From Sipunculus nudus (Eukaryota > Annelida > Sipuncula > Golfingiida > Sipunculidae): 64,000 bases of DNA. How positions within the stretch are numbered: position 1 is the first letter of the stretch; each line of letters begins with the position of its first letter. The stretch is taken from contig CM049316.1 in assembly GCA_026874595.1 (NCBI GenBank), forward strand, positions 310,001-374,000. Reading direction: 5' to 3'. A model generated the notes under the pieces. It ran no database searches and was not told the DNA's origin. It worked only from the letters and a program-made list of their open reading frames with translations. A program made the position numbers and the translations under genes. This document shows positions 1 to 64,000 of the stretch, piece by piece.

Positions 1-600
1 ACCGAAAATATAAAGCCATATTTATTCAAGATAGGGCTGGTTCGAAATTGACCATTGTGGAACATCTGCGATTTATTAATTCATCAACCCGGTCTCGTTC
101 TTACGTGGGATAAATGGTGAGTCTGTATCCTGCATATATGAAATACTGTATGTTTACGTATCGAAAAGTCCCGTGCATAGTTTGTCTGTAAAAGGCCCTG
201 TGGCGGTGTTTTCATGTTACAGACCGTTGGACTGTGGGTCACGTAACATTAGCCTAGAACAGGACGGGAAAACTGTGATCAATAGTGTTGTTTACGTTAT
301 ATCACATACCATACAGACGCTGTCGTACAATGTCCTTTTCAGAAAACAACAAACCGAACGTTTGAGACTAGTATCTATTGTTAAGCCGTATAATAATATA
401 TATATCATCATCCTTTAAACGTACCAAGTGGGGGTTTTTTGTATGTTGTTATACTCCACTTGCCTGGTTTGTTTTTACCTTAACATAATCTTTGTCACGA
501 TCACTGGTAAACAACATGATTAATCAGTCTAAACACAACTATTTTGCGTGACTCACAATGTAACACGACACGTTGTTGTGGGTTAGTCTAAATGTTAAGC
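1..600. other. Upstream non-coding DNA, no gene recognised
   Basis: No convincing coding frame. The longest open frame (173-418, 81 codons) has no recognisable domain or signal peptide and ends in a microsatellite-like isoleucine stretch, so I treat it as chance. A TATA-type promoter follows at about 625. Confidence 0.5.
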
Positions 601-624
601 ATACTTTCAGAAGGACAACGCACA

Positions 625-660
625 TATATAAAGCCCCAGATCGGCCGCGTTTACTGTCAC
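625..660 (+). promoter_or_regulatory. Putative TATA-box promoter
   Basis: TATATAAAG at 625-633 is a good metazoan TATA box. Transcription would be expected to start about 30 bases downstream, near 655, in a CTGTCACACTG context. The only open frame behind it is the weak small ORF at 771-1046. No expression evidence can be seen here. Confidence 0.4.
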
Positions 661-770
661 ACTGTCTCTTGTGGTCGAAACGTGAGGGATAGGCTGCACC
701 ACGCACATAGTGGTGACATGTTTTATTTCAATCTGCGTCTTGTAAACTGCGATTGGTAGTCGTACCAATA

Positions 771-1046
771 ATGAACGTGGTGGTTGTCGATACAGACACT
801 GGGCTCACGACAACACACCTGGTGAACAGGAACAACTGCGATAGGCGGTATCTTGCCAAAGAAAACGTGTTCGGAAAGGGAGGGTGTAGAAAACTGATCG
901 TCGGGTCCGTCGAATGGGATAACTTGTTTTTCTCTTCCGGACAGCCATATCCAACACATCACTGCCATTTCCATTTCATGGGTGTGGACTTTTGTGGTTT
1001 GGAAAAGAGACACGTTATCTCCAAATCTGACATCAAAGACAAGTGA
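771..1046 (+). CDS. Small hypothetical ORF, uncertain coding status
   Basis: Ninety-one codons from the ATG at 771, opening MNVVVVDTDTG and ending KSDIKDK before a TGA. I recognise no domain and no signal peptide. In its favour is the TATA box about 145 bases upstream and its position beside two real single-exon genes. Against it, the opposite strand is open over nearly the same interval (723-1076), so one or both frames may be chance or an exon of an unseen spliced gene. The upstream frame can be extended to 753 only by using a non-ATG codon. Confidence 0.25.
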   Translation: MNVVVVDTDTGLTTTHLVNRNNCDRRYLAKENVFGKGGCRKLIVGSVEWDNLFFSSGQPYPTHHCHFHFMGVDFCGLEKRHVISKSDIKDK

Positions 1047-1049
1047 ATA

Positions 1050-1380
1050 AACGACACGCACCTCAAAAGACGACAAGGGGATCTACATCGAACGTGTTAT
1101 ATAACATACAGGACTACAATGGCGTGAAGTGCTTGGCACAACCACACTGTCATAATATATACAATTTACACTGCTGGTGGCTTTACAAACCAGGCGGCAG
1201 AAAATGAGGAGGTAATATTTGAGTTAGAGTTCCTTGGAGCGAGCTGAGAAACACGTAGACATAACAGCGGACAGACTCATCAGCCGCACATACCCGCTTA
1301 CTTCAGAAACATTATAACCACGCAAACATAATTCAATTTAGCGAAACTGCGTCATATGACTATATTTGTTTTGGAGGGAC
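1050..1380. other. Intergenic spacer, no gene
   Basis: Spacer between the doubtful small ORF and the promoter of the first FN3 gene. No open frame or repeat of note. Confidence 0.5.
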
Positions 1381-1382
1381 AG

Positions 1383-1415
1383 TTATATCACGTGGCTGCC
1401 ACACTACGAGTCAGG
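1383..1415 (+). promoter_or_regulatory. Core promoter of first FN3-family gene
   Basis: TTATAT at 1383-1388 is followed 30 bases later by an initiator-like TCAG (A at 1413). The same arrangement precedes the second paralogue (TTATATAT at 2650, TCAG with A at 2679, 29 bases). The sequence between, and a 5' UTR stretch containing GGGACGCT and GAGCAGCAAACG, is also related between the two copies, so the promoter was duplicated with the gene. A CACGTGG E-box-like motif at 1390-1396 lies between TATA and initiator. Confidence 0.6.
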
Positions 1416-1474
1416 GCGTGCAATGCGGGACGCTTGTGAGCAGCAAACGTACGAATAACGCGCTTTCGGCAAAG

Positions 1475-2302
1475 ATGACACCACTGCTGCCGATGTTGCA
1501 TCTGTTCACACTGTTGGCAGGCTGCCTTTATGTGATTGAAGGCAGTCGCACAGTCACTTTCCATAACTACGCGTCTTACACATCGGATACAAAGATGTGC
1601 ACCGACCCTTACCAGTATCGAATAGAGGCGTACGACAACAAGACACTGGCGTTCGGCGATGGTGACACGATCACTGTGCGGTGCCGTTTGGGATGCAACG
1701 TTCACAAGAAAGACCCTTGCCCTTCGGTTACGACCATGGGGTTCGGACTGTCTACAGGAGTACTCGAGCTGTTCAATATGTCGTCGCCGAGAGTTTTCGT
1801 GGAAAATTCCACCTCTGGACGGTCGAATGCCTTGTTCAACATATCCGCCGACGAACTGCCCAACGGATTATCTGCCGTGTATTGTGGCTGTGGCTGTTTT
1901 GTTTGCTCCGCCCTGAGAAGCAGCGCCCTCTATTTGAAGGTGGTGGACACGGGCGCCCCAAAGAAACCCTCGCAGCCACCGAAGCAGGTCACGAAAACTG
2001 TCAAAACTAATTCTGTGACATGGAACCGCCCTGCCGCTCCTGGAACATACCGGTACAAAGTGATCTACCAAAAGGTCCCTGACACAGTAAATCCACCGGG
2101 CAGCTCGGTTTACGATCCAACCTACAGGTGGGTTCCTCAGGTAGAGACCCACGTCCACACCGTTACCACCACTTCTGCGAACCTCGTCCATGCCAAACCG
2201 TCCACCCAGTATCTCGTGTACGTGTCCGCAGAAGTGAACGGCACGAACCGTTGGTCCGCGATATCGCGAGGTGGTTTCATAACTCCCGAACCATGTCCTT
2301 AA
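1475..2302 (+). CDS. Secreted cysteine-rich protein with C-terminal FN3 domain, paralogue 1
   Basis: Single-exon gene of 275 codons. Residues 1-23 form a signal peptide: hydrophobic core LLPMLHLFTLLAGCLYVIEG, then SRTVTF. Residues 24-158 are a cysteine-rich, beta-looking domain with eight cysteines (about 42, 70, 74, 82, 137, 139, 141, 144), including a CRLGC and a CGCGCFVC cluster, and NxS/T glycosylation sites near 55, 101, 111 and 122. Residues 161-270 resemble an FN3 module: a conserved Trp in SVTWNRP, the Tyr of YKVIY, and a C-terminal STQYLVYVSAEVNG...WS pattern. No membrane anchor follows, so the product is probably secreted. I chose the ATG at 1475 over the in-frame ATG at 1418 because it starts the signal peptide and because 1418 lies only a few bases after the predicted start of transcription. 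The homologous downstream gene starts at the equivalent Met. The specific function is unknown; a role in extracellular matrix, adhesion or recognition is inference from domains only. Confidence 0.85.
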   Translation: MTPLLPMLHLFTLLAGCLYVIEGSRTVTFHNYASYTSDTKMCTDPYQYRIEAYDNKTLAFGDGDTITVRCRLGCNVHKKDPCPSVTTMGFGLSTGVLELFNMSSPRVFVENSTSGRSNALFNISADELPNGLSAVYCGCGCFVCSALRSSALYLKVVDTGAPKKPSQPPKQVTKTVKTNSVTWNRPAAPGTYRYKVIYQKVPDTVNPPGSSVYDPTYRWVPQVETHVHTVTTTSANLVHAKPSTQYLVYVSAEVNGTNRWSAISRGGFITPEPCP

Positions 2303-2640
2303 CACTATCTGAATGTGAAACCCGATTTCATAGTCTTTTAATGTTTTATTTTATAATGGCCAATAACATGTTTTCTGTTCTTTTGTATGTACCGTGTTTC
2401 ACGTATCTGTGTTTACATTTAACCTATGCCGATCACATATGTTTGTTTCTCGTAATTGTATCTGTTGTTGTTTTTTTTTGTCGATTGTATGTATACTGGA
2501 ATATACCCTGATGCGATATTGTTACGTCGCTTGCACCAGGAACATCGCCAGATAATATGAATCAGCAAGAACACGTCGGGTGATTATTTGTTTTGTTCTA
2601 TGGGGGGGGGGGTGTCATGTTTCCGATGTCACGTGACGGT
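2303..2640. other. Spacer between FN3-family paralogues
   Basis: 3' UTR and intergenic DNA with no open gene. I saw no canonical AATAAA behind the first gene. An 11-base G run lies at 2602-2612, just before the second promoter. Confidence 0.6.
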
Positions 2641-2649
2641 ACTCGTATG

Positions 2650-2680
2650 TTATATATGTGGTCGCAGCACGTCGACTCAG
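2650..2680 (+). promoter_or_regulatory. Core promoter of second FN3-family gene
   Basis: TTATATAT at 2650-2657 with an initiator-like CTCAG whose A is at 2679, 29 bases downstream. This matches the promoter of the first paralogue in layout and partly in sequence (TATA, then a GTGG, then GACTCAG). Confidence 0.6.
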
Positions 2681-2780
2681 ATCATTTTAAACGGGACGCT
2701 GGTGAGAAGCAAGCGTGCAGCAAACGGTCTCCAGCCCTTTCCGTTGACTGTACGTAAGACATACAAGGAAGGGAGAAAAT

Positions 2781-3617
2781 ATGAGACCGCTACTGCCGTT
2801 GTTGCAACTGTTCACACTGTTTTTCTGCTTATATCTGGTTGAGGGCCGCCGCACCGTCACGTTTTATGATTACGGCTTTTATGGCTCGGAGGACAGAATA
2901 TGCTCCGACCGTTACCAGTATTTGATAGAGCCGTACGACAACGCAAATCAGGTGTTCGGCGATGGTGACACGATCACTGTGCGGTGCCGTTTGGGATGCA
3001 AGGAAAACGCTGTTCACAAGGAAGACCCTTGCCCTTCGGTTACGACCATGGGGTTCGGACTGTCAACAGGAGTACTCGACCTGTACAATATGTCGTCGCC
3101 CAGAGTGTTCGTTGAAAATTCCACCTCTGGGCGGGTGAATGCCTTGTTCAACATATCCGCCGACGAATTGCCCAACGGGATATCGGCCGTTTATTGCGGC
3201 TGTGGCTGTTTTGCATGTTCGAAGTTGAGAAGCCGCGCCCTCTATTTAAAAGTGAAAGACTCGGCCGCTCCAACCAAACCCTCGCGCCCGGTGCAAGGTA
3301 CGAAAACCGTCAAAACAAATTATGTGACATGGAAACGTCCCGCCACCCCTGGAAGATACCGGTACAAAGTGATCTACACAAGGGTCCCTGTCAGTGCCAA
3401 TTCACGAGGCAGCAGCTCTGTTTACGATCCAACCTACAGGTGGGTGCCTCAGATCAAGAGACATGTCCACATCGTTTACACCAATTCTGCGGCCCTCGTC
3501 CATGCCGTGCCGGCTACAATGTACGTGGTGTCCGTGTATGCAGAGGTTAACGGCACCAATCGCTGGTCCCGTATATCGCGACCCGGTTTCTTCAAAACAC
3601 CAGACCCTCGCCAATAA
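2781..3617 (+). CDS. Secreted cysteine-rich protein with C-terminal FN3 domain, paralogue 2
   Basis: Single-exon gene of 278 codons, a tandem paralogue of the gene at 1475-2302 in the same orientation, 478 bases downstream. The signal peptide is residues 1-22 (MRPLLPLLQLFTLFFCLYLVEG), followed by RRTVTFYDYGF. The cysteine-rich domain keeps the CRLGC and CGCGCFAC clusters and the segment from VTTMGFGLSTGVL to YCGCGC, which is the best-conserved part of the pair. A three-residue insertion (ENA) follows CRLGCK. The FN3-like module is kept, with VTWKRP and an NGTNRWSRISR ending. Divergence is concentrated in the N-terminal mature region and the FN3 loops. An AATAAA at 3613-3618 overlaps the TAA stop, so if used the 3' UTR would be very short. 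Function unknown. Confidence 0.85.
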   Translation: MRPLLPLLQLFTLFFCLYLVEGRRTVTFYDYGFYGSEDRICSDRYQYLIEPYDNANQVFGDGDTITVRCRLGCKENAVHKEDPCPSVTTMGFGLSTGVLDLYNMSSPRVFVENSTSGRVNALFNISADELPNGISAVYCGCGCFACSKLRSRALYLKVKDSAAPTKPSRPVQGTKTVKTNYVTWKRPATPGRYRYKVIYTRVPVSANSRGSSSVYDPTYRWVPQIKRHVHIVYTNSAALVHAVPATMYVVSVYAEVNGTNRWSRISRPGFFKTPDPRQ

Positions 3618-3649
3618 ATCTGGTTGAATGTCGGAGTCGTTTTCATAAT

Positions 3650-4400
3650 ATTCCGTGCAAGGATGTTTTCATGGACATTACGTGGTTTGGCTTTTGATTA
3701 CCTTTCACCGCATGTACTTTTGTTTTTGTTGTAGTTAGTGTTTTTGCATATCTTGCCATACAATAATGTGTTTGTCCAGTGGCGTTTTAAAGTATGCGCC
3801 TATATCAATCAATATATTTGTTTTCCACATTAAAAGATGTGCTGATTATATCTACTTGTCTTCGTGGTTTTTCTTTCGGTTATGGTAAGCGTTTGTATAT
3901 GTGTGCGTGTGTGTGTATGTGGACTTGTATGTCCGCTTAATATGATACTGGAATATCACCATCGCCTGTATGGTTACTGTACGTAGGACAACGCCCCACA
4001 CGCCTCAAAACCTTTTTGCCCTAACCTTCCGCCAGCGTACATATGCAGTTATTTAATGACGGTAAGCGAAGCCGATATATGAGCTTTGGACGACATAACA
4101 AAAGTAGTGCCGTAGAGCTACCAGTATTTTAGATATACATGTGATCGTAAAAAAACTATCATATTGCCGGGAAATGATAATAACTGGCATGATATATATC
4201 AGTGTTGCGCGTGGACGATATGTCCCTGTGGACGAAAAGGCACCACAGACGTTGATCACAACCGCATCACATTTCACAATGCTGCGGATGAACCGTTAGA
4301 CATAGATCACCATGATGCATTAAAACAGCCAGCACATTAACTTGTTTAGCACATCCGACTGCCTGGTCAGTCGTGCAATATTTTATACTGGACACAGAGC
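3650..4400. other. Intergenic DNA, nothing recognised
   Basis: No gene-like frame on either strand. A short TG-rich microsatellite lies at about 3900-3920. Confidence 0.5.
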
Positions 4401-4404
4401 GCGT

Positions 4405-4530
4405 GAATCTGCGGTGGACGAAAAGAACTGTGGACGAAACGTCCGTTACAATATTCCTGTGGGCGAACCGGACCTGTGGAGAAACAGGTGGTTGGACAAA
4501 GAGGCGAGCACAAAAAGATCTGGGGACGAA
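4405..4530. repeat. Degenerate short repeats with a TGTGGACGAAAC core
   Basis: Variants of GTGGACGAAA recur at intervals of about 16-17 or 29-30 bases (near 4413, 4429, 4458, 4475, 4491 and 4520). A further isolated GTGGACGAAAA lies near 4230. It abuts the 5' truncation of the LINE. Confidence 0.4.
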
Positions 4531-4539
4531 ACATCTATA

Positions 4540-7500
4540 ACCCGAATATTTTATCAATGATAGATAATCTGGAAGAAATAATAGAGGCAAAAGATAAAAG
4601 AATCCTAGGAATAAGCTTTAGTATAGACGATAAAAGATTTAAAATATTTAATATATATGCGCCATGTGTAAGTAAAGAAAAGTTAGAATTTTTCCGTAGA
4701 ATACAGGATACAATAGCATCACAAGACTCTGACTCTCATTATATGGCAGTATTAGGAGATTTTAACTCAGTAATGGCAAACTCTCTGGACATTGTATCAG
4801 GCAAAGATCACAGTGAGAGAGATGTCAGGGCTCTTAATGACCTGGTGCCAAATTCCCTGCTAATAGATGTATGGCGTGTTATGCATGGATATGAGAGCGC
4901 TTTTACATAGAGTCGGAGTAATCCTTTTATTGCTAGGAGAATAGACTACGTTTTCCCTCACGAAGCATTTATGGATAAAGTTATTAACAGCTCAATTAAT
5001 TATTTCCCATGTACAGATCATAGAGGCACTATCGTCATAATACATATAAACACGGAGACAAGAGGCCCATCGTTCTGGAAATTTAATAATTCTCTCTTAA
5101 AAGAAGATGATTTCGTCAGAATGATAAATAACACAATAGACAGTTATAAAAAAGATACATCAGGTAACTGGCAGTTCATATGGGAGTGTTGTAAAGCCAA
5201 AATTAAAGAGAATACAATGATTTATTGTCGTGGTAAATCAAAATCCAGAAAAACAAAGAAAGATATATTGTTAAATACACTTAAACAGATAGAAGCAAAC
5301 TATGACATGAAGGTTAAACAGATACAAAATCAAATCATTAAGATCCAACGGGAACTTAATATTTTAAACATACATGAAGCAAGCGGCGTACAAACAAGAG
5401 CAAGGGCCAAATGGTGTGAGCAAGGGGAAAGAAAACACGAAATATTTCCTTAGTTTAGAGAAATCAAGGGCACAAAGAAAAACAATGACTAGTCTCAAAA
5501 CTACAGATGGCAATGTGCTTACAAAACAGGCCGATATCTTAAATGCTCAGATGACGTATTATAGGGATCTATATAGACGCAAACACGGGTTTTACAGATG
5601 TATGCATGCTAACTAAGATTAATTCCGTTAAAGATGGTCTGATAATTCCCAGGCTTAATGAAGAAATGAAGGGAAATGTGAAGGTCTCGTTTGCTCGGCT
5701 GAAATTGCAAGTGCCTTAAGAAAAATGAAAAACGGATCAAGTCTGGGATTAGATGGACTTACAACGGAATTTTTTAAATTTTTTTGGCCATCTGTGAAAA
5801 CACTAGTGGTTAATTCTTTTAACTATGCATATAAAACAGGAATGTTATCCACATAACGAAAAAGGGGGTAGTTACTTTACTGCACAAAGGGAAAACATAA
5901 CCAAAGGATGAATTGCGTAATTGGCGGCCTATCAGTGTATGCAACACCGATTATAAAATATTGGCGAAGGTGCTCGCTATGAGGTTGCAGTCCGTAATCG
6001 GTGACATAGTAAATCCAGACCTGGTGGGTTTTATTAGAGCTCGCAACATAGCTACAATAATCCGACAAATACACGATGTCATTAATTACGCAAACCAAGA
6101 AAATATTCCTGGTGCTGTAATAGCGCTAGATTTTAAAAGCGATTTTGATTCGATTAACAAAGAGTATATACTTGAGACAATGAAGATATTCGGTTTCGGT
6201 TCGCAGTTCATGCATTGGGTGTCAGTTTTATACAACAGCAGTGAAACTGTATACAACTCAACAGCTGGCTTTCTCAAATGTTTCAAGTTCAGTCTGGGGT
6301 CAGACAGGGGTGTCCATTTTATCCCCTGGTTTTTGTTCTGGGCCTGGAACTTTTGGCAATTAAAATCAGACAAACAACTGAAAAAAAGGTATTAAACTAT
6401 CATTGACTAATTACTCGGTAAACATTGTTAAAATTGCACTATATGCTGATTATGTTACTTTGTTCATGAGAGATCAAGCAGATATCAGATTATGCTTTAG
6501 ACAAATTAAGCAATTTACAAAAATCTCTGGAATGGCGTTAAACCCAAATAAAACGGAAGCTTTATGGATAGGGAACTTTAAACATAAACAAGAAAAATAT
6601 GAAGAAATCAAATAGAATATCCATCCAAACTGTGAAATTAAAATTTTAGGGGTCACATTTAGCAGCTGTAAGCCGGCATCAGATATTTAAACCAACTGGG
6701 AGCTCCGAGTAAAAATATTATTTGAAGAAATTAAGAATTGGGAAAAGAGAAATCTCTCGATAATAGGGAAAATAATAATTGTAAAAACCTTTCTCATATC
6801 CCAGATGGTATACATTATGCAAGCTTTGTTGTGCCTGAAAAGGTAATGAATACCATTAATAAAACGATTTTCAAATTTATTTGGCAGAAAAAAATTAGTA
6901 ACAAAAGAGCATTTGAAAAAGTAAAACGGAAAATAATGTCATCTGATTATGAAAATGGTGGGCTCAGACTCATTAACGTTAAAGATACGTTAAGCACACT
7001 ACTGGAATATAATGTAGTAAAGACAGCTGTCTTGCATAGCTCACTTAGCCACCAGGTGGCGCTAAATTCAGCGATTCTATTTAGGGGTAAAGAAATCAGT
7101 AATTGAACCGCGAGATCTATTAGACTATCTTTAGCGAATGATGGCGTAGGCCCCCCACAAATTCAAAAGTTCTGGAACCAAAAATTAACCAGGTTAAGAG
7201 CCTTACAGTGGAAAATCGTCCACAACATCTATCCTACCCGTATCCTGTTGCAAAAAATTGGTGTGACTGACACAAACAGATGTTTCTATTGCAATGAAGT
7301 AGAATTTGTCGAACATTTTTTCTTTAACTGTGTGAAACCTAAACCAGTTTTGGGTAACAGTAGAATCCCACATCTGTATTAAATTATGTAAAAGGATCAC
7401 ACTAACAGAAAGAGAAACAATACTAGGATATGAGAAAACAGAAACACTTACACAACATGACATAGACATTATTAACGAATATATTTTGATAGCAAAATAA

Positions 7501-7672
7501 TGTATCAGCAAGTACAAATATGGTAATTTAACAAACCCGATATACCTTTTTGAACAAGGATTGCACCATAGATCTTGAATGTGATGTAGCTTTCAAATGA
7601 AATCTTATATGACTGTACTAATGTATCACTGTATTGTGAAGAAGATAATAAAGGTTATTAAAAAATATATAC
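4540..7672 (+). mobile_element. Tx1/L1-like non-LTR retrotransposon, 5'-truncated and disabled
   Basis: A broken ORF2 spread over all three frames. Endonuclease domain: FNIYAP near 4650, the catalytic GDFN near 4758, a RIDYVF near 4943 after an in-frame TAG, and TDHRG near 5015. The linker contains ARAKWCEQGERK (about 5403). Reverse transcriptase: LRKMKNGSS-LGLDG-EFFKFFW near 5718-5790, NWRPIS near 5917 followed by NTDYKILAKVLAMRL, and GFI(R)ARN near 6030. The catalytic YADD is replaced by YADY near 6440. The C-terminal part has a FKFIWQKK motif near 6868 and a zinc-knuckle-like CFYCNEVEFVEHFFFNC near 7282-7330. The 3' end is AATAAAGGTTATTAAAAAA (about 7650-7668). Order and motifs fit the Tx1 branch of L1. 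The N-terminal endonuclease and any ORF1 are missing, and multiple stops and frameshifts make it inactive. Confidence 0.85.
7049..7065 (+). promoter_or_regulatory. CTCF-like motif inside the LINE
   Basis: CCACCAGGTGGCGCTAA differs at one G position from the bilaterian CTCF core CCACCAGGGGGCGCTA. Whether it is bound is unknown. Confidence 0.4.
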
Positions 7673-7869
7673 GCATAATAGTAATCTTTTTTAGCATGTT
7701 TCAGCATGTAGTTAACATATCTTCTTTGATGTGAAAAAGCTTTAAAGCTAACTTCATCTTTCTTATTCTTCCATTATCTTCCTACATCTGCGTAATTTTA
7801 TCGCTAAGACCATCCGTTATCCATGGAGATACATCTCTCTCTCTCTCTCTCTAACCTTAAAAGTTTTAA

Positions 7870-8583
7870 CTAGAGCATATTTGTTAGCCAACAACTCCAA
7901 GTGGCTGTTATAAGCAGATACCGTTGTGTAAATATTTTCTTGTTTATGCTACTGAACAGATCATTCAACTCTGAAATAAAGCTATCCTTGTTAATTTTCT
8001 TCCACAATCTTTTCTTCACAGTCTTAAACTCCTTTCTGATTTTTTGAACTTCTAATTCAAACAGTATGAAACAATGATCAGATATAAAATGACCCTGCCT
8101 AACATTGTGTACAACATTTGATGCATTTTCTGATAAAATCAAATCAATAGTATGACCAGCAGTGTGTGTACAGAATGCAACATTATTTTTAAGATCAAAG
8201 TTATCCATCATATCTTGCAGTAGGATTGTGTCATGGTTATTTACCAAGTCCATTTTAATGTTAAAGTTTCCAGCAATCACAAGTTCATTAGTTCTATTTA
8301 TGTTCATTTCAAAGTAATTGCACATGTTGTTAACAAACTCAAGTGTGCTTGTTCCTGGATATCTGTAAAGTACACATATTGTTTCATTCCTGTTTGATGT
8401 CTTCAGTTGAAAGTAAGCACATTCAAGACATTGGAATTGGTATTCTTCCTCCAATGATATATCATGTTCTTCTTTGTATATGAGGGCTTTACCACCTCCT
8501 CTCTGACCTGTTTTCCTTGGAACCGATATAATTTGGTAGGATGGGGGAATGACTTCTTTAACTGGTTCTATCATATCTGGCAA
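7870..8583 (-). pseudogene. LINE endonuclease domain fragment
   Basis: A 237-codon open frame with apurinic-type endonuclease motifs: GGGKALIYKE, ETICVLYRYPG, LVIAGNFNIKMD (catalytic N of GDFN kept, D replaced by N), HTAGHTIDLIL and a C-terminal ISDHCFILFELEV. It is continuous upstream with the 8719-8985 frame after a gap. The last residues, ITATWSCWLTNML, are out of frame relative to the true continuation (NSHLELLANKYALVKTFKVRERE), so the element is frameshifted near 7905. Confidence 0.7.
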
Positions 8584-8718
8584 TCAAGTTTCTGTCAATG
8601 CACAGATTTGTATCTCATTTCCAGTCAAATATTCTTGCAAACTGTCTATTCTATTTCTAACTAACCTCATATTTGCCAGTGCTGCTGCTGGAATGAGGTA
8701 AGGACTATTTCCTGAGTT

Positions 8719-8985
8719 TTAACTGCCATCCTTTATCTGGATATGGATAATGTTTAGTGGTTTATAGGCCCTGTGTTTTACCAGTTCATACCTGTGTCTA
8801 CTGACAACTTGAATTTTCTTAAAGACTTTCTGTCCACCTCTGCTGCGTCTGTAAACTTGCTTTCCAAAGGTGTGCTGCTTTTTAATTACTGCAGCTATAA
8901 TAGTGGTTTCAGTGCATGCTGGCAGTAGCTTAGTCAATGCTGACCTTCGAAAACTTCTAAGGAATGTCCCAGTATAACTCAACAT
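8719..8985 (-). pseudogene. N-terminal segment of the inverted LINE ORF
   Basis: 88 codons starting MLSYTGTFLRSF and containing CTETTIIAAVIKKQ and RRSRGGQKVFKKIQVVS. The basic RGGQKVFKKI stretch matches the region that precedes the endonuclease in CR1/Rex/Jockey-like LINEs. It lies directly upstream of the endonuclease fragment on the same strand. Confidence 0.5.
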
Positions 8986-9289
8986 TTTGAGTGATAATGT
9001 GAGTTAATCACAAACACTGTGGGTGCAAATATAAGATATTGAGTAACAGTTAAGATTTTCAGTGTCCTGGTTGATTTTACCAAAGATACTCACATAATAG
9101 TACTTCTGTGTATCCTAAGGTATTCCATTTCTTGTTTCTACACTGCTAATCACTAAAATATCAATATAATTAACTAAAATTTGGCAGCCACCATCAGAGA
9201 GCATCTGACTAGGCGCAATACAACAATGAGTACAACCCTATTTAACTTGGAGAATATTAACAGGATACGATAAATGCTATCAAGGGAGC

Positions 9290-9790
9290 CCATCAAATAG
9301 TAGTACAGGGTTTAGTCATCAGTCGTATCGACTATTGTAACAGTTTGCTCTTAGGGGCACATGGATGCTATATATCCAAGTTACAATTGATGCAGAACAT
9401 GGCTGCTCGTACAATTTTTGGTGTGCAGAAATATGATAAAATTTCGTCATTTATGCAAGAGCTTCACTGGCTGAAAATCAGAGACAGGATAGACTATAAA
9501 GTGTTAGTTTTCGTATACCAATGTATCAATGGAACAGCACCAAGATATCTGCAATCATTACTAGACTAAAATCATCGGAGGTCATTCAGATCACAGAATA
9601 ATGAAACAGCTGCCAGTTCTGAAGGCTAACATAGAGCAAGTGAAAACCTCATCATTTCGATATGCAGGGCCAAAACTCTGGAAAAATATCCCAGTATATG
9701 TAAAAAATAGTGCAACTATGGATATTTTTAAAACTAGATTGAAAACGTTTTCATTTTGTAGGTCTTACAATCCTGAGTATAAGTTTTAAA
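9290..9790 (+). pseudogene. C-terminal part of the LINE ORF, frameshifted
   Basis: The frame open at about 9290-9569 gives LVISRIDYCNSLLLG, KLQLMQNMAARTIFG and LHWLKIRDRIDYKVLVF, then stops at LLD. A second frame (9601-9789) continues with FRYAGPKLWKNIPVYVKN and a KTRLKTFSF ending. Together they form the conserved tail that follows reverse transcriptase in these LINEs, broken by one stop and a frameshift. Confidence 0.75.
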
Positions 9791-9850
9791 TGTTTTACAG
9801 AACACTGTGTGGTTTCTTTTAATAATAACTAGTTTTATTATTCTTAAAAG

Positions 9851-9987
9851 ATATACCTGTTTAGTATTTTATGTGAAATTACAGGATTACTGATGCAATG
9901 TTTTTATTTGTACGTAAAATATATACCTATTTAGTATTTGATGTGAAATATAGGACAACTGATGATATGTTTTTACATGTATGTAAA
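9851..9987 (+). repeat. Two 70-bp repeats in the LINE 3' UTR
   Basis: ATATACCT(G/A)TTTAGTATTT begins both copies (9851 and 9921). They share GATGTGAAAT-like and TGATGNNATGTTTTTA stretches. 3' UTR tandem repeats are common in LINEs. Confidence 0.6.
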
Positions 9988-10058
9988 GCGCTTATGACAT
10001 GATTCAATACATATAATGAGCGCTTTATAAATAATAAATTATTATTATATTATTATAA

Positions 10059-10640
10059 ATGGCCCCAAAAGAGTTGATTGGTCGAACATTGCAGAATGAA
10101 CTGAAACTCCGAATATAAGGCCAAAAGGCCAAAATACGCTGTTTTGGCAAAATAGGAGATCGAAATTAGAACTTCATATATACACATGTATAGGCATTAT
10201 AAATATAAATGCGCCCGAAAAAAAGTTGTTTGGGTGACCATTACAGAATGAACTGAAACTCCGAATATAAAGCCAAAAGGCAAAAATACGCTGTTTGGCA
10301 AAATAGGAGATCGAAATTCGAACTTCGTATATACACAGATATATAGGCATATTATATAAAAATGCGCACAAAAGAGTTGTTTGGCTTAACATTGCAGAAT
10401 CAACTGAAACTCCGCATATAAGGCCAATAGGCCGAAACACGCTGCTTTGTAAAATATGAGATCGAAATTCAAACCTCATATATACACATGTATAGGCATT
10501 ATAAATATAAATGCGCCCGAAAAAAAGTTGTTTGGGTGACCATTGCAGAATCAACTGGAACTCCGTATATAAGGCCAATAGGTAAAAACAAGCTGTGTTT
10601 TAAAATATGAGATCGAAATTCGAACTTCGTATATACACAT
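10059..10640 (+). repeat. Tandem repeat, period about 150 bp, four copies
   Basis: Units begin near 10059, 10210, 10363 and 10512. Each contains AACTGAAACTCCGAATATAA or a close variant, then AGGCCAAAAGG, and AGATCGAAATTCGAACTTC. Copies 2 and 4 share GCCCGAAAAAAAGTTGTTTG while 1 and 3 share AAAAGAGTTG, which hints at a dimeric organisation. It starts at the ATT tail of the LINE and ends exactly where the LTR begins. Confidence 0.75.
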
Positions 10641-11295
10641 TGTTACAGGTGCTTCTTTTATTGTGTGACACTGGTGTAACTGGTGTTGTGGTTGCACTTT
10701 ATGTTTAATCCGTACTTGTTGAACTCTCGTTGTCATGCTGACTGGGGGTTCACGCCTGGCCGAGGTCACGTGATGACCCTGGTATGTAGAGATACACACA
10801 GCGATGTATTTCTAGAGGATTCCTGTGACGCGTGCTTACCATGTATAATGTATTATTCTTCGAATGTTCTAGAGGTGGAAAATTCTCGGCTTGGGGTGAG
10901 AGTATATAAAGGGGCTGTGTTTTAGAGCCGGGGGCAGAGAGCAGAGAAGATTTTCCAGCGGACACAAAAGCGTGTGTCAGTTTCTGAGACCTTATCCGAC
11001 GTGTGAGCAATTATAGATTTTCTTCAGAGTTTCTCCTGGATTTTGTGCATTTGGACTTCAGTTTACTTTCTGGCTTGTTACAAGAGCTTTACACTGGAAT
11101 GTCATTCTCTGAGAATGTACATTTAAAGAACTTATCGTTGTGACGGTGTTGGTATCCATGTAATGTGCACATTGGTTATTTTTCTGTGTGATTATATTGA
11201 TTTGTTGTTATACCGCTGTTTTACTGTATCATTGTTTTAATTTAGTGTATTGTAATGTTATGGTTGTTGTAAATGCACATAATTACTTTGTAACA
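10641..11295 (+). mobile_element. Solo LTR of a probable Ty3/gypsy element
   Basis: 655 bases bounded by TGTTACA (10641-10647) and its exact inverted complement TGTAACA (11289-11295), the usual TG...CA form of LTR ends. Inside is a U3-like region, a TATA box (TATATAAA at 10903) and a following GC-rich leader. No internal retroelement coding lies on either side, so this is a solo LTR. I could not find a 5-bp target duplication (left CACAT, right AGAAC), so recombination or decay is possible. Orientation is taken from the TATA box. Confidence 0.6.
10856..10910 (+). promoter_or_regulatory. LTR promoter: heat-shock-element-like units and TATA box
   Basis: TTCTTCGAATGTTCTAGA starting at 10857 contains alternating GAA/TTC units at 5-base spacing, followed by GGAAAATTCTC at 10877-10887. 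TATATAAA follows at 10903. The layout resembles a stress-inducible promoter. The heat-shock factor reading is inferred from the motif only. Confidence 0.4.
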
Positions 11296-11334
11296 AGAAC
11301 ATACATATTTATTGTTTACAATAAGAAAATTAGA

Positions 11335-11420
11335 AAAAAAAAAAAATGTATATTATTGCTGGGGTTTGAACCAGGGACCTTCTGGTTTCAGGTGTGGCTT
11401 GCTCCCTGTTGAGCTAACTA
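11335..11420 (-). other. tRNA-like (SINE head or tRNA pseudogene) sequence
   Basis: On the minus strand TAGCTCAACAGGG resembles a pol III A box and GGTTCAAACCC a B box, with a possible GCTC/GAGC D-stem. A 13-T run follows downstream, as a pol III terminator would. The acceptor and T stems do not pair properly, so it is not a functional tRNA gene. Confidence 0.35.
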
Positions 11421-12070
11421 TGTTTGTTATGTCATGGTTCATATCACACAGGGTAATGACCAGAGGTCACTGTGTACAGACACTATAATCATGTGACAAT
11501 TAGGTCATTTCCTGTTTGTAAGACCAAAGCAGCATGGCAGTATGACCAGAGCTCCTTGTAACCTTGTGTACCCTTAGGTAGAGCCCACACAGTGGTAGGT
11601 CAAGTGGACATTATTATAGCCTGTTAATGACCTGTAATAATGAACAGTAAAGGTTTGTAGCATATATTACCACAGTATAGCAATATCTTTTTCACAGAAT
11701 GTATGTTAACAGTCTTAATATATGCAGGTTTCATTATTCACTGTGTATCAGTTAACTGTCTGAGTAAAGCAACAGTATTCGACTATATACAGTTATTTAA
11801 ACAGTTATTGTTGAACGGATTATTTTTGCACATATTTAAGGACGTAATGGTTTATGTATGCACTGGTACATTGTAGAGTATTATATTTCATCTGTATTTC
11901 CTCCAACTTAGATATTTCTTACTTTCTCTTTTGTCCACTAGTTTCCAAACGTGTTCCGTGTTCCGTGTTCCATTTCAACGTCTTACGTTCCAAGTGGCAA
12001 TTGTTATCATCGACATAGTATGCCAGCCATTATAAGGAACATATGTGTGCTATTGTACAACGATTCAACG
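11421..12070. other. Non-coding spacer, no gene
   Basis: AT-rich, with no gene-like frame. The semi-palindrome TGACCAGAGGTCA at 11457-11469 recurs near 12594. Confidence 0.5.
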
Positions 12071-12106
12071 TTAGGGTTAGGGTTAGGGTTAGGGTTAGGG
12101 TTAGGG

Positions 12107-12184
<78 letters not shown>

Positions 12185-12190
12185 GGTTAG
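12071..12190 (+). repeat. Interstitial telomeric repeat array 1 (TTAGGG)
   Basis: About 20 TTAGGG units, near perfect, with TTTAGGG variants at about 12125 and 12163. The G-rich strand is the plus strand. Confidence 0.95.
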
Positions 12191-13110
12191 ATACCGGACG
12201 TTAGTCACCACTTAGACACAACTTAACAAGACTTAGGGGAGCCTTAAGTGGGTTTTGGTCTTAAGTGACTTGCTTAAGTATGCGACACTTAGACTAACGT
12301 GTTAAAACGCTAACCACGAAACACCCCTATACTAACCCTGGGTTATCACACTGCTTAAGCAAAATTTTCAACACTTACACAGGATATAACTCAAATGACT
12401 TACTGCTTAAGCAGCCGATTAAGTTGACTTACTTAAATTTACTTAACAAATTTTAAATTTTTCGGGGCAAAATGATACCGGAAGGTGGCGCCCCCCATTG
12501 ACCACTGCGGCCATCGCTGGCACTAAATTCCAGGGTTAGGACACTTCTGCTTAGGTGTTGGCTAAGTCAAAAACATATATTGGTCAATCACAATGACCAG
12601 AGGTCATTAGCGAGGCTACAGTGTACAGGGTTAGGTGCAGTGGACAATTCTTGACCCCAAAAAAATAAAAGCGCACATTTTTATGGAAAATTTGAATTTT
12701 AACCGAATTTATAAAAGTTTGACCCCATCTGACCGGTCAAGGCCGATTGAAATAAAGGCTTTACGGTAGAGATGGCCGCCCCCATACGGTCAGCCGGCGG
12801 CCATTGTGGGCGGAGAGGGAGAGGGAGAGTGGGCAAACCCCCTGGTTTACTTAGGCTCCAAAACGTAGGGGAGACAGAGGGTTCGCCCACACGCGGCTGA
12901 CCGGTTCCACTGACCACAGGTTAAGGCGTTACCCAACACTTAACGGCAGGGGGCGCGACTGACAGTATAGTTGAATTAAAAATTTAAAATACTAAACAGA
13001 TATACTGTAAACTTTTTGTACACTTGGACAGATTTTGAAAATTAAATTAAAAAAAATTAATTTTTAAAAACTCCGCAAAATCCTGGCTTTTTGGGCAACC
13101 TTGACCAACA
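12191..13110. other. AT-rich spacer with CTTAAG-rich start
   Basis: 12200-12440 is dense in ACTTAAC, CTTAAGT and ACACTTAG-type words resembling those of 26-31 kb. The rest shows no gene. A 72-codon minus-strand frame at 12699-12917 has no domain. Confidence 0.5.
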
Positions 13111-13111
13111 A

Positions 13112-13815
13112 ACGTCATAATTTGACGAGAAGCAGTAAACTGGACCGTGGGACACAAGTTTTGAAAAATTAAATTGAAAACTTTTGAAAATAAACGATTT
13201 TTTCTAAATTTCCCTGTTAACCTACCTAAGGGTTAGAATACCACTTATTGACCAGCGTATCGACTTTCGATTACCATCTGTCCGCCAGGGGTCGCTGCGT
13301 TTCAACGTGAATTTGTTCTTACATGAGTAGTTATGTGGGTGTGAATATATATATATATATTTATGTATATATATATATATATATTTATATATATAACGGC
13401 ATAATATGACGAGAAACAGTAAACTGGACCGTGGGACACAAGTTTTGAAAAATTAAATTGAAAACTTTTGAAAATAAACGATTTTTTCTAAATTTCCCTG
13501 TTAACCTACCTAAGGGTTAGAATACCACTTATTGACCAGCGTATCGACTTTCGATTACCATCTGTCCGCCCGGGGTCGCTGCGTTTCAACGTGAATTTGT
13601 TCTTACATGAGTAGTTATGTGGGTGTGAATATATATATATATATATATATTTATGTATATATATATATATATTTATATATATAACGGCATAATATGACGA
13701 GAAGCAGTAAACTGGGCCGTGGGACACAAGTTTTGAAAATTTAATTTGAAAACTTTTGGAAATAACCGGCTTTTTCTACAGTTCACTGTTAACCTACCTA
13801 AGGGTTAGTAGATAA
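13112..13815 (+). repeat. Tandem repeat, period about 285 bp, 2.4 copies
   Basis: GACGAGAA begins equivalent segments at 13124, 13408 and 13696. Copies share GGGACACAAGTTTTGAAAA, CCTACCTAAGGGTTAG and GTATCGACTTTCGATTACC, and each of the first two ends in a TA microsatellite of different length. The third copy is partial. Confidence 0.8.
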
Positions 13816-14141
13816 CACTTAACACAAACTCTTTAAAAAATCAATCACGCTATTCAAAAAAGGTCTTTTTTCAACAGGATGTGTGTTTCCAAATGACATA
13901 AATAATTAATAATTAATTAAAAAAACAATAAATGTTACAATGCTGTTTGTATACTCGGATCCTGGCTTTTTGGGCCACCTTGACCAAATTTTAATTAAAA
14001 TTTAATGTAAAACTACACAGGAGTATATAACTATACATATGTATATATATATATATATATGGAGAGAGATACTAGTCCGACAAACACAAGGGTTATCTGT
14101 TAAAATCCCGTTCATTTGGACACAAGCTGATAAGCCTAGGT

Positions 14142-14158
14142 CGCCCTCTGGTGGCAGG
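14142..14158 (-). promoter_or_regulatory. CTCF-like motif
   Basis: CGCCCTCTGGTGGCAGG, the reverse complement of a CTCF-type core with one change in the C run. Confidence 0.35.
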
Positions 14159-14285
14159 AACATTAACTATTTTGCCTGACTGGCCTCAATATTCTTTTAT
14201 AGTACATATATATTATATACATATATATATATATATTTGCCTACGAGTTTGCGTACGTTGGTTCAAGCATGGCAAAACTTGAACA

Positions 14286-14453
14286 GTATAACGAGGTTGT
14301 ACATTATAACGAGGTTGGACATTAAAACGAGGTTGTTCTTTCTACCATGTTGTTCATTTTAACCACATTGTTCATTTTAACCAGGTTGATCATTTTAACG
14401 AGGTTGGACATTATAACCAGGTCGATCGTTTTAACGGGGTTGGACCCAGGGTT
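14286..14453 (+). repeat. 18-bp minisatellite, copy 1
   Basis: Nine diverged 18-base units built on TTAACGAGGTTGGACATT. A related copy at 15891-16050 keeps an 18-base (six-codon) period, so all frames look like leucine/isoleucine/threonine repeats. It is not a gene. Confidence 0.85.
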
Positions 14454-14537
14454 GTTGATCTGTTAAAATCCCTTTCATTTGGACCCGTTATTTTCACCAA
14501 ATGGGTCCAGCCGGTCTTCTGGCCCATAAGCCTGGGT

Positions 14538-14554
14538 CGCCCCCTGGTGGCAGG
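14538..14554 (-). promoter_or_regulatory. CTCF-like motif (near-consensus)
   Basis: CGCCCCCTGGTGGCAGG. Its complement matches the CCACCAGGGGGCG core exactly. Duplicated at 16125. Confidence 0.45.
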
Positions 14555-14726
14555 AACAGTAACTGTTTCTTAGCTCGCACACCTTTCATCTAATTGGCCT
14601 CATTAATTGATTTACCATTCATAAATTACCAAGAAACCGCCAGGAATTATGAAATAATATACATAACGTAAACGCAGTATTTTAAATATAAAAAGGTGGA
14701 AAAAAAGGAAAAAAAGTAAACCATTC

Positions 14727-14830
14727 CCCGCCGCGGATTCGAACCCCCAACCTCCTATATAACTCTTAATGTTGACAATTTTTCACCAGCCCCGACCTGC
14801 CGTGGTGTGATCTTTATTCCCTGTGTCGAA
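14727..14830 (-). other. tRNA-like box-B sequence, possible SINE head
   Basis: Minus strand GGGTTCGAATCC (14739-14750) is a good pol III B box. The upstream A-box candidate (GGGGCTGGTG) is weak. Repeated at about 16280-16390 in the second module copy. Confidence 0.3.
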
Positions 14831-15085
14831 TGCCAATGAGATTCAGTGAATGAAAACAAACACAAGTCTGAAATTTTTTAGAAGGGTAGGCCTAAGCCAA
14901 GGATGCCCCCCGGCGGCATGGACAATAACCATTTCTGAGTTTGCGCACCACATTCATATGATTGTCAATTACTATTGTTTCATGTAGATTAACAAAAAGG
15001 GAAGGATAATTTACGTCTGAGACCATTTTTTAATACAATAATACATGTCAAAGTTAGGTAATGCGACATCCCGCCAAGCCACCTT

Positions 15086-15482
15086 TTAACATTTTGAAAT
15101 TACAAACCCCTACTAAGGGTAAACTGTAAACAATTCTTTATTTATTCTAAACCAATTTTTGGTTATATTTATTCAAGTACAATGTTTTTCCAGTGTTTAT
15201 ATTTATAATATTATATATGGTATGATATAAAGATTACTACACAGGACTGTTATATTATCTAGGTCGTTGTTATAGCGACCTCATTTCTCTCGGCTCAAGC
15301 CAGCACACCGGGTGCCCCGAGGGCCCAGACAGAAATAGACACAGTGTAACAAAGCCGTCTGGCCCGCGCCAAAAGCCAGACAGTCGGCGCATATTTTTGA
15401 CCGTTTGGAAACACCTGGAAATTATGATCATATTTATTTTAATTGAAATGAAAATAAAAAAATTTATAAAGCAAAAAAAGAC
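15086..15482 (+). repeat. Dispersed module, copy A (about 390 bp)
   Basis: Separates the two 1.2-kb copies. It shares ACAAACCCCTACTAAGGG, the TCTCGGCTCAAGCCAGCACA stretch and CCGTTTGGAAACACCTGG with copies at 25193 and 27719, but stops at the poly-A-like ATAAAGCAAAAAAAG. Confidence 0.85.
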
Positions 15483-15743
15483 ATGTGTGTTTCCAAAAGA
15501 CATAAATAATTAATAATTAATTAAAAAAACAATAAATGTTACAATGCTGTTTGTATACTTGGATCCTGGCTTTTTGGGCCACCTTGACCAAATTTTAATT
15601 AAAATTTAATGTAAAACTACACAGGAGTATATAACTATACATATGTATATATATATATATATGGAGAGAGATACTAGTCCGACAAACACAAGGGTTATCT
15701 GTTAAAATCCCGTTCATTTGGACACAAGCTGATAAGCCTAGGT

Positions 15744-15760
15744 CGCCCTCTGGTGGCAGG
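15744..15760 (-). promoter_or_regulatory. CTCF-like motif
   Basis: CGCCCTCTGGTGGCAGG, second-module copy of the site at 14142. Confidence 0.35.
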
Positions 15761-15890
15761 AACATTAACTATTTTGCCTGACTGGCCTCAATATTCTTTT
15801 ATAGTACATATATATTATATACATATATATATATATATATTTGCCTACGAGTTTGCGTACGTCGGTTCAAGCATGGCAAAACTTGAACAG

Positions 15891-16050
15891 TATAACGAGG
15901 TTGTACATTATAACGAGGTTGGACATTAAAACGAGGTTGTTCATTCTAACCATGTTGTTCATTTTAACCACATTGTTCATTTTAACCAGGTTGATCATTT
16001 TAACGAGGTCGGACATTATAACCAGGTCGATCGTTTTAACGGGGTTGGAC
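15891..16050 (+). repeat. 18-bp minisatellite, copy 2
   Basis: Same nine-unit array as at 14286 with a few substitutions. Confidence 0.85.
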
Positions 16051-16124
16051 CCAGGGTTGTTGATCTGTTAAAATCCCTTTCATTTGGACCCGTTATTTTC
16101 ACCAAATGGCCCATAAGCCTGGGT

Positions 16125-16141
16125 CGCCCCCTGGTGGCAGG
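16125..16141 (-). promoter_or_regulatory. CTCF-like motif (near-consensus)
   Basis: CGCCCCCTGGTGGCAGG, second-module copy of the site at 14538. Confidence 0.45.
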
Positions 16142-16799
16142 AACAGTAACTGTTTCTTAGCTCGCACACCTTTCATCTAATTGGCCTCATTAATTGATTT
16201 ACCATTCATAAATTACCAAGAAACCGCCAGGAATTATGAAATAATATACATAACGTGGAAAAAAAGGAAAAAAAGTAAACCATTCCCCGCCGCGGATTCG
16301 AACCCCCAACCTCCTATATAACTCTTAATGTTGACAATTTTTCACCAGCCCCGACCTGCCGTGGTGTGATCTTTATTCCCTGTGTCGAATGCCAATGAGA
16401 TTCAGTGAATGAAAACAAACACAAGTCTGAAATTTTTTAGAAGGGTAGGCCTAAGCCAAGGATGCCCCCCGGCGGCATGGACAATAACCATTTCTGAGTT
16501 TGCGCACCACATTCATATGATTGTCAATTACTATTGTTTCATGTAGATTAACAAAAAGGGAAGGATAATTTACGTCTGAGACCATTTTTTAATACAATAA
16601 TACATGTCAAAGTTAGGTAATGCGACATCCCGCCAAGCCACCTGTTCTAACCCAAAAAATATAACAATATCCGGGTGACAACTCACATCCTTTTTTTTAA
16701 TACCTAACGATGTGAAAGTTACCGTTATAATCCAACGGGTATTCTTCTAATATACATGTTTTGGTGAATAAGTGTACACATCATGAACGTTTGTTCTTT

Positions 16800-18010
16800 T
16801 GGAATTATACTGCCGGAGCCAAGAAATTAAAAGCGACATGCCTGCAGAAAATGTAAGGCAAAAGTAGACGGCTCAAGATATTTATTCGGAGTTAAAAGGA
16901 ACAGAAAGCAAAGAATATTCTGAATAGTTCTATATAGAAACCGTGTAAAAAGTATGGATATTTCTCTAATAATTAAAGCCCGCACAGACGCCAATCTTTA
17001 CAATAAAATCATATCACAACCAGACCGCCGGCACCAAGAAATTAAAAACGACACGCCCACAGAAAATATTCGGCAAAAACAGACGGGTCATGATATTTAT
17101 TCGGGGTAAAAAGAAACAGAGAGCAAGGAATATTCTTAATAGTTCTATAAAAAAAACCGTGTAGAAAGCATGGATATTTTTTTATTTACTAAAGCGCACA
17201 TAGAGACCAATCTTTACAATAAAATCATACCGGCACCAGAATGCCGGCACCAAAAAATTAAAAACGACACGCTTACAGAAAATATTCGGCAAAAACAGAC
17301 GGGTCTTGATATTTATTCATGGTAAAAACAAACAGAAACCAAAGAATATTCTCCACAGTGCTATATAAAAGTCGAGAAGAAAGTATGGATGTTCTTTTAA
17401 TAATTAAAGCCCGTAGAGAGGCCAATCTTTACAATAAAATCATATCGCAACCAGAGTACCGGCACCAAGAAATTAAAAACGACACGCCTACAGAAAATAT
17501 TCGGCAAAAACAGACGGCTCAAGATATTTAATCGGGGTAAAAAGGAGCAGAGAGCAAGGAATATTCCATACAGTACTATATAAAAGTCGAGCAGAAAGTA
17601 TGGATATTCTTTTAATTATTAAAGCCCGTACAGAGACCAATCTTTACAATTAAACCATATCGGAACCAGAGTGCCGACACCAAGAAATTAAAAACGACAC
17701 GCCTACAGAAAATATTCGGCAAAAAGAGACGGGTCTTGAAATTTATTGGGGGTAAAAAGGAACAGAGAGCAAAGAATATTCTCAACAGTTCTATATTAAA
17801 GTCGAGTAGAAAGTATGGATGTTCTTTTAATTATTAAAGCCCGTAGAGAGGCCAATCTTTACAATAAAATCATATCGCAAAAAGAGTACCGGCACCAAGA
17901 AATTAAAAACGACACGCCTACAGAAAATATTCGGCAAAAACAGACGTTCATGATATTTATTCAGGGTTAAAGGAACAGAGAGCAAGGAATATTTTCAACA
18001 TTTCTATGGA
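16800..18010 (+). repeat. Tandem repeat, period about 215 bp, about six copies
   Basis: The landmark CACCAAGAAATTAAAAACGA or a variant occurs near 16812, 17026, 17242, 17457, 17672 and 17888. Each unit also holds ATATTCGGCAAAAACAGACG, GCAAGGAATATTC, a TATATAAAAGTCGAG and TCTTTACAATAAAATCATAT. Divergence between units is moderate, so this is an older satellite. The 70-codon frame at 17319-17531 is one unit read in frame. Confidence 0.9.
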
Positions 18011-21000
18011 AAATATGACACATAACATCTAAAAAAAAACCACCTGACAATACAGCAGTCCTGCATCACACACATCAGGAAACACTCACGCAGACAGCCC
18101 CTGTCACGCTCAGACGTACCAGCACAGTCACGAGACGTGAACCTGTTACACCAAGAGTAAAATAACACAAACGCTATGCCTTTTCTAGTTACACAGACGT
18201 TTATTGAATGTACAGAAAGTGATGACATACGATATGTCATGTACAATATATATATAATATATGTATATATGAAATATATGTGCATATATAATATATGTAT
18301 ATATGAAATATATGGGTATATATAATATATGTATATATGAAACGAAACCAGATATGGAAGATATATAGCTTATACATGCATATCTACACAGCATATGTCA
18401 GTCAGAATCATATACATCAGTATGCGCCGTCTGAATAAATCAATCAAACAAATAAAACATATGATACAAGTACGTGCTTATACAAGTGGTACTGCTTTGC
18501 ATTTGTGCAGATTCCCGGCAGAGAACGTCGACAGAGGAAAAAAGCTTCCAACATCATGTGCAGCACATATATCGTTAACTGATATGGAAAAAAAAAATGA
18601 AATAAGGAATCCAAGTTGAAAACATTAGACATTAACACCTATATATATGTATATACATCTTTCTATCTACAGATATCTGTCAATCATATATTTACATTCA
18701 TGAACGTCAACCCATAAACATAAGCAGGTACATGTTACCACATCGCATATTCTATATAGAAACTGTGATGTCCCTTAACAAAACAGAACGAGGTATAATA
18801 ATGTATAGATATGTGGCAGTAACGAAAATGTTAAACATACCACTCGTATTAACTAAAGAGGAAAGGGGTTTACAGAACAACGGATTCACCGTTTAGCGAT
18901 AAGACATATATGATAAACATACAAACAAAAGAACGTAATTTGAAATAAAAGCAAAATAATCTGTGGCACGTGTGATCCTTGTTAGGGATGGATGAGACTA
19001 TTATTCGTCTGACTTCTACCCGTGTGACCTTTCTGGCATGGGTGTCCCTCAATATAGATAAAATCTACGCCAGCAGAGCTCACAGGGTCATTGAAGTACA
19101 CAAGCTCCCCTACCACGGCAAGGTTATAGCCTCGGCAGGGGAGTAATATGTTTTATTGTTATCACAAAAGATACATGACAGAAAAAAACGAAGCGCAGGT
19201 TTGACCGTGTCAGTCTGATGAGAACAAGGGACATAGGCACAGCAGACACTGGGCCCATCATATATACATACAGGGAAAACTATGTATGGGTAAGCAACAT
19301 TAGCAAATAGAAAGGATGGAAGGGTTCACAAAAGAGTTGTAAACAAAAATATAAAAAATGGTGAGTACCAGATTACAAAACAAAGCATTATATTGCTCCA
19401 AACACAGGAAAGGGATTGGGAATAAACAACTGATAGGCAACAAGAGTATAAGTTGAGAAAACAATTCTTTGGTAAGTAAAAAATTATGCATGACCTGAAC
19501 CATGAGAAACGTGTAATGGGTATGTAAGACCAAGAGACAGGCTGGAAGTATTATCATAACTATAACGGAACGACAGCCCACGAACATACACCTTTCAAGG
19601 TAAGCATGACGGAAGGCAAAATGGAAAAGGGCACGCAAGGACAAAATGTTTGGTAAGAAACAAATATCAGCTGGAAGGATTTGGCGATCATTACAGAAGG
19701 CTCAAAAAAGACAACGACATATCTACCCACAGATTGTGCGTCGGACACATATATGACCAAACAAAAGAGGTCCGTTTTATAGGACGACGGATGATGTTCA
19801 CGGATAGCATTCAAAGCAGCACATTGCCCATGAAAAGGAAAAGTAATATGATAGCAACATGACAACAGATCTGAAAATAAAATCGGGTAAGTAATACTCT
19901 ACGAGGTAAAGACAAAATCTGATGGCGCCATGTTACATACGTAAATGTAGTGTTTAGGGTTCGGGGTAATTATATGTGGATGTACTGAATGCACTATATA
20001 TAATATATATATATATATATATTTATATATGTATATATATTTATATATACAAAGAAACAAACTGCTTGGGAACAAGAGAAACAGGCATCAGCGACCTTCG
20101 TTAGCTGATGGATGTTTAATACCTGCAACAACATGCAGCGGCCTTCTAACATGGAGATTATCTTATATGACTGTGTGGAAGATACCTGACGGTCTTTGCA
20201 GAAAGTATCACAAACATGCAACTGGGAAATAAATCGACGTTTTTATGTTGAATGTAAAGAATTATGTAGTGTGTGCTAAGAAGGACACTCTCACGGTGCT
20301 AATGCCGATCGTTACCAGATTCTTTTACTACATTATAACAACTGGAGGAGAGCGTATAAGAACTGTAACATTGCTGCATTATGGGAAGAACCAATACCAC
20401 CTGTATTTTGCACCGCGTGCCGGTCAACACAACAACTACAGAAGAACCTATAACACCCTAAACAATTTGACTTGGAAGGAGAAGCAAAAAGGCCTACACG
20501 CGAAAGGGGATGGAAGAGCAATCACTGTGACTGGCAGACAGTTGGATTCAGTGAAGCAACAAAGGATAAACAGTGAACCAACATGGAAGGTAGCTGTGAG
20601 ATGGACAAGGTACAGGCTGTAAGAGACCCGGAGGACCTGAGCTATGCCAACACGCCCTCAGAAGAAAAACTGCCAATGTCTCATGCGTTCCGTTATATTC
20701 GTATCCAACAATACCAAGATATCTGAGAACGGAACAGATATTATCGCTTACGAGAGAAGCAGATGAAAGGAACAACAGCAGCAACAACATCGTTAGCGAT
20801 CCACATACATGAGGGAGTAAACAAAACACATAATAGTTTTTTTTGTATCAAACATTTCCAGGGAGGAAACCTGGAAAACACAAGGAAGAAACACAGTTCA
20901 AGGGAAAGTTGGGCGAAGGAGACAATGGGAAGGAAAACAAAGAGGCACAGGTGTGTGTCCAGACAAGTAGGATCATAAAAAACGGAGACGCTTTCTACCA

Positions 21001-24000
21001 ACTCGTTAAGCGGCGGTGAAATGTGAGAGGAAGTGCAGTTTGAACTTTGCAATTGGTATTTTCTATTAACATCAGGATATATATATATTTATATACATGA
21101 ACATATTTATATATACATACTTTACATAAGCATATATACACAGTTGTATTTGGTAATAATTTAACTAGAGTTGTCCGGAATATCGAGTTTTTAACATAAC
21201 GAGTTTCCACCGTATTATATTTGTGTATATATATAAAAGAGATCGATACATAAAGTATCGAGTGACTGTAATACCGGAACCGATTATCCTATTCCCAATA
21301 CCGATAAAAGCATCCTTTGTAAATGAAAGGAAATAACACCAGCAAGAAATAAGCCACAGGACAGTGACGATTATGTGACATAATCATCCAGTGAAGAAGA
21401 CGTAGAAGGGTAAAGGATGAATTACAATGTTGCGGGAGGCAGAAGACAAAAAACACTAGTGCCGACGGAATATGATCAACTGGCTTCATGAAATGATTTT
21501 TAGTTGGTTTCAGGAGCTCTCATCGAAAACCTAGTACTTGATGAAGTCTCGATAAGTTTGATGGAGAATACAATAACCAGCCTTTGAGAACTGGACATTT
21601 ATTGGAAGCATATATGGAACACCGTGTCAGTCGAATAGAAGATGGATTAAAAAGGACTTACGAAATCCTGCGACACACATTGTGACAAACATAGGAGAAA
21701 AACCATCAAAGTGCGGATCATAAGGGAAGACAGAAAAGAAAAGTCAAACCACAAGTGCAGTTACAACAACCGTTCGGTAATCGACAATTACTGTCGGTTT
21801 ATATTGAGAAGGGGACCTTTTCACATATCGTCATCTTGAGAAGGGATATTCCTCATAGCGTCAACATCCAAGGCAAAACAGAAAAGGAAGACCGGCTCGT
21901 CCCTAAAATCAATCTATATTGAGAGTGAGACCAAGAACATACACAGCATGACATTTAAAAAAATACTCTGAGCAAAATAATGTTGCGATTAGTTAAGGTC
22001 ATCGCAGAGTCCAACCTGCAGTACCATGGGAGAAATTGTAAGTATAATCAAACAAATCAGTACACACGACCCGGTAAATCATACGAACGATATCACGACC
22101 CAACATGCAGGACGCTAACAATGAAAAAGTTTTACGTGGGGTAAGTAAAATAAGGCAACAAACTGCAAGTACCATAACTGAAACAGAAGAAACCAACTGT
22201 CCGGGACATTGCCTTAAAAAATAAAAAGAATATGAAACCGAACTGGGGAGAAAGGGAACGTACCAACAATCGCTTTGTTTATATACGTCATTGAAGAGAT
22301 CGAGAAGTGCAAGCAAATCAGAACACTAACACAGAACCAGCATGCAGCGAAAGGAACCACGCAATAAAAAGGAAGAGAAACTGTCATAACATTAAGTGTA
22401 GGTAAGAAACGTCGTCTGTAAGAGGTGGGAAAATCGGGAACAATAACAGGGGATACACATTATACAATGTCGCAAATAAAGATGTGGGGATCACTAACCC
22501 TCACACAAGAAAACAATATATATATTCAGGGCTCGACATTAACTTTTGAAAGTATTTGCCTGACCGGGTAAGTAACATCTAGCTATTACTTGCCCTACAT
22601 GAATGTTTACTTGCCTTACAAATATGAATGATTGTATCGAAAAACACAAAGACGTTTTTGCATGCCTTAGGTAAAGTTTTTCTGTTGGACCGATTGGTCC
22701 AGTCGGGCAAGTAGGAGGGGACTTCCAGTTGCCTTACCACTATTTTAGGAACTTTTACTGTCCCCGTGCAAGCGGTTAACCGTAAATGGCGAGCACTGAG
22801 ATATGACATGTGTGTGTGTGTATATATATAGATATATATAAATATGTGTGTGTGTGTGTGTAATATACAAATGCCTAGGAGGTATGTTTGCAATAGTAAG
22901 ATCAAATCGACAAGAGGAACATGTGGAGAAACTGGCTAAAGATGACCTGTAAGTAAATGCCTTGGGAATCTACAGGTAAGGCGTCACACAAGGAACAATC
23001 CATCTATACGTGTAAAAAATGTATATGGATATCATTGACCCTATGAAAGGATATGAAGAAACAAGAGTGGATGGAAGAGGAATTTAACAAGAGAAAACCC
23101 AACAAGAGGTAAGAGGAAGGAATGTCAAACAGGCAACATAACGTGAAGTCGGAGAACGATGTACGGTACGTCATATCACGATAACGCATCCTGATGAAAG
23201 CCCGTAACATATATGATCTGTAGATATATATATATATATTGTATCTATATGTACAATTATTTACACTTTTACACTTAACACACAATTATTTCCTATGTGT
23301 CGGGACAAGAAAATGGTCGTAATGGTTCAATTACGTAATTGCGGGATGGTTACAAGACGGAGTTCCACTGTATATATGTATATATATATATATATATAAA
23401 TGTGCATGTCTCTATGAACTGCTGGCGTGTTTCATCGCACAAGGGAATGGAGAGAGCTACAGGTAAGTATCGTAAGAGGTGTGACAGTAGATCAGCAGAT
23501 ATTTAAAACATTACTGACAAATACTTAGATACCAGTTATCAGCAAAAAAAAACAAGTTTTAGGATTATGACGAAATAAAACGGTAAGTATGAGAATATCA
23601 CGACCATACATACAGGTCGCTCACAAGAAATAACATAAGATTACATGCCACGCTTTACATGATATGCCAATAAGGAACTCTCTGTACCAAAAACTATAGT
23701 TCTACCATATAAATATCTGATTAACAGAAAGGGTGCATATACGGTAGTGTTTTACTGAACACATTTGTGTTCCTTCATTAAATTAGAAATATTAACCTAT
23801 ATCACAAAACTAACATACTGATATCGATACTTTATCAATTTTTGTAAACAGGTAATTCAACAAGGACAAGTATACACAGTCGACACAAAAATATGTTATA
23901 ATACAGAAAGAATGTTATACTTCGAGCATTAAAGTATATACAAAAAAGTATATCCGCTATAATACAAACATATGGATATACAACATGAGATCTGATATCG

Positions 24001-24230
24001 ATCGCAATGATATAGCGGATGCGTGTGATATGGATACTTGCATATATATACATATGTATATATATATATATTATATATCTATATATGTGTGTGAGAGTGT
24101 GTGTATGTGTGTGTGTTATGGATTAGTGTTTTATTTGAATACTGTCGTCATGCTAGAACAAATAACAAAAAATGCAGCGTATAGCTGTAGCACTATCACA
24201 TTGCATACAGACACCAGGAGAGTCATAAAT
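18011..24230. other. AT-rich region without recognisable genes
   Basis: No frame here looks like a known protein. The longest (20245-20622, 125 codons) has no domain or signal peptide. Several TA/CATA microsatellites occur (18245-18350, 20000-20050, 22815-22860, 23370-23400, 24040-24115). From about 19.2 to 23.6 kb the plus strand is purine-rich and unusually dense in GGTAAG. The stretch TATCACGAC(C)CA-ACATGCAGG near 22090 recurs in diverged form near 23597, so part may be an old repeat. Confidence 0.5.
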
Positions 24231-24337
24231 GGTTCTGCATCAGGATGAAGAAGTCTGTATCACATCTTTTGGCTGGAGATCACATCATCGAACGTCATCA
24301 AACCGTCAGCGAAGTGTCCTTAGGCCATCATGCATCA

Positions 24338-24440
24338 GAGCGATGTGGTCATCATGGCCGTGTCAGAGCGATGTGGTTATCATGGCCGTGTCCGAGCGAT
24401 GTGGTTATCATCACCGTGTCCGAGCGATGTGGTAGTCATG
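24338..24440 (+). repeat. 28-bp minisatellite, about 3.7 copies
   Basis: GAGCGATGTGGTTATCATGG-type units begin at 24338, 24366, 24394 and 24422 (last partial), with one or two substitutions each. Confidence 0.9.
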
Positions 24441-25192
24441 TAACAGATTCTTTACGTGGCACATAACATCTGTTTTATGTAAAGATTTTCACCAAATGAA
24501 TATCTTCTGGTTTGTTGTATAATTATGAACAGTCCGCTGAACAGTGGCATATTACATATTCCATATAATTGTACCTGTCTGGTTCTTCACTGTTTCACAA
24601 CAAAACAGATATCTACCGGGTCTATTGTCAGTAAACAATCTTACAGGAAGGCGCCGTATAAATCCAACAATTCCTGAAAGGGCAGTCTTTATAGTCTATT
24701 TCACATCTGGCACTATACTGTTATCACAGAAACAGACACCGGTTAAATGTTCGTTGTATTATCAGATGATACCAGAATTCAAACAATAACGTCTCAAATC
24801 ACAGTTTGCAGCACATTTAGATACGACTGTTAAGTTAATGCGTTCAACTCACCATACCATTTATGGCACAAGCTCTTAACTGAAAGTCCATCCAGCCAGC
24901 CAGTTCCAAAAGTATACTGATATTTTTGACGTGTTGTCTGTACCAAATTCAAATCGTAATGTGGAGAGCACCCTCAGACAACTCGCATTTGTCAAATCTT
25001 GACGTGGCAGGAAACACACAGCTGCTTACATCAGACGACAAATTTAATCTGACCACGGGTGAAATGAGCAGTAACATTCATACTGATCATGTTGGGTTTT
25101 CTTCAGGACGGGAGATCATTGGAGAGAAATATGTGAGCACATATTGGAGTCTGCAGATCAGTAGTTGTGTGATATAAATCAAAATAATGTTT
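24441..25192. other. Spacer, no gene recognised
   Basis: Two moderate open frames (24544-24789 and 24926-25177) without recognisable domains. No repeat seen. Confidence 0.4.
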
Positions 25193-26355
25193 ACAAACCC
25201 CTACTAAGGGTAAACTGTAACCAATTCTTTATTTATTCTATTTATTCAAGTACAATGTTTTTCCAGTGTTTATATTTATAATATTATATACGGTATGATG
25301 AAGGAAGTTATAAAGATTACTACACAGGACTGTTATATTATCTAGGTCGTTGCTATAGCGACCTCATTTCTCTCGGCTCAAGCCAGCACACTGGGTGCCC
25401 CGAGGGCGCCAGACAGAAATAGACACAGTGTAACAAAGCCGTCTGGCCCGCGCCAAAAGCCAGACAGTCGGCGCGTATTTTTGACCGTTTGGAAACACCT
25501 GGAAATTATGATCATATTCATTTTAATTGAAATGAAAATAAAAAAATTTATAAAGCAAAAGACACTCTCATGATCGTTTATTTTGTCTTATGGCTGGAGA
25601 TCGGGATATGCTTAAATCTTAAAGTATGCCTCGGGTACCTAAAATATATGGAAAAAATGTCTAATTTTCAGAAAAATTAGTGTGCCCAAGGATTAACACT
25701 TCTTACTTCTTTTAAAACCACATTATATATCATTGATGTAAAAAAGTCTTCAAAATGAGGAAGCCCCGTCCTTAAGTGTTATAATTTATCGTTAAGCCTT
25801 GTCGTTAAGTGTTAACCGTTAAGTGGTTTAAGGGCTGATTTCTTAAATGTGCCATTTGTTTGTACAGTGTTTTTCATTTTTTGTATCATTTCATCACGTT
25901 TTACCGACAGGTCGCTGTTGAAAGTATAGGTGTACGCGAAAGTTTATTTTCTGATGAAATTTAAATTTAAAGTAAAATTTCATATATACGCACACAGAGA
26001 AAAGGTCTGACAGGTGTTGCACGCGGACAGACAAGACCAAAACGGTTTATTTTACATATATATATATATATACATACTAATAAATGTCACCGATATATTT
26101 AAATATATAACATATATAAATATATATAGAGGTACAACAAATAATACCTCTTAATTTTTCAATTTCTGTTTTCTAACACTTAAGAATAACACTTAACACA
26201 AGACACTAGCCTAAGTGTGCTTAAGTCTTATTTTTAACACTTTACATAACACTTAAGCTTAAATAAAACTTAAGCTTAAGTGTTGTTGGCTTAAGTGTTA
26301 AGCTCCTGTAACACTTAGTCTTACGTGTTGTTGTTACTTAACACTTAAGCTTACG
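25193..26355 (+). repeat. Dispersed module, copy B
   Basis: Begins with the 390-bp segment of copy A and continues through TCATGATCGTTTATTTTG, CAGAAAAATTAGTGTGCCC, an AAGTGTTATAATTTATCGTT segment and a TA microsatellite into DNA full of TAACACTTAAG. Closely matches 27719-28985 apart from small indels. Confidence 0.85.
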
Positions 26356-26396
26356 TGTTGTTGCTACATAACACTTAACCTTAAGTGTTAAAAGCA

Positions 26397-26580
26397 AAGT
26401 GTTATTAAGTGTTATCAAGTATTAAGTGTTATATGCTAAGTGTTATTAAGTGTTATCAAGTATTAAGTGTTATATGCTAAGTGTTATTAAGTGTTATCAA
26501 ATATTAAGTCTTTATAAGCTAAGTGTTAATAAGTGTTATCAAATATTAATTCGTTATATGCCAAGTGTCATTAATAGGCA
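26397..26580 (+). repeat. 41-bp minisatellite built on AAGTGTTATT
   Basis: Units begin at 26397, 26438, 26479, 26521 and 26563. The first two are nearly identical and later ones diverge. Each contains the subrepeat AAGTGTTAT(T/C). Confidence 0.85.
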
Positions 26581-26589
26581 ATTAAGGGT

Positions 26590-27718
26590 ATTATTTAACT
26601 CTATTTTACTATGGTATTTAACTGTCTTTCACCAATGCAATTGACTGGATTTTTATATGTTATTAAACTGTATTTTTACATGATATTAAATTGTTGTTTG
26701 ACCGAGCATTCATCTGTATTTTACCATGATATTTATCGCTATTTTACGAGTGTGTTTTGTTTGTTCGGAACCAGAAAAAAGACAGCATATTTTATTCAAT
26801 ATGAAATATTTTTTTTTCAAGAAAAATATTTTTTTATTTAATAAAAAAAAAGATTATTGGTGATATAATACTTTATTATATATATTCAATACCCTGGTAA
26901 TTTTTCCTTTTGGCTCAAATGTCTTTTGAAAGGCCAAAATTAAAAAAAAAATTAATATTTCAGACATTTGTTTTTTAACCCGTGGACCGGGTTGACCCCG
27001 TATGAGTATGCTGTTTAAGGCGCTTGTCAGCCAGGAAAAATGTCGGCTGGCCCAACCGACTTTTAACATAATTTTTGAGCCGCCCGGGTTTTTTTATATT
27101 ACACATTATTTAATACACTGAAATACACTCTCTGGGCCCTAAATTATTTGTTTTTTCACATTAAACCCCCTTTTTTTGCCTTGTTAGCAAAGCTGCACCA
27201 ACTCCTACAGGTTTAGAATCCAGCCTACACTGAGTTTTGATTTTTTGCACATACAGCCCAATACACCATAAAAGACATTTGCTTTTTGGCTCTCATTTCT
27301 AAACTATTCATCACAGAAACTTCATTCTGGTGTCACCCAATATACAGGAAACACAGAAATATTGACACGTTTTCCACTAACAAATACTTTTTTCTCCCCC
27401 AAACCTTCAAACAGAGCCCTATACATTGAAATGAAAATAAAAAAAATTATAAAGCAAAAGACACTCTATGAACAAAAGACATGATCGTTTATTGTGTCTT
27501 ATGGCCGAAGCCTGGGATCATACTTAAAAAAGAAAGATTACAATTGATCTATTTTATATTCAGATTAAGGTACTCTCTGCTTCAAATATATGTAAAAAGG
27601 ATATTATTATTAAATGATTGTGGACCCCGTGGGCATATGATACATGCATACATATATTTAGTCCTCAAGATCACTCGTATCCAGTTTACGACTTGCCAAA
27701 CTACAACATTTTTAAATT
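26590..27718. other. AT-rich spacer with one diverged module fragment
   Basis: No gene. 27430-27540 is a diverged fragment of the dispersed module (ATAAAGCAAAAGACACTCT and CATGATCGTTTATTGTGTCT). Confidence 0.5.
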
Positions 27719-28985
27719 ACAAACCCCTACTAAGGGTAAACTGTAAACAATTCTTTATTTATTCTATTTATTCAAGTACAATGTTTTTCCAGTGTTTATA
27801 TTTATAATATTATATATGGTATGATATAAAGATTACTACACAGGACTGTTATATTATCTGGGTCGTTGTTATAGCGACCTCATTTCTCTCGGCTCAAGCC
27901 AGCACACCGGGTGCCCCGAGGGCGCCAGACAGAAATAGACACAGTGTAAGAAAGCCGTCTGGCCCGCGCCAAAAGCCAGACAGTCGGCGCGTATTTTTGA
28001 CCGTTTGGAAACACCTGGAAATTATGATCATATTTATTTTAATTGAAATGAAAATAAAAAAATTTATAAAGCAAAAGACACTCTCATGATCGTTTATTTT
28101 GTCTTATGGCCGGAGATCGGGATATGCTTAAATCTTAAAGTATGCCTCAGCTACCTAAAATATATGGAAAAAAATGTCTAATTTTTTCAGAAAAATTAGT
28201 GTGCCCAAGGATTAACACTTCTTACTTCTTTTAAAACCACAAAAAGTCTTCAAAATGAGGAAGCGGTTTATCTGGGCCATGGACTAAACGTCCAATATCT
28301 CCTGACGTCCCGTCCTTAAGTGTTATAATTTATCATTAGGCCTTGTCGTTAAGTGTTAACCGTTAAGTGGTTTAAGGGTTGATTTCTTAAATGTGTCATT
28401 TGTTTGTACAGTTTTTTTCATTTTTTGTATCATTTCATCACGTTTTACCGACAGGTCGCTGTTGAAAGTATAGGTGTACGCGAAAATTTATTTTCTGATG
28501 AAATTTAAATTTAAAGTAAAATTTCATATATACGCACACAGAGAAAAGGTCTGACAGGTGTTGCACGCGGTCAGACAAGACCAAAACGGTTTATTTTACA
28601 TATATATATATATATATATACATACTAATAAATGTCACCGATATATTTAAATATATAACATATATAAATATATATAGAGGTACAACGACAGCATCCAGTT
28701 CCCACTAAAGGCATTATTACTCCACCAGGTGGCGCTTAGTGTCTTAAAATACCTCTTTTAATTTTTCAATTTCTGTTTTCTAACACACTTAACACAAGAC
28801 ACTAGCCTAAGTGTTAAGGTCAATGTTAATGAATAACACATAAACGTGCTTAAGTCTTATTTTTAACACTTTACATAACACTTAAGCTTAAATAAAACTT
28901 AAGCTTAAGTGTTATGTAACCGCAACACGTTAGCTCCTGTAACACTTAGTCTTACGTGTTGTTGTTACTTAACACTTAAGGATAA
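27719..28985 (+). repeat. Dispersed module, copy C
   Basis: Near-identical to copy B over most of its length. Extra stretches near 28263-28310 and 28687-28742 are absent from B; the second carries a CTCF-like motif. Confidence 0.85.
28722..28738 (+). promoter_or_regulatory. CTCF-like motif
   Basis: CCACCAGGTGGCGCTTA, close to the CTCF consensus, inside a segment present in module copy C but not in B. Confidence 0.4.
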
Positions 28986-30960
28986 CACATAAACTTACGT
29001 GTTATCGTTAAGTGTTATGTTAAGTGTAAAAAGCAACACTTTACGCCTAAGTGATCTTACGTGTTACTGATTCTTTACCATTTAAGCTTACGTGTTATTT
29101 TCTTAAGTTTTAAACAATAACACTTAGGACACCACTTACTATTGAGTGTTAGAAAAATAACACGTAAGGTTACTTAAACGTCTTAAAGTGTTATTTTTTA
29201 ACACTTAACACAACACTTAAACTTAATTCTAAAGAAATAACACTTACGTTTAGGTGTAAAAAAACAACACTTAACAGAACACGTTAGACTAAGTGGTCTT
29301 ACGTGTTACTTAAGCTTACGTGTTATTCTTAAGTGTAAAAAATAACACTTAACATAACACTCCAGGACAACACCTAAGCTTACGTGTTATTTTTGCAGTT
29401 TTGGTTTGCTTTTTTTTTCATTTTTTGTATCATTTTATCACGCTTATAAGTGTACACTAAAGCTCAATTTTTTTATGAAATTTAATTAAAATTGAAGTTT
29501 AAACGACCAAGTGTTAAATGGAAAAGGTCAAGTGTTAAACTGCACAGACCAGGGGCGGTCATTTGAGGGATATTGAAATTTGTAGCCCAATTCAAGTTCA
29601 GCAAATGGAGACCAGCCGTCAGATTTTCCTCAACATTTCAGAGGCTAAAGAGGAGTTCAAATAAAAAAACTATATACTTACTTAGATATTCTGATTTAAA
29701 AAATAGCAAAATTATTTAACTTTTGAGTTCTAATAGTGTATACAATACCATGGTATTTACCTCTGTTTTACCATGGCAAGTAACTGTTTATTTGCATCGA
29801 TGAAATTAAACTGTAGGCATTTCACTGTAAATTTTACCATGTTATTCCAAAAGTAATTCCCACGGTAATAGACTTAATTATGCGGTCATTTAATTCAAGT
29901 TCACCAAATGGAGACCAGCCGTTTCAGAGGCTAAAGACTTAGATATTGAGATTTGAAAAATAGCAAAATTTCAGCAGATTACAGGCACTTAATATAATCC
30001 CGATTTGAGTTCACAGAATGAGAACCCGCCGTCAGATTTCTTTTAAGTTTTGTTGAAGAGACCTTAATAATTTCAGATCAATTAACGAAATACTTTCAAT
30101 CCCGTACCATTTTGCAAATCCCCATAGAATAAACAATTATCTCTCAAAATTTGAATAATTAAACACCTAATGAGGTATTTCATAATAACGGTGTATTTCA
30201 CAATTACGAGGTATTTCATAATAACGAAGATGAAGCTCCCAAAGCACGTCTTGCCGGTCACCCATTACATTGAAAACCATACATTATTATCTAGATGATT
30301 TCGGCAAGACATATATACATACCTACACCTATAAAGGGCTTAAGTGTTAGCGTATGTGTTATATCTAACAGCAGCCTTGAATTTTTTCAAAATGCCCCTC
30401 CAACAATTTCGTAAGTGTTATTCTATAACACTTATGCTAACACTTAAGAACACCACTTAATGTAAAGCGTTCTTAAGTGTTATTTTTAACACGTAACACA
30501 ACACTTAAACTTAAGTCTCCAGAAACAACACTATGTTTAAGTGTAAAAAGCAACACTTAACAATTGTTTTTTCACATATTCCATCTTTCAAGACTTGGTG
30601 CTGTTGAGTGTCGGCATGTGTTGTCGTTAAGAGTCGTTATTAAGTCTTATTAAGTGTTATCAAGATAAAGCTTAGCCGTATACTTGGATTCATGCAAGTT
30701 TCTTAAGCATTACTAAGTGTTATTGAGTATTGAGTGGTTATATGCTAAGTTTCATTAAGTGTTAGGGATTTTGGATTTTTTTTTATATATTCCATCCTTC
30801 CATATATCCTAAGTGTTATTAAGTCTTCTCGAGAATTAAGTGGTTACATGGTAGGTTTTATTAAGTGTTAGTGACTTTGAAATTTTTGTCGTCCTGTTTT
30901 AAGTCTTGTCCTTAAGTGTAACCTTTAAGTGGTTTATTGAGCTTGTTTCTTAGATATGCC
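28986..30960. repeat. Region dense in TAACACTTAAG / CTTAAGTGTTA words
   Basis: Both orientations of a TTAAGTGTTA word recur at 28.98-29.4 kb and again at 30.34-30.95 kb. Between them, three diverged copies of AGTTCACCAAATGGAGACCA (near 29595, 29895 and 30007) form a smaller repeat. No coding. Confidence 0.7.
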
Positions 30961-32347
30961 ATTTTTAAGTTTTTTTTTCATTTTGACAGTAAAATTCCGA
31001 CCGGTGGCGCCTGCGCTCAGGCAGAGGAGGAGATCCGACAGGTGTCGCCTGTGCCTAAGTGTTGACGTAAACAGCTAAGTGGTTATATTTTATAAACTAG
31101 GGTTATGTTTTTAAATTGAAAACAAATAAAGTCTGAAGTGTCGAGACGTGTTTAAACAATGAAGAAAAAATCAAGGAATTCAAATTTTTGGGGGGCTGAC
31201 GCGTAAACCGAGTGATTCCCTGTAATAGGAGACGCAGAAGTTACCCTAACTTACCCTAGGGTTGCGGTTAGGGGCATTCACATGATTTTAATTGTTTAAA
31301 AGCTTTTAAAAAAACGAGGCAAATGATATTTTCAAACGTCCAAGGGTGGAAAACATTTGACACGGACCAGTTTGATCGAACCGTCACAAAACAAATCGTT
31401 GCGATGCGGGCGGCGAGCCAACAGGGCCAACAAAATATGTAGAAAATGCAAAAAAATGAAATATGCAAATTACTTTAATTTAAAATAATTTAAAACGAAC
31501 ACAAGCATACCAGGAACAGGGCAACCAGGTAGATGGACAACGTTACAGAAAAGAAATATACAAAAGAGCAGTTTTATGCAAAATACGAGATATTTGAATA
31601 TGAAAATTTAAAAAATTAAACTTTTTAAATATTAAATTTTTTAAATTTAAATTCCTGTAAATGGGTTCAGAACGATTCACTTAGTGGACAGGTGAAAGAA
31701 AAAGTCCAAATATGGGCGTTTTTTGGGTATTTTAAGGCGATTTTAGAAATCCAGGTTGAGGGTTAAGTGGTAACAGCTCGCTTAAGTGTTAAGCAATTAA
31801 ACTCAATTAAAATTAAAACTTTTCAAGTTAAAATTTTTTTCTCTTTTCTTAACATTCAATGTTAATGAGTTTCATCAATTTTCATTGGTTTGGATCTGAA
31901 AAGTGGAAAAATAAAGAAATTAGGAGAGCTTATTGAAAAAGCTAGGTATCAAGCCATTTGGTCAAACCCTGGCGGTCAAGGTGGGGTCAGCAGCGTCAGG
32001 CGGCACCCCGTCTTGACCAGAAATTCAGAAAAAAATTCCGCCCACTTTTAAACTATGCAGAGGAGTAGAAATTTAATTTTTTTCAATTTTAGGCATTATA
32101 ACACTGATCTGACCAGTGGTCAGTTTGGGGCAGACCCTCTATTATTTCTTTATAAATAGTTACCTTTAAAAAAATGGCTCATCAAAATTGTCTGAATTTT
32201 GAAAAATAAAGAAGAAAAAAGACTGTTTCTGTCCTCAAAAGAAGGATAGGGTGAAAAGCTCAAACATTATCACAATTGCCAATCGATCGAGAAAATTGTT
32301 TTGTTAACTTTTTCAATGATTACTTAGCGGTTAGCGGACGGACCTAC
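30961..32347. other. AT-rich spacer before telomeric array 2
   Basis: No gene recognised. The palindromic TGACCAGTGGTCA near 32112 recurs at 50856, also shortly left of a TTAGGG array. Confidence 0.5.
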
Positions 32348-32716
32348 TTAGGGTTAGGGTTAGGGTTAGGGTTAGGGTTAGGGTTAGGGTTAGGGTTAGG
32401 GTTAGGGTTAGGTTAGGGTTTAGGTTTGGGTTTAGGGTTAGGGTTAGGGTTAGGGTTAGGGTTAGGGTTAGGGTTAGGTTAGGGTTAGGGTTAGGGTTAG
32501 GGTTAGGGTTAGGGTTAGGGTTAGGGTTAGGGTTAGGGTTAGGGTTAGGGTTAGGGTTAGGTTAGGGTTAGGGTTAGGGTTAGGTTTTTAGGTTAGGGTT
32601 AGGTTTAGGTTAGGTTAGGGTTAGGGTTAGGGTTAGGGTTAGGGTTAGGGTTAGGGTTAGGGTTAGGGTTAGGGTTAGGGTTAGGGTTAGGGTTAGGGTT
32701 AGGGTTAGGGTTAGGG
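32348..32716 (+). repeat. Interstitial telomeric repeat array 2 (TTAGGG)
   Basis: About 60 units in plus orientation with scattered TTAGG, TTTAGG and TTTGGG variants around 32410-32430 and 32560-32610. The right-hand 130 bases are perfect. Confidence 0.95.
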
Positions 32717-33101
32717 CTATGGTCTTAGACTTAAGGTAAGTTGAAAACTTGTTATTTTGGTCCTATTTTCAACTTATCAAGTGTAATTTTCGACTTAATT
32801 TCGAGCATTTTTTAGGTTGAAATTACATTCGACTTAATTTCGATTTGGTCCTTCAGTTTCAACTTAGGAGTCAACTTAACCTTTTAAAGTTTATTCAACT
32901 TATGCCTAAGTTGATTCAGACGTCAAGTTTTATCTGTCCATTTCTTGTGAGAGCACTCTAGGACGTGGTGCCCCCTGGCTCTTGAACGTGTACTTAGTAA
33001 TTTTTGGTATCTTTACAGTGTTATGGTCCTAAACTTAGACTTTTAGGGTCCTAAACTTACAGCGTTATGGTCCTAAACTTAATTTTTTTTGTATATATAT
33101 T

Positions 33102-34098
33102 AGGTAAATGGCAACCTTTCAAGCGTCCAAGTTAGCATAGTAATGCGGCCTTTCCTTCTGGATGTGAAATAAATTAAAGCGCATATATCATAGGTGAAAA
33201 AAACAATTTTAAACAGTACCTTTTCACACAAGGTTAAATGCGGTCTTACTTTAAAATGTTGTATTGAATGGTAAATGGGAATTATTGGCAATATTTCAAG
33301 CGTCCAAGTAGTCATAATAATGCGGCCTTTCCTTCTGAATATGAGAAAAATAAAAGCGCATATCATATTTGAAAAAAAAAACATTTTAAACAGTAACTTA
33401 TCCTGAAAGGTTGAATACGATCTTAAGTTGAAAGCTGTATTGAACGGTAAATGGTAATATTGTCTAGACATGTCTGGCTGTTGAACGTGTACTTACCAAT
33501 TTTTTTTGTTTCTTTGAGGTGTTATGGTCCTATTAAAGATATATAAATATATTTACATAAATATATATACATATATATACATATATATACATATATACAT
33601 ATATATATGTCACTGTAGGACGTGGCGCCCCCTGGCTGTTGAACGTATACTTGGTAATTTTTGGTATCTTTACAGTGTTATGGTACTAAACTTACAATGT
33701 TATGGTCCTAAACTTAGATTGTTATGGTCATGAACTTAAGCTTTTTTGGGTTATATATGAGGTAAATGGCAACATTTCAAGCGTACAGAGTGGTCATAGT
33801 AATGAGGACTTTCCTTCTGGATATGAAAAAAATAAAAGCGCATATATCATATGTGAAAAAACGATTTCAAACAGGATCTTTTCCCGTAAGGTTGAACAGT
33901 CTGAAGTTGAAAAGCTGTATTGAATGGTAAATGGCAAATAAATGGCAATTTTTCAAGCGTCGACGTGGTCAGAGTAATGCGGCCTTTCCTTCTGGATATA
34001 AGAAAAATAAAAGCGCATATATAAAGTGTTAAAAAACAAATTTAAACAGTATGAGGTTAAATACGGTCTTAAGTTGAAAAGGTGTATTGAACAGTGAA
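33102..34098 (+). repeat. About 170-bp monomers, four copies in two pairs
   Basis: Units start at about 33102, 33269, 33760 and 33926 with GGTAAATGGCAA-TTTCAAGCG and share GCGGCCTTTCCTTCTGGATA and AATAAAAGCGCATAT. They alternate with segments carrying GTGTTATGGTCCTAAACTTA. Confidence 0.8.
33622..33635 (-). promoter_or_regulatory. CTCF-like core
   Basis: GTGGCGCCCCCTGG; its complement CCAGGGGGCGCCAC contains the invariant CTCF core. A weaker GTGGTGCCCCCTGG lies at 32965-32978. Confidence 0.35.
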
Positions 34099-34199
34099 TG
34101 GTATTATTGTCCAGACATGTCTCGCTGTTGAAAGTGTACTTGCCGATTTTTTGTATATTTACAGTGTTATGGTCCTAAACTTACAATGTTATTGTCCTA

Positions 34200-34590
34200 T
34201 AAAATAAATATACATATATACATATATATATACATATATACATTTATACATATATACATATTTTCGTATATACATATATACATATATGCATATATGCGCA
34301 TATAAATATATACATTTATACATATATACATATATACATTTATACATATATACATATATACATATATACATATATACATATATACATATATACATATATA
34401 CATATATACATATATACATATATACATATATACATATATGCATATATGCATATATACATATATACATATATACATATATGCATATATACATATATACATA
34501 TATACATATATACATATATACATACATACATATATAAATATATACATATATACATACATACACATATACATATATACATATACAGATATA
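34200..34590 (+). repeat. 8-bp microsatellite array (TACATATA)n
   Basis: Nearly continuous CATATATA units with TGCATATA and TTTATA variants. Long open frames of YICIYVYM on both strands are artefacts of an 8-base (24-base per 8 codons) period. The second copy at 52610-53008 is one 8-base unit longer. Confidence 0.95.
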
Positions 34591-34606
34591 TATGTCACTC
34601 TAGGAC

Positions 34607-34620
34607 GTGGCGCCCCCTGG
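34607..34620 (-). promoter_or_regulatory. CTCF-like core
   Basis: GTGGCGCCCCCTGG again, 985 bases from the previous one, at the right edge of the microsatellite array. Confidence 0.35.
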
Positions 34621-34689
34621 CTGATGAACCTGTACTTCCTAATTTTTGTATCTTAACAGTGTTATGGTCCTAAACTTACAGTGTTATGT

Positions 34690-35500
34690 TCCATAGAGAA
34701 GTGTATCTCTGATATCAACAATTGCACCTGGACTTTGAGTTAAATTATACTATGTAGCATGGGAAAATTTAACGGTTCACATTTGAGATCAAAATTACTT
34801 ATATACTAATATTGGCAATACTGACAATGTTTACGTACTCAGAAAATGCCTTATTGCCTATAATTTCACCAAAATACCTTTTTTATCGAAGGCATTGTAC
34901 TTATATTTGTACTTATATTCTTAAACAAATGCACATAAATAAGTGCATCTATGATACCAGCAATTATTACTGGATTTTTAGTAAAAGTGTACAATATTGG
35001 CATTGGTAAATTTAACGGTTCACATTTGAGACCAAAATAACCTATCTGTAACACCGACAATATTCAAATACTGAAATAACTTATTGTTAATACCGACTAT
35101 AATCAAATTCCAAAATAAATTATCAGTAATACTGTCAATATACAAATACTTAAAAAACTTATCGTTGTTGCCACCTATAATAAAAAATAACGAAATAACT
35201 TATGGCCAATACTAGTAAAAAGGAGAAATAACTTATATATATATATATAAATATATATCCACATGTATATATATGCACAGATATAAACATGGTCGTACCA
35301 GTAAATATATAAATATATATATATTATATATATGTATTTCTATATATATATATATCCATTCATACATATATATATATGTGATTTACATTATTAACGCGAC
35401 TGGTACAATGTTGCCATGTAAAAATTTAACATTTCTTATTTGAGACCAAAATAACTTATCGATAATACCAATAATATTAAAAAACTGAAATCATTTTTTG
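34690..35500. repeat. Isolated satellite-monomer relatives and TA microsatellites
   Basis: Single diverged copies of the 390-bp satellite monomer (34690-34870 and 34930-35150: AAATTTAACGGTTCACATTT, ACCGACAATATTCAAATACT). TA runs at 35235-35370. Confidence 0.6.
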
Positions 35501-35504
35501 TTAA

Positions 35505-35832
35505 GAGACAGATGATCAGCTAAAAGCTTGGTGTCTGAGCACATTTGTAAAATTGGAAAAAGCTCGTAAGTTACAGTGTGTCAAGTTTTCTGATGAAACG
35601 AGGCGGTACGTGGTCTGGAAAACAGTTCGGAAGTTGGGATCGTTTCTAGCCCAAGATATAGTTAATCAATTGGTGCAGTCTTGGAAAATAATATGGGAAG
35701 AACAACATCAAACAGCCTTCGAAATATTCGAACGATGTTCTTCTGCCCCTGTATTAGCTTTTCCTGACTTTTCCAAACCATTCATTTTACATGCTGATGC
35801 CAGTACTGAATATACGACCAGTGTTACATACA
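35505..35832 (+). pseudogene. Ty3/gypsy pol fragment (RT end to RNase H start)
   Basis: Open frame containing LEKARKLQCVKFS, then HQTAFEIFERCSSAPVLAF and PDFSKPFILHADAS. The APVLAFPDFSKPFILHADAS string is a classic junction of gypsy reverse transcriptase and RNase H. The frame runs into a TA microsatellite after TEYTTS, so the rest is lost. No flanking LTRs or other pol domains. An identical copy is at 53923-54250. Confidence 0.8.
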
Positions 35833-36044
35833 TATATATATATATATATTTCTGTGTGTGTATTCGTATGTAAAGTAATATATAATCTTGTAATATAAAG
35901 TAATATATAATCTGTGTATGTGTGTGACAGAGAGAGAGTCAGAGAGAGTGTGTGTGTGTGCTCATATATCTAAATGTAGTGTGACTGGGATGGACATGTG
36001 AGGGTGACTGTGCTCTCTATGTATGTGTATATGCATCAGAGATG

Positions 36045-37273
36045 TAAGTCTGATATCGGAGTTCAGCGCTATATAATTGCTATTAATTATTATTATTTTT
36101 TTTATTATAGTGACACCGGTAGAGTTTAATGATATATTATTAATAAATGTCAAATCTTTCTTCATACACGAAATATGTATGTTTGAACAGACTGCTTCTG
36201 GTAAACCAATAGGAGATATATAGAGAGATAGATATATAGAGATAGAAATATACAGATAGAGAAAGAGAGACAGATATAAAGAGAAACAGAGATGGATATA
36301 TCGATATATCGATATATCGATATAGAGATATATCGATATATCGATATAGAGATATATAGATATAGATACATAGGTTCACAGACATATAGATATATAGATA
36401 TCTAGAAAGATATATAGATATAAGCTAAACAGATATACATATATATATATATATATATATCGATAAAAAGATATATATATATATAGATCTATATATATAT
36501 ATAGAGAGAGAGAGATGTAGAGATAGATATATAAAGATATAGATATGTAGATATATAGAGATAGAGATATAGAGATATATAGATATATAGAAATGTAGAG
36601 ATAAATATATAAATATATATTTATTACATTTTAACGGGACCGGTATCTTTTCATTTATGTATTTGTTATATGTAATTACTGGGACCAGTATGAACATAGC
36701 TAAGTTCATCTAATTAAGTTGAATTTGAAATGTCAACTTAAACTTGAGTTGAATAATTAAGTTGAATCTGAATTTCAACTTAAGCTTATGTTGAATAATC
36801 TATTCTTTTAAGGGAATTTCCTTATATTTGGCTCTGTCCAATTGGGTATATTTACAGTGGTATTGTCTTAAACTTACAGTGTTATGTTCCATAGATAAAT
36901 ACATCTTTGATATCAGCAATTGTACCTGAACTTTCAGTAAAAGTATACTATGTCGGCATGGGAAAATTTAACGGTTCACATTTGAGACCAAAATCACTTA
37001 TCGGTAATACCGATAATATTCAATATTCATTATGCACATAGCTAAATTCATCTCATTAATTTGAATCTCAATTTCAACTTAAACATAAGTTAAGTTGAAT
37101 ACTTAAGTTGTCAACTTATTATGTTGAATAAATAAGTTGAATCTGATATTCAACTTAAGCTTATGTTGAATAATTAAATTAACTATTCTTTATAAAGATT
37201 TTCCTTGTATTTGGCCCAGCTGATTTTTTGCATCTTACAGTGTTATGGTCCTAAACTTAGAGTGTTATGGTCC

Positions 37274-37312
<39 letters not shown>

Positions 37313-37889
37313 CATATATATACATATATATGTATAACATGTTTAACAGGAGCGGTATTTTTACATTTATGTATTATTTTATGTGCTTTCTTTGACCAGT
37401 ATCCACATAGTTCATCTAGTTAAGTTGAATTTGAATATCAACTTAACCTTAGGTTGAATAATTGAGTTGAATCTCAATTCAACTTAATATTAAGTTGAAA
37501 ACTTAAGTTGAATCTAATTTATCAACTGAAGCTTATGTTGAACAATTAAGTTAAATCTTATTTTCAACTTCAGCTGATACTGGTATCTTTACATTTATAT
37601 TATGTTAGCATGGAAAATTTAACAGTTCCTATTTCAGAATGAAATAACTTACCCGTATCACGGACAATAATCAACTGCCAAAATAACCTATCGGTAATAC
37701 TATCAATATTCAAATAACAAAATGACTTATCTGTAATACCGACAATAATCAAAGGACAAAAAAACTTATCGATAATACCGACAAAGATTAAGTTCTAAAA
37801 TAACTGATCAGTAATACTTCATATATTCAAATACAGAAATAACTTATGTTTATATTTTGACACACACACACAAACACACACACACACAC

Positions 37890-37933
<44 letters not shown>

Positions 37934-38304
37934 AGATATAAACATACTGGTGTCAGTAAAAATATTTATATATATATAAATATATTTTCTCATATGCCTT
38001 TATATGTATTATATTTTTTAACGGTACCAGTATTTTTACATTTATGTATTATTTTATGTGCTGTCTTTGACCTGTATCCACATAGCTAAGTTCATCTAAT
38101 TAAGTTGAATTTGAAAGTCAACTTAACTTTAAGTTGAATAATTAAGTAGAATTTTAATTTCAACTTAAACTTAAGTTGAATAATTAAATTGAATCTCAAT
38201 TTCAGCTTAAGCTTATGTTGAATAATCAAATTAACTCTTCTTTGTGATTTTCCTCATATTTGTTCCACCCGATTTTTGGTATCATTACAGTGTTATGGTC
38301 ATAC
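36045..38304 (+). repeat. Internal block E, copy 1 (left of satellite)
   Basis: Begins TGATATCGGAGTTCAGCGCT and is repeated at 43565-46178 in the same order: an ATAG/TCGATATA microsatellite field, ACGGGACCGGTATCTTTTCA, AAGTTGAA-rich DNA, CA/TA microsatellite, CCGATTTTTGGTATCATTAC. The copies differ by substitutions and microsatellite length. Confidence 0.85.
36220..36620 (+). repeat. GATATA / TCGATATA microsatellite field
   Basis: ATAGATAT, TCGATATA and AGAGATAT units. Minus-strand open frames of IYISIYRYID type are repeat translations, not genes. Confidence 0.9.
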
Positions 38305-41300
38305 TATGTCGGCATGGACAAATTTAACGGTTCACATTTCAGACCAAAAGAACTCATCGTCACTACCGACATTATTCAAATACCCAAATAACTTGTCGGT
38401 AATACGGACAATGTCAAGTACCTAAAAAATGCTTTATTGCCTGGAATTTAGCCAAAATAATTATTCTTTCGAAGCCATTTTATTTATATTTGGCCCAATA
38501 AACATAATCTTAAATGAAAAAGGCCTGTTTTCAACATGAAAAACATGAGAGATGGACACAGATCTGAAACTCCTGCATTCCATATGCTAATATCATTTGA
38601 AATGTATCACCTATAATCATTCTTAAGGAAATGCACATAGATAAGTGCATCTTTGATATCAGCAATTGTACCTTGATTTTGAGAAAAAGTATACTATGTT
38701 GGCATGGGAAATTAAACGGTTCACATTCAAGACCAAAAGAACTTATCGACACTACCGACATTATTCAAATACCCAAATAACTTGTCAGTAATACCGGCAA
38801 TGTCAATACTTACAAAATGCTTTATTGCCTGGAATTTAGCCAAAATAACTATTCTTTCGAAGCCATTTTATTTATATTTGGCCCAATAAACATAATCTTG
38901 AATTAAAAAGGCCTGTTTTCAACATGAAAAAAATGAGAGATGGACACAGATCTGAAACTCCTGCATTCCCCATGCTAATAACATTAGAAATGTATCACCT
39001 ATAATCATTCTTAAGGAAATGCACATAGATAAGTGCATCTTTGATATCAGCAATTGTACCTTGATTTTGAGTAAAACTATATTATATCGGCATGAGAAAA
39101 TTAAACGGTTCACATTCAAGGCCAAAATAAATTTTAGACACTACGACATTATTCAAATACCTGAATAACTTATCGGCAATACCGACAATGTTCAAGTACT
39201 CAGAAAATAACTTATTGCCAGGAATTTGACCAAAATAACTAATCTTTTTTTAGTCATTGTACTTATATTTGGCCCAATAAACATAATCTTGAATGAAAAA
39301 GGTCTGTTTTCAACATGAAAAACCTGAGAGATGGACATAGATTTGAAACTGCTGCATTCCCCATTGATATCAGCAATGATACCTAATTTTGAGTAAAAGT
39401 ATACTATGTCAGCATGGACAAATTTAACGGTTCACATTTCAGACCAAAAGATCTTATCGACACTACCAACATTATTCAAATACCCAAATAACTTGTCGGT
39501 AATACCAACAATGTTCAAGTACTGAGAAAATAACTTATTGCCTGGAATTTAAACAAAATTACTAATCTTTTTTAGTCATTTTACTTATATTTGGCCCAAT
39601 AAACATAATCTTCAATTAAAAAGACCTGTTTTTAAGAAGAAAAACATGAGAGACGGACACTGTTTAGGAAATGCTGCTTTCCCCATGCATATATCATTTG
39701 AAATGTATCACCTGTAATCATTCCCAAGTAAATGCACATAGATATGTGCATCTTTAATAACAGCAATTGTACCAGGATTTTGAGTAAAATAGTACTGTGT
39801 CGGCATAGGAAAATTAAACATTTTTACATTCAAGACCAAAATAAATTATCGACACTACGACATTATTCAAATACCTGAATAACTTATCGGCAGTACCGAC
39901 AATGTTCAAGTACTCAGAAAATAACTAATTGCCTGGAATTTGAAAAAACTTACTAATCTTTTTTTGTCATTGTGCTTACATTTGGCCCAATAAAGATAAT
40001 TTTGAATGAATAAGGCCTGTTTTCAACATGAAAAACATGAGAGATGGACACAGATCTGAAACTCCTGCCTTCCCCATGCTAATAACATTTGAAATGTAGC
40101 ACATATAATCATTCTTAAGGAAATACACATAGATAAGTGCATCTTTGATATCAGCAATTGTACCTTGATTTTGAGTAAAAGTATACTATGTCGGCATTGG
40201 AAATTAACCGGTTCACATTCAAGACCAAAATAAATTTTTGACACTACCAACATTATTCAGATACCTGAATAATTTATCAGCTACACCGACAATGTTCAAG
40301 TACTCAGAAAATAACTTATTGCCAGGAATTTGAACAAAAGTACTAATCTTTTTTAGTCATTGTACTTATATTTGGCCAAATAAACATAATCTTGAATAAA
40401 AAAAGGTCTGTTTTCAACATGAAAAACCTGAGAGATGGACATAGATTTGAAACTGCTCCATTCCCCATTGATATCAGCAATGATACCTAGATTTTGAGTA
40501 AAAGTATACTATGTTGGCATGGACAAATTTAACGGTTCACATTTCAGACCAAAAGAACTTATCGACACTACCGACATTATTCAAATACATAAATAACTTG
40601 TCGGTAATACCGACAATGTCAAGTACTTACAAAATGCTTTATTGCCTAGAATTTAGCCAGTATAACTATTCTTTCGAAGCCATTTTATTTATATTTGGCC
40701 CAATAAACATAATCTTGAATTAAAAAGGCCTGTTTTCAACATGAAAAAACATGAGAGATGGACACAGATCTGAAACTCCTGCATTCCCCATGCTAATAAC
40801 ATTTGAAATGTATCACCTGTAATCATTCTTAAGTAATTGCACATAGATAAGTGCATCTTTGATATCAGCAATTGTACCTTGATTTTGAGTAAAAGTATAT
40901 TATGTCGGCATAGGAAAATTAAACATTTTTACATTCAAGACCAAAATAAATTATCGACACTACGACATTATTCAAATACCTGAATAACTTATCGGCAGTA
41001 TCGACAATGTTCAAGTACTCAGAAAATAACTAATTGCCTGGAATTTGAAAAAACTTACTAATCTTTTTTTGTCATTGTGCTTACATTTGGCCCAATAAAG
41101 ATAATTTTGAATGAATAAGGCCTGTTTTCAACATGAAAAACATGAGAGATGGACACAGATCTGAAACTCCTGCCTTCCCCATGCTAATAACATTTGAAAT
41201 GTAGCACATATAATCATTCTTAAGGAAATACACATAGATAAGTGCATCTTTGATATCAGCAATTGTACCTTGATTTTGAGTAAAAGTATACTATGTCGGC

Positions 41301-43564
41301 ATTGGAAATTAACCGGTTCACATTCAAGACCAAAATAAATTTTTGACACTACCAAACATTATTCAGATACCTGAATAATTTATCAGCTACACCGACAATG
41401 TTCAAGTACTCAGAAAATAACTTATTGCCAGTAAATTTGAACAAAAGTACTAATCTTTTTTAGTCATTGAACTTATATTTGGCCCAATAAACATAATCTT
41501 GAATAAAAAAAGGTCTGTTTTCAACATGAAAAACCTGAGAGATGGACATAGATTTGAAACTGCTCCATTCCCCATTGATATCAGCAATGATACCTAGATT
41601 TTGAGTAAAAGTATACTATGTTGGCATGGACAAATTTAACGGTTCATATTTCAGACCAAAAGAACTTATCGACACTACCGACATTATTCAAATACATAAA
41701 TAACTTGTCGGTAATACCGACAATGTCAAGTACTTACAAAATGCTTTATTGCCTAGAATTTAGCCAGTATAACTATTCTTTCGAAGCCATTTTATTTATA
41801 TTTGGCCCAATAAACATAATCTTGAATTAAAAAGGCCTGTTTTCAACATGAAAAAACATGAGAGATGGACACAGATCTGAAACTCCTGCATTCCCCATGC
41901 TAATAACATTTGAAATGTATCACCTGTAATCATTCTTAAGGAAATGCACATAGATAAGTGCATCTTTGATATCAGCAATTGTACCTTGATTTTGAGTAAA
42001 AGTATATTATGTCGGCATGGGAAATTAACCGGTTCACATTGAAGACCAAAATAAATTTTCGACACTACCGACATTATTCAAATACCTGAATAACTTATCG
42101 GCAACACCGACAATGTTCAAGTACTCAGAAAATAACTAATTGCCTGGAATTTGAGCAAAAGTACTTATCCTTTTTAGTCATTGTACTTATATTTGGCCCA
42201 ATAAACATAATCTTGAATAAAAAAAGGTCTGTTTTCAACATGAAAAACATTAGAGATGGACACAGATCTGAAACTCCTGCATTCCCAATGCTAATAACAT
42301 TTGAAATGTATCACCTATAATCATTCTTAAGGAAATGCACAAAGATAAGTGCATCTTTGATATCAGCAATTGTACCTTGATTTTGAGTAAAACTATATTA
42401 TATCGGCATGTGAAAATTAAATGGTTCACGTTCAAGACCAAAATAAATTTTCGATACTACGACATTATTCAAATACCTGAATAACTTATTGACAAAACCG
42501 ACAATGTTCAAGTACTCAGAAAATAACTTATTGCCAGGAATTTGACCAAAATAACTAATCTTTTTTAGTCATTGTACTTATATTTGGCCCAATAAACATT
42601 ATCTTGAATGAGAAAGGTCTGTTTTCAACATGAAAAACCTGAGAGATGGACATAGATTTGAAACTGCTGCATTCCCCATTGATATCAGCAATGACACCTA
42701 GATTTTAAGTAAAAGTATACTATGTCAGCATGGACAAATTTAACGGTTCACATTTCAAGACCAAAATAAATTTTTGACACTACCGACATTTTTTAAATAC
42801 CCAAATAACTTGTCGGTAATACCGACAATGTCAAGTACTTACAAAATGCTTTATTGCCCGGAATTTAGCCAAAATAACTATTCTTTCAAAGCCATTTTAT
42901 TTATATTTGGCCCAATAAACATTATCTTGAATGAAAAAGATCTGTTTTTAAGAAGAAAAACATGAGAGACGGACACTGTTTAGGAAATGCTGCATTCCCC
43001 ATGCATATATCATTTGAAATGTATCATCTGTAATCATTCCCAAGTAAATGCACATAGATATGTGCATCTTTAAAACCAGCAATTGTACAAGGATTTTGAG
43101 TAAAATAATACTGTGTCGGCATAGGAAAATTAAACATTTTTACATTCAAGACCAAAATAAATTATCGACACTAGGACATTATTCAAATACCTGAATAACT
43201 TATCGGCAGTACCGACAATGTTCAAGTACTCAGAAAATAACTAATTGCCTGGAATTTGAAAAAACTTACTAATCTTTTTTTGTCATTGTGCTTTCATTTC
43301 GCCCAATAAAGATAATTTTGAATGAAGAAGGCCTGTTTTCAACATGAAAAACATGAGAGATGGACACAGATCTGAAACTCCTTCATTCCCCATGCTAATA
43401 ACATTTGATATGTATCACCTATAATCATTCTTAAGGAAATGCACATAGATAAGTGCATCTTTGATATCAGCAATTGTACCTTGATTTTGAGTAAAACTAT
43501 ATTATATCGGCATGGGAAAATTAAACGGTTCACAATTAAGACCAAAATCAATTTTCGACACTAC
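38305..43564 (+). repeat. Satellite array with trimeric higher-order repeat, copy 1
   Basis: Fourteen related monomers marked by GGCCTGTTTTCAACATG or its variants at 38522, 38910, 39301, 39623, 40014, 40405, 40727, 41119, 41512, 41834, 42226, 42616, 42939 and 43330. Spacings run 388, 391, 322, 391, 391, 322, 392, 393, 322, 392, 390, 323, 391: a strict long-long-short pattern with a period of about 1106 bp. The short monomer lacks most of the stretch with CACCTATAATCATTCTTAAG. Copies one period apart are much closer to each other than neighbours are: the 70-codon frames at 40511 and 41618 encode the same peptide. Confidence 0.95.
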
Positions 43565-44281
43565 GACTGATATCGGAGTTCAGCGCTATATAATTGCTAT
43601 TAATAATTATTATTTTTTTTATTATAGTGACACTGGTAGAGTTTAATGATATATTACTAATAAATGTCAAATCTTTCTTCATACACGAAATATGTATGTT
43701 TGAACAGACTGATTCTGGTAAACCAATAGGAGATATATAGAGAGATAGATATATAGATATATAGAGATAGAAATATAGAGATAGAGAAAGAGAGACAGAT
43801 ATAAAGAGAAACGGAGATGTATATATCGATATATCGATATATCAATATATCGATATATCGATATAACGATATATCATTATATCGATATATCGATATATCG
43901 GTATATCGATATATCAATATATCGATATATAGATATATAGATATATAGATATATAGATATAGAGATATAGAGATATAGAGATATAGAGATATATAGATAT
44001 ATAGATATATAGATATATAGATATATAGATATATAGATATATAGATATGTAGATATATAGATATAGATATATAGGTTCACAGACATATAGATATATAGAT
44101 ATCTAGAAAGATATATAGATATAAGCTAAACAGATATACATATATATATACATATATATATCGATATAAAGATATATATATATATAGATCTATATATAGA
44201 TATATGGAAATAATGATATATATATATATATATATATATATTGAGAGACAGAGGGAGAGGGATAGAGATATAGAGATATAG

Positions 44282-44312
<31 letters not shown>

Positions 44313-45153
44313 TAGAGAGATATAGATATATAGACAGATAGAGATATAGAGAGATATAAAAATATATATATGTATATATATATATATATATAGATATAGA
44401 GATGTAGAGATAGATATATAGAGATATAGATATGTAGATATATAGAGATATATAGATATATAGAAATGTAGAGATAAATATAAATAATATATATCTAATA
44501 CATTTTAATGGGACCGGTATCTTTTCATTTATGTATTTGTTATATGTAATTACTGGGACCAGTATGCACATAGCTAAGTTCATCTAATTTAGTTGAATTT
44601 GAAATGTCAACTTAAACTTGAGTTGAATAATTAAGTTGAATCTGAATTTCAACTTAAGCTTATGTTGAATAATCTATTCTTTTAAGGGAATTTCCTTATA
44701 TTTGGCTCTGCCCAATTGGGTATATTTACAGTGGTATTGTCTTAAACTTACAGTGTTATGGTCCATAGATAAGTACATCTTTGATATCAGCAATTGTACC
44801 TGAACTTTCAGTAAAAGTATACTATGTCGGCATGGGAAAATTTAACGGTTCACATTTGAGACCAAAATCACTTATTGGTAATACCGATTATATTTAATAT
44901 TCATTATGCACATAGCTAAATTCATCTCATTAATTTGAATCTCAATTTCAACTTAAACATAAGTTAAGTTGAATACTTAAGTTGTCAACTTATTATGTTG
45001 AATAAATAAGTTGAATCTGATATTCAACTTAAGCTTATGTTGAATAATTAAATTAACTATTCTTTATAAAGATTTTCCTTGTATTTGGCCCAGCTGATTT
45101 TTTGCATCTTACAGTGTTATGGTCCTAAACTTAGAGTGTTATGGTCCTATAAT

Positions 45154-45196
<43 letters not shown>

Positions 45197-45774
45197 ATAC
45201 ATATATATACATACATACATATATATGTATAAAATTTTTAACAGGAGGGGTATCTTTACATTTATGTATTATTTTATGTGCTTTCTTTGTCCAGTATCCA
45301 CATAGTTCATCTAGTTAAGTTGAATTTGAATATCAACTTAACCTTATGTTGAATAATTGAGTTGAATCTCAATTCAACTTAATATTAAGTTGAAAACTTA
45401 AGTTGAATCTAATTTATCAACTTAATCTTATGTTGAACAATTAAGTTAAATCTTATTTTCAACTTCAGCTGATACTGGTATCTTTACATTTATATTAAGT
45501 CAGCATGGAAGATTTAAAAGTTCCTATTTCAGAATGAATTAACTTACCCGTATCACGGACAATAATCAACTGCCAAAATAACCTATCGGTAATACTATCA
45601 ATATTCAAATAACAAAATGACTTATCTGTAATACCGACAATAATCAAAGGACAAAAAAACTGATCGATAATACCGACAAAGATTAAGTTCTAAAATAACT
45701 GATCAGTAATACTTCATATATTCAAATACGGAAATAATTTATGTTTATATATTGACATACACACACAAAAACAT

Positions 45775-45806
<32 letters not shown>

Positions 45807-46178
45807 GCGCAGATATAAACATACTGGTGTCAGGAAAAATATTTATATATATTTATATAAATATATTTTCACATATACCTTTATATGTATTACATTTTTT
45901 AACGGTACCAGTATCTTTACATTTATGTATTATTTTATGTGTTGTCTTGGACCAGTATCCACATAGCTAAGTTCATCTAATTAAGTTGAATTTGAAAGTC
46001 ATCTTAACTTTAAGTTGAATAATTAAGTAGAATCTTAATTTCAACTTAAACTTAAGTTGAATAATTAAATTGTATCTCAATTTCAGCTTAAGCTTATGTT
46101 GAATAATCAAATTAACTCTTCTTTGGGATTTTCCTCATATTTGTTCCACCCGATTTTTGGTATCATTACAGTGTTATG
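43565..46178 (+). repeat. Internal block E, copy 2 (right of satellite)
   Basis: Direct repeat of 36045-38304, with a longer TCGATATA/ATAGATAT field (43730-44480). Beyond 46178 it continues into a single unamplified satellite-type monomer (46190-46330). Confidence 0.85.
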
Positions 46179-46189
46179 GTCCTAAACTT

Positions 46190-47470
46190 ACAGTGTTATG
46201 GTCCATAGATAAGTGCATCTTTGATATCAGCCATTGTACCTGGACTTTGAGTAAAAGTATACTATGTCGCCATTGGAAAATTGAACGGTTCTCATTTGAG
46301 ACCAAAATAACTTATCAATAATACTGATAATATTCAAAAACTGAAATAACTTGTTCTTAATACAAACTATAATCAAATTCCCAAATAATGTATCCGTGAT
46401 ATCGACAATATTCAAACACTGAAATAAGTTATTGCTGAAACCGAATATAATCAAATTCCGAAATAACTTTTTGGTACTACCGACCATATTCAAATGCTGA
46501 AAAAAATTATAGATAATACCTACTATAATCGATTTCCGAAATAAACGTTCGTCAATACTTATTATTAAAATAGAGAAATAACTTATTTGTATATATATAT
46601 TCAGATGTATATAAATGCACAGATATAAACATATATGTACCAGTAAATATATATATATATTACATATATACACATATATATATACATATTATATATATAT
46701 ATATGTATTACATTTTTAACGGGACCGGTATCTTTACATGTAAGTATTTGTTATATGTTTTTACACGGACCATTATGCATCACGCTAAGTTCATCTAAAT
46801 AAGTTGAATCACAATTTCAACTTAAACATAAGTTGAATAATAAAGTTAAATCTGAATTTCAACTTAAGCTTATGTTAAATAATGAAATTAACTATTATTT
46901 AAAGGGATTTTCCTTGTATTTGTCCCACCCGATTTTTGGTATCATTACAGTGTTATGGTCCTAAACTTAGTGTTGTGGTCCATAGATAAGTGCATGTTTG
47001 ATATCAGCCATTGTACCTGGACTTTGAGTAAAAGTAAACTATGTCGCCATAAAAAAATTTAACGGTTCACATTTGAGACCAAAATAAATTTTTGGTAATA
47101 CCGACAATATTCATATACTGAAATATCTTAATGCTATTACAGAATAAAATCAAATTCCGAAATAACTTATCAGTGATAACGACAATATTCAAATGCTGAA
47201 AAAAACTTATCGTTAATACCGACTATAGTCTAATTCTGAAATAACTGATCGGCGTTACTTACATTATTAAAATAGAGAAATAATTTATTTATATATATAT
47301 ATATATATTCACATGTATATATATGCAGTGATATAAACATGCTTGGACCAGTAAATATATATATATATGTACATATATATATACATATATACATATACAT
47401 GTATTACATTTTTAACCAGAGCAATATATTTACCTGATGTACTTGTTATCTGAACTTACATGGACTATTA
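46190..47470 (+). repeat. Diverged single satellite monomers and spacers
   Basis: Two to three isolated monomer relatives (46190-46560 and 46970-47280) with CCATAGATAAGTGCATCTTT and ACCGACAATATTCA, separated by AAGTTGAA-rich DNA and TA microsatellites. Confidence 0.7.
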
Positions 47471-47873
47471 TGCTCATAGCTAAATTCATCTCATTAATTT
47501 GAATCTCAATTTCAACTTAACCATAAGTTGAATAATTAAGTTGAATCTGAATTTCAACTTAAGCTTATGTTGAATAATCAATTTAACTATTCTTTATAAA
47601 GATTTTCCTTATATTTGGCCCAGCTGATTTTTTGTATCTTACAGCGTTATGGTCCTAAACTTACAGTGTTATGGTCCTATAATATATATATGTATATATA
47701 CACACATACATATATATATATACATATATACATATATATGTATAACATTTTTAACAGGAGCGGTATCTTTACATTTATGTATTATTTTATGTGCTTTCTT
47801 GGACAGGTATCCACATAGCAAAGTTCATCTAATTAAGTTGAATTTAAATATCAACTTAACCTTATTTTGAATA

Positions 47874-49640
47874 ATTAAAGAGAATCTGCATTTCAACTTA
47901 AATATTCAACATAAGCTAAAGTTGAATATCAGATTCAACTTACTTATTCAACATAATAAGTTGACAACTTAAGTATTCAACATTAGCTAAGTTGATTTTC
48001 AGATTAAACTTAAGGTGAACTCATTTTCATCTTAACTTTGAAAAAAGTAATTTAATTATACAACATAATATTCAGATTCAACTTTAGTGTTCAACATAAG
48101 CTTAAGTTGAGAGTCAACAGAATAATTTAACAACTAAAGTTGACACGGAACATAAGAAGTTGACAATTTAAGTATTCAACATAAGCTTAAGTTGAAATTC
48201 ATGTCTACTTAGGCTTATGTTGAATGATTAAGTTGAATCTGATTTTCAACTTAAGCTTACGTCGAATATTTTAGTTGAAATGCAGATTCTCTTTAATTAT
48301 TCAACATAATCTAAAGTTGAATATCAGATTCAACTTATTTATTCAACATAATAAGTTGACAACTTAAGTATTCAACATTAGCTAAGTTGATATTCAGATC
48401 AAACTTAAGGTGAACTCATTTTGATCTTAACATTGAAATAGGGAACTGAATTATTCAAGATAATATTCAGATTCAACTTTAGTATTCAACATAAGCTTAA
48501 GTTGAAAGTCAACAGAATAAATTGACAACTTAAGTTGATTTGCAACATAATAAGTTGACAATTTAAGTATTCAACATAAGGTTAAGTTGATATTCATGTC
48601 TACTTAGGCTTATGTTGAATGATTAAGTTGAATCTGATTTTCAACTTAAGCTTACGTTGAATGCTTAAGTTGAAATGCAAATTCTCTTTAATTATTCAAC
48701 ATAAGCTAAAGTTGAATATCAGATTCAACTTATTTATTCAACATAATACGTTGACAACTTAAGTATTCAACATTAGCTAAGTTGATTTTCAGATTAAACT
48801 TAAGGTGAACTCATTTTTATCTTAACATTGAAAAAAGTAATTTAATTATACAACATAATATTCAGATTCAATTTTAGTGTTCAACATAAGCTTAAGTTGA
48901 GAGTCAACAGAATAATTTGACAACTAAAGTTGACATGGAACATAAGAAGTTGACAATTTAAGTATTCAACATAAGCTTAAGTTGATATTCATGTCTACTT
49001 AGGCTTATGTTGAATGATTAAGTTCAATCTGATTTTCAACTTAAGCTTACGTCGAATACTTTAGTAGAAATGCAGATTCTCAATAATTATTCAACATAAG
49101 CTAAAGTTGAATATCAGATTTAACTTATTTATTCAACATAATAAGTTGACAACTTAAGTATTCAACATAAGCTTAAGTTGATATTCATGTCAACTTAGGC
49201 TTATGTTGAATGATTAAGTTAAATCTGATTTTCAACTTAAGCTTACGTCGAATTCTTTAGTAGAAATGCAGATTCTCATTAATTATTCAACATAAGCTAA
49301 AGTTGAATATCAGATTCAACTCATATATTCAACATAATAAGTTGACAACTTAAGTATTCAACATAAGCTTAAGTTGATATTCATGTCAACTTAGGCTTAT
49401 GTTGAATGATTAAGTTAAATCTGATTTTCAACTTAAGCTTACGTCGAATTCTTTAGTAGAAATGCAGATTCTCATTAATTATTCAACATAAGCTAAAGTT
49501 GAATATCAGATTCAACTCATATATTCAACATAATAAGTTGACAACTTAAGTATTCAACATAAGCTTAAGTTGATATTCATGTCAACTTAGGCTTATTTTG
49601 AATAATTAAGTTGAATCTGATTTTTATCTTAATTATTCAA
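47874..49640 (+). repeat. AAGTTGAA satellite: 395-bp units then 196-bp units
   Basis: The marker CATGTC(T/A)ACTTAGG occurs at 48200, 48595, 48990, 49186, 49382 and 49578, giving spacings of 395, 395, 196, 196 and 196. The short unit lacks the half with AACTCATTTTCATCTTAAC and CAACAGAATAATTT. Each unit is full of inverted AACTTAAGCTTAAGTT-type words. Confidence 0.9.
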
Positions 49641-49718
49641 CATAAGGTTAAGTTGACATTCATATTCAACTTAAGGTAAAACTGAGATCTGGGGTCGACA
49701 AAGACAATAACATTAACA

Positions 49719-49907
49719 TTCAACTTAAGCTTAAGTTGAAAAATTCCTTTTTCCAACTTAAGGTTAAGTGGATATTCAGATTCAACTTAAGGTGGACTGA
49801 TCTCTTATCTTGACCCGATGGACATGGACTGACCAACCCGATTTAAAAGATCAGATATGAGGTCATAATGGCAATAACGTTCACATTCAACTTAAGCTTA
49901 AGTTGAA
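49719..49907. repeat. Two perfect 22-bp palindromes centred on AAGCTT
   Basis: Identical 22-base palindromes at 49719-49740 and 49886-49907, with arms TTCAACTTAAG / CTTAAGTTGAA. They lie at the end of the palindrome-rich satellite. Confidence 0.85.
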
Positions 49908-49909
49908 AA

Positions 49910-51060
49910 TTACAACTAGGGTTGTAACCGTTGGGGTTATATAAAGCTAGGGTTATTTTTAAAAAAGAGCGCCAATTCTTGAAAGTCGTTAAAAAGCTAG
50001 AGAAACGATATTAAAAGTGTACAAACGCTCGAAATAATTGAAACTCACTTTGTTTCAACGAACAGTGGAAATAAGAAACGTTAATACATTTATATAAAGT
50101 CGAAATTTAAAGTTAAATTCATAAAAAATTTTTTTTTTTTCAAATTTTAAATTATGCTAATAACTTTTCAAATAAATGTGGAAAAGGCAATTTTTCGGAA
50201 GGGTTTGTTCAGAAATTACAAGCCAGTTAGACTTTGCAAAAGAAAAAAAAGGAAATATGCGATTTTGCAGAATTTGGGAACAAATTTCAATTTGAAAAAC
50301 TTAAAATTAAAATTTTTTATTATTTTTAATTCTAATTTAAATTTTCTATTTCATGGTCTCAGACGCTGATATAAATCGATAGCAAACGACAGTCAACAAA
50401 AAATATGAGTTTTTCTGTGTTTTTACTGTGTTTTTTAACGCTTGGTATCATTCAGGGTTAGCCTTAAGTTGAAATTTGAACTTTTGGTCCTTAATTTTTA
50501 AAATTCATTTTCTCTAAAAGTTTTAAAGTTAAAATTTTTTTTTCTTTTCCAAAATATAAATTTTCTTGATTTTGAAAAATATCCTGAGTTTAAAGATCGA
50601 AGCTTAAAAAATAATAAAGTTACATGCAAATTAAAAAAAAGTACCATCTCAGCTCAATTTGCCACTGATTCAAAGGTCAAGGGGGGTGGGAAGCTTGATT
50701 AAGAAGAAGACCTTATTGATTAACAGTTAATAATAATTAAGACCAAAAAACGTGAGTAATTAACCATTTTACTTTAACGTGAAACCATTTTTGTTAGATA
50801 TTTGTTAGATTGCATCATTATAAAAGTGCTTTTGACCAATGGTCAAGTGACCACTGACCAGTGGTCAGTTATGTCTAACCCTTACAATAATTTTCGTTTT
50901 TTCAAAATTAAAAAAAAAAAAAAAAGCGGTTAGACAAGTTTTTACTAGAATAATATACAATAGCATGCAAATAAAAAAATGCCAAAAAAAACGGATCTAA
51001 ACGACTGAAATATAAAGAAATGGTTAATGTTTATGTGATTTTTAAGTTTGAGGACCCTAG
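49910..51060. other. AT-rich spacer before telomeric array 3
   Basis: No gene recognised; the 71-codon frame at 50154-50369 has no domain. TGACCAGTGGTCA near 50856 is shared with the spacer left of array 2. Confidence 0.5.
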
Positions 51061-51126
51061 TTAGGGTTAGGGTTAGGGTTAGGGTTAGGGTTAGGGTTAG
51101 GGTTAGGGTTAGGGTTAGGGTTAGGG
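51061..51126 (+). repeat. Interstitial telomeric repeat array 3 (TTAGGG)
   Basis: Eleven perfect TTAGGG units, plus orientation, joined to the same GGGCTATGGTC sequence as array 2. Confidence 0.95.
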
Positions 51127-52031
51127 CTATGGTCTTAGACTTAAGGTAAGTTGAAAACTTGTTATTTTGGTCCTATTTTCAACTTATCAAGTGTAATTTT
51201 CGACTTAATTTCGAGCATTTTTTAGGTTGAAATTACATTCGACTTAATTTCGATTTGGTCCTTCAGTTTCAACTTAGGAGTCAACTTAACCTTTTAAAGT
51301 TTATTCAACTTATGCCTAAGTTGATTCAGACGTCAAGTTTTATCTGTCCATTTCTTGTGAGAGCACTCTAGGACGTGGTGCCCCCTGGCTCTTGAACGTG
51401 TACTTAGTAATTTTTGGTATCTTTACAGTGTTATGGTCCTAAACTTAGACTTTTAGGGTCCTAAACTTACAGCGTTATGGTCCTAAACTTAATTTTTTTT
51501 GTATATATATTAGGTAAATGGCAACCTTTCAAGCGTCCAAGTTAGCATAGTAATGCGGCCTTTCCTTCTGGATGTGAAATAAATTAAAGCGCATATATCA
51601 TAGGTGAAAAAAACAATTTTAAACAGTACCTTTTCACACAAGGTTAAATGCGGTCTTACTTTAAAATGTTGTATTGAATGGTAAATGGGAATTATTGGCA
51701 ATATTTCAAGCGTCCAAGTAGTCATAATAATGCGGCCTTTCCTTCTGAATATGAGAAAAATAAAAGCGCATATCATATTTGAAAAAAAAAACATTTTAAA
51801 CAGTAACTTATCCTGAAAGGTTGAATACGATCTTAAGTTGAAAGCTGTATTGAACGGTAAATGGTAATATTGTCTAGACATGTCTGGCTGTTGAACGTGT
51901 ACTTACCAATTTTTTTTGTTTCTTTGAGGTGTTATGGTCCTATTAAAGATATATAAATATATTTACATAAATATATATACATATATATACATATATATAC
52001 ATATATACATATATATATGTCACTGTAGGAC

Positions 52032-52045
52032 GTGGCGCCCCCTGG
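52032..52045 (-). promoter_or_regulatory. CTCF-like core, unit copy 2
   Basis: GTGGCGCCCCCTGG, counterpart of 33622. Confidence 0.35.
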
Positions 52046-52609
52046 CTGTTGAACGTATACTTGGTAATTTTTGGTATCTTTACAGTGTTATGGTACTAAA
52101 CTTACAATGTTATGGTCCTAAACTTAGATTGTTATGGTCATGAACTTAAGCTTTTTTGGGTTATATATGAGGTAAATGGCAACATTTCAAGCGTACAGAG
52201 TGGTCATAGTAATGAGGACTTTCCTTCTGGATATGAAAAAAATAAAAGCGCATATATCATATGTGAAAAAACGATTTCAAACAGGATCTTTTCCCGTAAG
52301 GTTGAACAGTCTGAAGTTGAAAAGCTGTATTGAATGGTAAATGGCAAATAAATGGCAATTTTTCAAGCGTCGACGTGGTCAGAGTAATGCGGCCTTTCCT
52401 TCTGGATATAAGAAAAATAAAAGCGCATATATAAAGTGTTAAAAAACAAATTTAAACAGTATGAGGTTAAATACGGTCTTAAGTTGAAAAGGTGTATTGA
52501 ACAGTGAATGGTATTATTGTCCAGACATGTCTCGCTGTTGAAAGTGTACTTGCCGATTTTTTGTATATTTACAGTGTTATGGTCCTAAACTTACAATGTT
52601 ATTGTCCTA

Positions 52610-53008
52610 TAAAATAAATATACATATATACATATATATATACATATATACATTTATACATATATACATATTTTCGTATATACATATATACATATATGCA
52701 TATATGCGCATATAAATATATACATTTATACATATATACATATATACATTTATACATATATACATATATACATATATACATATATACATATATACATATA
52801 TACATATATACATATATACATATATACATATATACATATATACATATATACATATATGCATATATGCATATATACATATATACATATATACATATATGCA
52901 TATATACATATATACATATATACATATATACATATATACATACATACATATATAAATATATACATATATACATACATACACATATACATATATACATATA
53001 CAGATATA
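52610..53008 (+). repeat. 8-bp microsatellite array (TACATATA)n, unit copy 2
   Basis: Counterpart of 34200-34590, longer by a single 8-base unit, which moves the copy-to-copy offset from 18410 to 18418. Confidence 0.95.
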
Positions 53009-53024
53009 TATGTCACTCTAGGAC

Positions 53025-53038
53025 GTGGCGCCCCCTGG
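53025..53038 (-). promoter_or_regulatory. CTCF-like core, unit copy 2
   Basis: GTGGCGCCCCCTGG, counterpart of 34607. Confidence 0.35.
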
Positions 53039-53922
53039 CTGATGAACCTGTACTTCCTAATTTTTGTATCTTAACAGTGTTATGGTCCTAAACTTACAGT
53101 GTTATGTTCCATAGAGAAGTGTATCTCTGATATCAACAATTGCACCTGGACTTTGAGTTAAATTATACTATGTAGCATGGGAAAATTTAACGGTTCACAT
53201 TTGAGATCAAAATTACTTATATACTAATATTGGCAATACTGACAATGTTTACGTACTCAGAAAATGCCTTATTGCCTATAATTTCACCAAAATACCTTTT
53301 TTATCGAAGGCATTGTACTTATATTTGTACTTATATTCTTAAACAAATGCACATAAATAAGTGCATCTATGATACCAGCAATTATTACTGGATTTTTAGT
53401 AAAAGTGTACAATATTGGCATTGGTAAATTTAACGGTTCACATTTGAGACCAAAATAACCTATCTGTAACACCGACAATATTCAAATACTGAAATAACTT
53501 ATTGTTAATACCGACTATAATCAAATTCCAAAATAAATTATCAGTAATACTGTCAATATACAAATACTTAAAAAACTTATCGTTGTTGCCACCTATAATA
53601 AAAAATAACGAAATAACTTATGGCCAATACTAGTAAAAAGGAGAAATAACTTATATATATATATATAAATATATATCCACATGTATATATATGCACAGAT
53701 ATAAACATGGTCGTACCAGTAAATATATAAATATATATATATTATATATATGTATTTCTATATATATATATATCCATTCATACATATATATATATGTGAT
53801 TTACATTATTAACGCGACTGGTACAATGTTGCCATGTAAAAATTTAACATTTCTTATTTGAGACCAAAATAACTTATCGATAATACCAATAATATTAAAA
53901 AACTGAAATCATTTTTTGTTAA

Positions 53923-54250
53923 GAGACAGATGATCAGCTAAAAGCTTGGTGTCTGAGCACATTTGTAAAATTGGAAAAAGCTCGTAAGTTACAGTGTGTC
54001 AAGTTTTCTGATGAAACGAGGCGGTACGTGGTCTGGAAAACAGTTCGGAAGTTGGGATCGTTTCTAGCCCAAGATATAGTTAATCAATTGGTGCAGTCTT
54101 GGAAAATAATATGGGAAGAACAACATCAAACAGCCTTCGAAATATTCGAACGATGTTCTTCTGCCCCTGTATTAGCTTTTCCTGACTTTTCCAAACCATT
54201 CATTTTACATGCTGATGCCAGTACTGAATATACGACCAGTGTTACATACA
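53923..54250 (+). pseudogene. Ty3/gypsy pol fragment, unit copy 2
   Basis: Same fragment as at 35505-35832, with the same predicted peptide and the same loss into a TA microsatellite. Confidence 0.8.
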
Positions 54251-54462
54251 TATATATATATATATATTTCTGTGTGTGTATTCGTATGTAAAGTAATATA
54301 TAATCTTGTAATATAAAGTAATATATAATCTGTGTATGTGTGTGACAGAGAGAGAGTCAGAGAGAGTGTGTGTGTGTGCTCATATATCTAAATGTAGTGT
54401 GACTGGGATGGACATGTGAGGGTGACTGTGCTCTCTATGTATGTGTATATGCATCAGAGATG

Positions 54463-55691
54463 TAAGTCTGATATCGGAGTTCAGCGCTATATAATTGCTA
54501 TTAATTATTATTATTTTTTTTATTATAGTGACACCGGTAGAGTTTAATGATATATTATTAATAAATGTCAAATCTTTCTTCATACACGAAATATGTATGT
54601 TTGAACAGACTGCTTCTGGTAAACCAATAGGAGATATATAGAGAGATAGATATATAGAGATAGAAATATACAGATAGAGAAAGAGAGACAGATATAAAGA
54701 GAAACAGAGATGGATATATCGATATATCGATATATCGATATAGAGATATATCGATATATCGATATAGAGATATATAGATATAGATACATAGGTTCACAGA
54801 CATATAGATATATAGATATCTAGAAAGATATATAGATATAAGCTAAACAGATATACATATATATATATATATATATATCGATAAAAAGATATATATATAT
54901 ATAGATCTATATATATATATAGAGAGAGAGAGATGTAGAGATAGATATATAAAGATATAGATATGTAGATATATAGAGATAGAGATATAGAGATATATAG
55001 ATATATAGAAATGTAGAGATAAATATATAAATATATATTTATTACATTTTAACGGGACCGGTATCTTTTCATTTATGTATTTGTTATATGTAATTACTGG
55101 GACCAGTATGAACATAGCTAAGTTCATCTAATTAAGTTGAATTTGAAATGTCAACTTAAACTTGAGTTGAATAATTAAGTTGAATCTGAATTTCAACTTA
55201 AGCTTATGTTGAATAATCTATTCTTTTAAGGGAATTTCCTTATATTTGGCTCTGTCCAATTGGGTATATTTACAGTGGTATTGTCTTAAACTTACAGTGT
55301 TATGTTCCATAGATAAATACATCTTTGATATCAGCAATTGTACCTGAACTTTCAGTAAAAGTATACTATGTCGGCATGGGAAAATTTAACGGTTCACATT
55401 TGAGACCAAAATCACTTATCGGTAATACCGATAATATTCAATATTCATTATGCACATAGCTAAATTCATCTCATTAATTTGAATCTCAATTTCAACTTAA
55501 ACATAAGTTAAGTTGAATACTTAAGTTGTCAACTTATTATGTTGAATAAATAAGTTGAATCTGATATTCAACTTAAGCTTATGTTGAATAATTAAATTAA
55601 CTATTCTTTATAAAGATTTTCCTTGTATTTGGCCCAGCTGATTTTTTGCATCTTACAGTGTTATGGTCCTAAACTTAGAGTGTTATGGTCC

Positions 55692-55728
<37 letters not shown>

Positions 55729-56305
55729 CATATATATACATATATATGTATAACATGTTTAACAGGAGCGGTATTTTTACATTTATGTATTATTTTATGT
55801 GCTTTCTTTGACCAGTATCCACATAGTTCATCTAGTTAAGTTGAATTTGAATATCAACTTAACCTTAGGTTGAATAATTGAGTTGAATCTCAATTCAACT
55901 TAATATTAAGTTGAAAACTTAAGTTGAATCTAATTTATCAACTGAAGCTTATGTTGAACAATTAAGTTAAATCTTATTTTCAACTTCAGCTGATACTGGT
56001 ATCTTTACATTTATATTATGTTAGCATGGAAAATTTAACAGTTCCTATTTCAGAATGAAATAACTTACCCGTATCACGGACAATAATCAACTGCCAAAAT
56101 AACCTATCGGTAATACTATCAATATTCAAATAACAAAATGACTTATCTGTAATACCGACAATAATCAAAGGACAAAAAAACTTATCGATAATACCGACAA
56201 AGATTAAGTTCTAAAATAACTGATCAGTAATACTTCATATATTCAAATACAGAAATAACTTATGTTTATATTTTGACACACACACACAAACACACACACA
56301 CACAC

Positions 56306-56359
<54 letters not shown>

Positions 56360-56732
56360 AGATATAAACATACTGGTGTCAGTAAAAATATTTATATATA
56401 TATATAAATATATTTTCTCATATGCCTTTATATGTATTATATTTTTTAACGGTACCAGTATTTTTACATTTATGTATTATTTTATGTGCTGTCTTTGACC
56501 TGTATCCACATAGCTAAGTTCATCTAATTAAGTTGAATTTGAAAGTCAACTTAACTTTAAGTTGAATAATTAAGTAGAATTTTAATTTCAACTTAAACTT
56601 AAGTTGAATAATTAAATTGAATCTCAATTTCAGCTTAAGCTTATGTTGAATAATCAAATTAACTCTTCTTTGTGATTTTCCTCATATTTGTTCCACCCGA
56701 TTTTTGGTATCATTACAGTGTTATGGTCATAC
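54463..56732 (+). repeat. Block E copy 1 of the second unit
   Basis: Counterpart of 36045-38304. The CA/TA microsatellite near 56280-56355 is longer than in the first unit and shifts the offset to 18428. Confidence 0.85.
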
Positions 56733-59700
56733 TATGTCGGCATGGACAAATTTAACGGTTCACATTTCAGACCAAAAGAACTCATCGTCACTACCGACAT
56801 TATTCAAATACCCAAATAACTTGTCGGTAATACGGACAATGTCAAGTACCTAAAAAATGCTTTATTGCCTGGAATTTAGCCAAAATAATTATTCTTTCGA
56901 AGCCATTTTATTTATATTTGGCCCAATAAACATAATCTTAAATGAAAAAGGCCTGTTTTCAACATGAAAAACATGAGAGATGGACACAGATCTGAAACTC
57001 CTGCATTCCATATGCTAATATCATTTGAAATGTATCACCTATAATCATTCTTAAGGAAATGCACATAGATAAGTGCATCTTTGATATCAGCAATTGTACC
57101 TTGATTTTGAGAAAAAGTATACTATGTTGGCATGGGAAATTAAACGGTTCACATTCAAGACCAAAAGAACTTATCGACACTACCGACATTATTCAAATAC
57201 CCAAATAACTTGTCAGTAATACCGGCAATGTCAATACTTACAAAATGCTTTATTGCCTGGAATTTAGCCAAAATAACTATTCTTTCGAAGCCATTTTATT
57301 TATATTTGGCCCAATAAACATAATCTTGAATTAAAAAGGCCTGTTTTCAACATGAAAAAAATGAGAGATGGACACAGATCTGAAACTCCTGCATTCCCCA
57401 TGCTAATAACATTAGAAATGTATCACCTATAATCATTCTTAAGGAAATGCACATAGATAAGTGCATCTTTGATATCAGCAATTGTACCTTGATTTTGAGT
57501 AAAACTATATTATATCGGCATGAGAAAATTAAACGGTTCACATTCAAGGCCAAAATAAATTTTAGACACTACGACATTATTCAAATACCTGAATAACTTA
57601 TCGGCAATACCGACAATGTTCAAGTACTCAGAAAATAACTTATTGCCAGGAATTTGACCAAAATAACTAATCTTTTTTTAGTCATTGTACTTATATTTGG
57701 CCCAATAAACATAATCTTGAATGAAAAAGGTCTGTTTTCAACATGAAAAACCTGAGAGATGGACATAGATTTGAAACTGCTGCATTCCCCATTGATATCA
57801 GCAATGATACCTAATTTTGAGTAAAAGTATACTATGTCAGCATGGACAAATTTAACGGTTCACATTTCAGACCAAAAGATCTTATCGACACTACCAACAT
57901 TATTCAAATACCCAAATAACTTGTCGGTAATACCAACAATGTTCAAGTACTGAGAAAATAACTTATTGCCTGGAATTTAAACAAAATTACTAATCTTTTT
58001 TAGTCATTTTACTTATATTTGGCCCAATAAACATAATCTTCAATTAAAAAGACCTGTTTTTAAGAAGAAAAACATGAGAGACGGACACTGTTTAGGAAAT
58101 GCTGCTTTCCCCATGCATATATCATTTGAAATGTATCACCTGTAATCATTCCCAAGTAAATGCACATAGATATGTGCATCTTTAATAACAGCAATTGTAC
58201 CAGGATTTTGAGTAAAATAGTACTGTGTCGGCATAGGAAAATTAAACATTTTTACATTCAAGACCAAAATAAATTATCGACACTACGACATTATTCAAAT
58301 ACCTGAATAACTTATCGGCAGTACCGACAATGTTCAAGTACTCAGAAAATAACTAATTGCCTGGAATTTGAAAAAACTTACTAATCTTTTTTTGTCATTG
58401 TGCTTACATTTGGCCCAATAAAGATAATTTTGAATGAATAAGGCCTGTTTTCAACATGAAAAACATGAGAGATGGACACAGATCTGAAACTCCTGCCTTC
58501 CCCATGCTAATAACATTTGAAATGTAGCACATATAATCATTCTTAAGGAAATACACATAGATAAGTGCATCTTTGATATCAGCAATTGTACCTTGATTTT
58601 GAGTAAAAGTATACTATGTCGGCATTGGAAATTAACCGGTTCACATTCAAGACCAAAATAAATTTTTGACACTACCAACATTATTCAGATACCTGAATAA
58701 TTTATCAGCTACACCGACAATGTTCAAGTACTCAGAAAATAACTTATTGCCAGGAATTTGAACAAAAGTACTAATCTTTTTTAGTCATTGTACTTATATT
58801 TGGCCAAATAAACATAATCTTGAATAAAAAAAGGTCTGTTTTCAACATGAAAAACCTGAGAGATGGACATAGATTTGAAACTGCTCCATTCCCCATTGAT
58901 ATCAGCAATGATACCTAGATTTTGAGTAAAAGTATACTATGTTGGCATGGACAAATTTAACGGTTCACATTTCAGACCAAAAGAACTTATCGACACTACC
59001 GACATTATTCAAATACATAAATAACTTGTCGGTAATACCGACAATGTCAAGTACTTACAAAATGCTTTATTGCCTAGAATTTAGCCAGTATAACTATTCT
59101 TTCGAAGCCATTTTATTTATATTTGGCCCAATAAACATAATCTTGAATTAAAAAGGCCTGTTTTCAACATGAAAAAACATGAGAGATGGACACAGATCTG
59201 AAACTCCTGCATTCCCCATGCTAATAACATTTGAAATGTATCACCTGTAATCATTCTTAAGTAATTGCACATAGATAAGTGCATCTTTGATATCAGCAAT
59301 TGTACCTTGATTTTGAGTAAAAGTATATTATGTCGGCATAGGAAAATTAAACATTTTTACATTCAAGACCAAAATAAATTATCGACACTACGACATTATT
59401 CAAATACCTGAATAACTTATCGGCAGTACCGACAATGTTCAAGTACTCAGAAAATAACTAATTGCCTGGAATTTGAAAAAACTTACTAATCTTTTTTTGT
59501 CATTGTGCTTACATTTGGCCCAATAAAGATAATTTTGAATGAATAAGGCCTGTTTTCAACATGAAAAACATGAGAGATGGACACAGATCTGAAACTCCTG
59601 CCTTCCCCATGCTAATAACATTTGAAATGTAGCACATATAATCATTCTTAAGGAAATACACATAGATAAGTGCATCTTTGATATCAGCAATTGTACCTTG

Positions 59701-61992
59701 ATTTTGAGTAAAAGTATACTATGTCGGCATTGGAAATTAACCGGTTCACATTCAAGATCAAAATAAATTTTTGACACTACCAAACATTATTCAGATACCT
59801 GAATAACTTATCAGCTACACCGACAATGTTCAAGTACTCAGAAAATAACTTATTGCCAGTAAATTTGAACAAAAGTACTAATCTTTTTTAGTCATTGAAC
59901 TTATATTTGGCCCAATAAACATAATCTTGAATAAAAAAAGGTCTGTTTTCAACATGAAAAACCTGAGAGATGGACATAGATTTGAAACTGCTCCATTCCC
60001 CATTGATATCAGCAATGATACCTAGATTTTGAGTAAAAGTATACTATGTTGGCATGGACAAATTTAACGGTTCATATTTCAGACCAAAAGAACTTATCGA
60101 CACTACCGACATTATTCAAATACATAAATAACTTGTCGGTAATACCGACAATGTCAAGTACTTACAAAATGCTTTATTGCCTAGAATTTAGCCAGTATAA
60201 CTATTCTTTCGAAGCCATTTTATTTATATTTGGCCCAATAAACATAATCTTGAATTAAAAAGGCCTGTTTTCAACATGAAAAAACATGAGAGATGGACAC
60301 AGATCTGAAACTCCTGCATTCCCCATGCTAATAACATTTGAAATGTATCACCTGTAATCATTCTTAAGGAAATGCACATAGATAAGTGCATCTTTGATAT
60401 CAGCAATTGTACCTTGATTTTGAGTAAAAGTATATTATGTCGGCATGGGAAATTAACCGGTTCACATTGAAGACCAAAATAAATTTTCGACACTACCGAC
60501 ATTATTCAAATACCTGAATAACTTATCGGCAACACCGACAATGTTCAAGTACTCAGAAAATAACTAATTGCCTGGAATTTGAGCAAAAGTACTTATCCTT
60601 TTTAGTCATTGTACTTATATTTGGCCCAATAAACATAATCTTGAATAAAAAAAGGTCTGTTTTCAACATGAAAAACATTAGAGATGGACACAGATCTGAA
60701 ACTCCTGCATTCCCAATGCTAATAACATTTGAAATGTATCACCTATAATCATTCTTAAGGAAATGCACAAAGATAAGTGCATCTTTGATATCAGCAATTG
60801 TACCTTGATTTTGAGTAAAACTATATTATATCGGCATGTGAAAATTAAATGGTTCACGTTCAAGACCAAAATAAATTTTCGATACTACGACATTATTCAA
60901 ATACCTGAATAACTTATTGACAAAACCGACAATGTTCAAGTACTCAGAAAATAACTTATTGCCAGGAATTTGACCAAAATAACTAATCTTTTTTAGTCAT
61001 TGTACTTATATTTGGCCCAATAAACATTATCTTGAATGAGAAAGGTCTGTTTTCAACATGAAAAACCTGAGAGATGGACATAGATTTGAAACTGCTGCAT
61101 TCCCCATTGATATCAGCAATGACACCTAGATTTTAAGTAAAAGTATACTATGTCAGCATGGACAAATTTAACGGTTCACATTTCAAGACCAAAATAAATT
61201 TTTGACACTACCGACATTTTTTAAATACCCAAATAACTTGTCGGTAATACCGACAATGTCAAGTACTTACAAAATGCTTTATTGCCCGGAATTTAGCCAA
61301 AATAACTATTCTTTCAAAGCCATTTTATTTATATTTGGCCCAATAAACATTATCTTGAATGAAAAAGATCTGTTTTTAAGAAGAAAAACATGAGAGACGG
61401 ACACTGTTTAGGAAATGCTGCATTCCCCATGCATATATCATTTGAAATGTATCATCTGTAATCATTCCCAAGTAAATGCACATAGATATGTGCATCTTTA
61501 AAACCAGCAATTGTACAAGGATTTTGAGTAAAATAATACTGTGTCGGCATAGGAAAATTAAACATTTTTACATTCAAGACCAAAATAAATTATCGACACT
61601 AGGACATTATTCAAATACCTGAATAACTTATCGGCAGTACCGACAATGTTCAAGTACTCAGAAAATAACTAATTGCCTGGAATTTGAAAAAACTTACTAA
61701 TCTTTTTTTGTCATTGTGCTTTCATTTCGCCCAATAAAGATAATTTTGAATGAAGAAGGCCTGTTTTCAACATGAAAAACATGAGAGATGGACACAGATC
61801 TGAAACTCCTTCATTCCCCATGCTAATAACATTTGATATGTATCACCTATAATCATTCTTAAGGAAATGCACATAGATAAGTGCATCTTTGATATCAGCA
61901 ATTGTACCTTGATTTTGAGTAAAACTATATTATATCGGCATGGGAAAATTAAACGGTTCACAATTAAGACCAAAATCAATTTTCGACACTAC
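56733..61992 (+). repeat. Satellite array with trimeric higher-order repeat, unit copy 2
   Basis: Same 14 monomers and the same long-long-short order as 38305-43564, at a constant offset of 18428. A G/A-type difference (41330/59758) changes one residue of the monomer frame. Confidence 0.95.
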
Positions 61993-62707
61993 GACTGATA
62001 TCGGAGTTCAGCGCTATATAATTGCTATTAATTATTATTATTTTTTTTATTATAGTGACACTGGTAGAGTTTAATGATATATTACTAATAAATGTCAAAT
62101 CTTTCTTCATACACGAAATATGTATGTTTGAACAGACTGATTCTTGTAAACCAATAGGAGATATATAGAGAGATAGATATATAGATATATAGAGATAGAA
62201 ATATAGAGATAGAGAAAGAGAGACAGATATAAAGAGAAACGGAGATGTATATATCGATATATCGATATATCAATATATCGATATATCGATATAACGATAT
62301 ATCATTATATCGATATATCGATATATCGGTATATCGATATATCAATATATCGATATATAGATATATAGATATATAGATATATAGATATAGAGATATAGAG
62401 ATATAGAGATATAGAGATATATAGATATATAGATATATAGATATATAGATATATAGATATATAGATATATAGATATGTAGATATATAGATATAGATATAT
62501 AGGTTCACAGACATATAGATATATAGATATCTAGAAAGATATATAGATATAAGCTAAACAGATATACATATATATATACATATATATATCGATATAAAGA
62601 TATATATATATATAGATCTATATATAGATATATGGAAATAATGATATATATATATATATATATATATTGAGAGACAGAGGGAGAGGGATAGAGATATAGA
62701 GATATAG

Positions 62708-62738
<31 letters not shown>

Positions 62739-63579
62739 TAGAGAGATATAGATATATAGACAGATAGAGATATAGAGAGATATAAAAATATATATATGTA
62801 TATATATATATATATATAGATATAGAGATGTAGAGATAGATATATAGAGATATAGATATGTAGATATATAGAGATATATAGATATATAGAAATGTAGAGA
62901 TAAATATAAATAATATATATCTAATACATTTTAATGGGACCGGTATCTTTTCATTTATGTATTTGTTATATGTAATTACTGGGACCAGTATGCACATAGC
63001 TAAGTTCATCTAATTTAGTTGAATTTGAAATGTCAACTTAAACTTGAGTTGAATAATTAAGTTGAATCTGAATTTCAACTTAAGCTTATGTTGAATAATC
63101 TATTCTTTTAAGGGAATTTCCTTATATTTGGCTCTGCCCAATTGGGTATATTTACAGTGGTATTGTCTTAAACTTACAGTGTTATGGTCCATAGATAAGT
63201 ACATCTTTGATATCAGCAATTGTACCTGAACTTTCAGTAAAAGTATACTATGTCGGCATGGGAAAATTTAACGGTTCACATTTGAGACCAAAATCACTTA
63301 TTGGTAATACCGATTATATTTAATATTCATTATGCACATAGCTAAATTCATCTCATTAATTTGAATCTCAATTTCAACTTAAACATAAGTTAAGTTGAAT
63401 ACTTAAGTTGTCAACTTATTATGTTGAATAAATAAGTTGAATCTGATATTCAACTTAAGCTTATGTTGAATAATTAAATTAACTATTCTTTATAAAGATT
63501 TTCCTTGTATTTGGCCCAGCTGATTTTTTGCATCTTACAGTGTTATGGTCCTAAACTTAGAGTGTTATGGTCCTATAAT

Positions 63580-63622
<43 letters not shown>

Positions 63623-64000
63623 ATACATATATATACATACATACATATATATGTATAAAATTTTTAACAGGAGGGGTATCTTTACATTTATGTATTATTT
63701 TATGTGCTTTCTTTGTCCAGTATCCACATAGTTCATCTAGTTAAGTTGAATTTGAATATCAACTTAACCTTATGTTGAATAATTGAGTTGAATCTCAATT
63801 CAACTTAATATTAAGTTGAAAACTTAAGTTGAATCTAATTTATCAACTTAATCTTATGTTGAACAATTAAGTTAAATCTTATTTTCAACTTCAGCTGATA
63901 CTGGTATCTTTACATTTATATTAAGTCAGCATGGAAGATTTAAAAGTTCCTATTTCAGAATGAATTAACTTACCCGTATCACGGACAATAATCAACTGCC
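61993..64000 (+). repeat. Block E copy 2 of the second unit, cut by the window end
   Basis: Counterpart of 43565-45574. TA-run lengths differ slightly near 62650-62820. Confidence 0.85.

Follow-up and report, generated by a model that had tools for sequence, protein, structure and literature searches.

The subtelomeres of Sipunculus nudus are very probably modular, being built of large, apparently non-coding cassettes that are delimited by TTAGGG arrays and copied by recombination within these arrays. We analysed a window of 64,000 nucleotides (assembly GCA_026874595.1, contig CM049316.1, positions 310,001–374,000 of the forward strand; the scaffold is called C11 below), in which one such cassette, block B, is present twice. 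The doubled B appears to stem from a single, recent event of such copying. The features of the window, all on the + strand, are as follows.

12071–12186, +: TTAGGG array introducing block A (116 bp); the A start follows, as at C11:380047
12187–32347, +: block A (20,161 bp); its start is common to 13 further listed arrays; no coding function found
32348–32716, +: TTAGGG array between the A end and the B start (369 bp); variant repeats inside, last 17 repeats perfect
32717–51060, +: block B, copy 1 (18,344 bp); no coding function found; nested 39-, 42-, 391- and 395-bp repeats
35505–35870, +: RT-RNaseH reading-frame fragment inside block B (Pfam RT_RNaseH_2, E 5e-8)
38301–43567, +: 391-bp/1.1-kb higher-order satellite in B copy 1
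47832–49778, +: 395-bp partly self-complementary, CTTAAG-rich satellite inside B
51061–51126, +: TTAGGG array at the B-B junction (11 perfect repeats)
51127–64000 (window end), +: block B, copy 2, continuing to C11:379486

A sequence-only reading of positions 32348–64000 had described a tandem unit whose copies are each introduced by a TTAGGG array, and this unit is real. Both copies begin at the identical base (CTATGGTC..., at 32717 and 51127), and the preceding arrays, put by that reading at about 370 and 66 bases, measured 369 and 66 bp. The near identity that it saw over about 12.9 kb was confirmed, and its five or so substitutions, found by eye, became 6 substitutions and 5 indels in the in-window comparison (12,858/12,874 bp), with all 5 indels lying within AT-rich microsatellites. 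In genome DNA beyond the window, copy 2 was complete at C11:361127–379486 (18,360 bp), and the self-alignment it had proposed, extended into this following sequence, gave 8 substitutions, 5 microsatellite indels and 99.83% identity including gaps over the full unit. The substitutions were clustered, with the first 6 in a span of 3.3 kb (P 0.005) and the full set of 8 in one of 8.4 kb (P 0.02). To the right of copy 2 stands a 560-bp TTAGGG array, after which an A-type block starts at C11:380047. The outer flanks of the B pair differ, the left being the end of A and the right the start of A, and C11:280001–494000 contains no N. Because a single N-free stretch holds both copies with different outer flanks, a haplotype duplication, offered earlier as an alternative, is unlikely and was rejected. 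The term "amplified" fitted only in part: the two copies are bounded on both sides by arrays and A-type blocks, which indicates one duplication within a mosaic and not a long amplification. A third array of the same direction and the same system (12071–12186) lies outside the interval that had been reported.

The relation of block A to block B was judged by window-based controls, since in DNA of this AT content shuffle scores and E-values do not settle the matter. Over the last ~900 bp, the ends of A and B gave global scores of 148 (900 bp) and 84 (600 bp), against control maxima of 0 (979 windows) and −4 (1,490 windows), respectively. Shorter spans were less distinct, their scores being reached by 2 of 3,020 controls at 300 bp and by 15 of 3,041 at 150 bp; the homology contains one 392-bp stretch that is 61% identical. 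In regard to the block starts, 3 of 1,488 controls reached the score of the first 600 bp, and no signal was found at 150 or 300 bp. Most of the other A-B matches fell in AT-rich repeats, and matches of equal strength came from a reversed control. By these scores, A and B are alike only at the distal end and perhaps in the first 600 bp, and we rejected the idea that the whole of A is simply B in diverged form. The earlier statement that different DNA precedes the two arrays is right only in part, since over their last ~900 bp the two flanks are distantly homologous.

We sent 20 reading frames, of which 18 lie in A or B, to Pfam, and the sole one to pass a family cut-off was a 122-aa fragment of RNase H in B, repeated in copy 2 at ~53.9 kb. 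We take this fragment to be of the Ty3/gypsy type. No mobility gene was found among the 18 A/B frames, and no helicase domain was found in the frames sent, which are a subset of all frames. A coding role for the unit was rejected on the basis of these 20 selected frames. ARAGORN and Rfam (gathering threshold) detected no RNA genes in the window, a pattern scan gave 0 matches to viral contigs, and a PDB search with an fn3-like protein returned only one weak match, to an antibody light chain.

To place the window in its genome (1.43 Gb, a single assembly with gaps, from which all counts derive), arrays were collected by a pattern of at least four perfect TTAGGG repeats. This pattern misses arrays preceded by G (e.g. 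the one at 51061) and those with fewer than four perfect repeats (e.g. C11:429731). Such runs are far beyond chance, with 1,610 overlapping matches genome-wide and 0 for the reversed 24-mer. Forty-eight arrays were listed, 47 of them on chromosome scaffolds. Of these 47, 43 lay no more than 1.2 Mb from a scaffold end, in zones that make up 2.9% of the length; this limit was chosen after viewing the array list. Among these 43, 36 pointed outward and 7 inward; the arrays on C11 are inward, being oriented away from the near scaffold end. A block start followed 40 of the 48 arrays: A in 14 cases (a lower bound, from fetched junctions), B1 in 11, B2 in 13 (11 of which rest on coordinates within 1.5 kb and not on junction reading) and B3 in 2, where B2 and B3 are our labels for diverged block types. 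Seven arrays had no block border, one of them being unreadable for N, and the eighth array lacking an assigned start, C16:61063, is preceded on the left by the end of an A block, its right side not having been reached. Conversely, 4 of 17 B2 starts, whose junctions are unread, had no listed array within 1.5 kb. No TTAGGG array was found at a chromosome terminus among the termini read, and no terminal telomere adjoining a block without a gap was read; a single 2.5-kb array on C2 near 404 kb stands between N runs. The "telomeric cap" of the sequence-only reading needs qualifying, the array being a junction common to the block family and none being shown as a terminal cap.

The borders of B1 were also found by a search that did not use arrays. 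We scored 40 of 278 candidates, so that B counts are lower bounds, and all 15 near-full B1 starts among the matches listed, on 8 chromosomes, had telomere repeats directly upstream of the same base. Junctions of the type B-array-B were read on C5R (a 261-bp array, 97–99%) and C11, A-array-A on C6R, C17R (two), C15L and C147, and mixed ones on C11 (A-B, B-A and Bx-A) and C9L (Bx-B3). The arrays at the 11 block-to-block junctions read were 12–560 bp long. On C14R, C11R and C3L, B1 starts were spaced 17–22 kb apart. Between chromosomes, B1 starts were mismatch-free over 600–605 bp for C14R and C4L and for C11R_a and C3R, and in 3 of 5 same-end pairs a B1 start was closer to a copy on another chromosome. 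The scaffold termini C3R, C6R, C13R and C16R carried B or A at 96–99.9% in outward orientation. The occurrence of B-type DNA at several termini, and of B-type starts behind mostly outward arrays on many ends, bears out, in kind, the subtelomeric head-to-tail amplification that had been proposed from the window.

The anatomy, the constancy of the borders, the recurrence at many ends and the near identity between chromosomes are observed; from them we infer the following route for the copying of blocks. The modules, A (~20 kb), B (~18 kb) and the diverged B2 and B3, start and stop at same-direction TTAGGG arrays, and since one telomere repeat makes up every border, each array could pair with any other array or with the terminal telomere of a chromosome. 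Unequal exchange or break-induced replication would start in one array and run to the next array or to the end, adding one whole block and one array. Such events could yield head-to-tail copies in place (B-B here and A-A elsewhere) as well as the transfer of blocks between non-homologous ends, and one event would have doubled B in the window. The 66-bp middle array could be what remained after an exchange between two arrays, the one on the left of B, with 17 perfect repeats at its end, and the one on the right, with 19 at its start. The repeat patterns agree with an exchange between arrays, although they are not a prediction unique to it. A further proposal, which we regard as possible but rather doubtful, is that the cassettes protect the chromosome ends as a permanent second layer kept up by recombination. 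Chromosomes whose telomere is short or lost would then regularly be re-capped in the germline, beside telomerase, by the copying of one or more cassettes from another end, as from a natural constitutive reservoir of TALT (templates for alternative lengthening, which serve to rebuild telomeres where telomerase is lacking).

An assembly artefact, in which one real B on C11 was doubled by a false loop through the telomere repeats of a possibly chimeric contig, appears improbable. The small number of clustered differences between the copies would suit it, as would the C11 contig itself, which points inward and contains an inverted repeat (a palindrome of 17.4 kb at 99.4%). However, the region is free of N, each copy has its own outer flank, the B-array-B arrangement recurs on C5, and B1 starts with similar spacing occur on C14R, C11R and C3L. 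Blocks that are mobile elements inserting into telomere repeats are very unlikely. They would resemble the MoTeR retrotransposons of the blast fungus, which are reported to be inserted in telomeres (PMC7367193), and the TTAGGG bounds, the fixed start and end and the presence on many chromosome ends agree with this; but the 18 A/B frames scanned gave no reverse transcriptase or other mobility gene, only the RNase H fragment, the units are 18–20 kb and satellite-rich, and two block types with homologous ends share one kind of border.

It is hardly credible that the arrays were left behind by telomere-telomere fusion or are interstitial telomere sequences inserted by repair, with an ordinary segmental duplication of B. 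Some arrays elsewhere have such a character, the one at C17:60722353 being head-to-head and the one at C9:890306 being flanked by a ~43-bp direct repeat. Fusions yield head-to-head arrays, whereas the block arrays read run in a single direction at fixed block borders, and fusion was therefore rejected as their source. Moreover, 40 of the 48 listed arrays precede a block start, and for the B1 arrays the common junction at 15 of 15 starts contradicts this origin.

The best reading is thus of a Y'/TALT-like subtelomere with cassettes copied through their arrays. The Y' elements of Saccharomyces cerevisiae are head-to-tail tandem modules of ~5.2–6.7 kb with helicase reading frames and ARS, separated by telomere repeats of 20 to ~500 bp and two longer ones, with ITS at 145 of 234 tandem junctions (PMC13177704). 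The blocks likewise are large subtelomeric modules repeated at several ends, with tandem copies split by same-direction telomere repeats of very variable length and with mixed classes at one end; they appear to undergo duplication and to move between chromosomes in much the same way as in yeast. Unlike Y', they are 18–20 kb long and rich in satellites, no coding function was found in them, and the genome that carries them measures 1.43 Gb; at 18.3 kb and with no helicase domain in the scanned frames, B is not classed as Y'. Our junctions were mostly found through arrays, so that the rates are not comparable with the yeast ITS rate, except for the 15 of 15 B1 starts. In Caenorhabditis elegans, TALT1, TALT2 and the tandem array of TALT1 in the wild strains CB4856 and DL226 consist of a block flanked by same-direction telomere-like sequence, and TALT1 was duplicated in tandem near a chromosome end through telomere-repeat homology (PMC4595603, PMC9066243). 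The array-flanked block and its tandem duplication near a chromosome end are shared with S. nudus, in which, unlike the worm, several block types are already on many ends; copies reach the scaffold termini, the terminal telomere itself being unassembled. Mouse mTALT is similarly a subtelomeric unit (7.4 kb) in head-to-tail order with telomere-repeat flanks of uniform direction (PMC7889907), but it was amplified in cultured ALT-dependent embryonic stem cells and, in the description cited, is not presented as an architecture of the whole germline. In humans, the subtelomeric duplicons, which have (TTAGGG)n islands inside them, are a patchwork of varied segments. The S. nudus blocks are like them in having TTAGGG at boundaries (40/48), telomere-oriented arrays (36/43 near-end arrays outward) and sharing between non-homologous ends (C14R/C4L and C11R/C3R), whereas here a small set of block types meets the array at a constant first and last base. 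In a partial coverage of the literature, we found no precedent for a TTAGGG-cassette subtelomere in an invertebrate besides C. elegans, and we do not claim that it is unreported.

That internal telomere repeats are exchange points for chromosome ends is suggested by Y' in yeast, by TALT in worm and mouse and by the human duplicons. The ends of S. nudus present a very regular form of this, in which block types are few, their borders are fixed and the near-identity between ends can be measured, and this regularity makes them a natural system for asking how often a normal germline rebuilds chromosome ends by recombination. Assemblers may misjoin such ends. The 395-bp satellite of B contains the scaffold end C3R and probably C5R, and the termini C5L and C12R carry a B-like satellite that matches in the orientation opposite to B1.

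In the N-free region C11:280001–494000, which includes the window (C11:310001–374000) and its right flank (C1–C17 are the chromosome scaffolds, with L and R for their left and right ends), the blocks of the window are delimited by three TTAGGG arrays.

12071–12186, + strand: TTAGGG array
32348–32716, + strand: TTAGGG array
51061–51126, + strand: TTAGGG array with 11 perfect repeats

Block B begins identically after the second and third arrays, as the sequence-only reading had proposed for its tandem unit. Within the window, the visible copies differed by 6 substitutions and 5 indels, the latter in AT microsatellites. The claimed near-identity also held when the alignment was extended past the window, with 8 substitutions and 5 indels (24 bp) across 18.3 kb. 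The second copy is entire at C11:361127–379486, and its substitutions relative to the first (0.044%) correspond to approximately 20,000–110,000 generations of divergence at assumed mutation rates of 2e-9 to 1e-8 per site and generation. The 6 substitutions in the window fall within 3.3 kb (41001–44301; range test P 0.005), and the clustering was weaker for the 8 substitutions of the complete unit (P 0.02); gene conversion or consensus noise is perhaps responsible. The second copy is followed by a 560-bp array and then by the start of block A (A′), which was 96.8% identical over its first 2.9 kb to the DNA after the array at 12071 (block A). These results indicate that the order on C11 is unrelated DNA, array, A, array, B, array, B, array, A′.

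The DNA to the left of the two arrays preceding B had been described as different. The homology is indeed distant, but the ~900 bp immediately preceding 32348 and 51061 are homologous. The A and B ends showed 61% identity over 392 bp, and the ~900-bp global score was 148, versus ≤0 in 979 control windows. The scores of the A end against the B ends were 148 and 136, and the runner-up across the 214-kb region (1,061 windows) reached 4. The score was less clear with 150 or 300 bp only, being matched by 15 of 3,041 and 2 of 3,020 controls, respectively. The DNA left of 12071 scored at control level against the block ends. A palindromic core, ACTTAAGCTTAAGT, is common to blocks A and B and is extended to TTCAACTTAAGCTTAAGTTGAA in B; CTTAAG is scarce left of 12 kb in the window.

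26268–26281 and 28897–28910: palindromic core
49719–49740 and 49886–49907: extended core

We searched the assembly (1.43 Gb in 153 contigs; C1–C17, 61–111 Mb) with an array-start pattern, and the 84 matches clustered into 48 arrays, 47 on chromosome scaffolds and one on the small contig C147. Forty-three of the 47 lay within 1.2 Mb of a scaffold end (2.9% of the length, a limit chosen after the array list was seen), on 15 of the 17 chromosome scaffolds. The G strand ran towards the near end in 36 of these 43 and inward in 7, three of which are those of the C11 contig. The binomial P for the outward excess was 9e-6 assuming independent arrays, and arrays of one end are not independent. Counted by hand, 21 ends carried outward arrays only, two inward only (C11L and C17L) and two were mixed (C13L and C17R).

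DNA was inspected at 7 + 18 arrays besides those on C11. A block start followed the array in 40 of 48 cases: A in 14, B1 (the type of block B in the window) in 11, B2 in 13 and B3 in 2. The A starts comprised 12 near the ends of eight chromosomes (C2, C6, C11, C13, C14, C15, C16, and C17), one on C147, and one preceded by a short TTAGGG array at C5:8913922 (96%), 8.9 Mb away from the end of the scaffold; thus, a block border exists in a chromosome interior as well. As 40 of 278 candidates for the B start were scored, the counts for B1 and B2 are lower bounds: at least 15 near-full copies of the 600-bp B1 start (96–100%, 8 chromosomes) and at least 17 weaker B2 matches (68–72%, 10 chromosomes), 16 over positions 1–488 and one over 1–343. 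The two B3 starts (C9L and C17L) were 79–80% identical to the B2 start over 134–339 bp. A same-strand array of the census lay ≤1.5 kb upstream of 11 of the 15 B1 starts and 13 of the 17 B2 starts. Reading the 15 B1 junctions themselves showed, in every case, telomere repeats immediately before the start and ending at one and the same base; among the B2 starts, the junctions at C12R and C17R were read, and the other B2–array pairings are based on the ≤1.5 kb distance.

Eleven block–array–block junctions were read on both sides, with arrays of 12–560 bp and, off C11, 61–198 bp of the block end.

C5R, C11: B–B
C6R, C17R (two), C15L, C147: A–A
C11: A–B, B–A, and Bx–A (Bx, a B-like end)
C9L: Bx–B3

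To the left of the array at C16:61063 lies an A end, and the array's right side lies beyond the sequence read. The inner side of other arrays matched no block end over 106 bp (C3R), 114 bp (C12R), and 56 bp (C2R); at C13R, 21 bp were read. Seven of the 48 arrays fitted no block: C2 near 404 kb, which sits between N runs so that its flanks are unreadable, C9:890306, C13:35808, C17:60722353, and three interior arrays. The array at C9:890306 stands between direct repeats of ~43 bp (counted by eye), as if telomere repeats had been inserted at a staggered break, and the head-to-head TTAGGG/CCCTAA junction at C17:60722353 resembles a telomere fusion relic.

The scaffold termini were compared with A and B using the first ≥1.5 kb (two all N) and the last 1–1.5 kb of the 17 chromosome scaffolds. 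Ten of the 32 readable termini matched (E ≤ 1e-8), C4R weakly; with the reversed control, two weak matches arose, both at C3R, and C11L, compared separately, matched neither block. C3R (99.9%), C6R (99.5%), C13R (99.2%), and C16R (96.1%) were identical to B or A at these levels, in the outward direction. By contrast, a B-like satellite at C5L and C12R has the orientation opposite to B1; since the nearest block starts there are outward B2, the satellite may be inverted within B2. C3R and C5R (92%) stop within a self-complementary 395-bp satellite, at B position 16,065 and near 16,249, respectively, and this satellite is a possible reason for the assembly stop. None of the termini examined ended in a telomere array. 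The array near 404 kb on C2 is a 2.5-kb CCCTAA stretch that the distal half of block A faces across a gap; it is the strongest candidate for a genuine chromosome-end telomere, yet lies 404 kb inside the scaffold.

The blocks have fixed borders, a mostly outward direction, and a tandem order, and are shared between ends; recombination within the arrays is what we infer from them. The B1 copies were mutually 96–100% alike (~600 bp, gap columns ignored). No mismatch was found within the C11L and C14R pairs over ~600 bp, C14R was identical to C4L and C11R_a to C3R, and in three of the five same-end pairs (C11R, C3L, and C5R) the nearest copy was on another chromosome. These sequence comparisons indicate that B has likely both been duplicated locally and moved between the ends of non-homologous chromosomes, as judged from a small sample (600 bp) of an 18-kb block and with the proviso that a copy may be misplaced through a scaffolding error. 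The observed B–B junction could have arisen without new sequence by unequal exchange or break-induced replication between the arrays flanking B: the array to the left of B closes with 17 perfect repeats, the one to its right opens with 19, and the middle array has 11. The repeat counts agree with such exchange, short of proof.

The blocks may work like several known systems. The Y′ elements of yeast are organised in the same way, with interstitial arrays of 20 to ~500 bp (PMC13177704). Telomere-repeat homology explains the C. elegans TALT1 arrays (PMC9066243; also PMC4595603 and the review PMC9071541). In mouse, mTALT is arranged head-to-tail, and its telomere repeats are uniform in direction (PMC7889907); in human, internal (TTAGGG)n mark the boundaries of duplicons and point towards the telomere (PMC2323237). 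The S. nudus block is not itself a Y′ element, as no helicase was found among the reading frames compared with Pfam and its size is about three times that of Y′.

A palindrome lies to the right of the window.

C11:380047–430917: palindrome flanked on either side by TTAGGG repeats directed at its centre

A′ (380047 onward) and its inverted partner, ending at 429730, were 99.4% identical over 17.4 kb, with the centre near 405 kb. On the far side, on the other strand, Bx (78% to the B end over 945 bp) is joined to an A start by two TTAGGG repeats; thus, arrays face the centre from both sides. The palindrome could reflect a genuine inverted duplication or an assembly join between two chromosome ends.

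Before the first array, neighbouring + strand reading frames at 1265–2302 and 2748–3617 (345 and 289 aa; DNA 80% alike over ~0.8 kb) gave a weak fibronectin type III match under the Pfam cut-off. Two frame remnants there probably derive from LINEs.

5901–6395, + strand: reverse transcriptase (RVT_1)
7870–8583, − strand: endonuclease (Exo_endo_phos_2)

Together with the TTAGGG repeat, the fibronectin-like frames and the LINE-type reverse transcriptase and endonuclease frames point to an animal genome. The 151-bp tandem repeat at 10054–10640, left of block A, may be another subtelomeric component, since the DNA after the C13:35808 array resembles it by eye.
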